64,000 bases of DNA from assembly GCA_947624985.1 (NCBI GenBank), contig CANQMO010000014.1, positions 17,857 through 81,856 of the forward strand. Reading direction: 5' to 3'. Position numbers and translations under genes: made by a program. This stretch comes from an uncultured Oscillospiraceae bacterium. GTDB lineage: Bacteria; Bacillota; Clostridia; Oscillospirales; Oscillospiraceae. Each line of letters starts with the position of its first letter. Within the stretch, counting starts at the first letter, position 1. Below, piece after piece: positions 1-64,000 of this stretch. The notes under the pieces were generated by a model. The model made no database searches. It was not told the DNA's origin and saw only the letters and a program-made list of their open reading frames with translations.

Positions 1-61
1 CCCCGGCGTTCGAGCGAAAACCGCCGCCCGTCATGGCGCCGGATTTTGGTCAAAATCGCCT

Positions 62-151
62 TTGACGCTCGTGCGTCCGGCGGGTATAATAAAAATACAA
101 CGTGTAGCACGCAATGCGTAAATCCGGTTGCGTGCTGCACGTTGTTTTTTT
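62..151 (+). promoter_or_regulatory. Promoter-like TTGACG-N17-TATAAT followed directly by a terminator-type hairpin in the leader of the first MATE gene
   Basis: -35 at 62-67, -10 at 85-90; stem ACAACGTGTAGCACGCAA (97-114) / TTGCGTGCTGCACGTTGT (128-145) followed by a T tract; ATG at 172. Confidence 0.6.
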
Positions 152-171
152 GTGTGTGAAAGGAAGTCAAA

Positions 172-1614
172 ATGGAAAAAGAAGCAAATGCGTTTCTGGG
201 CGACCGGCCCGTGGGAAAGCTCATGGGAAAGTACGCCGTGCCCTGTATCATCTCGCTGCTGGTAGGCGCGCTCTATAACATCGTGGACCAGATCTTCATC
301 GCCAACGCCGCCTATCTCGGCTCCTACGGCAACGCGGCCAACACGGTGGTTTTCCCCTTGACGGTCATCGCTCTGGCCATCGCCGTCATGATCGGGGACG
401 GCTGCTGCGCCTTCGTGAGCCTGAGCCTGGGCAAAAACGAGACGGTGGACGCCAGAAAGAGCGTAGGCAACGCCGTGGTCATGACCGTGGTAGGCGGCGT
501 GGCGCTGTGCGCGGTATACCTCCTTTTTGCCGACCCCATCATCGCGCTGTTCGGCGGCACGGTCAACGACGAGACCTGCCGGTATTCTCAGGAATACTTC
601 TTCTGGATCGCCCTGGGCGTGCCCTTTTACATGTTCGGCCAGGCCATGAACCCCATCATCCGGGCGGACGGCTCGCCCCGGTTCGCCATGGTATCCACCC
701 TGGCGGGGGCGGTGCTCAACATCATACTGGACCCGGTGTTCATCTTCGTTTTCCGCTGGGGCATGATGGGCGCGGCGGTGGCCACGGTGCTGGGTCAGAT
801 CGTGACGGCTGCGCTGGCGGCGTGGTATCTGGCGCACATGCGGCTCGTTCGTCCGGCGCGGGGCGACTACCGTGTGGACCGGCGTATCGCCGGGCGGACC
901 CTGGTCCTGGGTATCACCAGCTTCCTGTCTCAGATCTCACTGGTCATGGCCATGGCCGCCGTCAACAATATGCTGCGCAAGTACGGGGCCCTGGACCCGG
1001 TGTTCGGCCAGGCCCAGTACGCTCAGATCCCCATGGCGGTGGTGGGGATCGTGATGAAGTTCTTCCAGATCGTCATCTCCGTGGTGGTGGGCATGGCGGC
1101 TGGGTGCATACCCATCGCCGGCTACAACATGGGCGCGGGGCACAAGGGCCGGGTGCGGAGCCTCTTTTCCCGGCTGCTGACGGCAGAGGCCGCCGTGGGT
1201 GTCGTGGCCCTCATAGTTGTGGAGTGCTTCCCGGCGCGGCTCATCGCCATCTTCGGCGCGGATAACGAGAGCGCGTACTATACGGACTTCGCAATGCGGT
1301 CCTTCCGGATCTATCTCAGCATGGTGGTGTTCGCCTGCGTGAACAAGGCGTGCTTCATCTTCCTACAGGCCATGGGCAAGGCGCTGGCCTCTACCATGCT
1401 GTCCATGGTGCGGGAGGTCGTGTTCGGCGTAGGCTTCGCGCTGCTCCTGCCCCGGTTTTTCGGGCTGGACGGGGTGCTTTTCTCCATGCCGGTTTCCGAC
1501 GCGCTGACTTTTCTGATCGCCGTCGTGCTGATCGTGCGGACCTATAAGGAGTTGTGGGGCGAGGCGAAGCCCCTCCCGCAAAGCAGGCCCCGGATCCTTT
1601 CCGACGTGTCCTGA
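172..1614 (+). CDS. MATE family multidrug/Na+ efflux transporter
   Basis: 480 aa, multi-TM, typical MATE N-terminus (GKLMGKYAVPCIISLLVGALYNIVDQIFI). Confidence 0.92.
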   Translation: MEKEANAFLGDRPVGKLMGKYAVPCIISLLVGALYNIVDQIFIANAAYLGSYGNAANTVVFPLTVIALAIAVMIGDGCCAFVSLSLGKNETVDARKSVGNAVVMTVVGGVALCAVYLLFADPIIALFGGTVNDETCRYSQEYFFWIALGVPFYMFGQAMNPIIRADGSPRFAMVSTLAGAVLNIILDPVFIFVFRWGMMGAAVATVLGQIVTAALAAWYLAHMRLVRPARGDYRVDRRIAGRTLVLGITSFLSQISLVMAMAAVNNMLRKYGALDPVFGQAQYAQIPMAVVGIVMKFFQIVISVVVGMAAGCIPIAGYNMGAGHKGRVRSLFSRLLTAEAAVGVVALIVVECFPARLIAIFGADNESAYYTDFAMRSFRIYLSMVVFACVNKACFIFLQAMGKALASTMLSMVREVVFGVGFALLLPRFFGLDGVLFSMPVSDALTFLIAVVLIVRTYKELWGEAKPLPQSRPRILSDVS

Positions 1615-1753
1615 GCGCCTGCGCCGATATCCGGAAGCGGTTTTTCCGGCGTTTAAAAAAAGACGCGTTCCGCGGCGGCCCCGTAGCTTCCGGGCCGTCC
1701 CGGCGCGCATAAGATCGCCCGGAGCGGGGAAAACTGGCTCCGGGTGATCATGT

Positions 1754-2398
1754 TTGGACGAAGTAAAGACCGAGGACATCAAGGAGCTTGGGACCACCGG
1801 CCCGTCGGAGATACAGGTGCTGACCATCATCGGCCAGATCGAGGGGCACCAGGTGCTGGGCGAGGAGAACAAGACCACGAAATACGAGCATGTGATGCCG
1901 TTGCTGGCAGCGGTGGAGGAGTCCCCCGACGTGAAGGGCCTGCTCATTTTGCTCAACACCGTCGGCGGCGATATCGAAGCGGGACTTGCCATCGCGGAGC
2001 TTATCGCGGGGATGAGAAAGCCTACAGCGTCTCTGGTGCTGGGCGGCGGGCACTCCATCGGCGTGCCTTTGGCGGTGGCGGCCAAGCGCAGCTTCATCGC
2101 GCCCTCCGCCTCCATGACGATCCATCCCGTGCGCCTGAACGGTACGGTCATCGGCGTGAGCCAGACCTATGAGTATTTTGCCAGGACCCGGGAGAGGATC
2201 GTCCGGTTCGTGACAGAAAATTCCCACATCAGCCGGGAGCGGTTTTTGGAGTACATGCTCAAGACGGGGGAGCTTGCAAACGATGTGGGCAGTATCATCG
2301 ACGGAGAGGAGGCCGTGGCCTGCGGCCTGATGGACCAGCTGGGGAGCCTTGCGGACGCGCTGGCGTGGCTGCACGGGCAGGAGAAGAAATCGGAATGA
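1754..2398 (+). CDS. ClpP-class serine protease (TepA/SDH-like)
   Basis: ClpP-fold motifs LLILLNTVGGDIEAGLAIAELI and LGGGHSIGVPLAVAAKRSFIAPSASMTIHPVRL; TTG start. Confidence 0.8.
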   Translation: MDEVKTEDIKELGTTGPSEIQVLTIIGQIEGHQVLGEENKTTKYEHVMPLLAAVEESPDVKGLLILLNTVGGDIEAGLAIAELIAGMRKPTASLVLGGGHSIGVPLAVAAKRSFIAPSASMTIHPVRLNGTVIGVSQTYEYFARTRERIVRFVTENSHISRERFLEYMLKTGELANDVGSIIDGEEAVACGLMDQLGSLADALAWLHGQEKKSE

Positions 2399-2426
2399 AA
2401 AATTTACCGAGTCAGGGAATTAATCC

Positions 2427-2455
2427 TTGACAATTTTAAGAAATAGTGGCATAAT
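2427..2455 (+). promoter_or_regulatory. tRNA-Gln promoter
   Basis: TTGACA-N17-CATAAT directly upstream of the tRNA. Confidence 0.7.
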
Positions 2456-2474
2456 ACACACCGTTCAGCAGTGT

Positions 2475-2548
2475 AGCGGGATTGTGTAAAGGTAGCACAG
2501 CGGACTCTGACTCCGTATGTGAGGGTTCGAATCCTTCTCCCGCTGCCA
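2475..2548 (+). tRNA. tRNA-Gln (anticodon CTG), integration target of both elements
   Basis: Cloverleaf: acceptor AGCGGGA/TCCCGCT, anticodon loop CTCTGAC, T-arm GGTTCGAATCC, encoded CCA. Confidence 0.93.
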
Positions 2549-2550
2549 AC
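2523..2550 (+). repeat. att core copy 1 (attL of element 1)
   Basis: GGGTTCGAATCCTTCTCCCGCTGCCAAC; identical 28-mer at 38915-38942 and 24-bp core at 56120-56143. Confidence 0.92.
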
Positions 2551-2592
2551 CCGGAAAGCGTTGAATCACAACGCTTTCCGGGTTTTCTTTTT
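2548..2592 (+). terminator. Rho-independent terminator after the tRNA, supplied by the left arm of element 1
   Basis: AACCCGGAAAGCGTTG-AATCA-CAACGCTTTCCGGGTT + TTCTTTTT. Confidence 0.85.
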
Positions 2593-2669
2593 ATTATCAG
2601 GGGTTTGCGGGCTTGGCAGATTATCAGGTCTTTGTTAATAAAAGCAGCTTTTTGCGAGATTTTGACAAG

Positions 2670-2717
2670 AAAATGCTAACTAAAATGCTAACTAAAATGC
2701 TAACTAAAAATGCTAAT
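2670..2717 (+). repeat. Tandem 12-bp repeats (AAAATGCTAACT)3 plus AAAAATGCTAAT: candidate integrase arm-type sites
   Basis: Four head-to-tail copies next to attL; two further copies at 38834-38857 next to the right att. Confidence 0.75.
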
Positions 2718-2732
2718 GAGGGCCGGGAACGG

Positions 2733-3845
2733 TCAATTCGTTCCCGGCCTCGTCGTATTTCCCGAAAAGAAGCTTTCAATGCTCCGGGTGTATTTGCTCA
2801 CGTCTGATCTGGCAATGTGGGTGTATATCTTCCGCATTGTCTCAAAGTCGCTCCACCCGCCGATCTGCATGACGATCTTTTCAGGGACGCCCAGATGGTA
2901 GCAGAGTGAAACGAATGAGTGGCGCAGGCCGTGAACTCCTACTTTTGGGAGACCTGATTTCTCACAGACGGCGTTGATACGGGACCAGAGAGCGTTTGGG
3001 GGTACCGAAACGACCAATGCGTCGGCGTCAGGCTTCTTGGCAACCTTTAGCGCGTTATACAGTTCGTCGATCATAATGGGTACGATCCGGTTTGAAGATC
3101 GGTTCTTGTTCTCCTTGCGATATACGAGCTTGTTTTCATCGTTCGGGACGGCGGACCCGCTGACGTGTATAATTTTTTTCTTGAGATCGACATTCCCCCA
3201 GGTAAGGGCCAGCAACTCAGAGCGGCGCAAGCTGGACAGGGCCAGCAGGGACGGGATGGCAATACTGGTGTCCTTTACGGCCTCTATGAATGGGCGGATC
3301 TGCTCCGGCTCCAGAAATGGTCTCTCTTGCTGGATTATCTGCGGTAGGATCACTTTTGGCCGGCTACCGCTAGTCTCTGCCACGGCAGAGGAAATGAGGC
3401 CCCAGGCGTTCTTTAGTGTCTTTGGGGCGCAGGTACTGGCCTCGCGGCTGACCATGGTCTGCCAGTCGATGGAGGAGATGTCCGTATCCATGAAGGCTTG
3501 GAAACGGCTTTTGCGCATGATCTTATAATTCCGTATGGTCACGGGGGACAGAACACCGGCTCGCCGGGCAATGTAAGCGTCTACCGCCTCTCCAAGCGTG
3601 GGGAGCTTCTCTGGCGCCGATGAATCCAGTTCTGGCTCGGCGGGCTTTTCCCGCTTACCCACCAGGTACTGGCTCTTGATATACGCCGCCTGTTTGACGC
3701 ACTCACGCTCGGTATTACCAGTGACCGGAATACTTTCTCCGCCTAGACGAAGCTGGATAAACCATGTGCCGGACTTGAGTTTCCGCGCTTTTGGGACGTT
3801 CGTTTCGCTCTCCTCCTTGCTTTTTCCGGGGGAGTGTGCTACCAT
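2733..3845 (-). CDS. int: Tyrosine site-specific integrase of element 1
   Basis: Catalytic signatures LRRSELLALTW, HGLRHSFVSLCYHLGV, Y in MRKIYTHI. Confidence 0.93.
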   Translation of the reverse strand: MVAHSPGKSKEESETNVPKARKLKSGTWFIQLRLGGESIPVTGNTERECVKQAAYIKSQYLVGKREKPAEPELDSSAPEKLPTLGEAVDAYIARRAGVLSPVTIRNYKIMRKSRFQAFMDTDISSIDWQTMVSREASTCAPKTLKNAWGLISSAVAETSGSRPKVILPQIIQQERPFLEPEQIRPFIEAVKDTSIAIPSLLALSSLRRSELLALTWGNVDLKKKIIHVSGSAVPNDENKLVYRKENKNRSSNRIVPIMIDELYNALKVAKKPDADALVVSVPPNALWSRINAVCEKSGLPKVGVHGLRHSFVSLCYHLGVPEKIVMQIGGWSDFETMRKIYTHIARSDVSKYTRSIESFFSGNTTRPGTN

Positions 3846-3929
3846 AAAAGGGTAGATTAACCCCCGTGCGTGTGGTGGTTTTCTACGTTGCCGCTTCCGG
3901 TGTGCGAGACCGGGAGCGGCTTTTTTGTT

Positions 3930-4667
3930 TTACAGGTCTATCTGTGTACCTGTTCCTCTAAGCTGCTTTTTATATGCGGAAATGAATTTTCGCCCATCAC
4001 TGCCCCAGTCTGTGAGGCTCAAGATGATGTACTTTGTATCTTTGCCAGGATCTCCGTAGGCGAAAATGAGATAACGGCTGTAATTGCGGACGGTTTTCTG
4101 CTTGGCACTGCCGCCGATAATGGCACCGAGAGGGCCGAACAGTGCAGCGCCGGCGACCGCTCCGCCTATACTGGAGACATATTGCTGCTGGATTGCCTTT
4201 TTTGTGGTCTTTGTGACAGACCGCACTTTGCTGTGTGCGAGAGCAAACGTTTGATTCATAGCAGAAAAAGATAGGTGATCTGACCAGTAAGATACCTTGC
4301 ACTTTGTTTCCGGTGGGAAATTCAGGCCGGACATATGATAAAAGTGGCCGGAGAAAAAAGGTTTGTCCGTGGTTCGTGGCGACGGCCTAGAAGAGCGCGT
4401 ATGTGCGATTCGGCTTTGAGCGATGAGGGAAGGGCCGCGGGGCCTAATGGCAACGAGGTGAACCTTGTCTTTTTCGGGTGCTTTTCTGGGGCCGATAGAC
4501 CGGAAAAAGAGAAAAATAAAAACAAGAGAAGGGATGATTATCAGGGCGTATGCATACCAGTCGGGCGGGTCAGTGGTCGGGTAAATAATAGTGGCCAAGA
4601 TGATACCGAGGCCAAACAAACCAGCTCCACAGAAGGCAGCTCCTACAATTCGGAGAAAAGTTTTCAT
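3930..4667 (-). CDS. Membrane protein between integrase and repressor, unknown function
   Basis: Two N-terminal TM segments, glycine-rich hydrophobic segment GGAVAGAALFGPLGAIIGG; lysogeny-side position. Confidence 0.6.
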   Translation of the reverse strand: MKTFLRIVGAAFCGAGLFGLGIILATIIYPTTDPPDWYAYALIIIPSLVFIFLFFRSIGPRKAPEKDKVHLVAIRPRGPSLIAQSRIAHTRSSRPSPRTTDKPFFSGHFYHMSGLNFPPETKCKVSYWSDHLSFSAMNQTFALAHSKVRSVTKTTKKAIQQQYVSSIGGAVAGAALFGPLGAIIGGSAKQKTVRNYSRYLIFAYGDPGKDTKYIILSLTDWGSDGRKFISAYKKQLRGTGTQIDL

Positions 4668-4682
4668 GGGGCACCTCTCCGG

Positions 4683-5315
4683 TCAATATGAAATCTGGTT
4701 TCGGACGACGCGGCCTTGGATACGAATACGGGTGGACCGGGCATCGTAAACCTGGGGCTTGTGAATTGGATTGGTAGACTGGGGCATAAGGGTAATGGTA
4801 TCACCGTCTCGGTAAAACCGCTTTACTGTGGCGTCATCGTCGTCAACCAAGACAACGGCAATGTCGCCGTTGTCCACAATATCCTGCCTACGGATGATGA
4901 GCAGATCGCCGTCGTGGATACGGGCGGCGTCCATGCTGTCACCGTTCACCCGAAGGGCAAAATATTCCGCGCCGCCATTCAGGTCCGTATAGGTGTAGCC
5001 CTCGATATGCTCGTCCGCATAGAGGGGATGGCCCGCGCTGATGTGGCCAAGGATTGGAATGCGGTGCGTGGGGTGGTAAGGGGTGAAGCCAGGGATCGGA
5101 TGGGCGTTTTCGATATCGCTTCGGCCAATTAGATAATCCATATCAACGTTAAAAATGTCGGCTATGGCTTCACAAATCTCGAAATCGGGTTCGCGTTGAC
5201 CTGTTTCATACATTCCAACTGCGCTCCTGGATTTACCTAGTAGTGTAGCTAACTGGTCCTGAGACATGTTTCTCTTTGTGCGAAGAAGCTTGATCCTCTC
5301 GGCATATATTTTCAT
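4683..5315 (-). CDS. CI/LexA-like phage repressor (XRE HTH + S24 peptidase)
   Basis: HTH LRTKRNMSQDQLATLLGKSRSAVGMYETG and S24 region FALRVNGDSMDAARIHDGDLLII. Confidence 0.92.
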   Translation of the reverse strand: MKIYAERIKLLRTKRNMSQDQLATLLGKSRSAVGMYETGQREPDFEICEAIADIFNVDMDYLIGRSDIENAHPIPGFTPYHPTHRIPILGHISAGHPLYADEHIEGYTYTDLNGGAEYFALRVNGDSMDAARIHDGDLLIIRRQDIVDNGDIAVVLVDDDDATVKRFYRDGDTITLMPQSTNPIHKPQVYDARSTRIRIQGRVVRNQISY

Positions 5316-5353
5316 GTAGCACACCTCTTTTCATGTGGGGCTTTCTTACATAG

Positions 5354-5678
5354 TATCACAAAACGTGATAAAGTCAAGAAAAAATGTCACAAATAGTGTT
5401 GACAAACTGTAAGGAAGTGATATAATACAGTCACGAAACGTGACGAAAGGAGGTGTGAGTTTGGATAATCAGGCAATTGCAACGAGACTAGTAGATCATC
5501 GTGGCAGAAAACGGCGGGAGGTTGTAGCGGCAGATTTGGGAATTAGTGTTTCTGCTGTCGCCATGTATGAAAGAGGGGCAAGGATTCCTAGAGATGAAAT
5601 CAAAGAGAAGATGGCCGAATATTATAACACCACCGTGGGGGCTCTTTTTTTTGATGAGTAATGTCACGAAAAGTGATA
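5354..5678. promoter_or_regulatory. Four repressor-type operators and the lytic promoter
   Basis: TATCACAAAACGTGATA (5354), TGTCACAAATAGTGTTG (5385), AGTCACGAAACGTGACG (5429), TGTCACGAAAAGTGATA (5662); promoter TTGACA 5399 - N16 - TATAAT 5421. Confidence 0.8.
5461..5661 (+). CDS. Cro-like XRE regulator
   Basis: HTH KRREVVAADLGISVSAVAMYERGARIP; AAAGGAGG upstream of GTG/TTG start (ORF opens at 5440). Confidence 0.75.
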   Translation: MDNQAIATRLVDHRGRKRREVVAADLGISVSAVAMYERGARIPRDEIKEKMAEYYNTTVGALFFDE

Positions 5679-5708
5679 ATTAAACAGAAAGAAAGGAGCT
5701 GAGAAAAG

Positions 5709-5960
5709 ATGAACGCAAAGGTAAGGATATTGGATAACGGCCGGGGGGCCTGGCTGGAACTGGACGGGAAAACGATGGGAGAGGGTATCGACCTCATTGA
5801 GTACAAAAAGAAAGGATCTGATCCGGCGGAGCTGACCATCCATATCCAGAACACTGACGACTTCCAATTCCACCCGGACGGGACCTTTGACAAGGCCGAG
5901 AAGTGGCTGAAGGAGCAGACCGGTTCCGGAAAGCCACTTCTGGCAACACCATGGGATTAA
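5709..5960 (+). CDS. Hypothetical phage early protein
   Basis: 83-aa ORF with RBS (GAAAGGAG). Confidence 0.6.
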   Translation: MNAKVRILDNGRGAWLELDGKTMGEGIDLIEYKKKGSDPAELTIHIQNTDDFQFHPDGTFDKAEKWLKEQTGSGKPLLATPWD

Positions 5961-6163
5961 CTATTTGCTCCTTGGATCGCTTGAGGCGTAAGGGATATCG
6001 TCCCGATAATGTTGTGCTTTTGGGTAATGAAGCCGTTATCTTCAAGTTCCATTAGCACACGATCCGGGACGTCCATGTAAAAGGTATATGGAAAATCGGT
6101 ATGCTTTGTTTCCTTATATGCCTTGACCATTTTCCTTAAAAGCGAATTTGCGGCCTGGGTCAT
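5957..6163 (-). CDS. Small hypothetical protein on the opposite strand in the early region
   Basis: 68 aa from MTQAANSLL with good RBS (AAGGAGGTGAT). Confidence 0.5.
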   Translation of the reverse strand: MTQAANSLLRKMVKAYKETKHTDFPYTFYMDVPDRVLMELEDNGFITQKHNIIGTISLTPQAIQGANS

Positions 6164-6549
6164 AAGTATCACCTCCTTCCGTCCTGATTCTACCACAGGA
6201 GCGGGAGGGGGGCAAGCAGAAAGGAGCGTGAGCAGGTGGGCTTGATTTGGTATGCGGGGCTGGGCTTTACAACGCCGCAGAGGATCGCAGAGATCGAGAA
6301 GGCCGTGACGGTCGCCCATGTCGCCGCACTCTATGAGTGGGAGCAGGAGCAGCCTCCGCGGTGGAAGGTCCGGAGGTGGAGGCGGTGGAAGGAAAGCCGG
6401 CCAACGGTAGACCGTATCCGGGAGGGTATCATAGCCGCCGTCGAGCCGCACGGTGTGAACTGTCGGCATACAACACCGACTTATCAGCTGAAAGCGGAAG
6501 ATTTACCTCGTCATCCGGTGGTGCAGACTTAAAGGGAGGAGGCGGTGGT

Positions 6550-6831
6550 ATGCCGCGGACAAGAGAACAGGCAGCGCAAGCCGCCAGAGAAAAGGCACTC
6601 ATGCGGGCAATCAACCGGTGCCAGTTTGAACGGGGATTGTGCTCCGTCCTCAAACTTTCGGCTTTTTTGCATGTCCCGTATTCCACGCTGCGGGTGGCGC
6701 TGGGCGAAAACTGCCAGAGCATGAAGCTCCGGGACTTCGGAGAGATGGCCCGGCGGCTGGGCTTCACGGGGCGGGAGGTGTGCGCCATGCTGGGCGTGCC
6801 TTACGATGACGAGAGAGAGTGGACGGCATGA
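6550..6831 (+). CDS. Small early protein homologous to satellite ORF 50311-50574
   Basis: Shared pattern RCQxExG...MARxLGFTxREVCxxxGxxY. Confidence 0.7.
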   Translation: MPRTREQAAQAAREKALMRAINRCQFERGLCSVLKLSAFLHVPYSTLRVALGENCQSMKLRDFGEMARRLGFTGREVCAMLGVPYDDEREWTA

Positions 6832-7001
6832 ACAGAGAGAAGAAGGATTACAGCTTTCGGTCGTATATGCGGCGGCTGCGTGGGATGGCCGGTGACCCCC
6901 AGGGGCTGGACCGGGTGCTGAACGACGCTGAGCAGAACGGGATACTCACCGCCGAGGAGTATGAGCGGCTGGTGATGGAGGCCGAAAGGCTGGGATTATG
7001 A
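6819..7001 (+). CDS. Hypothetical small early protein
   Basis: 60 aa, overlaps neighbouring gene as in a phage operon. Confidence 0.55.
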   Translation: MDGMNREKKDYSFRSYMRRLRGMAGDPQGLDRVLNDAEQNGILTAEEYERLVMEAERLGL

Positions 7002-7172
7002 GCCGTGTGCCGGAGCGGTGCCGGGGGTGCTTCTTCATGCGCCCCGTGGCGCTGGGGGAAGAACAGGAGTTTATCGGGGCTTGCATATATGTGCTGGTCA
7101 GCGGCCAGCGCCGGCCATGCCCGGAGGGCGATGGCTGCACGGTGTATCAGTCAAAAGATAAGGAGGACAAGC

Positions 7173-7796
7173 ATGACGCTGAGCAAGATCATGGCGATAC
7201 TGGCCATCGTCGGGCTGATGATGGTGCTGGTATCGTACAGGAGCGTGGAGCGGGACGCGGTTGACGAGCTCCGGCCAGATGAAGGGCCGGACCCGCGTTT
7301 GGAGGCGCCGGACGAGTGGGTGACAGCCATGGGCAAGGCGGTGATGGCCGGCGACGTGGACGCCGGGCACGAGGCGGAGCGGCACCTGTACATTACATAT
7401 GACGACACGGCGCTGCTGGCCAGGTACCTGGAGGCGGTCAGGCGGCCCGGGTGGGCGAAAGAATATGTGATGATGGCCGGTGAAGTGGTGATCAACCGGA
7501 TGGCGTCGCCTGAGTTTGAGGGGACCACCGTGCGTGAGGTGCTTTTCGCCCAGGACGCCCCGGGCGTGGCGGCGTTTGACGCTGTGCGGGTCCCCTGGTG
7601 GGACGACATCGAGATCGGCAAACAGGCCGCGGGCATGGCCATGCAGCTGCTGCTGGGGGAGAGCGTGCTGCGCGATCCGCAGATCGTGTACATCGGGCAG
7701 ACGGCCAAACCCTGGGGATATGAGAGGGCGCTGGTCGACAACAACGGCGGCTGCACCTATCTGTGCCGGACGGAGCGCCCGGAGGTGTACAGATGA
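7173..7796 (+). CDS. SleB-like cell wall hydrolase with N-terminal membrane anchor
   Basis: MTLSKIMAILAIVGLMMVL anchor; KEYVMMAGEVVINRMASPEFEGTTVREVLFAQ resembles Hydrolase_2/SleB. Confidence 0.55.
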   Translation: MTLSKIMAILAIVGLMMVLVSYRSVERDAVDELRPDEGPDPRLEAPDEWVTAMGKAVMAGDVDAGHEAERHLYITYDDTALLARYLEAVRRPGWAKEYVMMAGEVVINRMASPEFEGTTVREVLFAQDAPGVAAFDAVRVPWWDDIEIGKQAAGMAMQLLLGESVLRDPQIVYIGQTAKPWGYERALVDNNGGCTYLCRTERPEVYR

Positions 7797-8020
7797 CGAG
7801 CGAGTGGAGAGTGGGCCAGGTCAAGCGCCGGACCTCGGATGGTGAGGAGGTCGTGTGGGGCGTGTACCGTCTGCGGGACGCCGCCCGGCCAGATGAGCGC
7901 GGGAACCGGGAGTGGTTTAAACGCGGCGGCTACTGGGCCTATTGCAGCAGCCGCAAGGGCGCGCAGAAGTACGCTGACGTGTTCAACGCGCTGGAAAGCA
8001 AAAAAAGCCGCCCCCGGTGA
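7793..8020 (+). CDS. Hypothetical phage protein
   Basis: ATGA overlap with previous gene. Confidence 0.5.
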   Translation: MTSEWRVGQVKRRTSDGEEVVWGVYRLRDAARPDERGNREWFKRGGYWAYCSSRKGAQKYADVFNALESKKSRPR

Positions 8021-8090
8021 CGGTAACACCGGAAGCGGCAAAGCCAAAAAATGACACCCCTATTATAACAGGGGAGAAAGGACCTTGTCA

Positions 8091-8483
8091 ATGATGAAAC
8101 CATACCGGGCGGCAAAGTTCCGGAAAGAGGAGGCCCCGGGCGAGCACCCGTATACTCAGGACCTGATGTTGAATCTGCACCAGGCGATCATCGAGGAGAA
8201 CCGCCGGCAATCATCCAGGAAGTACAAGCTATCGGACGGCGGAGAGACATTTACGCTCACGTTTGAGGAGGCGCTTTACCCGGGAAAAGAAAAAACGATG
8301 ATCCCGCCTGGCACGCCGGTCACAGAAGCTAATCTGACGTGGGCGCTCTCTGATCTGCGCGCGTCGATGAAGGGGTGCAATTTCGGGCGCTGGAATGGCG
8401 CGGACCGGGAGCGGTCGATGGAGCAGATCCAGAAGATCATCCAGGAATGCCGGGAACGGGAAGGAGCGCGGGAAAATGGTTGA
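8091..8483 (+). CDS. Hypothetical phage protein
   Basis: ORF in early operon, overlaps next gene. Confidence 0.55.
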   Translation: MMKPYRAAKFRKEEAPGEHPYTQDLMLNLHQAIIEENRRQSSRKYKLSDGGETFTLTFEEALYPGKEKTMIPPGTPVTEANLTWALSDLRASMKGCNFGRWNGADRERSMEQIQKIIQECREREGARENG

Positions 8484-8844
8484 TGAGGCGATCCGCAAGC
8501 TCAACGAGGAGCTGAAAAGCGGGAAGTTTGACCGGTACGGTGCGGCGATGAAAGACGCGGTACACAAAGCGCTGGTCTGCTTCTGCCGGCAGGACGGGGA
8601 GTTTGCCCAGGCGGTGGTCCAGGGCGGGAGTTTTGAAGACTGCATGAAGGCCGTGGGAAAGGCCGTCAAGGGAGGCTCCATCAGCGACATAGACGCCTTC
8701 ACGGCGGCGGTGCGGTTTTATTTCCCCGGCGCGGGGATCGACGTGCAGATGACCATTGATCTGTGCGCCAGCGTTCGGGGCGAGAGCGGCGGGGAGCCGG
8801 CGGGTTCGTCCGGTATCGTCCTGAACCTACTGGATTTCATGTGA
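8476..8844 (+). CDS. PcfK-like protein
   Basis: Small acidic protein directly upstream of a PcfJ-like gene; FAQAVVQGGSFEDCMKAV pattern. Confidence 0.6.
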   Translation: MVDEAIRKLNEELKSGKFDRYGAAMKDAVHKALVCFCRQDGEFAQAVVQGGSFEDCMKAVGKAVKGGSISDIDAFTAAVRFYFPGAGIDVQMTIDLCASVRGESGGEPAGSSGIVLNLLDFM

Positions 8845-8845
8845 G

Positions 8846-10534
8846 GTGAGCGGGATGAACTACATAAATCAGTACGGGAAATATGGGCCGCTGCCGAAGT
8901 CCGTTGATGTTCTGCCAGATCTCCGCATGCCGACGGAAAAGGAGCTTGAGAAGGTAAACGGTCTGTTTGTCCCTTATGTGTTTTACAGGACCGTCAAGGG
9001 TGGGCGGGAACTGACGACATCGTGCTGTGGCCGCGACCGGGCATTTTATCCCGGATCGCAGAGGACGGAGACGCCGGAATACTGGAAATTCATGGCTTCG
9101 AGACACAATGACGCTGTACGGTGTCCCTTCTGCGGTCGGAGGGCGACGCTGAAAGCGATCGGCAGAAAACGCGGCGGCCTGGCTGAGTGGGTGCCGGTGC
9201 TTTTTCTCCGGGAGCGGAAAGGGGACCTGCTGGCGCTGGGGGTCTGGGCCCGGAAACTGTATTGGGACGGCACCCTGGCAGATAGGCCGGAATACCGGAT
9301 AACGAACGTTTACCGGTTCACGCCGGGGCGCGCGGTGCAATATGAGCATGAAAGCTACGGGCGGGAAGCCTGGCGCGAAAGGGTCCTTGAAGGCGCGTAT
9401 GACCCCAAACACCTGATGATCAGAGATCCGTTCACGATCGGCGGGTATATAGGCGGCGTGGAGTATGAACTATACCACGTCATCGGCATGGAGGTGTTAA
9501 AACGCAGTGCTTTTAGGTACTGCCAGTATGACAGGTTCTGGGGCACAAGGGAATATAAAGGCTGGTTCATGGAATATCTGGCCGCCTGCTGTATCTGGCC
9601 GCGAAACATCGAAATGCTGATGAAGTGCGGGATGGCTGAACTGGTCGAGGAACTGGTAAAGGGTGTAAGAAAAAACCACTATCTGTTCAAATGGGGCGAG
9701 ACAGACCCCAAAAAGGCGTTCGGACTGGACGGTCAGGAGTGGAGGGCGTTTGCCGACAGTGGATATGATCTGGCGGGGCTGTACATCTACAAAAAGCTGC
9801 GGGGGGCCCGGGCAAGATGTGACTTTGGCACCGCGAGGAAAGTGATATCCAGATTGGGCACGTCATACGCAAACGATCTTGCCGTCTTATGCAAAAAGCA
9901 CGGCGTTGATCCCGTGCGAGCCTTTAAATATCTGGCAAAAGAACCGCAGTGCGCCAAGGGGAGTATGCCGATCGGGAGAAAATTTGAGCTTTGGAAGGAT
10001 TACGTCGGTTTCTGCGCCGGGCTCGGGTATGACCTGCGCGATGAAACTGTGGCGCTGCCACGGGATTTTATGCGTAAGCATGACGAGGCAGCGGCGGCTT
10101 ACGCCGAGCGAGAAGCGGAGATCGAGTATAAGAAATATGAAAAAAAGATCGGTGAGCGGGCAAAAAAATACGATTTTGCCCAGGGGGATCTGTTTATCCG
10201 GGTGGCCAGATCCCGTGACGAGGTAGTGGCCGAGGGGAACGCCCTCAAGCATTGCGTCGGCGGCTATGCCGGGCGGCACATGCAGGGGACGGTCACGATC
10301 CTCTTTCTCCGGATGGCCTCGGACCCGGATAAGCCGATGGTCACGGTGGAAATGGACGGAAACAGGCTCGTACAGGCGCACGGGTATAAGAATGATCGCG
10401 GGCGTGAATCGCCTCTGGTGACATACAAGACGTTTTTCAACAGATGGATGAAATGGCTGGAGCGGGGCAGCCCGCGAAAAAAAGATGGCACGCCCAGGGT
10501 ACGGCGTGAGAAAGGAGCTACAGCAGCGGCATGA
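8846..10534 (+). CDS. PcfJ-like protein
   Basis: EGNALKHCVGGYAGRHMQGTVTILFLRMASDPDKPMVTVEMDGNRLVQAHGYKN matches the PcfJ C-terminal pattern. Confidence 0.8.
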   Translation: MSGMNYINQYGKYGPLPKSVDVLPDLRMPTEKELEKVNGLFVPYVFYRTVKGGRELTTSCCGRDRAFYPGSQRTETPEYWKFMASRHNDAVRCPFCGRRATLKAIGRKRGGLAEWVPVLFLRERKGDLLALGVWARKLYWDGTLADRPEYRITNVYRFTPGRAVQYEHESYGREAWRERVLEGAYDPKHLMIRDPFTIGGYIGGVEYELYHVIGMEVLKRSAFRYCQYDRFWGTREYKGWFMEYLAACCIWPRNIEMLMKCGMAELVEELVKGVRKNHYLFKWGETDPKKAFGLDGQEWRAFADSGYDLAGLYIYKKLRGARARCDFGTARKVISRLGTSYANDLAVLCKKHGVDPVRAFKYLAKEPQCAKGSMPIGRKFELWKDYVGFCAGLGYDLRDETVALPRDFMRKHDEAAAAYAEREAEIEYKKYEKKIGERAKKYDFAQGDLFIRVARSRDEVVAEGNALKHCVGGYAGRHMQGTVTILFLRMASDPDKPMVTVEMDGNRLVQAHGYKNDRGRESPLVTYKTFFNRWMKWLERGSPRKKDGTPRVRREKGATAAA

Positions 10535-11517
10535 CAGAGGAAATGAACACAGTGGAAGCTGGCGCGGTCGAACAGACCCGGACTATTGAGACGGTCACAG
10601 CGGAGATCATCATGCTCAAGCGCGGTGCGGAGCAGATCGCTCTGCGTATCGCCATCGAGCTGGGCCGTCGGCTGACGGAAGCAAAGGAAATGTTACCCTA
10701 CGGGGAGTGGGGCACATGGGTGCGGGAAAAGGTTGAATTTTCCCAGGTAACAGCCACCAGGTACATGAAGCTGTTTGAGGAGTATGCAGCGCCACAGGAG
10801 AGCCTTTTCGGGGCAGAGACAGATTTTTCAACGTTGAAAAATCTGAGCGTTTCCAAGGCTTTGGCGCTGCTTGCGGTTCCGTCCGAGGAGCGGGAGACCT
10901 TCGCTGCGGAACATCATGTGGACAAGTTGTCAACCCGCCAGATGGACGAGCTGATGAAGCAGGTAAAGGACGCCGAGGACGCCAAGGAAGTGGCAGAGGC
11001 GGCGCTGGCCGGCGTGCAACTTGATCTCGAGAAGACCGTCTTGGAGCGGGATGATCTGCGGGAGCAGGTCAAGGATCTGCAGAGCCGCCCGGCGCCGGTG
11101 GCCGTTCAGGAGCCGGACCCGGAGGAAATGAGACGCCAGGTGGACGCCGCTGTGGCGGAGGCGACCAAGGACGTTGAAAAGACAGTCAAGGACCTCCGGG
11201 CTGAGCTGAAGGAGGCTACTAAGAGAGCGGACAGGCTGGCCAAGGAGGCAACGGACCGCCAGAAAGCGGCAGAGGAAGCTGTGTCTGCCATGGCGGAGCG
11301 GGACCGGCTCCGGGAGCAGTTGCAGACGGCGGAAAAGAAGCTTGCCATGTCTGACGCTGCGGTCTCTGCCGTCAATGTCCACTTTGAGACGGTGCAGACG
11401 GAGTTTGGCAAACTGACAGATGGGCTTCTGCGGATCGGGGACGAGGCGACCCGGGAAAAGGTCCGGGGCGCCGTGCTGCGGCTGCTGGACAAGCTCCGGG
11501 AGGAGATATCGGTATGA
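10531..11517 (+). CDS. DUF3102-type coiled-coil protein
   Basis: IAIELGRRLTEAKEMLPYGEWGTWVREKVEFSQVTATRYMKLFEEY. Confidence 0.75.
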   Translation: MTEEMNTVEAGAVEQTRTIETVTAEIIMLKRGAEQIALRIAIELGRRLTEAKEMLPYGEWGTWVREKVEFSQVTATRYMKLFEEYAAPQESLFGAETDFSTLKNLSVSKALALLAVPSEERETFAAEHHVDKLSTRQMDELMKQVKDAEDAKEVAEAALAGVQLDLEKTVLERDDLREQVKDLQSRPAPVAVQEPDPEEMRRQVDAAVAEATKDVEKTVKDLRAELKEATKRADRLAKEATDRQKAAEEAVSAMAERDRLREQLQTAEKKLAMSDAAVSAVNVHFETVQTEFGKLTDGLLRIGDEATREKVRGAVLRLLDKLREEISV

Positions 11518-11957
11518 CGCCTGAGCAGGCATTGATGATCGTGGACCCGGACACACGAGAGGCTGCGCTGGCCGGGGCAATGGGCTGCCGTCCACTGCGG
11601 GCAGAGTACATAGCGGAGGCGTGCCGGGTCCTGGCGGCGGACTATCGGACACTGAGCGAGGGATTGGGCCTTGCGACGGCAGGTCTTGCCGGGGCACTCA
11701 CACGAATGACAGCCGAGCGGGACGCGGCGGTGCGGGACTTCACGGAATACACACAAGCGTGGTGGAACGATGAAAAACGGTTTCCGTGTGAATGGTGCAA
11801 GCACTACGATCCTCCCTATTGCAGGAACATCAAGAAGTTGAATAGCGGGGAACCGTGTGCTGGGCAATTTTTCGAGTGGCGCGGCCCGCAGCCGGAAGAA
11901 GGCGCGGTCTGGGGAGAAAGAGCGAACATGAGCGCGAGTAAGGAGGCAGGTGCTTGA
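11514..11957 (+). CDS. Hypothetical phage protein
   Basis: ATGA overlap; CEWCKHYDPPYCRNIKKLNSGEPCAGQFFEWRG Cys motif. Confidence 0.6.
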   Translation: MTPEQALMIVDPDTREAALAGAMGCRPLRAEYIAEACRVLAADYRTLSEGLGLATAGLAGALTRMTAERDAAVRDFTEYTQAWWNDEKRFPCEWCKHYDPPYCRNIKKLNSGEPCAGQFFEWRGPQPEEGAVWGERANMSASKEAGA

Positions 11958-12408
11958 TGAAACCGATATATTTTAAAGCCGACATGGTGCAGGCCATCCT
12001 GGAGGGCAGAAAAACCGTGACGCGCTGGAGCGCGCCGCGAAGTGGAGAAAATACGCCGATAAGCCGAAAGACCACTGGCAATCGCCGTATTTCATGCCCC
12101 GGGAGGCGGCCAGGCTGTTCCTGCGCGTGACCGGCGTCCGGGTGGAGCGGTTGCAGGACATCGACGTTGTAGGGTGCAGGGCCGAGGGAATATGGGACGA
12201 TTACAAGGCCAGCAGCGAGAAACACCATGAAGCCCTTGCCACTATGGCATATCCGAAAGTGTTTTCCGAGTTGTGGGACAGCACCATCAAAAAGAAGGAG
12301 CGGGACCTATATGGCTGGGAGGCCAATCCGTGGGTTTGGGTGATCGAGTTCGAGCGGATCACCCGCGAGGACGCGCTGAGGGCAGGGACTGATGGGAGAG
12401 CTAGTTGA
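11957..12408 (+). pseudogene. Frameshifted ASCH/YqfB-like phage protein
   Basis: N-terminus MKPIYFKADMVQAILEGRKTVTR in one frame, continuation ALERAAKWRKYADKPKDHWQSPYFMPREAARLFLRVTGVRVERLQDI in another. Confidence 0.6.
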
Positions 12409-12604
12409 CATCGGACCATACATCGAGAGGAAAAAACAACGGGAGCCGTCATGCGCGAATTGCGCACACCACTTGGTCAAGGGCGACAGGCTGCCAAACG
12501 GGAGTATTGTAGCGGATGACGCATGTGCTATCAATTGGCGGATGGATCTGAGGACGCACCGTTGCGTGGATTTCAAAAGGAGGTCAAAGAGCGGACATGA
12601 GTGA
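12392..12604 (+). CDS. Small Cys-containing hypothetical protein
   Basis: 70 aa, CANCAHHLVKGD motif. Confidence 0.5.
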   Translation: MGELVDIGPYIERKKQREPSCANCAHHLVKGDRLPNGSIVADDACAINWRMDLRTHRCVDFKRRSKSGHE

Positions 12605-12742
12605 GAGTAAGGGGTATAAGACAATGATCGAGCAGACGGAGGCCAAGCTGGCCCGGGTGATGGAGCGGCTGACGGCAGCAGAATACCGCATGGCGAGAGC
12701 CGCCCAGCGGCTAGGCTAGGCGGCCCATCATCCGTCGATATG

Positions 12743-13198
12743 TTAAATAAGATCGTGCGGATCTGCTCCCAATGCGTCTGCTATGGCGATAAGGTTTTTT
12801 GCGGTTAGATTCGCTGCTGTTGATGTGCCGGATTCGACCCGCTGGATCTGCCTTATGTTCACGCCGGATTTTTCGGCCAACTGGCGCTGCGTCATACCCG
12901 ACATCCCGCGGAAAAACACCAATGATCCGGCGGTAGGAGTACGCTTGTATATATCAGCGTCTCCCATTTTCTCCGCGTCGCGGATTGGCATCCATCCCCA
13001 ATTTATGGCCTTGATACCCGGCTTTAGCATTTTAGTGATTTTCTCCTTGCCGCGCTCCATAGCCTCCTGCCAAGTGCTGGCCTCAATAATGGCCTTAACT
13101 CGTCCAACGTATACCTGTGCGCCTTTAACACCGATCTCAGCGTCCTCGCTTTTGGTCGCCGCCCGGTCTAGCTCAGCAGTGATGTAATACTTATCCAT
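12743..13198 (-). CDS. XRE-family regulator of a two-gene cassette (cassette A)
   Basis: C-terminal HTH MTQRQLAEKSGVNIRQIQRVESGTSTAANLTAKNLIAIADALGADPHDLI. Confidence 0.8.
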   Translation of the reverse strand: MDKYYITAELDRAATKSEDAEIGVKGAQVYVGRVKAIIEASTWQEAMERGKEKITKMLKPGIKAINWGWMPIRDAEKMGDADIYKRTPTAGSLVFFRGMSGMTQRQLAEKSGVNIRQIQRVESGTSTAANLTAKNLIAIADALGADPHDLI

Positions 13199-13210
13199 TT
13201 TAAGCCCTCC

Positions 13211-13534
13211 TTAAAACGTGGTACGGCCTTGGGAGATAGCCGCAACCGCCTTGCGGATATAATCGCCATCAAACACAAAACGTTTATCAATTACCAGCGC
13301 GGCGCTCCCGCTAGGCATTGCCCCAAGCTGCGCGAAAGTGTTGTTAATCAGGTCGTCGCGGTACGCTTTGACGCCCTCGTGAGTGTACTCGGGGAAAACC
13401 TTCCCGCCATCCGGATAACGACGCTCCACGTCATTGTCAATTATCTCTAATTGTTTAAGCGCACCAGTCAGTATGTCGGAGGCCCACTTGATCTGTTTAT
13501 CGGTACCTTTGAGCTCGGGGATTTTGTACTCCAT
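13211..13534 (-). CDS. Upstream partner in cassette A, hypothetical
   Basis: 107 aa, promoter with palindromic operator upstream. Confidence 0.65.
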   Translation of the reverse strand: MEYKIPELKGTDKQIKWASDILTGALKQLEIIDNDVERRYPDGGKVFPEYTHEGVKAYRDDLINNTFAQLGAMPSGSAALVIDKRFVFDGDYIRKAVAAISQGRTTF

Positions 13535-13575
13535 CTTATTTACCTCCTGGGCGTTGCCCTTTATCTTATAGTCCT

Positions 13576-13605
13576 ATTATACGCTAATATTAGCGTATTG
13601 TCAAC
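13576..13605 (-). promoter_or_regulatory. Cassette A promoter with palindrome ACGCTAATATTAGCGT in the spacer
   Basis: Reverse strand TTGACA-ATACGCTAATATTAGCG-TATAAT. Confidence 0.85.
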
Positions 13606-13795
13606 AGCTTTTTGAGGTTTTTCTAATTTTTTTGACGTGAAAAAGGCTGAGGCGAGGGGCCGGCGCGGCCCGGCCCTTTGTCTGAACCTTTTTCAACAGC
13701 ACAGGGGATACATATTTAAATATCACGCGCACGCGCGCGTGTTTTTATCCGGCTTGATAACGGCGGGATTTATGACCACGGAGAGGGTGTGAGCG

Positions 13796-14752
13796 ATGGT
13801 TCGGGTAGAGTGGCGGATACGGGAATGGCAAATGCGCAACGGCGTATGCGAGAAAGTCAAGTTTGCTGTGACGCTGGACGGCGCTGTCCGCACGGGGACG
13901 CGCTCATACATGAGGGCGGTGGACCGGGCGGAGAAAAACAGACGGGAGGCGGCACGGGAGATGGCGAGGATCCTCAATGACAACTTCGAGGCCGGCTCAG
14001 ACGTGCATTTGCTCCTGACCTATGACGAGGCGTCGGTCCGGAAACTGGTTCGTCGGGTAGGTGTGCCGGAGCAAGATATCGAGCGCTTTCTGTTCTCTGT
14101 CCGTAGCGAGGGGGAGACCCGGGAGCAGGAGGACAACCGGCTGCTGCTCTACATGGCGGCGGAGCAGGAGTTCAGAAACTGGACGAAGCGCTGCCGGCGG
14201 GCATGCGGGAAGGCCGGCGTGCAGCTGAAGTATGCGGGGATCACCAGCGACCGAGAGCGGGACAAGCGCACCGGGACGACGGGACCGGCCCGGCTGCACC
14301 ATCATGTCGTCGTGAACCGGGAGACAGCAGAGCTATGCGCTCGGGCCTGGCGCGGTGGTGCGGCAGACAAAAAAGTCCTATACGGGCCCCATGGGGACCT
14401 GTCCGAACTGGCTGAGTACATGATCGACCAGGTGCGTACCATCCCGGGGATGAAGCGTTACCACCCGTCCCGGACGCTGACCCAACCGGAGCCAATCGAC
14501 AGACCGGCGCAGAATCCGGACGCGCCGCTGCGGGTGCCGGAAGGCTGCGAATTTATCTGGCGGTCAGAGAGCAGGCCCGGGCGGCCACAGGTGATCCGGT
14601 ATTACCGTCCGCCGGAGAAGCGCCGGCGGCAGCGGAAAAAGCGAAAAGGAGGCAAGGGCCATGGCGGAGACATACGGGGAACTGATATGCCGGCTGTGCC
14701 GGCTCCGGGACGAGATGAACAAGACCCCGGAGGGCCGGGCGGCTCTGCATGA
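13796..14752 (+). CDS. HUH-type rolling-circle replication-associated protein (putative)
   Basis: DVHLLLTYDE, ARLHHHVVVN (His-rich HUH-like motif), LSELAEYMIDQ (candidate Tyr). Confidence 0.65.
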   Translation: MVRVEWRIREWQMRNGVCEKVKFAVTLDGAVRTGTRSYMRAVDRAEKNRREAAREMARILNDNFEAGSDVHLLLTYDEASVRKLVRRVGVPEQDIERFLFSVRSEGETREQEDNRLLLYMAAEQEFRNWTKRCRRACGKAGVQLKYAGITSDRERDKRTGTTGPARLHHHVVVNRETAELCARAWRGGAADKKVLYGPHGDLSELAEYMIDQVRTIPGMKRYHPSRTLTQPEPIDRPAQNPDAPLRVPEGCEFIWRSESRPGRPQVIRYYRPPEKRRRQRKKRKGGKGHGGDIRGTDMPAVPAPGRDEQDPGGPGGSA

Positions 14753-14840
14753 GGTCAAAAAGACGCTGCGGGTCATGCGGCGGCGCGGCGTGTCCTACGC
14801 AAAGGCTGCAATGCTGCGGAAAAATAGCGGGGGGGGGTAA
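14661..14840 (+). CDS. Small hypothetical protein overlapping the end of the Rep-like gene
   Basis: 59 aa MAETYGELICRLCRLRDEMNKTPEGRAALHEVKKTL...; ends in a G9-TAA tract. Confidence 0.5.
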   Translation: MAETYGELICRLCRLRDEMNKTPEGRAALHEVKKTLRVMRRRGVSYAKAAMLRKNSGGG

Positions 14841-14843
14841 GCG

Positions 14844-15254
14844 ATGAGTACAGACAGGTATGGATGGATGGGGTTTGTGCGCTGGATGGTGCGGGCGTTC
14901 CCGGCGAGAGCGCAGGCGCTGGGGGACCTGCACGCCATGAAAATGACGGCCCGGTATTCCATGGAGCCAGGGGGCGGCGGCCCGGAACGGACTACGGAGG
15001 CGGTGGCCATTCGCCAGTTGCCTGAGGACGAGCAAAAAGAATATGACGCGGTGCGTACCGCGCTGGAACGGATGGCGGCAAGATCTGACGCCAAGGACAG
15101 GCTGCGCCTGATCCGCATGGTGTATTGGGACCGTTCCTGCGGCCTGTATGCGGCAGCGAGGAAAGTCGGGATATCGGAGGCGACAGCAAAGCGGTGGAAC
15201 GGCTCATTTTTGCGTGATGTGGGGTGGAATTATGGGTGGCACCCTGAAAAATGA
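14844..15254 (+). CDS. ArpU/RinA-like late transcription regulator (putative)
   Basis: Sigma region 4-like C-terminus ARKVGISEATAKRWNGSFLRDVGW; position just before terminase. Confidence 0.55.
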   Translation: MSTDRYGWMGFVRWMVRAFPARAQALGDLHAMKMTARYSMEPGGGGPERTTEAVAIRQLPEDEQKEYDAVRTALERMAARSDAKDRLRLIRMVYWDRSCGLYAAARKVGISEATAKRWNGSFLRDVGWNYGWHPEK

Positions 15255-15362
15255 GCCCTCACGGCCAAAAAAGTGTGTTATAATGGCAGCATGGAATAGA
15301 GCGAGAGCCCCGACGGAGACCATCTGCCGGGGCTTTGCTATGCCCGGAAGGAGGCGGGGGCC

Positions 15363-15827
15363 ATGGCGACGGGCAAGTATGAGCGGTGGCTCACGCCGGA
15401 GGGGCTGGGCGAGATCGAGGCGTGGGCCCGGGACGGGCTCACTGACGAGCAACTGGCCCGGAAGATGGGCATAAGCAGAGAGACGCTGCGGGTCTGGGCG
15501 AAAAAGTATCCTGGCATTTCTGGCAGCGTCACGCGCGGGCGCGGCGGCGCGCGCGAACAGATTGAAAATGCAGTCTACAAGCGGGCACTGGGCTACACCG
15601 TGGAGGTGAAGGAGCCAATGAAGGTGCGCCGGCGGTTTTTTAATCCAACGACCGGGAAGATGGAGGAGCAGGAGGAGGTCGTCCAGGGGGTCCGAGAGGT
15701 ACATATCCCGCCGGACACGCGGGCGGCTCAGATGTGGCTGACCAACCGGGAGCGGGACCGGTGGGCGGAACACCCGACGCCCATCGACGGCCAGCGTGAG
15801 GCGGTCACGGTGGAGGTGGACTTGTGA
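15363..15827 (+). CDS. terS: Terminase small subunit
   Basis: HTH GLTDEQLARKMGISRETLRVWAKKYP, directly upstream of terL. Confidence 0.8.
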   Translation: MATGKYERWLTPEGLGEIEAWARDGLTDEQLARKMGISRETLRVWAKKYPGISGSVTRGRGGAREQIENAVYKRALGYTVEVKEPMKVRRRFFNPTTGKMEEQEEVVQGVREVHIPPDTRAAQMWLTNRERDRWAEHPTPIDGQREAVTVEVDL

Positions 15828-17059
15828 GGGTCCGGTTGTCCGAACATATGGGCCCGGCATTTTACGATCTGGCCCGGGACGTGTTCCGGCACGGGCACAC
15901 ATACTACGACCTGAGCGGGGGCCGGGGCAGTCTGAAAAGCTCCACGGTGAGCCTGCTGGTGCCGCTGCTGCTGATAACCCATCCGGGCACCCATGCGCTG
16001 GTGCTGCGCAAGGTGGCAAACACCATGCGGGACAGCGTGTTTGCCCAGTATAGCTGGGCGGTGGCGGAGCTTGGGATGGCGGACTATTGGACGGCTCGGG
16101 TGTCGCCCATGGAACTGGTCTACCGCCCCACCGGACAGAAGATCATGTTCCGGGGCGCCGACGACCCCATGAAGATCAAGTCCATCAAGGCCCCGTTCGG
16201 CTACATCGCCGTGACCCATTTCGAGGAAAAGGACCAGTTCGCCGGTCGGGAGGAGATCCGGAACATACTTCAGTCAACCATGCGCGGCGGGGACGTGTTC
16301 TGGAACTTCGAGAGCTACAACCCGCCCATCAGCCGGGACAACTGGGCAAACCTGGACACGGCCAAACCCATGCCGGACCGCCTGGTCCACAAGAGCAGCT
16401 ATCTGGACGCGCCGGCCCAGTGGCTGGGAGAGGAGTTCCTGGCGGCGGCGGATCACCTGAAGGCGGCAGACCCCCGGGCCTATGAGCATGAGTACCTGGG
16501 CGTGGCCACCGGCACCGGGGCCAATGTCTTTGAGAAGGTGGAGGTCCGGCGGATCACCGACGAGGAGATAGAGCGTCAGGACCGGATATTCCAGGGGGTG
16601 GACTGGGGGTGGTTCCCGGATCAGTTCGCTTTCCTGCGGACCGGGTATGAGGCCGCCCAGGAGAAGATATGGCTGCTGGATGAGCTTTATGGCAACAAGC
16701 TGAGCAACCAGGCGACGGCCAAGTGGATCAAGGACCACGGCTACACGGACTATGTGATAGCCTGCGACAGCGCGGAGCCCAAAAGCGTTGATGATTACCG
16801 TGGCGCCGGGCTGCCGGCCCGGGGCGCGATCAAGGGGCCCGGAAGCGTGGATTATGGCTTCAAGTGGCTCCAGACACGGACGCTGGTGATCGACCCGGAG
16901 CGGACACCGGCGGCGTACCGGGAGATCATGCACTACGAATATGAGCGGGACCGGGCCGGGAACATCATCAGCGGGTACCCGGACAAGGATGATCACGCTA
17001 TATCGGCTCTGCGCTATGCGTATGAGTCGCTTTTCAACAGGAGAGGTACGACGGCATGA
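15824..17059 (+). CDS. terL: Terminase large subunit (PBSX family)
   Basis: GGRGSLKSSTVSLLV Walker A, nuclease-domain motifs (VDWGWFPDQFAFL; VIACDSAEPKSVDDYR). Confidence 0.95.
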   Translation: MRVRLSEHMGPAFYDLARDVFRHGHTYYDLSGGRGSLKSSTVSLLVPLLLITHPGTHALVLRKVANTMRDSVFAQYSWAVAELGMADYWTARVSPMELVYRPTGQKIMFRGADDPMKIKSIKAPFGYIAVTHFEEKDQFAGREEIRNILQSTMRGGDVFWNFESYNPPISRDNWANLDTAKPMPDRLVHKSSYLDAPAQWLGEEFLAAADHLKAADPRAYEHEYLGVATGTGANVFEKVEVRRITDEEIERQDRIFQGVDWGWFPDQFAFLRTGYEAAQEKIWLLDELYGNKLSNQATAKWIKDHGYTDYVIACDSAEPKSVDDYRGAGLPARGAIKGPGSVDYGFKWLQTRTLVIDPERTPAAYREIMHYEYERDRAGNIISGYPDKDDHAISALRYAYESLFNRRGTTA

Positions 17060-17406
17060 ACGTGACGGTGAATGTGCTGGGAACAGAATACGACGTCAAG
17101 GAGGTCACGCAGGATCTGCTGCCCGATGGGGCGGACGGATATTGCGACTTGTCGGAGCACGTCTGTGCGGTCGATGGCTATGCGGAGGACAAGGCAAAAA
17201 CACCGGCCCAACGGCTGAAAGAATCGATCTTGTCGGATCTGGATGTGCAGATCAAAAAGAATAAGCGGCATGAGATCGTCCACGCGTTTCTGAACGAGAG
17301 TGGGCTGTGGGAAAACAGCTGGGCGAGAAATGAAGAAATGGTGGACTGGATCGCCATCCAGGGGCCGAAGATATACCGGGCCTGGGAGGCTGCCGGCGCG
17401 CTGTGA
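17056..17406 (+). CDS. Hypothetical phage protein
   Basis: ATGA overlap with terL. Confidence 0.55.
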   Translation: MNVTVNVLGTEYDVKEVTQDLLPDGADGYCDLSEHVCAVDGYAEDKAKTPAQRLKESILSDLDVQIKKNKRHEIVHAFLNESGLWENSWARNEEMVDWIAIQGPKIYRAWEAAGAL

Positions 17407-17441
17407 CGGCTGGGTGATAAAAAACGAAAGGAGACGAGGAT

Positions 17442-17825
17442 ATGGGAGGCAGAGGAGCGTCTAGTGGTGGCGGTGATGGCGTTTTCCCGTCGAAAAAAGA
17501 AAGAACAATAGAGACCATATATAGAGAACAGCGCGGTTTTCAGAAGTCGTACTACAAGGACGAGGTGCTTGAAGCCAGAAGTGACGGCAAAGGGAATGTA
17601 ACATTTAGTTATGCAACTGGCGGGCAGTATGAAAAAACGGCCAAAACGAATAGGACAAACTATGTGACGTTCAAGCTGCGCGCAGGGGCTATAAATGGCG
17701 AGACCTTTAATGTAAATTGGTCAAAAGTAAAGTCGATATCTGGGCATACATACAGTCTCCGCGATGAAGCGAAGGCTGCGGGGCTGAAGTGGGACGGCGA
17801 AACAAAAAAATGGATCAGAAAATGA
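17442..17825 (+). CDS. Hypothetical MGGRGASSGGG-type phage protein
   Basis: 127 aa with strong RBS. Confidence 0.55.
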   Translation: MGGRGASSGGGDGVFPSKKERTIETIYREQRGFQKSYYKDEVLEARSDGKGNVTFSYATGGQYEKTAKTNRTNYVTFKLRAGAINGETFNVNWSKVKSISGHTYSLRDEAKAAGLKWDGETKKWIRK

Positions 17826-17835
17826 CATCTTTATT

Positions 17836-18507
17836 ATGATAAACTTTGAAAATCTGGACAAATGCATATTTCCGGGCGTGGGGAAGTACGGAATACCACA
17901 ACTGGAACCTGTCAATGAATATCCAGAGGGCGAGTTCATCCCTGTCAATTACCACTATACGGCCAAAGACCGCGCAGAAAAGATAATCCATTTTTTTGTT
18001 GATGATACGCTGTTCATCCGCCAGTGGAATCAGCCAGATAAGTACATACCCGCGTTGAAGCAATTCGAGGCTATATGCGCTCCTGACTTCTCAACATACA
18101 CCGATATGCCGCTGGCAATGCAGATATACAACCATTACCGTAAGCATTGGCTGGCGGCGTACTGGCAAATGCAGGGAATGACAGTATATCCGACAATATC
18201 ATGGAGTACGCCTGACAGTTACGATTGGTGTTTTGATGGTGAGCCTGTCGGCGGCATTGTGGCAATATCAAGCGTCGGGGTCGCAAGGGATAAAGAGGCA
18301 AAGCGGTTGTTCCTGCAAGGCTATGACGAGATGATGAAACGGCTTGACCCGTCATGGGTGATATTCTACGGGACTGTTTTTGAAGAATGTGACTGGAACG
18401 TAATACGAGTCAAACCTTTCGGCGCAGCCTTTACACAGCGTGGAAAAGAGGCGGCGCTAAAGAGGGAAGCCGAAATGTATTATGACAGTATACTCTGTCG
18501 GGATTGA
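17836..18507 (+). CDS. DUF4417-like protein (candidate cargo gene)
   Basis: MQGMTVYPTISWSTPDSYDWCFDGEPVGGIVAISSVGV pattern. Confidence 0.6.
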   Translation: MINFENLDKCIFPGVGKYGIPQLEPVNEYPEGEFIPVNYHYTAKDRAEKIIHFFVDDTLFIRQWNQPDKYIPALKQFEAICAPDFSTYTDMPLAMQIYNHYRKHWLAAYWQMQGMTVYPTISWSTPDSYDWCFDGEPVGGIVAISSVGVARDKEAKRLFLQGYDEMMKRLDPSWVIFYGTVFEECDWNVIRVKPFGAAFTQRGKEAALKREAEMYYDSILCRD

Positions 18508-18511
18508 TGAT

Positions 18512-19915
18512 ATGGGACTGTTTGCAAGGATCAAGGGGTGGATCGACATGCACCTGAGGACCAGGGCGAAAGAGGTATACGGCATACGGGCGGCAACCTC
18601 CGTGGATATGGATAAGTTCGTTGACCGCTGCGCGGAAGTCTACCGGGGAAACCCGTACTGGCTGGACAGCGAGCATGGCATCCGGACGGTTAATTTTGCG
18701 AAGTCGGTCTGCTCGGAGACGGCGCGGCTGACCATGATGGGCACAAAGATCACCATCGGCGGCGAGAGCCAGCGTGCGGCGTGGCTACAGGAGCAGGTCG
18801 ACCAGATGTGGCCGAGGCTGCGGGAGTGGGTAGAAAAGGGCTGCGCCCTGGGCACCGTGATCCTGCGGCCCTGCGGCGACGGGGTGGAGTGCCTGGAGCC
18901 GGACCAGTTCGTCGTCACAGATACCAGCGGAGAGATCATCACCGGCGTTGTGTTCATCAGCCGCGAGTATGAGGAGCCGGAGCGGTACTTCACCAAACTG
19001 GAGTATCACCACTTCCTCCCGGACGGGGCCTATGCCATCTCCAACCGCTGTTTTCTGGGCCACTCTGAGCGGGACGACGGTAAGCCGGTGCCAATCGAGG
19101 CGACGCCGTGGGCGGATCTGGCCGAGGACGTGACCGTGGAGAATCTGACCGGGCCCCTGTTTGGGGTGCTGCGCATGCCGGGCGCCAACAACAAGAGCAA
19201 GAGCGCCGTGATGGGCATGCCGGTGTTCGCCGACGCGCTGGAGGAACTGCGGGACCTGGACGTGGCGTACAGCCGCATGACCACCGAGATATATGACAGC
19301 CGCCGGCTCGCCATGATCGACGACAGGCTGCTCCAACAGGCGGGGACGAAGGTGGGCGCGGCGGAAAAGGTGGAACTGCCGGACTATGTGCGCAAGGTGA
19401 GCGGCGTGGGCCCGGAGGAGTATTATCAGGAGATCAACCCGGCGCTGAACACGTCGGACCGGCTGGTGGGGCTCAACGCCATATTGAATCAGATCGGATT
19501 CAAGTGCGGCTTTTCCAACGGCGCGTTCGTTTTCAACGAGAAGCGGGGCGTGGCCACGGCGACCCAGGTAGAGAGCGAGGATCAGCGGACCATCCAGTTG
19601 ATCAAGGACGTGCGGGACAAGCTGGAGGCGGCCATGGACGCGCTGCTGTATGCCCTCAATGTTTTTGCCGATCTCTACGACCTGGCCCCTGCGGGCGTCT
19701 GGGAGGTAAATTATGATTTTGGCGACATCACCTATAACCGGGAGGAGGACCGGGCCCGGTGGCTGTCCTATGTGATACAGGGCGTGGTACCGCCGTGGAC
19801 GCTGCTGGCCAAGTTCGAGGGCATGAGCGAGGAGGAAGCCCGGGCCATGGTGGACGAGGCTGCGGGCGCTGCCCAGACGCCGCCGCCGGGGACCGGATTT
19901 GGGAATGATGTGTAA
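18512..19915 (+). CDS. Phage portal protein (SPP1 gp6-like)
   Basis: Size, order after terL, GLNAILNQIGFKCGFSNGAFVFNEKRGVATATQVESEDQRT. Confidence 0.9.
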   Translation: MGLFARIKGWIDMHLRTRAKEVYGIRAATSVDMDKFVDRCAEVYRGNPYWLDSEHGIRTVNFAKSVCSETARLTMMGTKITIGGESQRAAWLQEQVDQMWPRLREWVEKGCALGTVILRPCGDGVECLEPDQFVVTDTSGEIITGVVFISREYEEPERYFTKLEYHHFLPDGAYAISNRCFLGHSERDDGKPVPIEATPWADLAEDVTVENLTGPLFGVLRMPGANNKSKSAVMGMPVFADALEELRDLDVAYSRMTTEIYDSRRLAMIDDRLLQQAGTKVGAAEKVELPDYVRKVSGVGPEEYYQEINPALNTSDRLVGLNAILNQIGFKCGFSNGAFVFNEKRGVATATQVESEDQRTIQLIKDVRDKLEAAMDALLYALNVFADLYDLAPAGVWEVNYDFGDITYNREEDRARWLSYVIQGVVPPWTLLAKFEGMSEEEARAMVDEAAGAAQTPPPGTGFGNDV

Positions 19916-19917
19916 CA

Positions 19918-21162
19918 ATGCTGACGCCTGAGTACAAACGGCGCGTTGCGGAGGGAAGCGAGATGATCGCGTCCCTTTTGCATGAGGAGATCATCAAGAT
20001 CATCGTCGAGGCCATTGTGACCAGGATGGAGCGGGGCGTTGATTACCGGCTGACGGCCCGGGACAGGTGGCTGCTGGAGACGTTGCAGACCGCCGGGTAT
20101 CTCCGGGCGGATCTGGAGCGGGAGATCGCCGCCAAGACAAAGCTCATGCTCAGCGAGATACAGGACGCCTTCCAGGACGCCGCTGTGCGGAACATGGCCT
20201 GGGATGACGCGGTGTACAAGGCCGCCGGCCTGGAGCCGCCGCCCATGCGCCAGTCTCCTTACCTGCTGCGGCTGGTGCAGCGGGGCTACGAAAAGACCGC
20301 GGGGGAGTGGGTCAACTTCACCGGGACCCTGGCGGACACGACGCAGCAGGTGTTTATTAGGGAGTGCGACAAGGCGTACAACCTGGTGGCGTCGGGGGCC
20401 ATGGGGCAGGATCAGGCGGTGCGCCAGGCGGTGGATACCGTGGCCAGCGAGGGCGTGGTGGTGAAGTACACCCGCCAGCGGCCCGACGGGACCCGGTACG
20501 TCTACCACACGGATACCATCGAGACGGCCACGGCCCGGGCGGTGCGGACCGGCGTGGGACAGGCATGCGGGGAGATGACCCTGGCCCGGATGGAGGAGAT
20601 GGACTGGGACATCGTGCTGGTCACCGCCCACCTGGGGGCCCGGACCGGCGACGGCGGGGAGAATTTTACCAATCACTTCTGGCTGCAAGGTAAATTCTAC
20701 AGCCGGGACGGGTCCGACAAGCGCTTCCCGCCGCTGAGCGTGTGCGGGATCGGGGACGTGCAGGGCCTACTGGGGGCCAATTGCCGGCACAGCATAGGCC
20801 CGGGGGACGGACGGTTCATCCCCGACGAGCTTAAGATCGACAGCGAGGAAAACCAGCTCCGGGAGGAGCAGGAACAGAAACAGCGGAAGCTGGAGCGGAC
20901 CATCCGCAAGACCAAGCGGGAGGTCCAGGGCCTGAAAACGGCCATGGACGCGGCGGAGGACCCGGCGGACAAGGCGGCCTTGAAGGCCCGGTACCAACAG
21001 CAGGCCCTGAAGCTCCGGGAGCAGAACCGGGCATATCAGGATTACTGCGACGAGACCGGGCTCAAGACCCAGAGCGAGCGGCTGCATATCGCCGGCTGGG
21101 ACCGGAAACAGGCGGCAGCAGCCTCCGGCGCGGCCCGCACCGCGGCGAAAGTGATGAGCTGA
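19918..21162 (+). CDS. Minor capsid / head morphogenesis protein
   Basis: Follows portal; LVTAHLGARTGDGGENFTNHFWLQGKFYSRDG...CRHSIGP. Confidence 0.85.
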   Translation: MLTPEYKRRVAEGSEMIASLLHEEIIKIIVEAIVTRMERGVDYRLTARDRWLLETLQTAGYLRADLEREIAAKTKLMLSEIQDAFQDAAVRNMAWDDAVYKAAGLEPPPMRQSPYLLRLVQRGYEKTAGEWVNFTGTLADTTQQVFIRECDKAYNLVASGAMGQDQAVRQAVDTVASEGVVVKYTRQRPDGTRYVYHTDTIETATARAVRTGVGQACGEMTLARMEEMDWDIVLVTAHLGARTGDGGENFTNHFWLQGKFYSRDGSDKRFPPLSVCGIGDVQGLLGANCRHSIGPGDGRFIPDELKIDSEENQLREEQEQKQRKLERTIRKTKREVQGLKTAMDAAEDPADKAALKARYQQQALKLREQNRAYQDYCDETGLKTQSERLHIAGWDRKQAAAASGAARTAAKVMS

Positions 21163-21315
21163 CGATAAAATACCAGTTGACGAAAGCGCAGTGCGTTTTG
21201 CACCGTGCTTTTTTCAAACCCAATTTCGCTGGTACCGGGCGTGAACAGGTACGACCCGCGCGGGGGTCGCGTCCCCGTAAAACAGCCGCGTAGCGGGGGA
21301 AAGGAAAGGAAACGT

Positions 21316-21936
21316 ATGAAGCGAGAATTTTTGGAGGGCCTTGACCTGGGCGACGGCGCCAAACTTCCGAAGAAAGCTGTGGAGGCCATCATGGCCGAAC
21401 ACGGGAAAACGCTCAATCAGCTGACCAGTGATCGTGACGCTTGGCGGCAGCGAGCCGAGACCGCCGAGGCGATAGTCCAGAAAATCCCCAAGGACCAAGA
21501 CCCGGCAAAGCTGGTGGAGGCGCTGAACGAGGCGCAGACCGCACTGGAGACCGCCAAGACGGACTACGACAATAAGCTGGCGGCCCGGGACTTCGACGAC
21601 GCCCTGCGTGCGGCCATGCAGGAGTATAAGTTCACCTCTCCCGGGGCGCAACGCGACGCCGAACGCCAGATCCGGGAAGCCGGCATGTCGGCCCGGGACG
21701 GTAAGATCCTGGGCTTGAAGGAGTTTATGGACGATCTCCGGGAAAAGGACCCCTCCGCTTTTGTGGATGAGCAGGCGGAGAAGGCCGAGGCCGACAAGGC
21801 CCACTTCACCAGGCGCACCACAGACGGCGGGAAGGACAAAAAAACCATGACCCGCGACGAGATCATGGCCATGCCGGACCGGGCGGCCCGGCGAAAGGCC
21901 ATCGCAGAAAATATGGAACTTTTTGAAAACAAATAA
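21316..21936 (+). CDS. Phage scaffolding protein (GP20-like)
   Basis: MKREFLEGLDLGDGAKLPKKAVEAIMAEHGK, coiled coil, precedes capsid gene. Confidence 0.85.
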   Translation: MKREFLEGLDLGDGAKLPKKAVEAIMAEHGKTLNQLTSDRDAWRQRAETAEAIVQKIPKDQDPAKLVEALNEAQTALETAKTDYDNKLAARDFDDALRAAMQEYKFTSPGAQRDAERQIREAGMSARDGKILGLKEFMDDLREKDPSAFVDEQAEKAEADKAHFTRRTTDGGKDKKTMTRDEIMAMPDRAARRKAIAENMELFENK

Positions 21937-21951
21937 GGAGGATTTTTTATC

Positions 21952-23106
21952 ATGGCAGAAAATAACCTGATCGTAAGTGCGGACCTCGCCCGCGTGCGCG
22001 AGGTCGAGTTTGTCAATAGTTTCGGCGATTCCATCAAGAAGCTTATGGAGGCGCTGGCTGTGACCCGCAAGATCCCGAAGAAGTCCGGCACGGTGCTGAA
22101 GGTCTACAAGGCCGTAGGTAACTTGCAGAGCGGCGATGTGGCCCCGGGCGAGATCATCCCTCTGAGCAAGTACAAGACCGAGGGTAAGGAGCTCGGCGCC
22201 ATCAAGATGAAGAAGTGGCGGAAGGCCGTCACGGCGGAGGCCATTGAGGAACGTGGCTTTGATCAGGCGGTGGATGATACCACCGCTGAAATGCTCAAGG
22301 ACGTGCAGAAGGGGATCCGGAAGGACTTCTTCGACTTTCTGGCAACCGGGACCGCCACGGCACGGGGCGACACGTTCCAGGCGGCGCTGGCCCGGGCGTG
22401 GGGGCAGTTGCAGGTGCTGTTCGATGATGACGGCGTCGCCAGCGTGTTCTTCATGAACCCCATGGACGTGGCCGATTATCTGGCCAACGCGCCCATCACC
22501 ATGCAGACGGCTTTTGGGATGAGCTATGCCGAGAACTTTCTGGGTCTTGGTACCGTGATCTTGAACGGATCAGTGCCCCAGGGCAAAATCTTTGCCACGG
22601 CCAAGGATAACCTGGTCCTGTACTATATCCAGGTGGACGACGCAGACCTGGGCAAGGCGTTCACCTTCACCACCGACGACACCGGGTACATTGGCATCCA
22701 CGAGGTAGCCGACTATGCCAACCTGACGGCCTCTGATACGGTGGTTTGCGGCATGCAGCTTCTGGCTGAGCGGCTGGACGGGATCGTGGTGGCCACCATC
22801 GGCCCGGAGACCGCGCCCACCATCGGCAAGCTGACGGTTTCCAGCGGCGAGGGCACCAGCGAGGGCAAGACCAAGCTGACTGTCACCGAGGGTAAGCTGG
22901 ACGCCGCCAACAGCTACAAGTATCGTCTGGGCGACCACGCCGACGATGTCGCATATGGCCAGAACGTCAAACAGTGGAAGGTGTGGGACGGCTCCGCCGA
23001 GATCGACGCCACCACCGGCCAGACGCTTACCCTGGTGGAGTGCAACAAGGAGTACGGGGCTGTGGCTGTGGGCTCCTGCACTGTGACCGCCAAGGCCGGC
23101 GCGTAA
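21952..23106 (+). CDS. Major capsid protein with C-terminal Ig-like extension
   Basis: Position; N-terminal FVNSFGDSIKKLMEALAVTRKIP; C-terminal beta-rich segment after PTIGKLTVSSGEG. Confidence 0.85.
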   Translation: MAENNLIVSADLARVREVEFVNSFGDSIKKLMEALAVTRKIPKKSGTVLKVYKAVGNLQSGDVAPGEIIPLSKYKTEGKELGAIKMKKWRKAVTAEAIEERGFDQAVDDTTAEMLKDVQKGIRKDFFDFLATGTATARGDTFQAALARAWGQLQVLFDDDGVASVFFMNPMDVADYLANAPITMQTAFGMSYAENFLGLGTVILNGSVPQGKIFATAKDNLVLYYIQVDDADLGKAFTFTTDDTGYIGIHEVADYANLTASDTVVCGMQLLAERLDGIVVATIGPETAPTIGKLTVSSGEGTSEGKTKLTVTEGKLDAANSYKYRLGDHADDVAYGQNVKQWKVWDGSAEIDATTGQTLTLVECNKEYGAVAVGSCTVTAKAGA

Positions 23107-23116
23107 GGAGACGCCC

Positions 23117-23632
23117 ATGTCGTATGCGACCTATGAGGATTTCAAGGCGCTGTACGGCGACGGGAAACTGGACGAGGCGGGTTTTTCCCGCCTCGTCTGG
23201 GAGGCGGAGAAGCTGATGGACGACGCCACCACGGGCGCGGACGGCGTGCGCAAGCTCCGGGCGGCCCCGCCGAAGTGCAAGTGTGATAAAGAGGCTGTCA
23301 AACGCTGCGCCTGTGCCCTGGTGGACACGCTCCGGCAGATAGAGGAGGCGGCGGAGAATATCCGCCGGGCCCAGGGATACACAGAGAACGCCGACGGGAC
23401 CTTGCAGGGCCGGGTGATCACGTCCCGGTCCGCCGGCGGAGAATCCATCAGCTACGCCACCGGCAGCGCCGCCAAGAGCGGGACGACCGCGATCGACGCC
23501 GCCGTGAGCGACATGACGGCCCGGGAACGGCTTTTCGCCGACACGGTGCGCCGGTACCTGTCCGGCGTGCCGGACGCCAACGGGGTCAATCTGCTTTACA
23601 TGGGGCCATATCCCGTGAGGATGGAGGCGTGA
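23117..23632 (+). CDS. Head-tail connector protein
   Basis: MSYATYEDFKALYGDGKLDEAGFSRLVWEAEKLMD; order after capsid. Confidence 0.8.
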   Translation: MSYATYEDFKALYGDGKLDEAGFSRLVWEAEKLMDDATTGADGVRKLRAAPPKCKCDKEAVKRCACALVDTLRQIEEAAENIRRAQGYTENADGTLQGRVITSRSAGGESISYATGSAAKSGTTAIDAAVSDMTARERLFADTVRRYLSGVPDANGVNLLYMGPYPVRMEA

Positions 23633-23634
23633 GA

Positions 23635-24078
23635 ATGTACGATAACACGGTCACGCTTTTCAACCGCTTGGAGCGGGACGGAGAACTGCTGTGGTACCCC
23701 ACGGTGATGACAGGCGTACACCTGGTGGATTCTGAGGCCGCCGTGGCGGCCAAATACGGCTATCAGCGGGGCGATAAGGCTTTGTTGTTCATCCACTACC
23801 TGGGCGGGCCGGACGAGCCGTCTGTGGGCGCGAAAAAATACCTGACGCCGAGGCGCTGGACAAGGGCGGAGGACCCATCCGGCGCGTTCACCTTCCAGAC
23901 GGGCGCGGACTTTGACTTTTTCATGGCCGGTAGATGGGAAGGCCCGTTCCCGGTCCGGGACGCGGATTACCCGGGCGGGTTCTACGACCACATGCAGGAC
24001 CAGTTCGACCGTGTGTGGGCCATCACCGGGGCGGAGAAGTTCGGCGTGATACCACATTTCGAGGTGACGGGACGATGA
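23635..24078 (+). CDS. Head-tail joining protein
   Basis: MYDNTVTLFNRL..., conserved order. Confidence 0.7.
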   Translation: MYDNTVTLFNRLERDGELLWYPTVMTGVHLVDSEAAVAAKYGYQRGDKALLFIHYLGGPDEPSVGAKKYLTPRRWTRAEDPSGAFTFQTGADFDFFMAGRWEGPFPVRDADYPGGFYDHMQDQFDRVWAITGAEKFGVIPHFEVTGR

Positions 24079-24545
24079 GCGAGCTTTATAAGATCAAAGG
24101 CTTTGACCTGACAGCGGACGGGCTGGAGGTCCATGTGCATATGGGACCCACGACCGCCAGGCTCAAAAAGGCCCATCGGAATCTGAAAGTCAACATCATG
24201 AACGCCATGATGGGTTTTATGCCGATCCGGAATGGCGATCTCATAGGAAAGACCGAGACAGCCAACACGCTGCTGCTGGACGATGAGCGCATGTATGCCG
24301 CCGCCGGCACGGACGCCAACGGCGTGCCATACGGTAAGTTCCAATACGAGGGAAAAGTGATGATCGGCGAGGAGACCGGCTCGCCGTTTGCCAGAAAGAA
24401 TGAGAAAAAGGTGGTCACCGACAGGTCGTTAGACCAGCAGCATGGTGGACACCCATATGCCGTACCGCACTGGTTTGAGGTAGCCTGGAAAAAGTACGGG
24501 AAGCGGCTGATAGGGTACGCGCAGGACGATCTGGAGGGAAAGTGA
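24075..24545 (+). CDS. Minor capsid/tail completion protein
   Basis: Conserved order; HPYAVPHWFEVAWKKYGK. Confidence 0.7.
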   Translation: MSELYKIKGFDLTADGLEVHVHMGPTTARLKKAHRNLKVNIMNAMMGFMPIRNGDLIGKTETANTLLLDDERMYAAAGTDANGVPYGKFQYEGKVMIGEETGSPFARKNEKKVVTDRSLDQQHGGHPYAVPHWFEVAWKKYGKRLIGYAQDDLEGK

Positions 24546-24546
24546 T

Positions 24547-25068
24547 ATGGACCGGACGAGCGAGGCGAAAAACCAGCCCGCCAAATACGACTTGGAGGGC
24601 GAGCCGACCCTGACGGACGCCATCGGCGCGCTGCTGTGCGATTTCCCCGGGCTGGACGAGGGAGAGAAGGTTGCCTTTGCCACCCTGCGCGAGACGGGAG
24701 GCATGGCCATGTTCCCCGGAGGCGGGCCGGTGGTGGAGGATGAGCGGCGCAGCGTCACGGGCCGGGTACGGCAGGTATGCCGATACCCCTTTGCGGTGCT
24801 ATACCGTCGGTCTGGATTCAGCGAGAGTGCACGGGCCTCCGCCAAGGAGAGGCTGGACGCCCTGGGCCGGTGGCTGGGCGGCCAGCCGGTCTCCATTGAC
24901 GGCACGGCATACCGCATGGCGGAGTATCCGGCACTGGACGGCGGTCGAAAGATCCTGGACTTCTCCATCGAGGCGCCGGCTTACCTGTACACGCGGGACG
25001 ATCACCAGGTGGAGACCTGGGCGGTGGAGATCTCCGCCCGATATGAGAACATTTTCCAAAAAAATTGA
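24547..25068 (+). CDS. Tail terminator-like protein
   Basis: Order upstream of major tail protein. Confidence 0.6.
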   Translation: MDRTSEAKNQPAKYDLEGEPTLTDAIGALLCDFPGLDEGEKVAFATLRETGGMAMFPGGGPVVEDERRSVTGRVRQVCRYPFAVLYRRSGFSESARASAKERLDALGRWLGGQPVSIDGTAYRMAEYPALDGGRKILDFSIEAPAYLYTRDDHQVETWAVEISARYENIFQKN

Positions 25069-25081
25069 GGAGGTCATTTCT

Positions 25082-25654
25082 ATGAAACTGGAACGCGAGG
25101 CCCTGGGCCACTATCTGGACACCAAGTTCAACAAGAAGGTGAGCGAGGCGGCCAGCGCCGAGTTTGAGATCATCGGCGACGACATTGAGGAGATGAGCGT
25201 GGAGCTCAACGCCGACACCGAGCAGGTCAAAAATATCCTGGGCCAGACCAAGACCCGGGATAACGGCTATGCTCCCAGCATGGAGGCGGATCCGTTCTAT
25301 GCGGACCCGGACAAGAAGCTTTATCCCAAGCTGCGGGATATCGCCATGAACCGGCTCAAGGGGGACCCCTGCAAGACCCTTATGCTGGAGGTGCTGGTGG
25401 AGGACACCGAGGCCGAGAACCACAAAGCCTGGCTGCGGGAGGTCATCGTCAAGCCCCAGAGCTACGGCGGCGACACGGCAGGATTCAACATTCCCTTTTC
25501 GGTCAGCGAGGACGGCGAGAGCGTAGAGGGCTATGTTTCCGCCGAATCCATGATGACCGGTAACCCCACCTTTACCGTGGGGGCTCTGCCGATCCTGACG
25601 AAGGGCAAGGTACCGGTGACCACGGCGGGCAATACTGCCGGGTCCGGAAAGTGA
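25082..25654 (+). CDS. Major tail protein
   Basis: Followed by hairpin; order; SVEGYVSAESMMTGNPTFTVG. Confidence 0.75.
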   Translation: MKLEREALGHYLDTKFNKKVSEAASAEFEIIGDDIEEMSVELNADTEQVKNILGQTKTRDNGYAPSMEADPFYADPDKKLYPKLRDIAMNRLKGDPCKTLMLEVLVEDTEAENHKAWLREVIVKPQSYGGDTAGFNIPFSVSEDGESVEGYVSAESMMTGNPTFTVGALPILTKGKVPVTTAGNTAGSGK

Positions 25655-25655
25655 C

Positions 25656-25690
25656 AGAACAGCCCGGGTCACCCGGGCTGTTCTGATTTT
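25656..25690 (+). terminator. Attenuator/terminator after the major tail gene
   Basis: AGAACAGCCCGGG-TCA-CCCGGGCTGTTCT, 13-bp perfect stem. Confidence 0.75.
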
Positions 25691-25715
25691 ATGCGTTTTG
25701 GGAGGGAAAAGAAAT

Positions 25716-26165
25716 ATGGCTGACGTGATGAAGCTGCGGGTGGAGACCGGCGCGGTCACCGTGGAGGTAGAGGACGAGCGGGGCGTGGTGCTGGGGACAT
25801 TCGACTTCAACCCCACCGATTCCAACATACTGAGCCGCTACGGCAAGGTGGTTGATTTCTTCAACGCCGTCTCCTTTGACACGGAGGCGGACGATGAGCA
25901 GCAGATCGCCCAGATGGACAAGCTGAACGGCGACATCAAGGAGCAGTTCGATTATCTGCTGGGCTATGAGGTCTCCGAGGGCCTCTTTGGCCGGTGCGGT
26001 CCTTTGACCGTCACCAAAAACGGCGACTTCTTCTTCGAGCAGGTGCTGGACAATGTGGGCAAGATCATCGAGCAGACCACCAAAAAGCGCCTGGACAAGA
26101 AGCTGGCCAGGATCAAAAAGGCCGTGGACGGAGCGCCCGGGAAAAGGGCCAGACAAAGAAAATGA
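25716..26165 (+). CDS. Tail assembly chaperone
   Basis: MADVMKLRVETGAV..., size and position. Confidence 0.7.
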   Translation: MADVMKLRVETGAVTVEVEDERGVVLGTFDFNPTDSNILSRYGKVVDFFNAVSFDTEADDEQQIAQMDKLNGDIKEQFDYLLGYEVSEGLFGRCGPLTVTKNGDFFFEQVLDNVGKIIEQTTKKRLDKKLARIKKAVDGAPGKRARQRK

Positions 26166-26734
26166 CCCCGTGGGAATTGCCCACGTCGCTGGAGATCGGC
26201 GGCGTGGGTTATGCCATAAACACGGATTTTCGGACCGTGCTTTATGTGCTGGACGTTTTTGCAGATCCGGATTATGAGGATGATGAGCGGCCCGCCATAT
26301 GCTTACAGGTGATGTATCCGGATTGGGAGACCATCCCCCAGGAGCGCCGAAAGGAGGCGCTGGAGCGGGTGGTGGATTTTATCGACATGGATATGCCGGA
26401 GGGCACAGAGGGCAACCACGGGCGGCGTCCCAGGCTGGTAGACTGGCGGCAGGACGCGCCAATGATCGTCCCGGCGGTGAACAAGGTGCTGGGCGCGGAG
26501 GTGCGGGCTATGGAGTACCTGCACTGGTGGACGTTCCTGGGCGCCTACATGGAAGTGGGCGACAGCCTCTTTTCGTCGGTCTTGGGGATCAGGCAGAAAA
26601 AGAGAAAGGGAAAACCGCTCGAGAAGTATGAGCAGGAGTTTTACAGGGAGAACAGAGCCCTGATCGACATAAAAAAACGGGACAGCGCGGCGGAGACCGA
26701 AAGGAGAGCGGCGCTGAAAAAACTGTTCGTGTGA
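26162..26734 (+). CDS. Gp15-family phage protein (second tail chaperone)
   Basis: [33 protein letters not shown]...; ATGA overlap. Confidence 0.75.
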
Positions 26735-26744
26735 GGTGAGGGAT

Positions 26745-29700
26745 ATGGCAGCCACTGACGGCTCCGTGATCATCAAAGTAAGATTCGATGTGGACGACGT
26801 CAATGCGGGCGTCGGCGACATTGAAGCGGGGTGCAAGCGTGCGGCCTCCGCCACGGAGAAAGCGGGTAAGTCCATGGCCCGGGCGCTGTCGGGCGGCAAA
26901 TATGACCGGGGCGCAATGGCGTTCATGGACAGCTTTGAAAAACAGCTGGAGGAGACGGCCACCAAGACAAAAAAGGTGATGAAGAGTGCCGCCGGTATCC
27001 ATGTGGCAGACGACGGAAGTGCGGACAACCTGCAGCAGCAAATCGAATCCGTAAAGATAGCACTGCGGGAGATGGAGGCGGCAGGGCTCGGAGCGGGAGA
27101 TACAAAGTGGGACGAGGCATACCAGACGCTCTGCCAATTGGAGGCCGAACTGAAGCGGTATAAAAATGAACTGAAAACAGCAGCGCTGGCGGAACAGGAG
27201 ACTGCAGCGGCGACGGGTCAAGTGTCGGCCTGGTCACGGTTCAAGTCCATGCTGACCGACGTGGCCGCGAGGCTCCGGGAGACTGCGGCAGCGAGTATGA
27301 CCGCGAAAAACAGCACAAAAGGGCTAAATAACAGCCTGGCACGTCATGCAAAGACCATGCTGAAGTACGGATTGGGGATCAGATCAGTTTTTGTGCTGAC
27401 AAACAGGTTGCGCGGTGCGCTTACAGACGGATTCGCCCAGCTGGCGGAGCAGGATAGCGAGACCAAGGCCACGCTGGACGGGCTGAAAGCCAGCCTGAAC
27501 AGCGTGAAAATGAGCCTGGCCACGGCGTTTAAGCCGGTTTTGACGGCGGCGGCGCCGTATCTCAGTAAGCTGTGCAGCATGCTGGTGACGGCGATGAACT
27601 ATGTGGCCATGTTTTTCTCCGTGCTGGGTGGCAAAAAGAGCTATCTAGGCGTGGCCACCGGCACGACGGGGACGGCGCCGATAGCTGGGCCCGGGGTGCG
27701 TGTGGCCACCATCGGCCAGGACGGACAGGCGACGGGAGACAACGCCACGGAGGGCCCGAGCGCCGCCGCCAGCTTTGCCAGCCGCGCGGGAGCGGCCTAT
27801 GCGACGATAGCAAGAACGGCGGCGGCAACGTCTGGCACCGGTCGCGCGGGCGGTCTGTCCGCCGCGGGATACGCCGATATGGGCGCGGCCATGGACGCCG
27901 CGGCTGAAAGCGCGGAGCGGTTCGAGCGGACGGCTACGGCCAGCTATGCGGCGGTGGGAAGGACCATTGCCGCCGTCACGGACAAGGCGGCTGGTACGGC
28001 GGAGGCCATAGCGCACACGGGCGACGAGGCCGATGAAACGGCGAACAAGGTCCGCGCCATAGGCAAAGCGGGCAAGGACGCGGAGCGCAATCTCTCCGGG
28101 CTGGACGAGATGAACATATGGCAGTCGGCGGAGGAGACAGACGCTTCCGGCGGCGCAGGTGGTAGTGGAGGGGGTCTGGACGTGGGCGGCGGCCCGACGT
28201 TGCAGGAGATCCCCATCGACGATTCGGTTGCGGAGCGGCTGAAACATATTGCGGGGCTGGTGGCCGCCATCGGCGCGGGTCTGCTGGCCTGGAAGATATC
28301 CAGAGCGCTGGGCGCGGATCTTAAAACTGCGGCGGCGCTGGCGCTGGGCGTGGCCGGGGCGGTGGAGATGATAAAAGGCGGTTTTGACGCATGGACCAAC
28401 GGCGTTGACTGGGGAAATTTTTTTGAAATGCTCGGGGGTACCGGTCTCCTTGCCGGCGGTCTTGCAATTAAATTCGGGAAAATCGGAGCGGCGATTGGAC
28501 TTCTCGTCGGAGGCATAGAACTGCTGATCACGGGTTTCAAAGACTGGTGGACTACAGGAGACCTTACAAATAAGAGCCTTGCGGCAATTGAAGCGGGGCT
28601 TCTGGGGGTCGGGGTAGCTATCGGCCTGCTGACGGGTACATGGATACCGCTGGTCATCGCGGCAATCGCCGGCGGAATACTGGCCATCGCAAAGTTTACA
28701 GGGCACGCGGATGAGATGATCGAAGGGATCAAGCTGGCGGTACGAGGGCTCGTCGACTTCTTTACCGGCATAGCGACTGGAGACCTTGAGGGCACGCTTT
28801 TGGGCGTAGAGGAGACCCTGAACGGCCTGCGTGATTTTGTGATGTCGGTCGTCGCGTCCATACGGGATGTGGGACTGAAATTTTTTGATTGGCTAGATGG
28901 CGTTACCGGGGGCCGTTTCAGCGGGATCATTGACAAGGCGAAGAAAATCTGGGAAGTGGGATTTGAGTTTATCGGAGACGTGGTAACAACCGCCATGGAA
29001 ACAGTGAAAGGTGTTTTGAGCGGGCTGATCACATTTCTCGCGGGTATCTTTACCGGGGACCTGCAAAAAGCTGGCGAAGGGATAAAGCAGGTATTTGCAA
29101 GTATTTGGGAAGGTATAACGGGCGAGAAGCTTTCAGAGACGAAAGCGAAAGTGATAAATGTCTTTGAGGGCATACGGAGCACAATATCTGAAAAGATCGA
29201 GGCGGCCAAGACGGCGGTACAAAATGCCGTCGAGAAGATCAAGAGCTTTTTCAACTTCTCGTGGAGCTTGCCGCATATCAAACTGCCGCATTTCTCCATC
29301 ACCGGCGGGTTCAGCCTGGTCCCGCCCAGCGTGCCTAAGTTTTCTGTGAACTGGTATGCCAAGGGCGGTGTCGTGGATGGCGCCACGCTGATAGGCGCGG
29401 GGGAGGCCGGCAAAGAGGCGATCATCCCTCTGGAGCGGCATACCGAGTGGATAGACGCCGTGGCGCAGCGGCTGGCGGCGCTGCTGGACGGACGGGAGCG
29501 CCTGCGTGGACTGGACGATGTGGCCGAGCGGCTGGGAGCGCTGGCGGCGTCTATCGACAGGCTGGGGCTGAACATTTCGTCGTACCGGCAGCCGGTCATG
29601 GCCACCGGCACGGTGATCCCACCGCGTGCCGTCTACACGGAGCGGGAGCAGCCGGCGCCGCTGGACGGCGAGAGCTTGCGGCAGCTGCTGGCGGGCCAGA

Positions 29701-29837
29701 CCACCGGGTGGAGCGACCGGGACGTCAACTATACCTTCATCGCAAAGCTGAGCGAGCGGGAGATATTCCGGGCCGTCATTTCGCAGGGGAAGCTGGAACA
29801 AATGCGCTCCGGCGCAAATCCATTCGATCTGAAATGA
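26745..29837 (+). CDS. Tail tape measure protein of element 1
   Basis: About 1030 aa, TM stretches, GLDEMN motif, C-terminal [26 protein letters not shown]. Confidence 0.92.
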
Positions 29838-29861
29838 CAGGTGTGACAGGAGCGTGGACCT

Positions 29862-30260
29862 ATGCAGCGCATGCAAGATTACATCAAAATGAACGGCAAG
29901 GTGATCCATCAGCCTGACACGGGCCTGGGATACAGCTTTGAGACCACCTACACGGAGGATTCTACCCGCGTACAGAGCGGGCGGGCCTATACCACGCCCA
30001 TGTTTACCGTCGAATCGCTGTCCTACTACGCGACATGGATAACGGCGGCGCGGATGAGTGAGATCTTGCAGATCATCGAGCCGGGCCATCCCTTCAAGCT
30101 GCACTATTTCTCGCCTTACTACGGCTGCTGGAGGGATGATGAGTTTTATGTCGGCAAGGGCACGCTGTCCATCGGCTACCTCAATGCCGATGACGAGGTT
30201 TTTGACAAGCTGAGTTTTAACCTGATTGGGGTGAATCCGGTTGATCCAAGTAAGCGATGA
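29862..30260 (+). CDS. Distal tail-type protein (DUF6711-like)
   Basis: Position after tape measure; 132 aa. Confidence 0.6.
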   Translation: MQRMQDYIKMNGKVIHQPDTGLGYSFETTYTEDSTRVQSGRAYTTPMFTVESLSYYATWITAARMSEILQIIEPGHPFKLHYFSPYYGCWRDDEFYVGKGTLSIGYLNADDEVFDKLSFNLIGVNPVDPSKR

Positions 30261-32814
30261 ATTTAAGCGGCTGATGAAGACCCGCACGGACTTCAAGGCC
30301 CACGCCGAGGTAACGCTGGCTAATGGCGAAAAGCTGGCCCTCGGCGACGATGAGCTTTTGATGAGCGGTCACACGCTTACGGACGGCGCGGGGGCCTCCG
30401 GACTGCCTCTGGGCGCCGCTGTCTGCCGCACGGTGCAAATTAAGATAAACAACCGGGATGGCCGCATGGACGGCTATGACTTCTTCGGCGCCCGTATTCG
30501 GTTCTGGCTCACCTACCGGCTGTCAGAGACGGTGGAGCGTGTCGAGCTTGGCATGTTCACGGTGACAGAACCGGAAAGCTGGGGCGAGACGGTCACCATC
30601 ACTGCCGGGGACGACATGACCCGGGCGGACAGGACATTCGCGCCAGGCCGGGATACGGACCTGACGCTGGGGGAGCTCTTCCGGGCGGTCTGCGATCAGT
30701 GCGGGATAAGCTACACAACGGCGGTGTTTCGCAATTCGGACCTCCGGGTCACAGTGCCGGCAGATGAGTACACATGCCGCCAGCTGCTGGGATACATCGC
30801 CATGCTGGCCGGCGGGAATGCACGGATAGACCGCCTGGGGCACATCGAGATACTGAGCTATGACAAGGCCGGAGAGCCCGATCACGATCTGACGGACTGG
30901 AGCAGCCTCACCACGGACACGGACGATATCTATGTGACCGGACTGGAGGCGGAGACAGAGAGCGGGACGGTCCTGGAGGGGACTGAGGGGTATGTCCTGC
31001 AAGTGGACAACCCGTTGATGGAGGGGCGCGAGGCCGAGGCGCTGGCCCGGATGGGTGACGTGCTGCTGGGAATGACGCTCCGCAAATTCGATGGGTCCCA
31101 TGTGGGGTATCCGCTGGCGGAGTGCATGGATACGGTGCGGTTGACAGACCGGCGCGGCAGAAAGTACACGTCCGTCATTACGGACGTGACATATACATTC
31201 GGGGCGCTCACGGAGATCTCCAACAGCGCGGAGGGCGTTGTGCGAAACGGGAGCCGGTATGTGTCCGGGGAGACCCGGGCGAAGATCGCCGCCCGGAAGC
31301 TGGTGGAGCAGGAGCGGACCAGACGCGAACAGGCCGTGAAGGATCTGAAAGACACGCTGGACCGCTCATCCGGCATGTACACGACTGAGGTAAAACTGCC
31401 GGACGGGTCGAAGATATCATATGTCCACGACAAACCGACGCTGGCGGAATCCGGGATCGTGACGAAATACACGGTGGAGGCTGTGGGCTTTTCGACCGAC
31501 GGGGGCAAAACATACCCATACGGCGTGACGGTCAACGGAAAGGTGATCATGGGGATCATCCAGGCGGAGGGGGTCAACGCCGACTGGATCAACACCGGAA
31601 CGCTGAACGCCTCTCGCCTGGGCGCCGGGACTATAACGGCGGACAAGCTGAGCATTAAAGACCTTTCGGCGCTGAGCGCGACGATCGGAGGATGGACCAT
31701 CGCCGGCAGCGCCATCTACAACGGTTTGCCGTATACGGGGCAGAAAAGCTCCAATGCTACTGGGATAGGCGACTATGGCGGCGGATGGGCTTTTTGGGCA
31801 GGAGACGGCCGGTTTTGGGTAAAACAATCCGGTGAGTTTTTCGCTGAGAGTGGGACCGTGGCCGGATGGAGGCTTGGGACCGGCTGGCTGACAGGCACGG
31901 ACCCGGCGTCTGGTCGGATCACGGCCATGCAAAGCCCGTCCGCAAACGTTAAATGGGTCTTTGCCGCCGGCGGAACAGATCCCAACGACTACAGCGCCTT
32001 TCCGTTTCGTGTGGACAAGGAGGGCAACCTCTACGCGGCCAGCGCAAGTATAAGCGGGACCATAAGCGCCGGTGGTACATACTGGGGCGGGCTATCCAGC
32101 GCGACGGGGTCCGTATCAAGCCTGAGCGGGTCGCTGTCCGGCGCGAATTTGCTGTCATGCGGGACCTATGGCACGTCGTTTACCGTTGCGGGCGGTGGAT
32201 CGATCACGAATTATTCCGGAGGCACCACATATGGTAGCAGCGGTTTAGCAGTTATCAGGTCAGGGAATGCACTGCATGTTTTCAACGGAAGTCATTTGGG
32301 GGTGCCTGGAGCGCTTAGTTGTGACGGGGATTTCTCGTGCAACGGGGTTAAACACCGTGCGATCAGCACAGTGCATTATGGCAGGAGAGCCCTATCCGCG
32401 TACGAGACGCCTCTGCCAACGTTTGCCGACTATGGCATGGCCGAACTGGACGAAAACGGCGCGTGCTACATCACAATTGATCCCATATTTGCCGAAACGG
32501 TAGACGAAGCGTATCTGCCGACGGTGTTTTTGACCAAATACGGTCAGGGAGATATCTGGGTGGAGACCGTCGAGCACGATACCGTCACGGTCAGAGGGAC
32601 AGCGGGACTGCGGTTCTCCTGGGAGACACGTTTTTTCCAGACTAACGCAGACGTGGAGCGCCTATCTGTTTTGGGCTACGACTATAGGGACGAAAGCATG
32701 GAGCAGGATTTCGAGGGCGACGCCGCTGTCGCATATGAGCATAGCGCGGAGAATGTGGATTACGCCCATGCGGGGTATGAATACTTCACAGATTTTGAAA
32801 GGAGCCAAAAATGA
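30241..32814 (+). CDS. Tail-associated/receptor-interacting protein
   Basis: 857 aa; N-terminal hub-like region, C-terminal Gly/Ser-rich beta segments. Confidence 0.75.
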   Translation: MIQVSDEFKRLMKTRTDFKAHAEVTLANGEKLALGDDELLMSGHTLTDGAGASGLPLGAAVCRTVQIKINNRDGRMDGYDFFGARIRFWLTYRLSETVERVELGMFTVTEPESWGETVTITAGDDMTRADRTFAPGRDTDLTLGELFRAVCDQCGISYTTAVFRNSDLRVTVPADEYTCRQLLGYIAMLAGGNARIDRLGHIEILSYDKAGEPDHDLTDWSSLTTDTDDIYVTGLEAETESGTVLEGTEGYVLQVDNPLMEGREAEALARMGDVLLGMTLRKFDGSHVGYPLAECMDTVRLTDRRGRKYTSVITDVTYTFGALTEISNSAEGVVRNGSRYVSGETRAKIAARKLVEQERTRREQAVKDLKDTLDRSSGMYTTEVKLPDGSKISYVHDKPTLAESGIVTKYTVEAVGFSTDGGKTYPYGVTVNGKVIMGIIQAEGVNADWINTGTLNASRLGAGTITADKLSIKDLSALSATIGGWTIAGSAIYNGLPYTGQKSSNATGIGDYGGGWAFWAGDGRFWVKQSGEFFAESGTVAGWRLGTGWLTGTDPASGRITAMQSPSANVKWVFAAGGTDPNDYSAFPFRVDKEGNLYAASASISGTISAGGTYWGGLSSATGSVSSLSGSLSGANLLSCGTYGTSFTVAGGGSITNYSGGTTYGSSGLAVIRSGNALHVFNGSHLGVPGALSCDGDFSCNGVKHRAISTVHYGRRALSAYETPLPTFADYGMAELDENGACYITIDPIFAETVDEAYLPTVFLTKYGQGDIWVETVEHDTVTVRGTAGLRFSWETRFFQTNADVERLSVLGYDYRDESMEQDFEGDAAVAYEHSAENVDYAHAGYEYFTDFERSQK

Positions 32815-33083
32815 GGAGGGAAAAACTGACTAGCGCCACGCTGCACAACACACAACAGGGGCCGTACATATCATATACCTATTCGGTCGAGGATACATCG
32901 ACCGGAGAGACGCTGCAATCAAATATACGAGACGGGCTTCGTCTGATCGACGGTATTGCGGATATGGATGAGGCGAAAAAACACTTTGACGCCATTTTTG
33001 ATTTTATCAAAGCAAAGCGGAGAGAAAAGAGAGCGGCTGAGCTTGAGGCGCTCAAAGATATGATGGGGGAGGTCGAACAGTGA
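32811..33083 (+). CDS. Hypothetical tail-region protein
   Basis: ATGA overlap. Confidence 0.55.
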   Translation: MRREKLTSATLHNTQQGPYISYTYSVEDTSTGETLQSNIRDGLRLIDGIADMDEAKKHFDAIFDFIKAKRREKRAAELEALKDMMGEVEQ

Positions 33084-33274
33084 ACAAGATCCAAGAAGAA
33101 ATAGATCAGGCTTTTGGCCTGATCAGCAATATCGCGGTGTCCGGCCCCGCCGTTGACGTGATGTTCTCGGCAAAACAGCACTTGCGGCAGGCGTCAGATC
33201 TGGTGAGTGCTTTGAACGAGAAAAAGGACAGCGCTGGGCCGGGGAAAACCGGCGAGGGAGGCCCGACGAAATGA
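33080..33274 (+). CDS. Hypothetical tail-region protein
   Basis: Overlap with previous gene. Confidence 0.5.
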   Translation: MNKIQEEIDQAFGLISNIAVSGPAVDVMFSAKQHLRQASDLVSALNEKKDSAGPGKTGEGGPTK

Positions 33275-33308
33275 CTGGGCGGGTCCGGCAGGTAGGGGGT
33301 GAGAGCGA

Positions 33309-34643
33309 ATGGCTATAGCACGGCAAAAAATTACACTGGACGTCTACAAAGAAGAATACTACAAGTACGTCAACGCAAAGCAGGATGATAATATCAGCCG
33401 GCTGCTCATAATAACGCTCACCGCGAACGATGAACGCCTAAAGCTTGACAGCGATCAGGAGCAGGCGTATTTCCGGGCGGTCAAACCGGATGGATATGAC
33501 ATCATAAACCCGGCCACTATCAACAAGGACGGGGATATCGAGGTGGCGCTGACAGATCAGGTGCTGGCTTGCCCGGGTAAAGTGGAGGCCGACGTTGCTG
33601 TATCAGACGGGGAAAATGTCTTGGCGTCTGCCACGTTTTTTATCCAGGTCGAGCCGATCCCCAGGAGCGGGAAAAGCATTGTCAGTACCAATGAGTTTCT
33701 CGTTTTGGTCGAGGCCACGGAGCGGGCGGAGGCGGCGGCGCGGGCAGCAAATAAGGCCAAGGAGGACGCGGACGCCGCGGAGACGCTCCGGCAGCAGGCC
33801 GAGGACCTCCGGCAGCAGGCCGAAGAAACCCGCGAACAGATGGCCAATGAAATAGCGGAGGCGGAGAACAGCCGGGAAAGTGCCGAAACGGCCCGGGCCG
33901 ACGCGGAACGTCTGCGGACTGAGGCGGAGGATCACCGCGCCACAGCCGAAGTAGCCCGCCAGCAGGCCGAGGACGAGAGAGCCGAGACGTTTGCCGCGGC
34001 GGTCGAATCCGTCAACAACGCAGTTTCTGACGCCGCAGAGGCGACCCAAAAAGCCGAGGAAGCGGCGGGGGAAGCTGACGCCTCAGCCGGGCGAGCAAAT
34101 GCGGCGAGCGAAGCTGCTGAGGGGGCAGCCCAAAAGGCGCTCGCCGCGGCCGAATTGCCGTACCATCCGCCGCAGGTAATGGACGGCGAACACTACTGGT
34201 CATTTTGGGACGCGGCCCGTGGCGAGTATGTGCAGAGCGATTTGCCCGCAGGTGTGTGGATCACCGGCGTTCGGGCGGTCACCGGCGAGCCGGGGACTGA
34301 GGCGTCCGTGGTCAACGAGGGCACGGCCATGGAGCAACAGCTGGTGTTTACCATCCCCCGGGGTCAGGACGCCGACATCAAGACCTGGGCCGTGTCGGTA
34401 CCGGCGGAAGGGTGGACGCCGGGCGAGGACACCTATGGCACCATCACAGGCCGGTTTTGTGCCCAGGTGCCGCTGGACGGCCTCAGCGAGGACCCAAAGG
34501 ACCTGCGTATCGAGTACGCCGGCGGGGACATGACGGCGTACTGCACCATGGATTACTGGCGGTCCGCCGCCGGCGAGCTGACGCTTTGGGCGGTCACGGC
34601 GCCGGGCGCAGACTTTGAGATCAAGATCGTGGAGGTGATGTGA
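33309..34643 (+). CDS. BppU-type upper baseplate protein with long coiled coil
   Basis: DUF2479-like N-terminus (MAIARQKITLDVYKEEYYKYVNAKQDDN) and heptad-rich QQAEDLRQQAEETREQ. Confidence 0.8.
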   Translation: MAIARQKITLDVYKEEYYKYVNAKQDDNISRLLIITLTANDERLKLDSDQEQAYFRAVKPDGYDIINPATINKDGDIEVALTDQVLACPGKVEADVAVSDGENVLASATFFIQVEPIPRSGKSIVSTNEFLVLVEATERAEAAARAANKAKEDADAAETLRQQAEDLRQQAEETREQMANEIAEAENSRESAETARADAERLRTEAEDHRATAEVARQQAEDERAETFAAAVESVNNAVSDAAEATQKAEEAAGEADASAGRANAASEAAEGAAQKALAAAELPYHPPQVMDGEHYWSFWDAARGEYVQSDLPAGVWITGVRAVTGEPGTEASVVNEGTAMEQQLVFTIPRGQDADIKTWAVSVPAEGWTPGEDTYGTITGRFCAQVPLDGLSEDPKDLRIEYAGGDMTAYCTMDYWRSAAGELTLWAVTAPGADFEIKIVEVM

Positions 34644-34644
34644 T

Positions 34645-35091
34645 ATGGGCTCTGGATTGCTCAAGCGGCCCCGGACACCGGCGGACCTGGCTGCTATCTA
34701 TTTGGCCGCCCACCCCGTCGGATCGCTCTATGTGTCCTTTGACAAGACCAGCCCCGCCGAACTGTACGGCGGGGCGTGGGAGCAGATCAAGGACCGGTTT
34801 TTGCTGGCGGCGGGCGACGCCTACAACGCCGACAGCACCGGCGGCGCGGCCAGCGTCACCAGCGGCGGTACGGCGATAAGTGTAGCGCAAATGCCTGCGC
34901 ATAGTCATGGGGTAGATGGTATCCAATGGCCAGGCCCAGGGGACCAGCCCGGCTGGACCGGCTGGGGAGAAGGCCCAAATGTCCGCACGACAACTACCTC
35001 AAAAATTACCGGTGGCGGACAGCCTCACACCCACACGGTGGCCACCATGCCGCCGTACATCGTCGCCTACGTCTGGCGGCGGGTGGGCTAA
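34645..35091 (+). CDS. Tail collar-type receptor binding protein, copy 1
   Basis: HPVGSLYVSFDKTSPAELYGGAWEQIKDRFLLAAG ... MPPYIVAYVWRRVG. Confidence 0.8.
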   Translation: MGSGLLKRPRTPADLAAIYLAAHPVGSLYVSFDKTSPAELYGGAWEQIKDRFLLAAGDAYNADSTGGAASVTSGGTAISVAQMPAHSHGVDGIQWPGPGDQPGWTGWGEGPNVRTTTTSKITGGGQPHTHTVATMPPYIVAYVWRRVG

Positions 35092-35115
35092 AACAAAAAA
35101 AGAAGGGAGCAAGTC

Positions 35116-35571
35116 ATGGAAACTACGACGATCGTTGACCAGCAGGGCAACCCCTTGGACAATTACGACCCCGATCTGGGGTACCTGGAGACCCATACCG
35201 AGATCATCCACCACCCGGCCGACGAGGCCGTGGCAGAAGTCTCACATTATGTGCCGGTGCAGGAGTTCCCCGCCACCGGCGGACGAATCGTCCAGAAGGT
35301 CATAGACGTGCCGGGCGTGGAGGCCCAGGAGGCGTGGGATGAGCCTGTCACCACGCAGGTATACATACCCTACACCGCGGCGGAGCTCGCGGCCCGGGAC
35401 CGCGCGCGGCGTATCGCCGAGCTCAAACGGTCATTGTCCGAAACGGACTACACGGTCATCAAGATCGCAGAGGGCTCGGCCACGGCAGAGGAGTACGCGG
35501 CGGTGATCGAGCAGCGGCGCGCCTGGCGGGCGGAGATCAACCGCCTGGAGGCCGAGGGGCAGGAGGTATGA
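35116..35571 (+). CDS. Hypothetical tail-region protein
   Basis: 151 aa with RBS. Confidence 0.6.
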   Translation: METTTIVDQQGNPLDNYDPDLGYLETHTEIIHHPADEAVAEVSHYVPVQEFPATGGRIVQKVIDVPGVEAQEAWDEPVTTQVYIPYTAAELAARDRARRIAELKRSLSETDYTVIKIAEGSATAEEYAAVIEQRRAWRAEINRLEAEGQEV

Positions 35572-35636
35572 CCATGGTCGATAGGTTCAAGCTCCCCACC
35601 GGGGGGGGGTAATTCCCGGGGCCGCGGAGGTGTGGC

Positions 35637-36110
35637 ATGAGCGCCGGCGTGAATCAGCTTGCGGCGCTGCGCCGGGAGATACTGCTGGCGGCCCATCCTG
35701 TCGGGACGATATACACGTCTGACAGCCCCACCAGCCCCGCCGAGCTGTTCGGCGGGACCTGGGAGCGGCTGGAGGGCCGGTTTGTACTGGGGGCCAGTGC
35801 GGCACACCCTGCTGGCAGCACCGGCGGCGAAGAGGCCGTGGCGCTCAAAGCGCCAAACATCGCTCCGCACCAGCACGGCCCGGGTACGCTATATGTCACC
35901 TACTTTGGCGAATACCTTGGAGACGCCATCGCCGCGCAGCACTCACCGTTTAGAGGGTACACATTAAATCTTGATAGTGGCGTGCAAACCAATCTGACCC
36001 GGCATGCAATGCTGTCTGGCCTGACAGATTCAGGCCAAGGCATCACCGGCGCGGCCCATAACAACATGCCGCCCTATTACGCCGCCTACGTCTGGCGGCG
36101 CCTGGAATAG
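35637..36110 (+). CDS. Tail collar-type receptor binding protein, copy 2 (paralogue)
   Basis: HPVGTIYTSDSPTSPAELFGGTWERLEGRFVLGAS ... MPPYYAAYVWRRLE. Confidence 0.8.
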   Translation: MSAGVNQLAALRREILLAAHPVGTIYTSDSPTSPAELFGGTWERLEGRFVLGASAAHPAGSTGGEEAVALKAPNIAPHQHGPGTLYVTYFGEYLGDAIAAQHSPFRGYTLNLDSGVQTNLTRHAMLSGLTDSGQGITGAAHNNMPPYYAAYVWRRLE

Positions 36111-36161
36111 AGCGGAGACACACAAAAACAAAATAAAATTTATGCAAAGGAGCGTAAAAAA

Positions 36162-36614
36162 ATGAATAACACAGTCAAGATGGTGGTGGCCGCTATTTTT
36201 GCGGCCACCGGCGCGTATTTCCGGGAGCTGCTGGGGCCGATCCTGGTCCTGGTGGCAGTCATGCTGCTGGACTACATATCCGGCATGGCCCGGGCGTGGG
36301 CAGAGAAGGACCTGTCCTCCCGCATGGGCGTGCTGGGGATAGTCAAAAAGCTGCTGTACCTGGTGGCGGTGGCGGTGGCCGTCGTGGTGGACTGGGTCAT
36401 CCAGACGGCGGCGGCCAAGGCCGGTATCAATGCCGTGGGCGTACACTTCGTGGGGCTTCTGGTGGCGATTTGGCTCATTCTCAACGAGTGTATCAGCATA
36501 TTGGAGAACGTATCCGCCCTGGGCGTGCCGATCCCCGCATTTTTGCAGACAATCATCGAGCGGCTGAGACAGACCACAGAGACCGAGGCGGAGGAGGGAG
36601 GCAGCCATGAGTAA
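36162..36614 (+). CDS. Phage holin
   Basis: Multi-TM small protein VVAVMLLDYISGMARAW directly before endolysin. Confidence 0.85.
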   Translation: MNNTVKMVVAAIFAATGAYFRELLGPILVLVAVMLLDYISGMARAWAEKDLSSRMGVLGIVKKLLYLVAVAVAVVVDWVIQTAAAKAGINAVGVHFVGLLVAIWLILNECISILENVSALGVPIPAFLQTIIERLRQTTETEAEEGGSHE

Positions 36615-37434
36615 CGCAGCGCAGGTAGTGTCCATCGCCCTGGCGGAGGTGGGCTACAAAGAGAAGGCCACCAACGCCAGCCTTGACCTGGCCACCGCCA
36701 ACGCTGGCAGCGGCAACTGGACCAAATACGCCCGGGACCTGTACGCCGCCGGGTACTACAACGGCAACAAAAACGGCTACGCCTGGTGCGACGTGTTCGT
36801 GGACTGGTGCTTCTTCAAGGCCTTCGGCAAGACAGAGGGACAGCTGGTGGAGTGCCAGACCGGGACGCTGGGTGCCGCGTGCCCGTACAGCGCCGGGTAC
36901 TACAAGGCCCTGGGTCGGTACGACCGGAGCCCCCGGGTGGGGGACCAGGTGTTTTTCCAGCAGGGCGGTGAACTGGTCCACACCGGTATCGTGGTGGGCG
37001 TCAGCGGCAGCACTATCACCTGCGTGGAGGGCAACGCCTCCGACATGGTGAAGCAGACCAGCTACAGCCTCTCCAACGGCTATGTGGCTGGGTTCGGCCA
37101 TCCCCGGTATGACGATGAGAGCGGGGCGGTCACGCCGGCGCCCGCCCCGTCCCCTGAGCCCGCCCCGGTGGCTACGATCGTGACGATCCAGCTACCGGTG
37201 CTGCGCGAGGGCATGACGAGCATGGCGGCGATCAAGTCCATCCAGCGTATCTGCTACGCCCGGGGCTGTCTGGACAACGCCGGCCGGCAGATCAAGGTGG
37301 ACGGCAATTTCGGCCCCGCCACGAAGCAGGCGGTGATCAAGCTGCAGAGGCAGCTTTGGCCGAACACTTCCTCCAAGTGGGACGGCGTGGTGGGCGCCGA
37401 GACCTGGGCCTCCGCCATGAACCAGCTTTGGTAA
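36607..37434 (+). CDS. Endolysin (CHAP-like amidase + peptidoglycan-binding domain)
   Basis: YAWCDVFVDWCF ... HTGIVVGV; C-terminal VDGNFGPATKQAVIKLQRQL. Confidence 0.88.
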   Translation: MSNAAQVVSIALAEVGYKEKATNASLDLATANAGSGNWTKYARDLYAAGYYNGNKNGYAWCDVFVDWCFFKAFGKTEGQLVECQTGTLGAACPYSAGYYKALGRYDRSPRVGDQVFFQQGGELVHTGIVVGVSGSTITCVEGNASDMVKQTSYSLSNGYVAGFGHPRYDDESGAVTPAPAPSPEPAPVATIVTIQLPVLREGMTSMAAIKSIQRICYARGCLDNAGRQIKVDGNFGPATKQAVIKLQRQLWPNTSSKWDGVVGAETWASAMNQLW

Positions 37435-37673
37435 GGCGTCTGCTGGCGGTGCTGCTGGCGCTGGCCATGCTGGCGCTCTGCGGGACCGCCATGGTCCGGG
37501 ACCGCCGGCAGCCCGCCGGAGAGATCTCTTGGGAGGACATGGACCCTGCGCAACTGTCCTGGGTGATCGAGGGCATACAAGAGCGCATATCCGCCCTCCA
37601 GGACGATCTGGCCCGGGCCAAAACGCTGCAGGCCGATAAGCTGGCAGTGGCCCGCCCGCCCCCTGAAAAATAG
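37428..37673 (+). CDS. Small membrane protein after endolysin (spanin-like position)
   Basis: LVRRLLAVLLALAMLALCGTAM TM + coiled coil; TTG start inferred. Confidence 0.5.
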   Translation: MVRRLLAVLLALAMLALCGTAMVRDRRQPAGEISWEDMDPAQLSWVIEGIQERISALQDDLARAKTLQADKLAVARPPPEK

Positions 37674-37678
37674 TTTTG

Positions 37679-37717
37679 CCCCAGTCTGTGCAATGTGTAC
37701 AGGCTGGGGCCTCTTTT
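37679..37717 (+). terminator. Late operon terminator
   Basis: GCCCCAGTCTGTG...TACAGGCTGGGGC + T-rich. Confidence 0.8.
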
Positions 37718-37733
37718 TTTGTACGATATTATA

Positions 37734-37783
37734 GGCTAATATTAGCATTTTATCTTGACAAGAGGCTAATATTAGCCTATAAT
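37734..37783 (+). promoter_or_regulatory. Cassette B promoter with two GGCTAATATTAGC operators
   Basis: TTGACA-AGAGGCTAATATTAGCC-TATAAT (37755-37783), additional copy at 37734-37746. Confidence 0.85.
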
Positions 37784-37824
37784 ACAACCATAAGATAACC
37801 GGAACGGCCCAGGAGGTAAATACA

Positions 37825-38019
37825 GTGAGCAACTTGAGCAAGGCTTTCATCGAGCGCGTGAAAAAAGAGTACATCGTCGACACCCGGAAATATCGCTATA
37901 CTACAAAAGAGTGCTACGACGCGACCCATCAATGGCTGGAAATTCGGCGGCTGCCGATCTCTGCTCTGGACACGACCGCCGCGATCGACGGCTGGGAGAC
38001 GGTGGAGGTCATAGAGTAA
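37825..38019 (+). CDS. Upstream partner in cassette B, hypothetical
   Basis: 64 aa MSNLSKAFIERVKKEYIVD. Confidence 0.6.
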   Translation: MSNLSKAFIERVKKEYIVDTRKYRYTTKECYDATHQWLEIRRLPISALDTTAAIDGWETVEVIE

Positions 38020-38300
38020 TGAGGCGCAAATATGCTGATTGCCAGCGAACGGACGGGGATTGCTCCGTCTGCTCGCTGGTCAACTACGGGCGGGACTGTC
38101 ATAATAACGCGATCACAAAACTGGAGTGGTGCCGCCGGGCTGCGGGTATGTCCCAGACGGACCTGGCGGAGGCTGCGGGCGTCAATGTGCGCCAGATACG
38201 CCGAGTAGAGATGGGGGAGAGTGCTGCCGGCAACCTGACGGCCAGCAACCTTCTGGCCATCGCCGACGCGCTGGGCGTGGATCCCCGCGACCTGGTGTGA
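38019..38300 (+). CDS. XRE-family regulator of cassette B
   Basis: MSQTDLAEAAGVNVRQIRRVEMGESAAGNLTASNLLAIADALGVDPRDLV, close to cassette A HTH. Confidence 0.8.
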   Translation: MRRKYADCQRTDGDCSVCSLVNYGRDCHNNAITKLEWCRRAAGMSQTDLAEAAGVNVRQIRRVEMGESAAGNLTASNLLAIADALGVDPRDLV

Positions 38301-38301
38301 C

Positions 38302-38847
38302 ATGGCGGTCGTTGTCAAGGACAGGGTATGCCGTCAGTGCGGCATGTCTTTCCCGGGCGGGCCCCGCGCCTGGTATTGCCCCGCGTGCCGAGCGGAGCGG
38401 AAACGGGAATCTTGCAGGCGGTATAAGCACAAAGGACGTGCGGACAGGCCGCTTGGCAGTGCAGACAGATGTACCGTGTGCGGCAAGGAGTATATAGTCA
38501 ACTCCGCCCGGCAGAAATACTGCCCAGACTGCGCTCACGAGGCCGTCCGCGCCGTTGACCGCGCCCAGTCCCGCGCCTGGATCCAGGGTAACAAGGACAC
38601 ATACTACCACGCCCGGAACGAGCAACGCCGCAAGGAGCGGCACTGTATCATTTGCGGAGCTGTGATCACTGCCAAAACGCCTACCATCACCTGCGATAAC
38701 CCAGACTGCAAGAGGGCCCGCATACGACAGCGCCAGCAAGCTGCTGAGGCAAGGCGGGCGGGGAGAGAGCCGCCGGCAGATTATAAGCCAACAAAAGGTA
38801 CATCTTTTTCCTCAGGAACGATAATCTGGCGCGAAAATGCTAACTAA
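38302..38847 (+). CDS. Multi-zinc-ribbon protein
   Basis: Three Cys4 clusters: CRQCG..CPAC, CTVCG..CPDC, CIICG..CDNPDC. Confidence 0.65.
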   Translation: MAVVVKDRVCRQCGMSFPGGPRAWYCPACRAERKRESCRRYKHKGRADRPLGSADRCTVCGKEYIVNSARQKYCPDCAHEAVRAVDRAQSRAWIQGNKDTYYHARNEQRRKERHCIICGAVITAKTPTITCDNPDCKRARIRQRQQAAEARRAGREPPADYKPTKGTSFSSGTIIWRENAN

Positions 38848-38857
38848 AATGCTAAGT
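38834..38857 (+). repeat. Right-arm copies of the 12-bp arm-type repeat
   Basis: AAAATGCTAACT AAAATGCTAAGT. Confidence 0.75.
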
Positions 38858-38914
38858 AGATAGGTTGTGCGCCCAAAAACGCCGGAATCATGCGGTTTTT
38901 GGAAAAAGAATGGC

Positions 38915-38942
38915 GGGTTCGAATCCTTCTCCCGCTGCCAAC
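38915..38942 (+). repeat. att core copy 2 (junction of element 1 and element 2)
   Basis: GGGTTCGAATCCTTCTCCCGCTGCCAAC identical to 2523-2550. Confidence 0.92.
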
Positions 38943-38948
38943 AAAAAA

Positions 38949-38980
38949 CCCTGTAACCATCACGGTTGCAGGGCTTTTCT
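38949..38980 (+). terminator. Terminator in the left arm of element 2
   Basis: CCCTGTAACC-ATCAC-GGTTGCAGGG + CTTTTCT. Confidence 0.8.
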
Positions 38981-38997
38981 ATGTCTTGAAACAGGGT

Positions 38998-39021
38998 GTT
39001 TTCCCTTATGTTTTCCCTTTA
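38998..39021 (+). repeat. Left arm-type repeat of element 2
   Basis: GTTTTCCCTTATGTTTTCCCTTTA; near-identical at 55991-56014. Confidence 0.7.
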
Positions 39022-39038
39022 CAGGGTATTTTTGGCCG

Positions 39039-40313
39039 TCAAAGACCGCTAATGTACGCCTCCATCCGGGCCGCGCTGTCGTCCTTCATTTTCTCCGAGA
39101 CGTGGCCGTACACGTCCAAGGTGAAAGCTGCCGTAGCGTGGCCGAGGTTGCCTTGCACTGTCTTTACATCGTCCCCGTTCTGGAGGGACAGCACCGCGAA
39201 GGTGTGCCGGAGATCGTGTACCCGGCTATCAGGTGCGCCGATCTGGGCGGCCAGCTTCTTGTAATGATTGTAAAGCGTCTGCGGCTGGATATTCTGTCCC
39301 GTGGCCGTGGTAAAGACAAGGGCGGTTTTCTGTTCCGCGAGGTTCGACCAGCCTTCCCAAGATTCACCAGCCCGGAGCCGTTGCGCGATCTGTTCTGCTT
39401 TGCGGTGCTTTAACAGTCCCATGACAAAGGGAGCGGGCTTTAGTATCCGTGTCTTATCGTTTTTCAGCGGTGCGAAGGTTGCCCCACCATCGGCAAGCGG
39501 GCGTTTCTGTAGTTGCTTGCAGACCTTGACGGTCCCAGCCTTGAAGTCTATGCAATCCCATGTAAGGCCGGTTGCTTCAGCTTCCCGCAGGCCGGTGAAC
39601 AAGATCACTTTTAGAATGGTCCCGTATTCGTCGCCGTCTGCAACCCGGAGGAAGTCTTTTATCTGCGCGTCCGTCAGCGGGCGAATCTCCCGGCGCTGCA
39701 CTTTTGGGAGTGTTACATGGTCCGCCGGGTTCGTCCTGATATATCCGACATCAACGGCAACTGACAATGCTTTTGTCAATATGCCGTGAATGTTGCGAAC
39801 GCTCTTTGCGGACATGGGCGCTTGTTCGGTGACGGTCTTTCCATCCTTCTTAATGATATTGCCGTCGGCGTCTCTCTTGGGGACCGTGCGCCCGCTTTTC
39901 AAGAGAGTGTTATAAAACCCTTGTATCATGTGCGGGGAAAGCTGGGAGAGTTTCACGGCACCGAGAGCGGGCTTAATGTGCTCTTTCACCTGAGCTTTGT
40001 AGTGCTTGACCGTCAGATACTTCTTGTCCCCCATATAGTCAGCCGACCAAATGTCGAGCCACTTTGCAAAGGTCATTTTTGACGGCTCAAAATACTCCCC
40101 GGCGCTGATTTGCAAGTTTGCCTCTTGCAGTTTGGCAATCACTTCTTTTTGAGTCTTGCCTGTAAAAGACCGTTGTATCTGCTTTCCGGTGCCTGGGTCA
40201 TAACCGACAGTTGCCCGCCCTTCCCAATAGGTGTAAGGCTTTCCCCTCCGGGTGACTGTCTTTTTCCGTATGGTCCCGCCTCCCTGGGCGGCCCGTGTTG
40301 CTTTACGCGGCAT
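39039..40313 (-). CDS. int: Tyrosine integrase of element 2
   Basis: FTGLREAEATGLTWDCID, HDLRHTFAVLSLQNG, LGHATAAFTLDVYGH. Confidence 0.95.
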   Translation of the reverse strand: MPRKATRAAQGGGTIRKKTVTRRGKPYTYWEGRATVGYDPGTGKQIQRSFTGKTQKEVIAKLQEANLQISAGEYFEPSKMTFAKWLDIWSADYMGDKKYLTVKHYKAQVKEHIKPALGAVKLSQLSPHMIQGFYNTLLKSGRTVPKRDADGNIIKKDGKTVTEQAPMSAKSVRNIHGILTKALSVAVDVGYIRTNPADHVTLPKVQRREIRPLTDAQIKDFLRVADGDEYGTILKVILFTGLREAEATGLTWDCIDFKAGTVKVCKQLQKRPLADGGATFAPLKNDKTRILKPAPFVMGLLKHRKAEQIAQRLRAGESWEGWSNLAEQKTALVFTTATGQNIQPQTLYNHYKKLAAQIGAPDSRVHDLRHTFAVLSLQNGDDVKTVQGNLGHATAAFTLDVYGHVSEKMKDDSAARMEAYISGL

Positions 40314-40435
40314 GAAAATTCCTCCTTGTGTTTCGCCGCGCTTTCATGTAAAATAAGAGCGCGGTTCGGATTCTTTGGCGAGGGTCCAACTGCTTTTTGG
40401 CCGTCCTCGGTGTTCCAGCACCGGGGGCGGTTTTT

Positions 40436-41335
40436 TTATTTTTTCAAGCTATCTTCAATCCACTGTGTAAACCCGGCAAGGTCATTATTTGCCCTGCACT
40501 CCTGTTGCTTTGCCTTTGCCTCCTTCCTCCACTGTTTGTTTCGTTCTTGTATGTTCTTATATCCCTTTGCGCGGCTTGCCCGCTGCGACATGGTCTTATA
40601 TGCTTTTCGGTAAAGGTTCTGGAAAGGATCCTCTTTCTCCTTTGTGAGCATAGCCAAATCATAGCAGGTCCGCCCATCAGAGTATTTTTTCCGGCAATAC
40701 TTCTCGTTTGATTTTGATACCGGCATGAACGCCCGTCCACACACTTCACAGATATTAGGTTGCTGTCCCAACTCCTGCAGACGGAGAAGATGGTAGTATA
40801 AGATTGAGCTTGCATAGATCGATGAATACTCAATAATCAACTTCCCGCTGTCATCTGTAAGTATTCGTGCGTCTAGTGAAATCCCCGCTTTCGTGGTCGT
40901 CAATTCAACGCCATCTATATAGCTCTTGCACATCTGCGCCATTTTTTTCAATCTTGTCCTGAAGTATTTTCCTGGAGCCGCGCTTCCCCTGTGCCTTGCC
41001 TCAAAGCACAAAAGAACAATCGTCCAGGCAAACATAGTTTTCCCATACTTGATAGCCACGGAAAATAATTTTTCGCTGTCATGTTTTGGCGTTGAAAAAA
41101 ACGGCTCTATCTCACAACAGAGAGACACGAACTCCTGTTGTTTGTTTCTCTTGTCAAGTAATAGGTTTGCATAATCCGTGACGAGATCACCAACAGGATA
41201 AGAGCGTGGAACGCTGCGCCGGTCCCCCTCCCCTATAACATAGGTTATAGTGCCGCCTTTCTCCGTGAAGTGAACGGCATCTGGAGGCGGCGGGTAGATA
41301 GCCCGGATAAGGTTTTCAGTGTTAACAGTGTACAT
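40436..41335 (-). CDS. Zinc-finger-containing hypothetical protein (DUF6076-like)
   Basis: ICEVCGRAFMPVSKSNEKYCRKKYSDGRTCYDLAM. Confidence 0.6.
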   Translation of the reverse strand: MYTVNTENLIRAIYPPPPDAVHFTEKGGTITYVIGEGDRRSVPRSYPVGDLVTDYANLLLDKRNKQQEFVSLCCEIEPFFSTPKHDSEKLFSVAIKYGKTMFAWTIVLLCFEARHRGSAAPGKYFRTRLKKMAQMCKSYIDGVELTTTKAGISLDARILTDDSGKLIIEYSSIYASSILYYHLLRLQELGQQPNICEVCGRAFMPVSKSNEKYCRKKYSDGRTCYDLAMLTKEKEDPFQNLYRKAYKTMSQRASRAKGYKNIQERNKQWRKEAKAKQQECRANNDLAGFTQWIEDSLKK

Positions 41336-41410
41336 ATACCCATCTTGTAGACAGTTTAAAATCAGAAAAATAAAGCGTCGTCTTGTCTATGGTAGTTTGC
41401 CACAAATTAT

Positions 41411-41439
41411 TTACAATGTATCCAAGCGATGCTATAATC
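41411..41439 (+). promoter_or_regulatory. Promoter of the element 2 replication operon
   Basis: TTTACA-N17-TATAAT upstream of 41502. Confidence 0.6.
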
Positions 41440-41501
41440 ATCTTATGACGACAGTTTATCATAATTTACTTGCACTGTCAACACTTGAAAGGAGGGAAAA
41501 C

Positions 41502-41684
41502 GTGAAAACGAATCAGAAAGTGCGCGACGCCGCGAGGATTGCAGATGTCCCGCTCTACGCCATAGCACACAAAATCGGGATCAGCGAACCGACGTTCTCC
41601 AGGTGGATACGCTTCCAGCTTCCTCCGGAGAAAGAGAAACAAATCCTTGCAGCGATCAAGGAACTGGAGAAGGAGGCGGAATAA
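41502..41684 (+). CDS. Small HTH regulator
   Basis: VPLYAIAHKIGISEPTFSRWIRFQLPPEKEKQILAAI, GTG start with GGAGG RBS. Confidence 0.65.
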   Translation: MKTNQKVRDAARIADVPLYAIAHKIGISEPTFSRWIRFQLPPEKEKQILAAIKELEKEAE

Positions 41685-41869
41685 TGAAAAAGGAAGGATA
41701 TAGCCCGAAGGAGTTTGGGGAGGCGTGGGGCATTTCGCGTCCAACGGTTTACAAATTGCTCAATCAAGACGGCTTCCCCAAATGCAAAATAGGTCGCCGG
41801 ACAGTCATTCCTGCCGATGCTTCCCGGCGGTGGATGGAGCGTCAGGCGGGGGAGCGTGAGGCAGTTTGA
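41684..41869 (+). CDS. HTH_17/AlpA-excisionase-like protein
   Basis: YSPKEFGEAWGISRPTVYKLLNQDGFPKCKIGRRTVIPADASRRWME. Confidence 0.7.
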   Translation: MKKEGYSPKEFGEAWGISRPTVYKLLNQDGFPKCKIGRRTVIPADASRRWMERQAGEREAV

Positions 41870-43335
41870 ATGGAGAACAAAGCTACCGCCCGCCTGATTT
41901 CTCGGACGCCGGAAATGCAGAGGTTTTTTGCAGGCATCACCGCAACGACCTAATTTATACGGATTCTCTTGGGTGGTTATGGTGGACCGGGAAAGTGTGG
42001 GAGCGCGGAGACCACAAAGCTATGGACATGGCGCTGGAGATGTCCGCCGCTATGCTTTTCGAGGCAGAGACGGAGTTATTTTCGGCGATGGAGGATGAAG
42101 CGCGGGCAAAGGCAAACCGGGCAATAGACAAATCGAGCGCAAACGAGGCTGAGGCGAGACGCGCCGCCGATGTGACCGCAGCGGCAAAGGATTTTTTGAA
42201 ACACGCCAAAAGGACCCGGAACGCACTGAGCCTAAAAAATATGCTTGACCTGTCGAAACCCGCGCTTGTGGTCCCGCTTGAACAGCTAGACGCGAACCGG
42301 GACATTATGAACACCCCAGACGGCATTATAGAACTACCAACCGGGAAACTCCGTCCCCATGATCCCGCTGATTATTGCACCATGATTACAAATTTTGCCC
42401 CCGGCGATCAGGGCGAAGATGAATGGTATGAATTTCTTGATATGACAACTTGTGAAGATGGAAGCATGGAAGGGTATTTACAAGATGTGGCCGGCCTCGC
42501 TTCATTCGGGAAGGTTAAAGAAGAAAAAGTGATACTTGCACATGGCGAGGGCGAAAACGGCAAAAGCACGTTGTTTGGTGCGCTGGGCTATGCTATGGGG
42601 TCCTATTCTGGATCAATCGCCGTTAAGATACTCACCACAGACAAGAGCAACCAGGGCGCTTCCCTTGCCACTTTGCGCGGGAAACGGCTTGTTGTGACCG
42701 GCGAACTGGAAGAACATCAACGGCTTTCAGTGTCTATGCTGAAGCAGATAGCAAGCACAGACCCGCTTGTCATCGAAGAAAAATACCGTATGCCGGAAAC
42801 AATTACTCCATCACATACCATCGTTTTATACACGAACCATTTACCCCGCGTGGGGAGTACGGATCACGGCACATGGAGACGGCTTGTGGTGGTCCCCTTC
42901 AAAGCGAGTATCAAACCGCAACAAAAGATTTTGAACTATGCTGAAGTTCTGGCGCAGCGGTGCGGCCCGGCAATAATGAAGTGGATTATTCAAGGCGCGG
43001 TGAATGTAGCCCGCAACGGGTATAAAGTGCCCGTCCCGGAGTGCGTAGAGGAAGCAACAGAGCAATACAAGGAAAAAGAAGATTGGCTGAACAACTTTAT
43101 AGACGATATTTGCATTAAAGATCCAAATGCCACCGTTGGCGGGCAGGCTCTTTATAATGCCTATCAGGACTGGGCCAGAGAAACAGGCGACTACATACGC
43201 AGGAGGACCGATTTTAACAAGGCCCTGGAAAGCGCCGGTTTTTGGACCACCAAACCAAAAAACAAGGTAACGTGGCATGGATTGAAGATTGATCCCGCTG
43301 TGGAGTATGGGGAATATCGCTATGCTGTTGGGTAA
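41866..43335 (+). CDS. P4/D5-family phage/plasmid primase-helicase
   Basis: SF3 motifs AHGEGENGKSTLFGAL (Walker A), KRLVVTGELEE (Walker B), IVLYTNHLPRV (sensor 1). Confidence 0.92.
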   Translation: MNGEQSYRPPDFSDAGNAEVFCRHHRNDLIYTDSLGWLWWTGKVWERGDHKAMDMALEMSAAMLFEAETELFSAMEDEARAKANRAIDKSSANEAEARRAADVTAAAKDFLKHAKRTRNALSLKNMLDLSKPALVVPLEQLDANRDIMNTPDGIIELPTGKLRPHDPADYCTMITNFAPGDQGEDEWYEFLDMTTCEDGSMEGYLQDVAGLASFGKVKEEKVILAHGEGENGKSTLFGALGYAMGSYSGSIAVKILTTDKSNQGASLATLRGKRLVVTGELEEHQRLSVSMLKQIASTDPLVIEEKYRMPETITPSHTIVLYTNHLPRVGSTDHGTWRRLVVVPFKASIKPQQKILNYAEVLAQRCGPAIMKWIIQGAVNVARNGYKVPVPECVEEATEQYKEKEDWLNNFIDDICIKDPNATVGGQALYNAYQDWARETGDYIRRRTDFNKALESAGFWTTKPKNKVTWHGLKIDPAVEYGEYRYAVG

Positions 43336-43520
43336 TAGGTTAGCTTGTGTTAGGGTTAAAAACCAAACTTTTCTATATTGTAATTCTTTCAAATTATCCT
43401 TTAACAATGGGTTTTAATCCTAACCCACCCTAACCCGAAACGCCAAACCATTGCGGCTCTAGGCGTTGCGGGTTTAGGAAAAACCGGAGAAAACTTAAAA
43501 ACCTAACCCGTAAAGGGAAA
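43336..43520. other. Candidate replication origin of element 2
   Basis: CCTAACCC-type iterons in both orientations (43350, 43419, 43428, 43470, 43502) around an AT-rich core, next to primase-helicase. Confidence 0.5.
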
Positions 43521-43590
43521 CACTAAAAAGGTTTGGTCCCGCTCCAGGTGTTTATCACCGTGGCGGGAAAATAAAAAACCCTTTTTAGTG
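43521..43590. other. Large nested hairpin upstream of terS-like gene
   Basis: CACTAAAAAGG/CCTTTTTAGTG outer, TCCCGC/GCGGGA inner, GGTG-TTTAT-CACC apical. Confidence 0.6.
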
Positions 43591-43652
43591 TGTCGTGACA
43601 ACATGAGAGCGTCACCACAAGCACCATCTGACACGGGAAGGAGGTGAACGGC

Positions 43653-44243
43653 ATGGAGCGAAAGGCGAGAAGCGCGGTAGAAATGGCGTTAGAGATGAAG
43701 GACGAAAAAGAGGGTAACAAGCTGTACGATCAGTCGAAGAAGCAGAAAAATCAGCAGTACCCGGAAGCAGCCGCAGAGATCAGGACCGAGGCCATACAGA
43801 CCAGTATCAGCAACCAACTGGACATCCTGCAAAAGAGCTATGTGCGGGGCAGAGTTGATCTAAACGACACGGACGCGGTACACGCCCAGGCTATGGAGTA
43901 CATGAGGGCTTGCCAGTTGGCTGGGGTGTTTCCTACAATGCTTGGCTTTTCATCGGCCCTCGGTGTGTCGAGGCAATATCTGTATGCCTACATTCAGAGG
44001 AACCGGGAAGCACCTACCAGCGAATATCTGGACCGGTTGCGGAGCAGCTGGGCCGGGATCATCGCACAAGCCAGCTTGATAAAGGCGGCGGACAACGCAA
44101 CGTCAATTTTCCTTCTGAAAAATTCCGGCCAGGGCCTGACGGATAAAGTCGAGGTCGAGGCGGTAAAGAAGGAGCAACCACTTGGGGAAATGCTGACGCT
44201 GGAAGAAATCGCGTCTCGGTATCGGGATATGGTGGACGATTGA
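43653..44243 (+). CDS. Terminase small subunit-like protein
   Basis: HTH LGFSSALGVSRQYLYAYI and ATSIFLLKNSGQGLTDKVEVE typical of TerS C-terminal region. Confidence 0.65.
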   Translation: MERKARSAVEMALEMKDEKEGNKLYDQSKKQKNQQYPEAAAEIRTEAIQTSISNQLDILQKSYVRGRVDLNDTDAVHAQAMEYMRACQLAGVFPTMLGFSSALGVSRQYLYAYIQRNREAPTSEYLDRLRSSWAGIIAQASLIKAADNATSIFLLKNSGQGLTDKVEVEAVKKEQPLGEMLTLEEIASRYRDMVDD

Positions 44244-44286
44244 CCCGGCAAGGAACACCACGAGACGAGAGAGGGGGCGAGAGATT

Positions 44287-44463
44287 ATGACCGTTGACGA
44301 ACTGTGCGAAAAGATTTGGGACGGCAGTTTTACCAGTATGACGGAGCTCAACTATGAGTTGAACGAACTACGGCAAGAAGGATATACCGCCGGGTATTCC
44401 GACGGGTACACCAAGGCCGCCGACGATCTAAAGAATCTGGCGAAAGACATGGAGCCATTCTAA
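44287..44463 (+). CDS. Small protein, paralogue of 48967-49137
   Basis: MTVDELCEKIWDGSFTSMTELNYELNELRQEGYTAGYSDGYTKAADDLKNLAK. Confidence 0.6.
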   Translation: MTVDELCEKIWDGSFTSMTELNYELNELRQEGYTAGYSDGYTKAADDLKNLAKDMEPF

Positions 44464-44529
44464 CGGGGCCGGAAACAACTGAATAAAAAGCAGCGCAACA
44501 GCGGGTTGCGTTAGACATCCAGAGGGGTT

Positions 44530-44557
44530 AAGTGCCAAGTGCCTAGTGCCAAGTGCC
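44530..44557 (+). repeat. Tandem heptamer iterons
   Basis: AAGTGCC AAGTGCC TAGTGCC AAGTGCC. Confidence 0.85.
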
Positions 44558-44644
44558 GTTATCCGAGAGGGTAACACTCACTTTCACAGGCAAAGGTACT
44601 TGACCGTTTTTTGTATTTCAAGGAATAACAGGAGGTTATTAAAA

Positions 44645-44983
44645 ATGAAGATTTCCCTAAACAGTGTGGAATATCGCCTCCCGCCTCTAAATGCCGTGAC
44701 GTTGCGGAAGCTGAAGCAAATTTCCGGCGTCCCGATGGCACAGATGGACCCTTACACGCTTATGCAATCTCTTATTGCAGTTGCGGCGGGTGTATCTCTT
44801 GCGGAGGCTGGGGAACTGTGGACGAGGCACCGGGACCGATACGGCCCGGACGCAACGAACCAGCTTATTGGCGACATGGCCGGGGACCTGGCCGGACAAG
44901 TCAACAACAAAATGTTATGGCTTGCCCGCCGGAGTCCGACCGTCCGTAACAAATGGCTGCTTGCCTATCAAGAGGGGGCGTGA
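44645..44983 (+). CDS. Tail assembly chaperone-like protein of element 2
   Basis: MKISLNSVEYRLPPLNAVTLRKLKQISG..., directly upstream of tape measure. Confidence 0.55.
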   Translation: MKISLNSVEYRLPPLNAVTLRKLKQISGVPMAQMDPYTLMQSLIAVAAGVSLAEAGELWTRHRDRYGPDATNQLIGDMAGDLAGQVNNKMLWLARRSPTVRNKWLLAYQEGA

Positions 44984-44989
44984 TTCGCT

Positions 44990-47900
44990 ATGGCCGGTAG
45001 TGAGCCGATTGATAGAATTGAAATCGAGATCGAGGCGACAAGCACAACCGCAGAAACCCGATTAAACAATATCACAAAGGCCCTGGATGGCGTGAGGGAC
45101 AGCGCGGCGCGTGTTATCTCACCGTTCAAGGCAATCCGCGAGGCGTTGAACATCGGGAAGAAACAAAGCGGTATGCAGGCGATCAACAAGGCGATGGAGC
45201 AGACGAAGGGGCAGGCGGAGAGCTTGCATAAAACCCTTTCCCGCGCATCGTCTGGGCTGGACGCTACGAAGTTTTCAAAAGAGCTTGGAAAGATAGACAC
45301 CGAAATAAGCAAGACGGACCAAAAAATACAGAGTTTGAAGGACACCTTGAGTTATTTGAAAATGCCCGTGTCCGGCGCTTCTGCAACGGGCATACTTGGC
45401 GTTGCTGATGAGGTTGCCGAGGCCGAAGCGAAGCTAAAGGAGCTTGAAAAGGTCCGCTCTATGCTGACGGATCAGCGGGCGGCGCTTTGGTCCAGTATGG
45501 AGCAGCAAGGCGGAGCCGGGGCGACGCAGCAGGCGCAACAGGCAACGGACGCTCTTACAAAGGGGCTGAAAAATGCCGATGTGCAGGCACTTAAAACGTC
45601 CCGCTCTTTGTCGGAAATGCAAGACCGCTTGGCAGCCCTGGAGCGCGTAAAAGGGTTTATAAAAACCTCGGAATATCAGACGGCGGCAGGACAGATCAGA
45701 GACTATGCAAACGCCGTTGACGCAGCGACGGAGCGTGTAAACGCTTTGAAGTCCGCTCTTGCTGACGCCCAGGCCGGGAAACTTGGAATGTCCACGGAGG
45801 GGGTCTCCCAGCTTATCAAGGATTACCAGGGCGCGAGATCGGAGGCGCAATATCTCGGCACGGCTGCAAGCTATGCTCTAAAGGACGCGGAGCGGGCCGT
45901 AAAAGACACCACGGGAGAAGTCAGCCGATTGTCTGCGGCGTTCCAGAGCGTGAGAAGCAGCGCCATTTCCGGGTTAAAGGGCATTGGCTCCTATATCGCC
46001 ACGAACTTCACGCGGCCTTTCAAAAGTGCGATCAGTACGTTTGATAAGTGGAAATCGGCCATTGGCAGGCTTGCCCTTTACCGGGTGATTCGGACCGCTA
46101 TCAAGGCTATTACGGACGGTCTAAAAGAAGGAACACAAAACTTGTATTACTTCTCGCAGCTTGCCGGGTCACAGTTTGCGGCGACAATGGACAGTCTGGC
46201 GTCTAGTTCCCTATACTTGAAAAACTCCATTGGAGCGATGGCCGCGCCGCTTATCCAGGCAGTCGCGCCGGCAATCAACTTTGTGATTGATAAATTTGTT
46301 TCTTTGCTGAATGTAATTAACGCTGTTTTTGCAGCATTGGGAGGCAAAACGACATTTGCAAAGGCAGTCAAAAACGGTGCGAAGTTCGGGGACGATCTGG
46401 CCGGGTCCCTTGGCGGGGCCGCTGACTCCGCAAAGGAGATCAAGCGTTATCTTATCGGCATTGATGAATTGAACGTCATACCGGACATGAACACCGGCGG
46501 CGGTGGAGGCGGAGGGGGCGGCGGCCTTTCTACGGATTACGGCTCCATGTTTGAAACCGTCGAAATCCCGTCCACAATTACGGACCTTGCCAAGAGAATC
46601 AAAGACGCGATAGCCGCCGGGGACTGGTACGGCGTAGGCGCTATCCTCGCAGACAAACTGAACAGCGTCGTTGCAAACCTTGATACAAAAGGCTGGGGGC
46701 TGAAGTTAGGCGACAAGATCACGCATGGCTTGCAAGCTGCATACGGCTTTTTATCAAATTTCAGTTTTTCCGGTCTAGCCTCCAAAATTGCGGAATTTGT
46801 AAACGGCGCGTTTGAAAATCTGGACTTCTCCACGGCGGGCCGGGTGTTTGTGCGAAATCTGACGATCATCCCGGATATGTTGATAGGCTTCTTTTCTACG
46901 CTGGATTTTGGCTTGGTTGCCCGGAGTTTGAGCAATTTTCTCACGGGAGCATTTGACGAGGCTACGACCTGGCTTGGAAGTTATGACTGGGGCACACTGG
47001 GCGTGACGGCCTGGCAGAAAATCAAAGCCGCAGTTACAAATATTGATTATGCCGGTATTGCCTCCACGCTGTTTACATTCCTTGGGACGGCGATCCGGTC
47101 AGCGGCGAAATTCCTTGGCGGCTTTTTTGGCAACATCACCAGCGACATCAAGCGGTGGTGGGACACTAGCATAAAGGGCACGTCCTGGAAAGAAACAGCA
47201 AGCAACCTATTGGCCGCTATTGGCCGGGGCTTTGTAAACACCGGTGAATGGGTCATAGAAAACATCGTTGACCCGCTTTGTAATGCGCTTCTCGGCGAGG
47301 ACACATGGGCCGACCTGAAGGAATCCGGGAAAAATCTTGTAGAAGGGCTATGGAGCGGGATAAAAAGCACCCTTTCCGATGTGGGCGGCTGGCTGAAAGA
47401 ACACCTTGTTGACCCGATTGTAAATGGTGTGAAGTCCCTGTTTGGTATTGCCTCGCCGTCTACCGTGTTTGCAGAGATTGGCGGCTATCTTGTGGAAGGG
47501 CTTTACAACGGCATTTCCAGCGCGTGGGAAACGATTACTGGGTTTTTCTCCGATACCCTTGGCAAACTTGGCGGGCTTGTCTCTGACGGCTGGGAGGCTA
47601 TCAAGGTTAGCACAGAAACCGCGTGGGACACTGTTTCCGGCTGGCTGGGCGATACCTGGGAGAGCATAAAGGGCACGGCCTCCAAGACCTGGGAAAATAT
47701 CAGTTCCGGAGTCGGATCTGCTTGGGACAAAATCACCGGAGATACGTCTACAAAAACAGGGTCGGTTAAAAGCGATGTAAGTTCCGCATTCAACAGCGTC
47801 AAGAGCAGCATTTCCACTACGCTCCAGAGCGCAAAGTCAACCGCTTCAAGTTCTTGGGACAATATCAAAACAACAGTTTCAAGAGCAAACAGCAGCGTGA

Positions 47901-48577
47901 GTTCTGCCGTTTCGTCAGCGTGGAGCAGAATCAGTTCAAGTCTTTCTGGATCGCTTGGTGGCGTTCAGTCGTCTGTATCCAGCACATTCAGTTCCATCGT
48001 GAGCAGCGCGTGGTCTTGGGGAAGCGATTTGGCTGCGAACATTGCAAACGGAATATCGTATGGAGTTCAGTGGGTGAAAAACGCGGCGAGCAACGTTGCA
48101 GGATGGATACGGTCCTATCTTCACTTCTCTGTGCCTGACATCGGTCCGTTGAAAGATTTTGACACCTACATGCCAGACATGATGAAGCAGATGGCGGCGG
48201 GAATATCCGGGAACAGAGGGCTAGTGCTTACGGCTGTGTCCGATCTTACGTCTGATATGGCGAAGCGATTTGGATTTACAGCAGAGCCGGAAGTCGTTGG
48301 AAGGGACCTGTCGGGAGAACTTTCCTACTCGGTAAAACGAGCAGACATCGCAAGTCAGCGTTCGGAAAGCATGAGGCGGGATGACATTGCCGAAGTCATG
48401 CAGACGAACAATGAGGACCTGATAAGCGTAATTTTCGGGGCCGCGCAACAGATCATAACGGCCATCAACGAGAAGGACACGGCGGCGTATATTGACGGTC
48501 GAAAGGTGAGCAACGAGACGACGGCCAGCCAGAATCGCCTAAACATCATGTTCGGAAAAAGTCTGCAAAATGCGTAA
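44990..48577 (+). CDS. Tail tape measure protein of element 2
   Basis: 1195 aa; RNALYRVIRTAIKAITDGLKEG-type region, GIDELN motif, Trp-periodic repeats, HFSVPDIGPLKDFDTYMPDMM C-terminus. Confidence 0.92.
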   Translation: MAGSEPIDRIEIEIEATSTTAETRLNNITKALDGVRDSAARVISPFKAIREALNIGKKQSGMQAINKAMEQTKGQAESLHKTLSRASSGLDATKFSKELGKIDTEISKTDQKIQSLKDTLSYLKMPVSGASATGILGVADEVAEAEAKLKELEKVRSMLTDQRAALWSSMEQQGGAGATQQAQQATDALTKGLKNADVQALKTSRSLSEMQDRLAALERVKGFIKTSEYQTAAGQIRDYANAVDAATERVNALKSALADAQAGKLGMSTEGVSQLIKDYQGARSEAQYLGTAASYALKDAERAVKDTTGEVSRLSAAFQSVRSSAISGLKGIGSYIATNFTRPFKSAISTFDKWKSAIGRLALYRVIRTAIKAITDGLKEGTQNLYYFSQLAGSQFAATMDSLASSSLYLKNSIGAMAAPLIQAVAPAINFVIDKFVSLLNVINAVFAALGGKTTFAKAVKNGAKFGDDLAGSLGGAADSAKEIKRYLIGIDELNVIPDMNTGGGGGGGGGGLSTDYGSMFETVEIPSTITDLAKRIKDAIAAGDWYGVGAILADKLNSVVANLDTKGWGLKLGDKITHGLQAAYGFLSNFSFSGLASKIAEFVNGAFENLDFSTAGRVFVRNLTIIPDMLIGFFSTLDFGLVARSLSNFLTGAFDEATTWLGSYDWGTLGVTAWQKIKAAVTNIDYAGIASTLFTFLGTAIRSAAKFLGGFFGNITSDIKRWWDTSIKGTSWKETASNLLAAIGRGFVNTGEWVIENIVDPLCNALLGEDTWADLKESGKNLVEGLWSGIKSTLSDVGGWLKEHLVDPIVNGVKSLFGIASPSTVFAEIGGYLVEGLYNGISSAWETITGFFSDTLGKLGGLVSDGWEAIKVSTETAWDTVSGWLGDTWESIKGTASKTWENISSGVGSAWDKITGDTSTKTGSVKSDVSSAFNSVKSSISTTLQSAKSTASSSWDNIKTTVSRANSSVSSAVSSAWSRISSSLSGSLGGVQSSVSSTFSSIVSSAWSWGSDLAANIANGISYGVQWVKNAASNVAGWIRSYLHFSVPDIGPLKDFDTYMPDMMKQMAAGISGNRGLVLTAVSDLTSDMAKRFGFTAEPEVVGRDLSGELSYSVKRADIASQRSESMRRDDIAEVMQTNNEDLISVIFGAAQQIITAINEKDTAAYIDGRKVSNETTASQNRLNIMFGKSLQNA

Positions 48578-48592
48578 GGGGGGGGTAACACA

Positions 48593-48814
48593 TTGACGAG
48601 CGGTGACGTTGCGAGGGCATTAGGCATTTGCCCGCAAACAGTTTACAGACACTTGCACAGTGGACGCCTAGGTGCAGAATGGACCGGCTCAAGATGGAAT
48701 ATCCGTCCGGCTGACGCCTACTATTGGGCGCAGGATATTTGGGACGAAGGCCGATGTAATATGCGCCCGCCTTCATCCATCGAGCATTACTGCGAGTGGT
48801 TCAACGTCAGTTGA
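48593..48814 (+). CDS. Small HTH_17-type DNA-binding protein
   Basis: LTSGDVARALGICPQTVYRHLHSGRLGAEWTGSRWNIRPADAYYW. Confidence 0.7.
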   Translation: MTSGDVARALGICPQTVYRHLHSGRLGAEWTGSRWNIRPADAYYWAQDIWDEGRCNMRPPSSIEHYCEWFNVS

Positions 48815-48966
48815 CACAGAAACCGGCGCTTTCCTGCCCGTCCCGCTCCTGCAAAGCGTCAGACGGGCCAGGATTGCGCCGAGGTGCCAAGGCGAGTAAA
48901 CATACCACCTAGAAAAAGAACACGCAGAGCGAGAAATAAATACAATACGAAAGGGGGGGATAGAGT

Positions 48967-49137
48967 GTGACTCCTGAAGAACTAGCCGAGCGAATTTGGG
49001 ACAAGTCCTATATGAGCCTAGACGAAATCAAAAACGATTTGCGCGAATTGTATAACGAGGGCTGGGTTGTCGGATATACGGAGGCAACAGACAAGATGAA
49101 GGAACCCGCAAAGAAACCCACGCGGGAAAGGCGATAA
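48967..49137 (+). CDS. Small protein, paralogue of 44287-44463
   Basis: MTPEELAERIWDKSYMSLDEIKNDLRELYNEGWVVGYTEATDKMKEPAK. Confidence 0.6.
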   Translation: MTPEELAERIWDKSYMSLDEIKNDLRELYNEGWVVGYTEATDKMKEPAKKPTRERR

Positions 49138-49242
49138 CAGGCCGCAGAGCGCGCTTTGTGTCCTGGGTGGGTAAAATACCACTGAAAAGAAAAACGCATA
49201 GAACGCGAAATAGACGCATTACAAGCGAAAGGAGATATTTAC

Positions 49243-49368
49243 ATGAAAACTTTGATGGTGCTGGCTGGGGGCGTACTTGTCCTTGATACTATCGGGACGA
49301 TTCTTATTATTTCGTCTCTTGTGTTCAGTATTCGCAAGCAGATCAAGGAAAACAAGAACAACAAATAA
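49243..49368 (+). CDS. Single-TM miniprotein
   Basis: MKTLMVLAGGVLVLDTIGTILIISSLVFSIRKQIKENKNNK, RBS GGAG. Confidence 0.5.
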   Translation: MKTLMVLAGGVLVLDTIGTILIISSLVFSIRKQIKENKNNK

Positions 49369-49395
49369 CTACGACCGAAACGGAGGGATAAAGAC

Positions 49396-49749
49396 ATGGG
49401 TACAGACGAGAAGCCCGTGGACGAGCTCACGCCCGCTCAGAAAGCAAAAGAGACGTACAAGCGCAATCGGGAGTTGAGACAGAAACAGGCGAAGGAGAAC
49501 GCGGCACGGCACCACGCAGATCAAGAGCGAGTGGCCGCCGCGATGAGGTACATTCTTGACCGCCCCCAGGACGCAACGCCGGGACTGTTGGTGTTTGCTG
49601 CTGAAACTCTGGACCACCTGGAATCGGGTGCGTCCATCGTTCCATACCACGCCCGGAAAGTGATGGAAATGGAACCGCCTAACATTAAGGCGTTTGCAAG
49701 CGCCGTCAAGACACTGGAGGCACTTTCTCAGCAAGGCGGAAACGGTTAG
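49396..49749 (+). CDS. Hypothetical protein
   Basis: 117 aa, charged N-terminus. Confidence 0.55.
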   Translation: MGTDEKPVDELTPAQKAKETYKRNRELRQKQAKENAARHHADQERVAAAMRYILDRPQDATPGLLVFAAETLDHLESGASIVPYHARKVMEMEPPNIKAFASAVKTLEALSQQGGNG

Positions 49750-49838
49750 ACCATAGTACATAATGAGAGGACCGGGGAATAACCCCCGGCCCTTTCTCTT
49801 GTCATGGTCTGGATGGTGTGATATTATCAGCGTGAGGG

Positions 49839-50180
49839 GTGATAGATATGCCGTCAAAGCTTGTATGTCCGAAATGCAAGGGAACAAACATCGACGTTCA
49901 AGTAGTCCAGGAAACCCAGGGTGCTAAAACGACCACCAAGACCCGCTCCAAGTATAAGGAGAAACAACACGGCTTTATCTGGTGGCTGTTCATGGGTTGG
50001 TGGTGGTGGATTGTGGAACTGTTGCTATGGATTGTAGCGTTTATTCCGATGGCCCTTTTACGCATAGGGAGAAGAAAGAAGTATAAGGGCAAATCGACCA
50101 GCACCACGACCACAAAGAACATCATCGAATACAAGCGCGTTTTCGTCTGCAAGGATTGCGGCCACTACTGGACCATATGA
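49839..50180 (+). CDS. Zinc-ribbon membrane protein
   Basis: CPKCKGTNI ... TM WWLFMGWWWWIVELLLWIVAFIPMALL ... CKDCGHYW. Confidence 0.65.
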   Translation: MIDMPSKLVCPKCKGTNIDVQVVQETQGAKTTTKTRSKYKEKQHGFIWWLFMGWWWWIVELLLWIVAFIPMALLRIGRRKKYKGKSTSTTTTKNIIEYKRVFVCKDCGHYWTI

Positions 50181-50310
50181 CAGATGAAAACACCGCAAGT
50201 GACCAAAGCGATCACATACGGCCATAGAATAACATCGACCCGCTATGATACGTCATGGCGGGTTTATAATACTATCAGACAAAATATTAACCATCTGTGG
50301 AGAAAGCGAA

Positions 50311-50574
50311 ATGCCAAAATCAAAAATCCAGAGTGAACGGGAAGCGCGGGAACGCGCTGTCATGCTAGCAGTAGCCCGGTGTCAGGTTGAGCTAGGCTTT
50401 CAATACGACTTGCAGGTTGCTGGCTTTCTCGGGATGTTGCCGCAGTTCTATGGGCGGTACAAGCGCATGAAGTTCCAGACGCCATGGTTTCTACTGTTCT
50501 GCAAGATGGCCAGACAGCTAGGATTTACCGACAGGGAAGTTTGTGAGTCCGTGGGCATAAAATATCCAGTCTGA
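50311..50574 (+). CDS. Small protein homologous to prophage ORF 6550-6831
   Basis: MLAVARCQVELGF...FCKMARQLGFTDREVCESVGIKYPV. Confidence 0.65.
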   Translation: MPKSKIQSEREARERAVMLAVARCQVELGFQYDLQVAGFLGMLPQFYGRYKRMKFQTPWFLLFCKMARQLGFTDREVCESVGIKYPV

Positions 50575-50651
50575 CGACAACCATTTTAAGCGAATTTGTT
50601 TTAAATTAAGAACGCTCCGCCCTTGTTTTGGCGGAGCGTTAAATGTATGTA

Positions 50652-51077
50652 TCAATTCAACTCTAATATTTCTTTTTTATCCATATAAACAACTTTGTTG
50701 TCATCTATCTCGTGCTGCTCATGGTAATCTTTGTAGGCTTTTAACACAGCTTGAAACTTTTCCGTGCTGAGTTTATCGACTTTGCGGCGGAATTTTCTCA
50801 AGCCGGGGAAATCTTCTAACTTGAAAGAATTGTCTAGCTGTGCATAGCTATTTTTGTAAATTACGGTTTCACCCTCGCATGAAATTAGTTTGTTTGTCTT
50901 AGAAATCAGTTTAAAACGGCGTTTGTTTTCGACGGAATCTATCTGTGCAACCTCAACGGTCCCCCATTGCCGGTCAATATCGATAATAAGATAAGGGTGT
51001 TCAACGGTTGCCAAAGTCCCTGATCTGTTAAACCGGATTTTCAACCATAATACTTGACCGATTTCTAAATCTGACAT
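50652..51077 (-). CDS. PemK/MazF-like toxin partner of a Panacea-type antitoxin
   Basis: IGQVLWLKIRF...HPYLIIDID...VEVAQIDS...AQLDNSFKLEDFP. Confidence 0.6.
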   Translation of the reverse strand: MSDLEIGQVLWLKIRFNRSGTLATVEHPYLIIDIDRQWGTVEVAQIDSVENKRRFKLISKTNKLISCEGETVIYKNSYAQLDNSFKLEDFPGLRKFRRKVDKLSTEKFQAVLKAYKDYHEQHEIDDNKVVYMDKKEILELN

Positions 51078-51128
51078 TGCTTTACCACCAACTTCACTTT
51101 ATTTGTACAATGTCCTGTTTTGCTAGAA

Positions 51129-51626
51129 TCACATTTCATCCATGATTGACAGAATATCACTGTACTGTTGTCGATAGGTTGCAACTCGTGACATAGAATC
51201 CATCCTCTGTTCGGCCTTTCCGTAATACCTGTGCTTTGCAATCCATTCATCATCTTCATGGGAAAGCTCAATTAAATCGTCTAATGTAGCATCTCCGAGA
51301 ATTTCATAGAGTTTGTCCAGAAAAGAACATATGGCCTCTGGTATCTCTGGCATAGAGGGTCGACTAAGAAGAAGTTTATAATTCTCTTGGACATCCGGGA
51401 CGACAGCCCCGTTATCGTAGGCGTACATATCATCCTGAAACAGCTTTTCACCTGTCTTAGCAATGTATAGATTTTGCGCCATATGAAGGTATTTGTTTAA
51501 TCTTGCGTTCCCATCATAAAACTTTCTGCCACTCATCTGAATCAAATCTTTGTTGAATACTATGCGTTTTGGGTCTTTTCCCAAAAAATACTGCGCAACC
51601 TGTCTCGCGTTCAGCATGATAAGCAC
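51129..51626 (-). CDS. Panacea (DUF4065/SocA-like) antitoxin
   Basis: DGNARLNKYLHMAQNLYIAKTGEKLFQDDMYAYDNGAVVPDVQENYKLLL...LIELSHEDDEWI. Confidence 0.75.
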   Translation of the reverse strand: MLIMLNARQVAQYFLGKDPKRIVFNKDLIQMSGRKFYDGNARLNKYLHMAQNLYIAKTGEKLFQDDMYAYDNGAVVPDVQENYKLLLSRPSMPEIPEAICSFLDKLYEILGDATLDDLIELSHEDDEWIAKHRYYGKAEQRMDSMSRVATYRQQYSDILSIMDEM

Positions 51627-51920
51627 TCTCCTTCCTGCGTTTTATGATTACCACTCTCAGTATACCACAATCTAAGCAGATTGTGTAGCCTATGTGTAAA
51701 TTTTTTGTTTGCCCGCTCTGTAGCTGCCTATCTAAGCATAAATGGGCCTTTCATGTGGGTAAGGTACCAAGTCAAAATCCTTTTTATATCTACGCAGTTT
51801 TTGGGTGTACACACAAGTGTGCATGGCTAGCGGCCCAAAAAGCGTTTTTATCCGGTCCGGCTATCCGGGGAGGTTAAGCCCCCCCTGCAGGTATTCCCCA
51901 TCCCCCAGGGGTATGTCCGG

Positions 51921-52064
51921 ATGGTCCTGGTCATATACACCGTGCCGGGCGGGATCGTGTCCGCTTGCTTTTTGCTGGCCCGTGTGGTATTCTGTCGGTG
52001 GTGCTACGGCACCAGGGCGCTGAACAACGGCGGGCGGTTAGTCACACTCCCCGAAAGGGGGTGA
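51921..52064 (+). CDS. Membrane mini-ORF (putative)
   Basis: MVLVIYTVPGGIVSACFLLARVVFCRWCYGTRALNNGGRLVTLPERG. Confidence 0.35.
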   Translation: MVLVIYTVPGGIVSACFLLARVVFCRWCYGTRALNNGGRLVTLPERG

Positions 52065-52069
52065 GGCGT

Positions 52070-52153
52070 ATGCCTATTACGCTGACGTTACATATCGGAA
52101 GATATACAGTAACGCTGACGATTAAAAGGACGAGCCGCCACCGGGCAGGGTGA
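52070..52153 (+). CDS. 27-aa amphipathic mini-ORF followed by terminator hairpin (putative)
   Basis: MPITLTLHIGRYTVTLTIKRTSRHRAG; GGGGG upstream; hairpin GAGCCG...CGGCTC + CTTTT overlapping its end. Confidence 0.35.
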   Translation: MPITLTLHIGRYTVTLTIKRTSRHRAG

Positions 52154-52305
52154 CGGCTCTCTTTTGAGACCTTAACCTAGTTCGGGCTAACCGCTTGTCA
52201 CAGCGCCCTTTTGTATGTTCATTATAGACCGGGCCGGGTTTGCTTGTCAAGTCCTGCCCGGTCATTATTCGTATGGCCTGAGACCGTCAGCACAAGGAGA
52301 TAACT

Positions 52306-52983
52306 CTATACACTATATGTTGTGGCTCTCTGTGACATGTGCCACTCCATAGCGTGTTGCACGTCCTCGGTGGTGGGGTGGAGCTCAACAATGTTCTTTA
52401 CATTCCCATGTTGTATTACTTCATATTCGTTGCGGTCATTGGTGTATGCTATGATCTTGTTCCGCTCTATGGTCCCTGAATAGACAGGCATAGGCGTGTA
52501 GATATCATTAAAAGCACCATCAAGCATATATCCTTGACGATTGGCAAACCACAACGCAACGTCTTTATTGATGGTCCAAGAAATGTCGTTGCGGACTGTG
52601 TTTATCGGTGTGCTTGCTGCCCGGTACACCGTCAACACGTCACCGGCTGGAAGGTCCCCGAACCGTTCCGCCGCCGGTATGCTGGGCGCGATCTTCTTTG
52701 CCCGGAGCATGACACGCCGGGGGAATTTATACCCGTCGTTTGTGTATGTGTCAATAATGCAGCGGTACAGTATGGCCGGGTCTGTGAAGCGATCGTAGAA
52801 CACATACAACACGTTTGCACTTCTCCACTGCCCGCGATTGCCGAACCGATAACAGATCAGGTCCGCCGCGTCTTGTTCCTTTCCTTCCTTCAGCAGCTGC
52901 ATTACATCGGCCATAGTTGCCCGGTTATACTCCCGGCTTGCAGCGGCAAACTCCTCAGCAGAAACGGGGTGTGTCTCATTCAT
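52306..52983 (-). CDS. ADP-ribosyltransferase-like protein (putative toxin/effector)
   Basis: LTVYRAAS (R), ISWTINKDVALWFANRQG (S-T-S-like), AYTNDRNEYEVI (E) in the order of R-S-E ART motifs. Confidence 0.5.
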   Translation of the reverse strand: MNETHPVSAEEFAAASREYNRATMADVMQLLKEGKEQDAADLICYRFGNRGQWRSANVLYVFYDRFTDPAILYRCIIDTYTNDGYKFPRRVMLRAKKIAPSIPAAERFGDLPAGDVLTVYRAASTPINTVRNDISWTINKDVALWFANRQGYMLDGAFNDIYTPMPVYSGTIERNKIIAYTNDRNEYEVIQHGNVKNIVELHPTTEDVQHAMEWHMSQRATTYSV

Positions 52984-53182
52984 CGGCGGTCCCCTTTTCG
53001 TCAATACATTCTAGCACATATTCCCGCAACACGGCGTTTGACGTTTTGCCCCGGTCTGTGCAATACTCCTTGAATTTGTCGGCCTGCCCCTTTTTGACTT
53101 TGCAAGCCAGGGTTGCCATATTCTCACTGTCCCACTTTGCATTTGCTTTTTTCTTTGCGTCTGATACTGGCATATTGTTCAC
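52976..53182 (-). CDS. Ribbon-helix-helix-like protein (putative antitoxin/autoregulator)
   Basis: MATLACKVKKGQADKFKEYCTDRGKTSNAVLREYVLECI; overlaps downstream ART-like gene by a few nt. Confidence 0.6.
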   Translation of the reverse strand: MNNMPVSDAKKKANAKWDSENMATLACKVKKGQADKFKEYCTDRGKTSNAVLREYVLECIDEKGTADE

Positions 53183-53249
53183 CTCCTGGGGGCGTCTATT
53201 AAAGATGCTCCCTTTCCTATTATGGCTATATTATACCGCCGATTGCAAG

Positions 53250-53329
53250 CACTGTCAACCGTGTATAATGCACAAAGATACACTGTAAACCTTGTATATT
53301 ATGCCAATAGACATACACGGTAAACAGTG
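53250..53329. promoter_or_regulatory. Three dyad operators at the RHH/ART-like promoter
   Basis: CACTGTCAACCGTGTA (53250), CACTGTAAACCTTGTA (53281), TACACGGTAAACAGTG (53314); reverse-strand TTGACA-N17-TATAAT overlaps the first. Confidence 0.75.
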
Positions 53330-53738
53330 CTACAATATAGACAGTTCAAGAGAGATCACCCCGGCGAAGGCAGACGGATTAGGCCCCAATTCAAACGGTA
53401 TTAACGGCTACGGCTGTTGGATATGCGCGGAGCGGGTACGGCGAGAAGCCAGCCGAAGCAAGAAGGCAACGTAAGAGCGGGACGGGATAAGAAATTCTCC
53501 AGCAGTCGAGTGATAAACTTAACGCCCACCGCCGCCAGGGTGAACCCACAAAAAGAGATCAAACCGGCACAGACGAAGCGGCCCAGCGCAGGGGAGCCGG
53601 AACCCCCTGAAAGGGAAAACCGGGAGATCGTGGAGCTGCCGAAGAAAACATAACCCACGGGCAAGGCCAGCCAGACAGGGCCGACAGCGAGCGCCGCAAC
53701 AGTGAGAGCGGACAATCAATTTTAAGGAGTGTAGAACA

Positions 53739-54017
53739 ATGAGCGCAAACGAGCTGAACACCACCGCCCGCGACCTTATGAGCGTTCGGGCCATGATTGC
53801 CGAACTGGAGGCCGAGGCCGAAGCCCTGACCGACAAGATCAAAACCGCCATGGTGGAGCAGGGCACCGAGATCATCCAGGGCGACGGCTGGAAAGCCACC
53901 TGGAAGAACGTCACAAGCAGCCGCTTTGACAGCAAGGCTTTTAAGGCCGATCACGCCGATCTTTACGGGAAGTACAGCAAGGCCACCACTACGACCCGTT
54001 TTGTGTTGAGCGTATGA
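53739..54017 (+). CDS. Hypothetical coiled-coil protein
   Basis: 92 aa MSANELNTTARDLMSVRAMIAELEAEAEALTDKIK. Confidence 0.6.
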   Translation: MSANELNTTARDLMSVRAMIAELEAEAEALTDKIKTAMVEQGTEIIQGDGWKATWKNVTSSRFDSKAFKADHADLYGKYSKATTTTRFVLSV

Positions 54018-54132
54018 AGAAAGACCCCTTGTGTTTACGCCCTGGAAAAGCTGACACAAGAGGCCCGGTGAACCCGCGAGGGGTCATGTAGATTATAACA
54101 CGCCCCCTCCACCAAAATCAAGGAGGGATTAC

Positions 54133-54327
54133 ATGAACACACATAGCTTAGTTGTCTTGCCCCAGCCGAAGCCGACGAAGCAGACCAAGCGGCGGGACAG
54201 GCTTATAGAAAGCATAGCGACGGCCACCACCGTATGCGCCAAAGCTGGAGACGCATGGGCGCTATGGGGCGTATTGGAAAACCTTATGTCCCTTGCCGCG
54301 TCCTATGCGGAGGAGGCGGAACAGTGA
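54133..54327 (+). CDS. Hypothetical small protein
   Basis: 64 aa with RBS. Confidence 0.5.
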   Translation: MNTHSLVVLPQPKPTKQTKRRDRLIESIATATTVCAKAGDAWALWGVLENLMSLAASYAEEAEQ

Positions 54328-54503
54328 GCAAATGGAGAAGGTTTTGGAACGCCTTTAGAGGCTACGGCGTGGGAGCTATGATCGGTATTGGCGTCGGTCA
54401 TTTTGCTGTCAGCATTGACGCGCCTATCCTAGTACAAATCGCCGTGTTGCTTTCCCTTATGGCGGTTCTGCTAATTCTGGTTCGTATAATCGACTTGTTT
54501 TAA
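54324..54503 (+). CDS. Small two-TM protein (holin-like in size only)
   Basis: MSKWRRFWNAFRGYGVGAMIGIGVGHFAVSIDAPILVQIAVLLSLMAVLLILVRIIDLF. Confidence 0.5.
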   Translation: MSKWRRFWNAFRGYGVGAMIGIGVGHFAVSIDAPILVQIAVLLSLMAVLLILVRIIDLF

Positions 54504-54519
54504 GGATGGATTACAGACG

Positions 54520-54753
54520 ATGAAAAAAGAGAATCCGCTGGACTTGATACCCACCAGCCAGGAAACGGCAAATTTCAAAGGGTACATAGCACGAAGCAAA
54601 ATCCCCCCGGAGGTATGGGACGGCTACAACCTGGGATCAGAGGACGCATACACCATGTTACAGCTTGGCCCTTTCCCCGCCGTGGTACTTGCCTACAAAC
54701 TGGGGCTTGCCAAAGGCTGGAGAGCCGCCCAAAAGTACGGGAAGGGGGGCTAA
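54520..54753 (+). CDS. Hypothetical small protein
   Basis: 77 aa. Confidence 0.5.
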   Translation: MKKENPLDLIPTSQETANFKGYIARSKIPPEVWDGYNLGSEDAYTMLQLGPFPAVVLAYKLGLAKGWRAAQKYGKGG

Positions 54754-54756
54754 ACA

Positions 54757-55137
54757 ATGCCTATCAAGAGGGCCAGCGCAGCGCAGATAAAGAAACACTT
54801 TCTAATCACGGAGGACAAGCAAGAGGCCCGCTCCCACATTTTGGACATGGTAGATCAGCAGATGGACAAAGACGAAGCGTCAAAGCTAGTTGAATCCATT
54901 ATTGACGATCTGACGGAGCAGGCCAAAGAAAACAACGTAAACCTTAAAGAATGGAATATGTTTGACCGTGTTACATGGATAGCGCGGCAAGCCTACACGC
55001 TGGGATTTGTCCAGGGATGGGCCGTCACTATGGAGGCAGAGGAACAGGGCTTTATACACCTGTTCGGAGCTGAAGCCCTGGGATTTGCCCCGGGCGGATT
55101 TGAACCAGCCGACCTGGAAGGAGGCGACCAAACGTGA
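54757..55137 (+). CDS. Hypothetical protein
   Basis: 126 aa, operon context. Confidence 0.55.
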   Translation: MPIKRASAAQIKKHFLITEDKQEARSHILDMVDQQMDKDEASKLVESIIDDLTEQAKENNVNLKEWNMFDRVTWIARQAYTLGFVQGWAVTMEAEEQGFIHLFGAEALGFAPGGFEPADLEGGDQT

Positions 55138-55271
55138 CTGACGAAGATAGGGAGTTTATCGCGCTAGTAAACGCCATGGACACGGAAGAACTAGAAGCCT
55201 TGCGCGACCTTCTGCGGGAGATCGTGGAGATCCAGAACAGGAAGGAGGCGACGAGACGTGACGGACAGTGA
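55134..55271 (+). CDS. Hypothetical small protein
   Basis: GTGA overlap with previous gene; MTDEDREFIALVNAMDTEELEALRDLLREIVEIQNRKEATRRDGQ. Confidence 0.45.
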   Translation: MTDEDREFIALVNAMDTEELEALRDLLREIVEIQNRKEATRRDGQ

Positions 55272-55494
55272 AGCCCGCGAGAAGTACCCGAACTTAATGC
55301 GCGTGGCCCATGAGGTCAGCACCTTCCTGGAGCCGTACAAGGTGGCCGACAAGCTGTTAGCCGTTGCAAAGGCGGCGGGCGGCATTGATGGGCTGGACAC
55401 GCTGACCACGGAGCAGATGTATGATCTTCTCACGGACGAGAACAAAGAGATCATCAAGCACCACATTGAAACACTTGTAGAGGCTCAGCAGTAA
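55258..55494 (+). CDS. Hypothetical small protein
   Basis: 78 aa, RBS GGAGG. Confidence 0.5.
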   Translation: MTDSEAREKYPNLMRVAHEVSTFLEPYKVADKLLAVAKAAGGIDGLDTLTTEQMYDLLTDENKEIIKHHIETLVEAQQ

Positions 55495-55520
55495 GCCGAG
55501 GCCAAAGGAGGTAACGAAGC

Positions 55521-55691
55521 ATGTCGCAGTATATGAGCAGGAGCGAGGCAGAAGCCGTAATATCCGGGCTGACCGAAAAAGAAAAGATCGTCCTTCTATG
55601 CCTTCTGCGGAGCTATGAGAAGCAGCACGGAGCAGGGGAGACGCCCACCAGCGAGGGCGCGAAGCACGACCCGCTCCAGGATGGGGAGTAA
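55521..55691 (+). CDS. Hypothetical small protein
   Basis: MSQYMSRSEAEAVISGLTEKEKIVLLCLLRSYEKQHG. Confidence 0.5.
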   Translation: MSQYMSRSEAEAVISGLTEKEKIVLLCLLRSYEKQHGAGETPTSEGAKHDPLQDGE

Positions 55692-55950
55692 CGCGCCGGG
55701 AGTGACAGAAGGGGGGTGGAGCCCTTTTTATCTGTCCGATGAAGTGATTGAACGCCGTATGCGGCGCAGACTGGCGAAGTACGGTTACAAGCTGCACAAG
55801 TCCCGGCAAGAGGGCGGCGGCTATACCGTGTCAGGCGGCTACTACCCGGACGAGCAAGACGGGTATTATTCCGATCTGATGAAGCTGGTGGACGACGTGG
55901 AGTTCATGGAAGAACGCTTTGCACAGCTTGAAGCGGACAAAAGGGCATGA
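55681..55950 (+). CDS. Hypothetical small protein
   Basis: Overlaps previous ORF; EGGWSPFYLSDEVIERRMRRRLAKYGYKLHKSRQ. Confidence 0.5.
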   Translation: MGSNAPGVTEGGWSPFYLSDEVIERRMRRRLAKYGYKLHKSRQEGGGYTVSGGYYPDEQDGYYSDLMKLVDDVEFMEERFAQLEADKRA

Positions 55951-55990
55951 CACACCGAGCGGGGCGGGGTGAATCCTTGTCCCGCTCTTT

Positions 55991-56014
55991 GTTTTCCCTT
56001 ATTTTTTCCCTTTA
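55991..56014 (+). repeat. Right arm-type repeat of element 2
   Basis: GTTTTCCCTTATTTTTTCCCTTTA vs 38998-39021. Confidence 0.7.
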
Positions 56015-56119
56015 GCCGATTTACAACAGTTTACAGTCTTTACATTTTCAGAATAATCATTATAATGTGTTAGAGGCTCAATTTACGACGATTGACAGCG
56101 ATTACACCAGCTTTTATAA

Positions 56120-56143
56120 TTCGAATCCTTCTCCCGCTGCCAA
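56120..56143 (+). repeat. att core copy 3 (right end of element 2)
   Basis: TTCGAATCCTTCTCCCGCTGCCAA. Confidence 0.9.
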
Positions 56144-56180
56144 AAAGCACGGCTTCTATGATAGAAACCGTGCTTTTGTA
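56143..56180 (+). terminator. Chromosomal (original) tRNA terminator downstream of the array
   Basis: AAAAGCACGGCTTCTAT-GATAGAAACCGTGCTTTT. Confidence 0.75.
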
Positions 56181-56251
56181 TTTTTACATCAAAAACTTTG
56201 TAGTTGCGAGGCTTCAATGACAAGATCACCGCATGGTCCGGGAGGTGTGAT

Positions 56252-57250
56252 ATGGAAGAAAGAGTACGGCTTTCGGATATAGCCTCGGAGCTGGGGCTCA
56301 GTACGGCCACGGTTTCGTATGTGCTCCACGGCAAGACCGGTATGGTGTCGGAACGGACGGCAAACAGGGTGCGGCAGGCTCTGGAGGAGCGGGGGTATCT
56401 GCCCCGTGCGGCGGAGGTGCTTCTGGCGGAGAATCCCGCGAAGATCGTGGGCGTGGTCATTCATGACCATGAGAAATATGAGGCCCACATCCTGGAGGAC
56501 GCCTTCATCGCCTCGACCCTCAACGCCCTGAGCGCCGAGACGGCACGCCGCGGATTGCAGATGATGGTGCGGACCGTGAATGACCTGGCCCAGATCGTGT
56601 CCTTCGCTACCATGTGGAACCTGGAGGGGCTGGTACTGATCGGCTTTTGCAACGCGGATTACAAACGCCTCCGGGAGAATATGCGCATCCCCTTTGTGGT
56701 CTACGACGCCTGCGGCGCCCAGACGGAGAGGACCTTTGCCGTCAACATCGACGATAGGGGCGGCGGCCGGCAGGTGGGAGAGTATTTCCGTCGGTGCGGC
56801 CATCGCCGCGCCCTGTGCCTCGCGGACAACGACGAGGACATGGACCATGCGCGCTGGGAGGGATTTCGTCAGGGGTTTGGCGAGGGCGCGGCGTTTTGGA
56901 TGATCCCCATGGCAAAGCGGGAGCGCCTGGCGTTTTATGAAGAGCGTCTCTTGGCGCTTTCCGCGTTCACAGCCGTATTTGCCGTGTCGGACTACTACGC
57001 GGTGGAGCTGAGTCATTTCCTGTCGGGCCATGGCGTTGCAATACCGGACGAAATATCGGTGTGCGGCTTTGACGACACGTCCCTGTGCGGCGTGGTGTAT
57101 CCCGCCCTCACCTCTGTCCGGCAGGATACGTCCGCGCGGGCAAAATGCGCTCTGGACGCCCTGCAACGCCTGCGGGCTGGGGAGACATTGGACCTTTCCG
57201 TCACCCTCCCGACGGAACTGATCATGCGTGGGAGTACTAGGCAGATGTGA
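56252..57250 (+). CDS. LacI family transcriptional regulator
   Basis: VRLSDIASELGLSTATVSYVLHGKTGMVSERTANRVRQALEERGY. Confidence 0.93.
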   Translation: MEERVRLSDIASELGLSTATVSYVLHGKTGMVSERTANRVRQALEERGYLPRAAEVLLAENPAKIVGVVIHDHEKYEAHILEDAFIASTLNALSAETARRGLQMMVRTVNDLAQIVSFATMWNLEGLVLIGFCNADYKRLRENMRIPFVVYDACGAQTERTFAVNIDDRGGGRQVGEYFRRCGHRRALCLADNDEDMDHARWEGFRQGFGEGAAFWMIPMAKRERLAFYEERLLALSAFTAVFAVSDYYAVELSHFLSGHGVAIPDEISVCGFDDTSLCGVVYPALTSVRQDTSARAKCALDALQRLRAGETLDLSVTLPTELIMRGSTRQM

Positions 57251-57262
57251 CTTTACACAAAA

Positions 57263-57350
57263 AACCTGGAGGACTTTTGTCACGGCTTACAGATTTAAGT
57301 TTTGAAAGTACACCTCCTAGCAGGTTATCATCGATCTGTCAGGAGGTGAT
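57263..57350 (+). promoter_or_regulatory. Structured leader of the second MATE gene with SD-sequestering pairing
   Basis: CACCTCCT (57311-57318) complementary to AGGAGGTG SD (57341-57348); upstream AACCTGGAGG (57263-57272) complementary to CCTC...CAGGTT (57313-57326). Confidence 0.5.
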
Positions 57351-57353
57351 TTC

Positions 57354-58679
57354 ATGGAAAAACGGTCTTTTTTCCGCTGCGTCTGTGCCCTAGCCATTCC
57401 CGTGGCGCTGCAATCCATGCTCCAGGCGTCCTTCGGCGTGGTGGATCAGGTGATGATCGGCCAGCTTGGAGGCGTGGAGGTGGCCGCAGTCGGACTGGCC
57501 GGGAAATTCACGGGGATATTCAACGTGGTCATATCCGCTGTGGGCGCGGTGGCCGGGATCATGCTCTCCCAGTACATCGGCCAGAAAAATGCCGCCGCGT
57601 CGCGCCGGAGCCTGATCGTCAATCTGCGGGTGTGCCTCATCCTCGCGGCGCTGTTCACCCTGCTGGGGGTCGCTGTTCCCCAGGGGATCATGGGCCTTTA
57701 TATCAACGACAGCGCGACTGCGGCAGCGGCGGGGCGGTATCTCGCTATTGTGTCCGGCACCTTCTTCCCCGTGGCCGGGATCACCATGCTGTCCACCTAT
57801 TTGCGCTGTATGGAGAAGGCGGCCCTCCCGCTGTACGCCGGTATCGCGTCGGCGGCGGTCAACACGGGGCTGAACTGGATACTGATCTTCGGAAGGCTGG
57901 GCGCTCCGGCTCTCGGTATCACAGGGGCGGCCCTGGCTACGCTGATCTCGCAGCTCGTCTATTTCCTGGTCATTCTTGTAATGTATCGCAGATACCGCGA
58001 GAGCGGGAAGAGCGTTGCGGCCAGTCCCTTTGACTGGAGGCAGTATATGTCCATGCTGCTGCCCCTGCTGATCAGTGAATCCATGTGGGTCCTGGGTGAA
58101 AACGTGTATGCGGGCATTTATGGACACCTGGGCACCGACGCCTGCGCCGCCATGACGCTGACGAACCCCGTGCAGTCTCTGGCCATCGGGGCTCTGTGCG
58201 GCCTGAGCCAGGCCGCGGCGATCCTCATCGGCAAGCGCCTCGGCGACGGGGATCGGGAGATGGCCTACCGGGAGGCGAGAAAGCTCCTGTTCTACGGCTG
58301 GGTAGGGTCCCTGTTGCTGTCCGCACTGATTGCCTGCACCGGGCAATGGTATGTGCGTATCTTCAACGTGGAGGAGCCGATCAAGGAGCTGACACGCCAG
58401 ATCCTCACCGCCTACGCTGTGGTCCTTCCGTTCAAGGTGCTGAACATGATCGTTGGCAGCGGCATATTGCGCAGCGGCGGGAAAACAAAATACGTCATGG
58501 TCATCGACCTTGTGGGCACCTGGGTATTTGGCGTCCCTATGGGGCTTTTTGCGGCTTTCGTATACCACTGGACTATCCCCTGGGTCTATCTTACCTTGTC
58601 CCTGGAGGAGTGTGTACGGCTCGCCATCTCCCTTGTGGTGTTCGAGCGGCGCGATTGGATGGATCAGTTGCGGGCGTGA
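57354..58679 (+). CDS. MATE family efflux transporter
   Basis: 441 aa, multi-TM; LAIPVALQSMLQASFGVVDQVMIGQLGGVEVAAVGLAGK. Confidence 0.92.
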   Translation: MEKRSFFRCVCALAIPVALQSMLQASFGVVDQVMIGQLGGVEVAAVGLAGKFTGIFNVVISAVGAVAGIMLSQYIGQKNAAASRRSLIVNLRVCLILAALFTLLGVAVPQGIMGLYINDSATAAAAGRYLAIVSGTFFPVAGITMLSTYLRCMEKAALPLYAGIASAAVNTGLNWILIFGRLGAPALGITGAALATLISQLVYFLVILVMYRRYRESGKSVAASPFDWRQYMSMLLPLLISESMWVLGENVYAGIYGHLGTDACAAMTLTNPVQSLAIGALCGLSQAAAILIGKRLGDGDREMAYREARKLLFYGWVGSLLLSALIACTGQWYVRIFNVEEPIKELTRQILTAYAVVLPFKVLNMIVGSGILRSGGKTKYVMVIDLVGTWVFGVPMGLFAAFVYHWTIPWVYLTLSLEECVRLAISLVVFERRDWMDQLRA

Positions 58680-58798
58680 CAGCGCACGAACCATCCGCAA
58701 ACCGAAATGTGACAGGAACCGAAGCTGCGCCCCCTTGGGCTCACTTGCCCCCCCTGAAGGGAATTCTATCGCTGTTACAGGCCTTTTCCCACGGAAAA

Positions 58799-58829
58799 CC
58801 CCGTGACCATTACGGTCACGGGGCTTTTT
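58799..58829 (+). terminator. Rho-independent terminator
   Basis: CCCCGTGACC-ATTAC-GGTCACGGGG + CTTTTTC. Confidence 0.85.
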
Positions 58830-58894
58830 CTATGCCCTGAAAAGGCAAGTTTCTCTTCTTATTGCCTCCAGCCGGTTTTTGCCGGTTGCCGGCC

Positions 58895-59146
58895 TTAACA
58901 GCAAGTGGGAGAGTACTTCTGCTTGGTCTGCTGTACCTGCTGCTGGGGGGCGTTCTCGATCTGATACCAGCCCTTGGCGGTCATCTGCTTATAGATGCTG
59001 TCCTGCATGTTCAGGGTGTCGTCAAAGGCGCTGGAAAAGGTCTGATGCACATTGGTGGTGGAAGATTCGATGGCACCGTGCATATAAAGGTCGATGACAC
59101 CCTTGGTGGTCAGGAGAAGGTTCTCCATGATGGTTTTGTCGTCCAT
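58895..59146 (-). CDS. CotF-like spore coat protein
   Basis: MENLLLTTKGVIDLYMHGAIESSTTNVHQTFSSAFDDTLNMQDSIYKQMTAKGWY. Confidence 0.7.
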   Translation of the reverse strand: MDDKTIMENLLLTTKGVIDLYMHGAIESSTTNVHQTFSSAFDDTLNMQDSIYKQMTAKGWYQIENAPQQQVQQTKQKYSPTCC

Positions 59147-59158
59147 TGTGCGGCCTCC

Positions 59159-59332
59159 TTATACGAGATTGTAGAATTTCTGGTAGACCTGGCGGTGGCG
59201 GTCGGCCATCTGCTGGGCCTGGAGCTTCAGACTGGGGTCTTTCAGCGTGTTCGCGGCATTCTGGCACTGGGTGACCAGAAACATGGCGTGAGAGAGCGCG
59301 TCGTCTACATAGAGCAGTTCTTTGGTAGTCAT
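59159..59332 (-). CDS. Short CotF-associated coat protein
   Basis: MTTKELLYVDDALSHAMFLVTQCQNAANTLKDPSLKLQAQQMADRHRQVYQKFYNLV. Confidence 0.6.
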   Translation of the reverse strand: MTTKELLYVDDALSHAMFLVTQCQNAANTLKDPSLKLQAQQMADRHRQVYQKFYNLV

Positions 59333-59510
59333 AAATCAATCACCTCAACACCAGTATCTCCGCCAAAAACGGAAGTATGCCGGTAAAAGCAAAATCGATC
59401 ACGATTTTTTTGTAATATAGCGAAGAAAACTCTTGTTGAATCGAAAACAGAAGTATATAATGTCACCAATACGATGTTAGTGAAGTTGAAAAAGACGATT
59501 AGTCTGTCTT

Positions 59511-60395
59511 ATGAGGTGCGCTGTGAAAACTTCTCGCTTTGAAGTGTTTTTAAAGATCGTTGAGACAAAGAGCCTGACCCGGACGGCGGCCTTCTTCGGC
59601 TGCACCCAGTCTGCGGTGAGCCAGCTCGTGCGGGCTTTGGAGTCCGACCTGGGCGTGACGCTGCTGAGCCGCAGCAAGAGCGGCGTGCGGCTGACGGCGG
59701 AGGGGGAATACCTGCTGCCCAGTATGCGCCAGATCGTGGCCGGCGAGCGGAGCGTGCTGGAGCGGTCGCTGGAGCTGCAGCACATGAACGCCGGGCTCAT
59801 CCGTATCGGGATCTTCACGAGCCTGTCCTGCCAGTGGCTGCCGCCGTATCTGAAGAAATTCCGGGAGCAGTATCCCAATATCGGCTTTGAGCTGTCCCAG
59901 GGGGATACGGTACAGATCTGCGACTGGCTCCGCAACGGGATCGTTGACATCGGTTTTATGACCAAACCGGACTCCGATGAGTTCACGTTCCAGGAGATAC
60001 TGGAGGACCGTATGCATATCGTGCTGCCGCCGGAGCACCCCCTAGCGGGCCAGCAGGTGAGCCTGAAGCAGCTAAAGGACGAGACGTTCGTACTTATGGA
60101 GTCCGGCTACAGCCAGATCGTGGAGAAGATGTTCCGCAGCGCCGGGATCCGGCCCAAGCGCCAGTACACGGTGAAGGACGACTATACCGTGATGAGCATG
60201 GTGGAGAGCGGGCTCGGCGTGAGCCTGCTGCCGGAGCTCATCCTGCACCGCACGCCGTACGACCTGCGCACCTGCCCGGCGGAGCCGGCCTTTTACCGGC
60301 GGCTCGGCGTCTCCTGGCTGAAAAAGGAGGAGAATTCCATCGCGGTGAACAAGTTCGTCCATTACCTGCTGTCGGACATGGGGCTCAAAAAATGA
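59511..60395 (+). CDS. LysR family transcriptional regulator
   Basis: FLKIVETKSLTRTAAFFGCTQSAVSQLVRALESDLGVTLLSRSKSGVRLT. Confidence 0.95.
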   Translation: MRCAVKTSRFEVFLKIVETKSLTRTAAFFGCTQSAVSQLVRALESDLGVTLLSRSKSGVRLTAEGEYLLPSMRQIVAGERSVLERSLELQHMNAGLIRIGIFTSLSCQWLPPYLKKFREQYPNIGFELSQGDTVQICDWLRNGIVDIGFMTKPDSDEFTFQEILEDRMHIVLPPEHPLAGQQVSLKQLKDETFVLMESGYSQIVEKMFRSAGIRPKRQYTVKDDYTVMSMVESGLGVSLLPELILHRTPYDLRTCPAEPAFYRRLGVSWLKKEENSIAVNKFVHYLLSDMGLKK

Positions 60396-60508
60396 TAACG
60401 GGAAATACCGGGAGACAACGCCTCCCGGTATTTCGGGAAAAGCTTCTTTTTTGATGGGCAGACCCTTGACAACGAGGCGGTTATCCTGTATAATCCCTAT
60501 TGCTGTTT

Positions 60509-60585
60509 GGCGGCGTAGCTCAGTTGGCTAGAGCATGCGGTTCATACCCGCAGTGTCACCGGTTCAAATCCAGTCGCCGCTACCA
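60509..60585 (+). tRNA. tRNA-Met (anticodon CAT)
   Basis: Anticodon loop TTCATAC, T-arm GGTTCAAATCC, encoded CCA. Confidence 0.93.
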
Positions 60586-60615
60586 CCGGGAGGGACACGT
60601 CTCTCCCGAATATAT

Positions 60616-60692
60616 GGAGGCTTAGCTCAGCAGGTTAGAGCGCATGCTTCACACGCATGAGGTCGCGCGTTCGAGTCGCGCAGTCTCCACCA
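60616..60692 (+). tRNA. tRNA-Val (anticodon CAC)
   Basis: CATGC-TTCACAC-GCATG anticodon arm, encoded CCA. Confidence 0.92.
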
Positions 60693-60699
60693 TTTTTTT

Positions 60700-60774
60700 G
60701 GCCCGTTGGTCAAGTGGTTAAGACACCGCCCTTTCACGGCGGTAACATGGGTTCGAGTCCCGTACGGGTCACCA
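60700..60774 (+). tRNA. tRNA-Glu (anticodon TTC)
   Basis: CCGCC-CTTTCAC-GGCGG anticodon arm, encoded CCA. Confidence 0.93.
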
Positions 60775-60780
60775 CGTCGA

Positions 60781-60842
60781 AAGAACCCAAAAGATGATAG
60801 GGGGCTGCTGGGCAGCCCCCTATTCATCGGTTTGGGTTCTTT
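60781..60842 (+). terminator. Nested hairpin after the tRNA cluster
   Basis: AAGAACCCAAA...TTTGGGTTCTT enclosing GGGGGCTGC-TG-GGCAGCCCCC. Confidence 0.7.
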
Positions 60843-60943
60843 CTCCTTTTCCCCATGAGACCCGGTGTGCTGGGCTCTCATGGGGGCCCCGAGAGGTCAT
60901 CTCCTTTTCCCATGAGACCCGCTGCGCTGGGCTCTCTTGGGGG
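60843..60943. repeat. Two tandem copies of a hairpin-forming unit of about 43 bp
   Basis: CTCCTTTTCCC(C)ATGAGACCCG.TG.GCTGGGCTCTC.TGGGGG at 60843 and 60901. Confidence 0.7.
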
Positions 60944-60981
60944 GCAAAAACTAAGCGAACGCAGCCATTGACGGCTGCGTT

Positions 60982-62805
60982 CTATACATATGAGACTTCC
61001 TGATCCGGCTGGGACGCGGCTCTCCGCCGGGGCTTCGGCGTGGGCGTTGGTTCCGCCGTAGGCGTGGGTGTCGTTTTTGCCGTGGGCGTGGGTGTCGCTT
61101 CGGCTGTGGGTTTGGGCGTCGCTTCTGCCGTGGGCGTGGGCGTTGCTTTTGCCGTGGGTTTTGGCGTTGCTTCCGCCGTGGGCGTGGGTGTCGCTTCCGC
61201 CGTAGGCGTGGGCGTTGCTTCCGCCGTGGGTGTGGCGGAGGGCGTCGGGTCCGGCGTTTTCACCGGCTCATAGATGCCCGGGCGCAGCTTCTCCGGGGAG
61301 GGGGACAGGGATACGGTCCCATCGGCGTTGCGGTGTACCCTGCCGAACACCGTGCCGCCCGCCTCCACAGTGAGCCGGCTCACCAGAGACGTCTCCCGCA
61401 CCACCCAGACGCCGCCCTCCGCCACTGTCACGTCAAGGCTCGACGCGCCGTTGGCGCAGGGCAGGTCACAGACGTGCCCTTGCAGATAATACTCCCTGCC
61501 GGTGTAGCCGGTGAACTGTATGTAAGCCGCTTCATCGGCTTCGCAGGGCGCGCCGTCCTCGTCCAGCAGCGTGTAGCGAACGTCCTCCATCCCGTCGAGA
61601 GCCTCCAGTGCCCCGGGGGTGCAGGGGACGGCCTTGGCTGTGGAGGTCAGGGCCGCGTCGCCGAAGAGGACGGCGCCGCTGCCTATCGTCAGATCCAGGC
61701 TGTCCCCGGGCTGGCCGTACCAGCCGGTGCCGTTGTACACGTCGCCCAGGTAGAGCCCGTTGGTATAGCTGGCCGTCAACCGTTCGCCGGCGTATGGGGC
61801 CGGGGGCAGGGCCGGGTCCGGCTCGGCGGAAGCGGCGGGGACGGGCGTCTGATCGTAAGCGACGCCGGGGAAGCCCGGAGCGCCGCCCACGTCCCGCTCG
61901 TCGTACAGGCCGCTGGCCGGGTCGATCCGCTCGTCGGCGTCGTCGTCCATCATCTGCAACAGTACGCCGTTTTCCGTAGTGACGCGGGCGTTGTTGAACC
62001 GGAGCGTGCCGCTGCCGCCGGTATAGAGAACGGCGGCGTCAAGGGTGTGGAGCACGGTGCCGTCGTCCACGGTGACGGACCCGGACACATCGCCCCGCAT
62101 ATACAGGCCGAAAACGCTCTCGATGACGGTGGCCTGCCCGCACCCCCGGACCACGCCGGTCATGTTGCCGGTGGCATCATAGAGGGGGATAGTGCCGGTG
62201 GAAGAGCCGAGCCAGACGCTCCCGGCGCCGTCCACGATGACGCCGTAGGCTCCGCCGGTGATGTCGGAGCCATAAAAGAAGTGTTCGGACCCGGGCCCGC
62301 AATACGCGCCACAGCCGGACCCCAGGGCGGCGGCATCGCAGCCCAGGAGCGCCGCACCCGTGGCGTCGCCCTCGGACAGGACGGCCAGCGCGGCGTCCAC
62401 CGCGGCAAAACAGGCGCCGCGGCTGTGCCCGGTAGAGAGGACGCTCCGGCCGCCGGCGGTCACATCACAGTCCACCAGCGACAGGCTTGGCCCGACGCCG
62501 CGCAAGGTGATGGCCGCGTCCCCGTCCCCGACGTCCGGGCCCCAAAGGCGCAGGGCCGCGTCCCCATCCCGCTCCGGGTCAGAAATGACAAGGGTCTCGC
62601 CCTGCAAAATGGCGCTCTCGCCCGGAGCAACGACGACGGGCTCATCCTCTTTTGGGGTGGGGAGAGGGGCGGCGTCCTCCGCGGGGGGAGCCGGGTCCGG
62701 CAAAACGGAGGGCTCCGCGGCAGGGCCGCCGTCCGCGTATGCGTTCGCGCTCAGCAGCAGGCACAGCGCGGCGGCCAGGGAGAAAAGACGCATATGCTTT
62801 GCCAT
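60982..62805 (-). CDS. Secreted protein with beta-rich body and (TPTPTAEA)n C-terminal repeat
   Basis: Signal peptide MAKHMRLFSLAAALCLLLSANAYADG; C-terminal PTPTAEATPTPTAEATPKPTAK repeats. Confidence 0.8.
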   Translation of the reverse strand: MAKHMRLFSLAAALCLLLSANAYADGGPAAEPSVLPDPAPPAEDAAPLPTPKEDEPVVVAPGESAILQGETLVISDPERDGDAALRLWGPDVGDGDAAITLRGVGPSLSLVDCDVTAGGRSVLSTGHSRGACFAAVDAALAVLSEGDATGAALLGCDAAALGSGCGAYCGPGSEHFFYGSDITGGAYGVIVDGAGSVWLGSSTGTIPLYDATGNMTGVVRGCGQATVIESVFGLYMRGDVSGSVTVDDGTVLHTLDAAVLYTGGSGTLRFNNARVTTENGVLLQMMDDDADERIDPASGLYDERDVGGAPGFPGVAYDQTPVPAASAEPDPALPPAPYAGERLTASYTNGLYLGDVYNGTGWYGQPGDSLDLTIGSGAVLFGDAALTSTAKAVPCTPGALEALDGMEDVRYTLLDEDGAPCEADEAAYIQFTGYTGREYYLQGHVCDLPCANGASSLDVTVAEGGVWVVRETSLVSRLTVEAGGTVFGRVHRNADGTVSLSPSPEKLRPGIYEPVKTPDPTPSATPTAEATPTPTAEATPTPTAEATPKPTAKATPTPTAEATPKPTAEATPTPTAKTTPTPTAEPTPTPKPRRRAASQPDQEVSYV

Positions 62806-63016
62806 GGAGGAACCTCCTTTCCGGTGCGTTTTCCACATGCCTATTTTAGAATAAAACGCCGGTCAATGCAATGGGGAACAGGAGCTATCCTGTCGAAAAA
62901 ATCATTTTTGTCCCCGGCGGGAGAGCAGGCGGCGATAAATTCACAGTTTGTTCAACACAAATCGCCGCCGTTGGGTTATTCTAAAGAAAAGAAAACGGAA
63001 GTTCCAGGGTGATCGT

Positions 63017-63433
63017 ATGAATTTCAGGCAGAAGATCGCACAGTTCATGTACGGGCGCAATGGGTACGACGCGTACAGTCAGTTCCTGCTGCTGGCGGCC
63101 ATTGTGCTCGTGGTGCTGTCCATGCTGTTTACCTGGCTGCCGCCGCTGGCGGTGCTGTTCCAGCTGGGCGAGTATGCGGTACTTATCTATTGCATTTGGC
63201 GCGTGCTGTCCAGAAATGTGTATAAAAGACAGCAGGAGAACGCCCGCTACTACGAAAAGAGGCAGGCGTTTTTCCGCTGGTGCCGGGGCGTCAGGGACCG
63301 CTGGCAGCAGCGCAAGGAGTACAGATTTTTCCGCTGTCCGTCCTGTCACGCGCTGCTCCGGGTCCCCCGGGGGAAAGGGAGGCTACAGCTGACCTGCCGC
63401 AAGTGCGGCAACCGCTTTGAGCGCAAAACATGA
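63017..63433 (+). CDS. Membrane protein with C-terminal zinc ribbon
   Basis: Two TM segments; CPSCHALLRVPRGKGRLQLTCRKCGNRF. Confidence 0.75.
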   Translation: MNFRQKIAQFMYGRNGYDAYSQFLLLAAIVLVVLSMLFTWLPPLAVLFQLGEYAVLIYCIWRVLSRNVYKRQQENARYYEKRQAFFRWCRGVRDRWQQRKEYRFFRCPSCHALLRVPRGKGRLQLTCRKCGNRFERKT

Positions 63434-63882
63434 GCCCCTACGACGTATTGGGCGTGGACCCCGGCGCGTCGGATGAGCAGATCGCCAGCGCCTACAGGAA
63501 GCTGGCAAAGCGGTATCACCCGGACCTGAACCCGGGCAACGCCGCCGCCGCGGAGCGGATGGGCCGGATCAACCGGGCCTATGACGACATCAAGGCCATG
63601 CGCCAGCGGGGAAGCGGTCCGGACGGGAGCGGGACCGGCCGGACGAACGGGGGCCCCTTCGACCCCTACGCCGCCCACAGGACATATTATTATACCTATC
63701 GCCCGCCACGGCACAGCCCCATCGGCATGATCCTGGCGGCGATGGTGCTGTTTTTCCTCATCCGGCTGCTTTTCAGCCTGTTGTTTGCCGGTCCCGGGGA
63801 TCATTACTATGCCGTGCCTGGCGGGGGCGCCGGACCCGGCGGTTATTACGGATACTATCAGACAGTGCCCTACGGGGAATGA
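63430..63882 (+). CDS. J-domain protein
   Basis: DVLGVDPGASDEQIASAYRKLAKRYHPDLNPGN (HPD motif). Confidence 0.9.
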   Translation: MSPYDVLGVDPGASDEQIASAYRKLAKRYHPDLNPGNAAAAERMGRINRAYDDIKAMRQRGSGPDGSGTGRTNGGPFDPYAAHRTYYYTYRPPRHSPIGMILAAMVLFFLIRLLFSLLFAGPGDHYYAVPGGGAGPGGYYGYYQTVPYGE

Positions 63883-63883
63883 A

Positions 63884-63924
63884 ACGCCACGGTGGACAGC
63901 GCAACGCGCTGTCCACCGTGGCGT
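63884..63924. terminator. Long perfect inverted repeat (19-bp stem, 3-nt loop)
   Basis: ACGCCACGGTGGACAGCGC-AAC-GCGCTGTCCACCGTGGCGT, no strong T tract. Confidence 0.7.
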
Positions 63925-64000
63925 CAATCTGTCAAAGAACGAGTTGTTTTCAGGGAGCGAGAACGGCACGTTTTTGTATAAAGGCGGGAAATAACCAGAA

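Follow-up and report, generated by a model that had tools for sequence, protein, structure and literature searches.

The window, which is the whole stretch of 64,000 nucleotides analyzed here, contains a prophage integrated at tRNA-Gln. Two cassettes, A and B, are both located inside this prophage, each with a small first gene followed by a gene for an XRE protein, and cassette A adjoins the terminase genes. The features of the prophage and the cassettes are as follows.

2523 to 2550, plus strand: left att repeat, 3' end of tRNA-Gln
4683 to 5324: gene for a CI-like repressor with a peptidase-type C-terminus, adjoining the integrase
12743 to 13198, minus strand: P0001, XRE protein of cassette A, 151 aa, C-terminal HTH_3; predicted Aca-like autorepressor
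13211 to 13534, minus strand: P0002, first gene of cassette A, 107 aa, near-orphan; candidate anti-defence protein
13537 to 13575, minus strand: leader A, AGGAGG at 13548-13543; belongs to a 68-nt repeat with leader B
13576 to 13604, minus strand: core promoter A, TTGACA at 13604-13599, 17-bp spacer, TATAAT at 13581-13576
13583 to 13594: operator A, perfect palindrome GCTAATATTAGC, within the promoter spacer
37735 to 37746: second operator of cassette B (IR2-like), upstream of promoter B, an arrangement like that in phage Cormatin
37755 to 37783, plus strand: core promoter B, TTGACA at 37755-37760, 17-bp spacer, TATAAT at 37778-37783
37765 to 37776: operator B, GCTAATATTAGC, within the promoter spacer
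37784 to 37824, plus strand: leader B, AGGAGG at 37811-37816
37825 to 38019, plus strand: P0003, first gene of cassette B, 64 aa, GTG start
38019 to 38300, plus strand: P0004, XRE protein of cassette B, 93 aa, four-Cys N-terminus and HTH_3
38302 to 38847, plus strand: zinc-ribbon gene, directly 3' of cassette B
38915 to 38942, plus strand: right att repeat

Direct reading of the DNA confirmed that both cassettes have a consensus TTGACA-N17-TATAAT promoter with the palindrome at the centre of the spacer, as an earlier sequence-only reading had claimed. The leaders had also been described as alike, and the segments 13537-13604 and 37755-37822, which span promoter, operator and leader, indeed form an inverted repeat of 68 nt with 84% identity. 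The second operator reported for cassette B is present, although its start is at 37735 rather than at 37734. The exact sequence GCTAATATTAGC occurs at three sites only in the 2.28-Mb genome, all of them at promoters A and B, and the reversed control pattern gave no copies in the same genome, so that the shared palindrome exceeds what chance would give. The reported similarity of the HTH regions holds at 63–68% identity (63% over 59 aa, E=2e-24, in a single comparison). The upstream partners, said to look different, are unrelated proteins (P0002 and P0003), and P0001 and P0004 likewise have unrelated N-termini. The operator is common to both cassettes and the recognition helices are near-identical, which makes the cross-repression proposed earlier plausible: each XRE protein probably controls the promoter of the other cassette as well as its own, and A and B would then form one regulon.

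The 68-nt repeat could be taken to mean that one cassette arose from the other by duplication inside the prophage, followed by divergence into twin modules, as the sequence-only reading had supposed. Comparisons of the proteins and promoters speak against this origin. The HTH of A is closer to those of L078 (82%) and L032 (80%) than to that of B (68%), the full-length XRE protein of A is 61% identical to that of L180 and that of B 77% identical to that of L125, and promoter A is as similar to the promoter of L078 (85%) as to promoter B (84%). As each cassette has closer relatives elsewhere, and neither the partners nor the XRE N-termini resemble each other, the two are not local duplicates, and we consider a duplication in situ very improbable. 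A role of the XRE proteins as a CI/Cro-type lysis-lysogeny switch or as immunity regulators is the least probable of the alternatives. Among solved structures, those of 434 Cro and of the controller protein C.AhdI come nearest to the HTH, which would fit such a role, but the prophage has a separate CI-like gene at 4683-5324. Nor does the prophage show a divergent early-promoter control region common with the lysogeny module, the operators being confined to the two cassette promoters. With no further exact operators in the window or the genome, the XRE proteins appear to regulate their own operons only.

The N-terminus of P0001 forms an alpha/beta domain of its own, upstream of the C-terminal HTH; the structure of P0001 was predicted with a pLDDT of 73, and believable PDB matches were obtained for the HTH alone. 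The AlphaFold2 model of P0002 had a mean pLDDT of 53, which is too low for interpretation. No relatives of P0002 were found among viral contigs or in 300 other genomes of the family, a single weak phage match was obtained, and a GT-KQ-KWAS segment is common to P0002 and the partner protein of L189. Homologues of P0003 are present in L122, which is a cassette of like kind, and in L225 and L226. The four-Cys N-terminus of P0004 is invariant across 6 homologues. The zinc-ribbon gene was considered as a fixed partner of the cassette and rejected, because phages without the cassette carry homologues too.

Approximately 18 homologous cassettes were identified in Oscillospiraceae-type prophages, in phage contigs and in one inovirus. 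All have a TTGAC[A/T]-N17-TA-box promoter with a candidate operator in the same register, and the palindrome stands above shuffled sequences in 16 of 18 cassettes, being degenerate in those of genomes G207 and G395. The sequence-only reading had named a lack of operator conservation next to homologous XRE genes as the observation that would count against it; in other phages the operator is conserved. Helix and operator also match, in that the RQIQR helix (with VE or LE) goes with the operator GC[T/C]AATATTAGC, whereas other helices go mostly with other palindromes. The first genes of the cassettes are small and mostly unrelated to each other, and the XRE N-termini are likewise variable. In the inovirus, the XRE gene lies directly behind the same promoter and there is no partner gene. 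Phage Cormatin has a second palindrome upstream of the promoter, as in cassette B. The partner proteins of Cormatin and L181 have an N-terminal module that resembles NCBIfam AcrIIA3_fam (E=4e-5 and E=1.1e-10, respectively, both under the curated cutoff of the model), and those in G207 and G395 are very acidic. Relatives of P0002 and P0003 are also present in phages outside such cassettes.

A search of genome contigs with a loose operator pattern gave mostly chance matches in AT-rich genomes; in Oscillospiraceae, the matches with a full promoter had an XRE gene behind them. Further cassette genomes were sought in two genera and none was found. A conserved leader hairpin before the Shine-Dalgarno sequence was rejected as a shared element: most leaders contain GGG...CCC, and RNAalifold gave 2 pairs with no compensatory changes.

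The host genome encodes a complete type I-C CRISPR system with seven cas genes, all of full length, and 14 spacers. Two of the 14 spacers match the prophage at 33/34 positions next to a TTC PAM, each with one mismatch in the seed.

8612 to 8645, minus strand: protospacer of host type I-C spacer 1, 33/34, PAM TTC, mismatch at position 8
33872 to 33905, minus strand: protospacer of host type I-C spacer 7, 33/34 PAM-proximal bases, PAM TTC, mismatch at position 5

Because each of these protospacers carries one seed mismatch, escape mutation could explain the survival of this host without an inhibitor. Perfect matches were observed in other cassette genomes. G207, in which the homologous cassette is located beside terminase genes, has at least four perfect TTC-PAM spacers against that prophage, and G395 has two against its cassette-bearing contig. 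Strong self-targeting is absent from G339, which has a cassette, and G195 has seven self-targeting spacers and no cassette. Perfect self-matches were found in 2 of 4 cassette genomes, as compared to off-array perfect matches in 1 of 12 cassette-free type I-C genomes (p=0.14), a control from which G066, G113, G153 and G201 were left out; with one mismatch included, the counts were 3/4 and 1/12 (p=0.03). The samples behind these comparisons are small. Cas1 was present in four of the five clear cassette genomes and type I-C Cas1 in 39 of 151 genomes of the family (Fisher p~0.02). Self-targeting shows that the CRISPR system is inhibited or inactivated by something, but the responsible gene need not sit in the cassette.

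The best explanation of these observations, to which we assign a probability of about one half, is that the XRE proteins of A and B are Aca-like autorepressors of anti-defence cargo in operons built like acr-aca operons, and that the two form one regulon. The regulatory part of this reading is well supported. The operon layout, together with host spacers against such prophages, suggests that the cassettes encode proteins that block bacterial immunity, and from this we infer an anti-CRISPR function. The near-consensus strong promoter would fire on phage entry into a naive cell and give an early burst of the small upstream protein or proteins and of the XRE protein. A dimer of the latter would then bind the palindrome between the -35 and -10 elements and block RNA polymerase, so that expression of the cassette would be kept low in the lysogen. 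The putative cargo comprises the small proteins P0002 and P0003, and the variable N-terminal domains of the XRE proteins may belong to it as well; its most likely function is to counter host defence, and type I-C CRISPR is the leading candidate target. Comparison of P0002 and P0003 with known Acr proteins gave no match. The proposal of the sequence-only reading that the cassettes hold lysogeny-maintained cargo was about right, anti-defence being the more specific reading.

A possible but doubtful alternative is that the cassettes are generic autoregulated accessory operons of phages, with a cargo that is expressed in an early burst and kept quiet in the lysogen but serves purposes other than anti-defence, for example takeover proteins, superinfection exclusion or replication modulators. 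Such operons are predicted to have the same regulatory anatomy, and the very diverse, unannotated partners and the P0002 and P0003 relatives outside cassettes are consistent with them. The spacers that self-target cassette-bearing prophages, the AcrIIA3-like modules in two cassettes and the high acidity of the G207 and G395 partners point instead to anti-defence. We consider it improbable that the cassettes are toxin-antitoxin systems of the HigBA, MqsRA or HipBA kind, in which the small first gene would be a toxin and the XRE protein an antitoxin and autorepressor, stabilizing the prophage. The toxin-first order, the coupled or closely spaced genes and the autorepressor HTH are those of type II systems, and the four-Cys N-terminus of P0004 recalls MqsA. 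The HTH alone weakly matches HipB/Y4mF and MqsA-type antitoxin models, but all scores are under the curated cutoffs, and no toxin family was matched by the partners in Pfam, NCBIfam, PHROGs or PADLOC. Moreover, near-identical HTHs occur with unrelated partners, which argues against a conserved cognate pair, and the inovirus version has no partner at all. The TA-like character suggested earlier is therefore disfavoured.

The reading of the cassettes as acr-aca-like operons was compared with known systems. As in the acr-aca operons of Aca1-10 and AcrIIA1 (PMC9410906), the cassettes are phage-borne and have small variable genes first, with the HTH autorepressor gene directly behind them in one operon on a mobile element. 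They have an inverted repeat in a near-consensus core promoter that is conserved in homologues (degenerate in 2/18). According to PMC9410906, an inverted repeat lies within the core promoter in every Aca family examined there, and in some it is accompanied by another, similar repeat outside the core; cassette A corresponds to the first layout, with one repeat, and cassette B and Cormatin to the second, with both. The fusion of some of the regulators to extra domains is comparable to Acr-Aca fusions (PMC8934645). Unlike in acr-aca operons, the cargo of the window cassettes is candidate Acr only, and the cassette HTH has no close match among solved Aca chains in the PDB sequence set. The likeness to AcrIIA3 (NCBIfam NF033948) is confined to the first half of the model, which is matched under the curated cutoff by the N-terminal module of the Cormatin and L181 partners and is absent from the window cassettes; moreover, the name of the model refers to an inhibitor of type II-A systems, whereas the CRISPR systems here are of type I-C. 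Restriction-modification C proteins such as C.AhdI, the nearest solved structures, are also small XRE proteins with predicted control of their own promoter, but restriction and methylation genes are absent from the cassettes and the partners have no convincing match to families of that kind.

More tentatively, the cassettes may represent an Aca-type family, undescribed as far as we found, that occurs in Oscillospiraceae-type gut phages and an inovirus and controls swappable, undescribed type I-C anti-CRISPRs; the prophage studied here would then have two operons with one operator, and a single feedback loop that limits both cargoes. The list of named type I-C inhibitors in PMC7913775 is short, and most of its entries are confined to one genus. 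If this proposal is true, operators of the GC[T/C]AATATTAGC type between TTGACA and TATAAT could serve as bait in the search for anti-defence genes, both in Clostridia of the gut and in the phages of these bacteria. P0002 would then be a direct candidate for a type I-C inhibitor, as would the partner proteins of G207 and G395. Cassettes A and B would also provide a testable case of a shared autorepressor over two anti-defence operons.

The cassette of the Flavonifractor phage Cormatin (ON453905, 24057-25384), which is an induced prophage of F. plautii (PMC10197239), differs from the arrangement in the window in being single and in having an AcrIIA3-like first gene. It resembles cassette B in its two-operator promoter and cassette A in the N-terminal domain of its XRE protein, and a homologue of the zinc-ribbon gene that follows cassette B is located 3' of the Cormatin cassette as well.

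The two cassettes of the window have the anatomy described by the sequence-only reading, with features located as follows.

12743-13198, minus strand: XRE gene of cassette A (P0001, 151 aa)
13211-13534, minus strand: small gene of cassette A (P0002, 107 aa)
37735-37746: second palindrome of cassette B
37825-38019, plus strand: small gene of cassette B (P0003, 64 aa)
38019-38300, plus strand: XRE gene of cassette B (P0004, 93 aa)

Both follow the order TTGACA, 17-bp spacer, TATAAT, leader ending in AGGAGG, small gene and XRE gene, with the perfect palindrome GCTAATATTAGC at the centre of the promoter spacer. A whole-genome pattern search identified exact copies of the palindrome only at these two promoters and at the second site of cassette B in the 2.28-Mb genome. 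Promoter and leader together make up a 68-nt inverted repeat between A and B (84%), and the HTH regions of the XRE proteins are 63% identical. Sequence comparison revealed no relatedness between the XRE N-termini, nor between the upstream proteins, which had been noted as different, and a "twin" origin by local duplication was not borne out.

Cassettes A and B are located inside a prophage, which is followed by further phage genes.

2523-2550 and 38915-38942: att direct repeat at the tRNA-Gln 3' end (28 nt, 100%), prophage borders
2733-3845: prophage integrase
4683-5324: CI-like repressor of the prophage
13796-14752: replication initiator of the prophage
39039-40313: second-element integrase
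41866-43335: second-element primase/helicase
44990-48577: second-element tape-measure gene
56117-56144: third att-like copy (86%), end of the second element

The prophage also encodes terminase, portal, capsid, tape measure and endolysin. Cassette A, encoded on the minus strand, is flanked by the replication genes on one side and the terminase region on the other, and cassette B adjoins the right att site, behind the lysis genes. Direct repeats of AAAATGCTAACTA close to both att sites (2655-2706 and 38819-38858) are possibly integrase arm-type sites. The third att-like copy and the second integrase mark a second element integrated in tandem (38943-56144, about 17 kb), which looks like a reduced prophage. 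A 24-nt tandem repeat of about 8 copies (61013-61276) is within a coding region outside the prophages.

BLAST identified the cassette also in Flavonifractor phage Cormatin, gut phage MT835513 and an inovirus, and pattern and profile scans revealed further cassettes in Oscillospiraceae MAGs and viral contigs. Cormatin is one of those F. plautii prophages for which induction has been reported (PMC10197239). Matches at E<=1e-9 were found in 9 of 401 family genomes, and two strong copies only in the genome of the window. All of the approximately 18 promoters compared share TTGAC[A/T]-N17-TA-box with a candidate operator in the same place; the palindrome scored above shuffles in 16 of 18 and is degenerate in genomes G207 and G395. 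The helix RQIQRVE or RQIQRLE is paired with GC[T/C]AATATTAGC in cassette A and eight other cassettes, and cassette B has the helix RQIRRVE and the same operator. Different palindromes accompany RLVQK, RLIQN, RQIQKYE and other helices, and RQIQKIE in locus L188 accompanies GCCAATATTAGC. This correspondence of operator and helix, the best evidence short of experiment, suggests that each XRE protein binds its own promoter. The regulatory reading is strong: we put at roughly 0.85 the probability that the XRE protein is an autorepressor acting on the operator in the promoter spacer, common to A and B. In a filamentous phage (inovirus) from mouse (PQ006173, locus L121, 1425-1950), the same promoter and operator directly precede the XRE gene, which encodes a long C-terminal extension and has no upstream partner.

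The layout of A and B equals that of acr-aca operons, in which the core promoter always holds one inverted repeat, a second is sometimes located outside, and the HTH gene lies behind small genes (PMC9410906). Aca-like domains fused to other domains are known (PMC8934645). Based on this layout and these fusions, we propose that an early burst of cassette expression would be followed by autorepression by the XRE protein, and that A and B would cross-repress each other. The cargo had been proposed to be TA-like or lysogeny-maintained; our judgement goes against the former part only, as we consider toxin-antitoxin modules unlikely. An anti-defence cargo, probably directed against type I-C CRISPR, is supported by the observations below to about the point of even odds.

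In the host, the type I-C operon is complete (Cas3, Cas5c, Cas8c, Cas7c, Cas4, Cas1, Cas2), and two of the 14 spacers in the array match the prophage at 33/34 bases with PAM TTC.

8612-8645: protospacer of spacer 1, mismatch at PAM-proximal position 8
33872-33905: protospacer of spacer 7, mismatch at PAM-proximal position 5

These single mismatches could be escape mutations, and the host's own case is therefore no proof of an inhibitor by itself. Spacers sp8 and sp12 (host genome G000, contig C21, 18258-19152; loci L207 and L220) match the prophage weakly, at 6464-6496 (24/33, PAM TTC) and 10886-10920 (26/35, PAM GTC), each above 20 shuffles, and may be old ones directed against phages related to this one. 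G207 is assembled as one contig and is 99% complete; its cassette-bearing prophage is matched perfectly by at least four spacers with TTC PAMs, and a fifth matches it with TCA. The protospacers are 3-10 kb away from the cassette, within or close to the genes for terminase, portal and capsid. G395 has about six spacers, two of which are perfect matches to the contig carrying the cassette, again with TTC, and no such matches were found in the cassette genome G339. As controls, up to 12 leader-proximal spacers were tested in each of 12 cassette-free type I-C genomes, and only G195 showed perfect off-array matches. Perfect self-targeting was observed in 2/4 cassette genomes versus 1/12 controls (p=0.14), or 3/4 versus 1/12 when one-mismatch matches were also counted for the cassette genomes (p=0.03), p-values that are descriptive given the small numbers, post hoc criterion and unequal spacer sets. 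Of 5 clear cassette genomes, 4 were found to have Cas1, as compared to type I-C Cas1 in 39 of 151 family genomes. The seven perfect off-array matches in G195 fall on one contig (C27; L289, L290), on the first 40 kb of which no homologous XRE was found; this contig may hold a further inhibitor locus, unless the CRISPR system is inactive.

Across cassettes, promoter, operator, leader and HTH are constant, and the variable parts are the XRE N-terminus and the gene(s) upstream. P0004-type proteins share four invariant cysteines, and a P0003 homologue is present in the L122 cassette. P0002 has a GT-KQ-KWAS segment in common with the L189 partner, which displays an AcrIIA3-like motif by eye and gave no score with the NCBIfam AcrIIA3_fam model. 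The L181 and Cormatin partners match the N-terminal half of that model (E=1.1e-10 and 4e-5), with neither reaching the curated cutoff of 70 bits. Very acidic proteins are found among the G207 and G395 partners (pI 4.2 and 4.1). On G395 contig C59, near 30180-29820 (L237), the product of the first cassette gene is a very acidic protein of 120 aa (pI 4.05) that looks ParB-like by eye.
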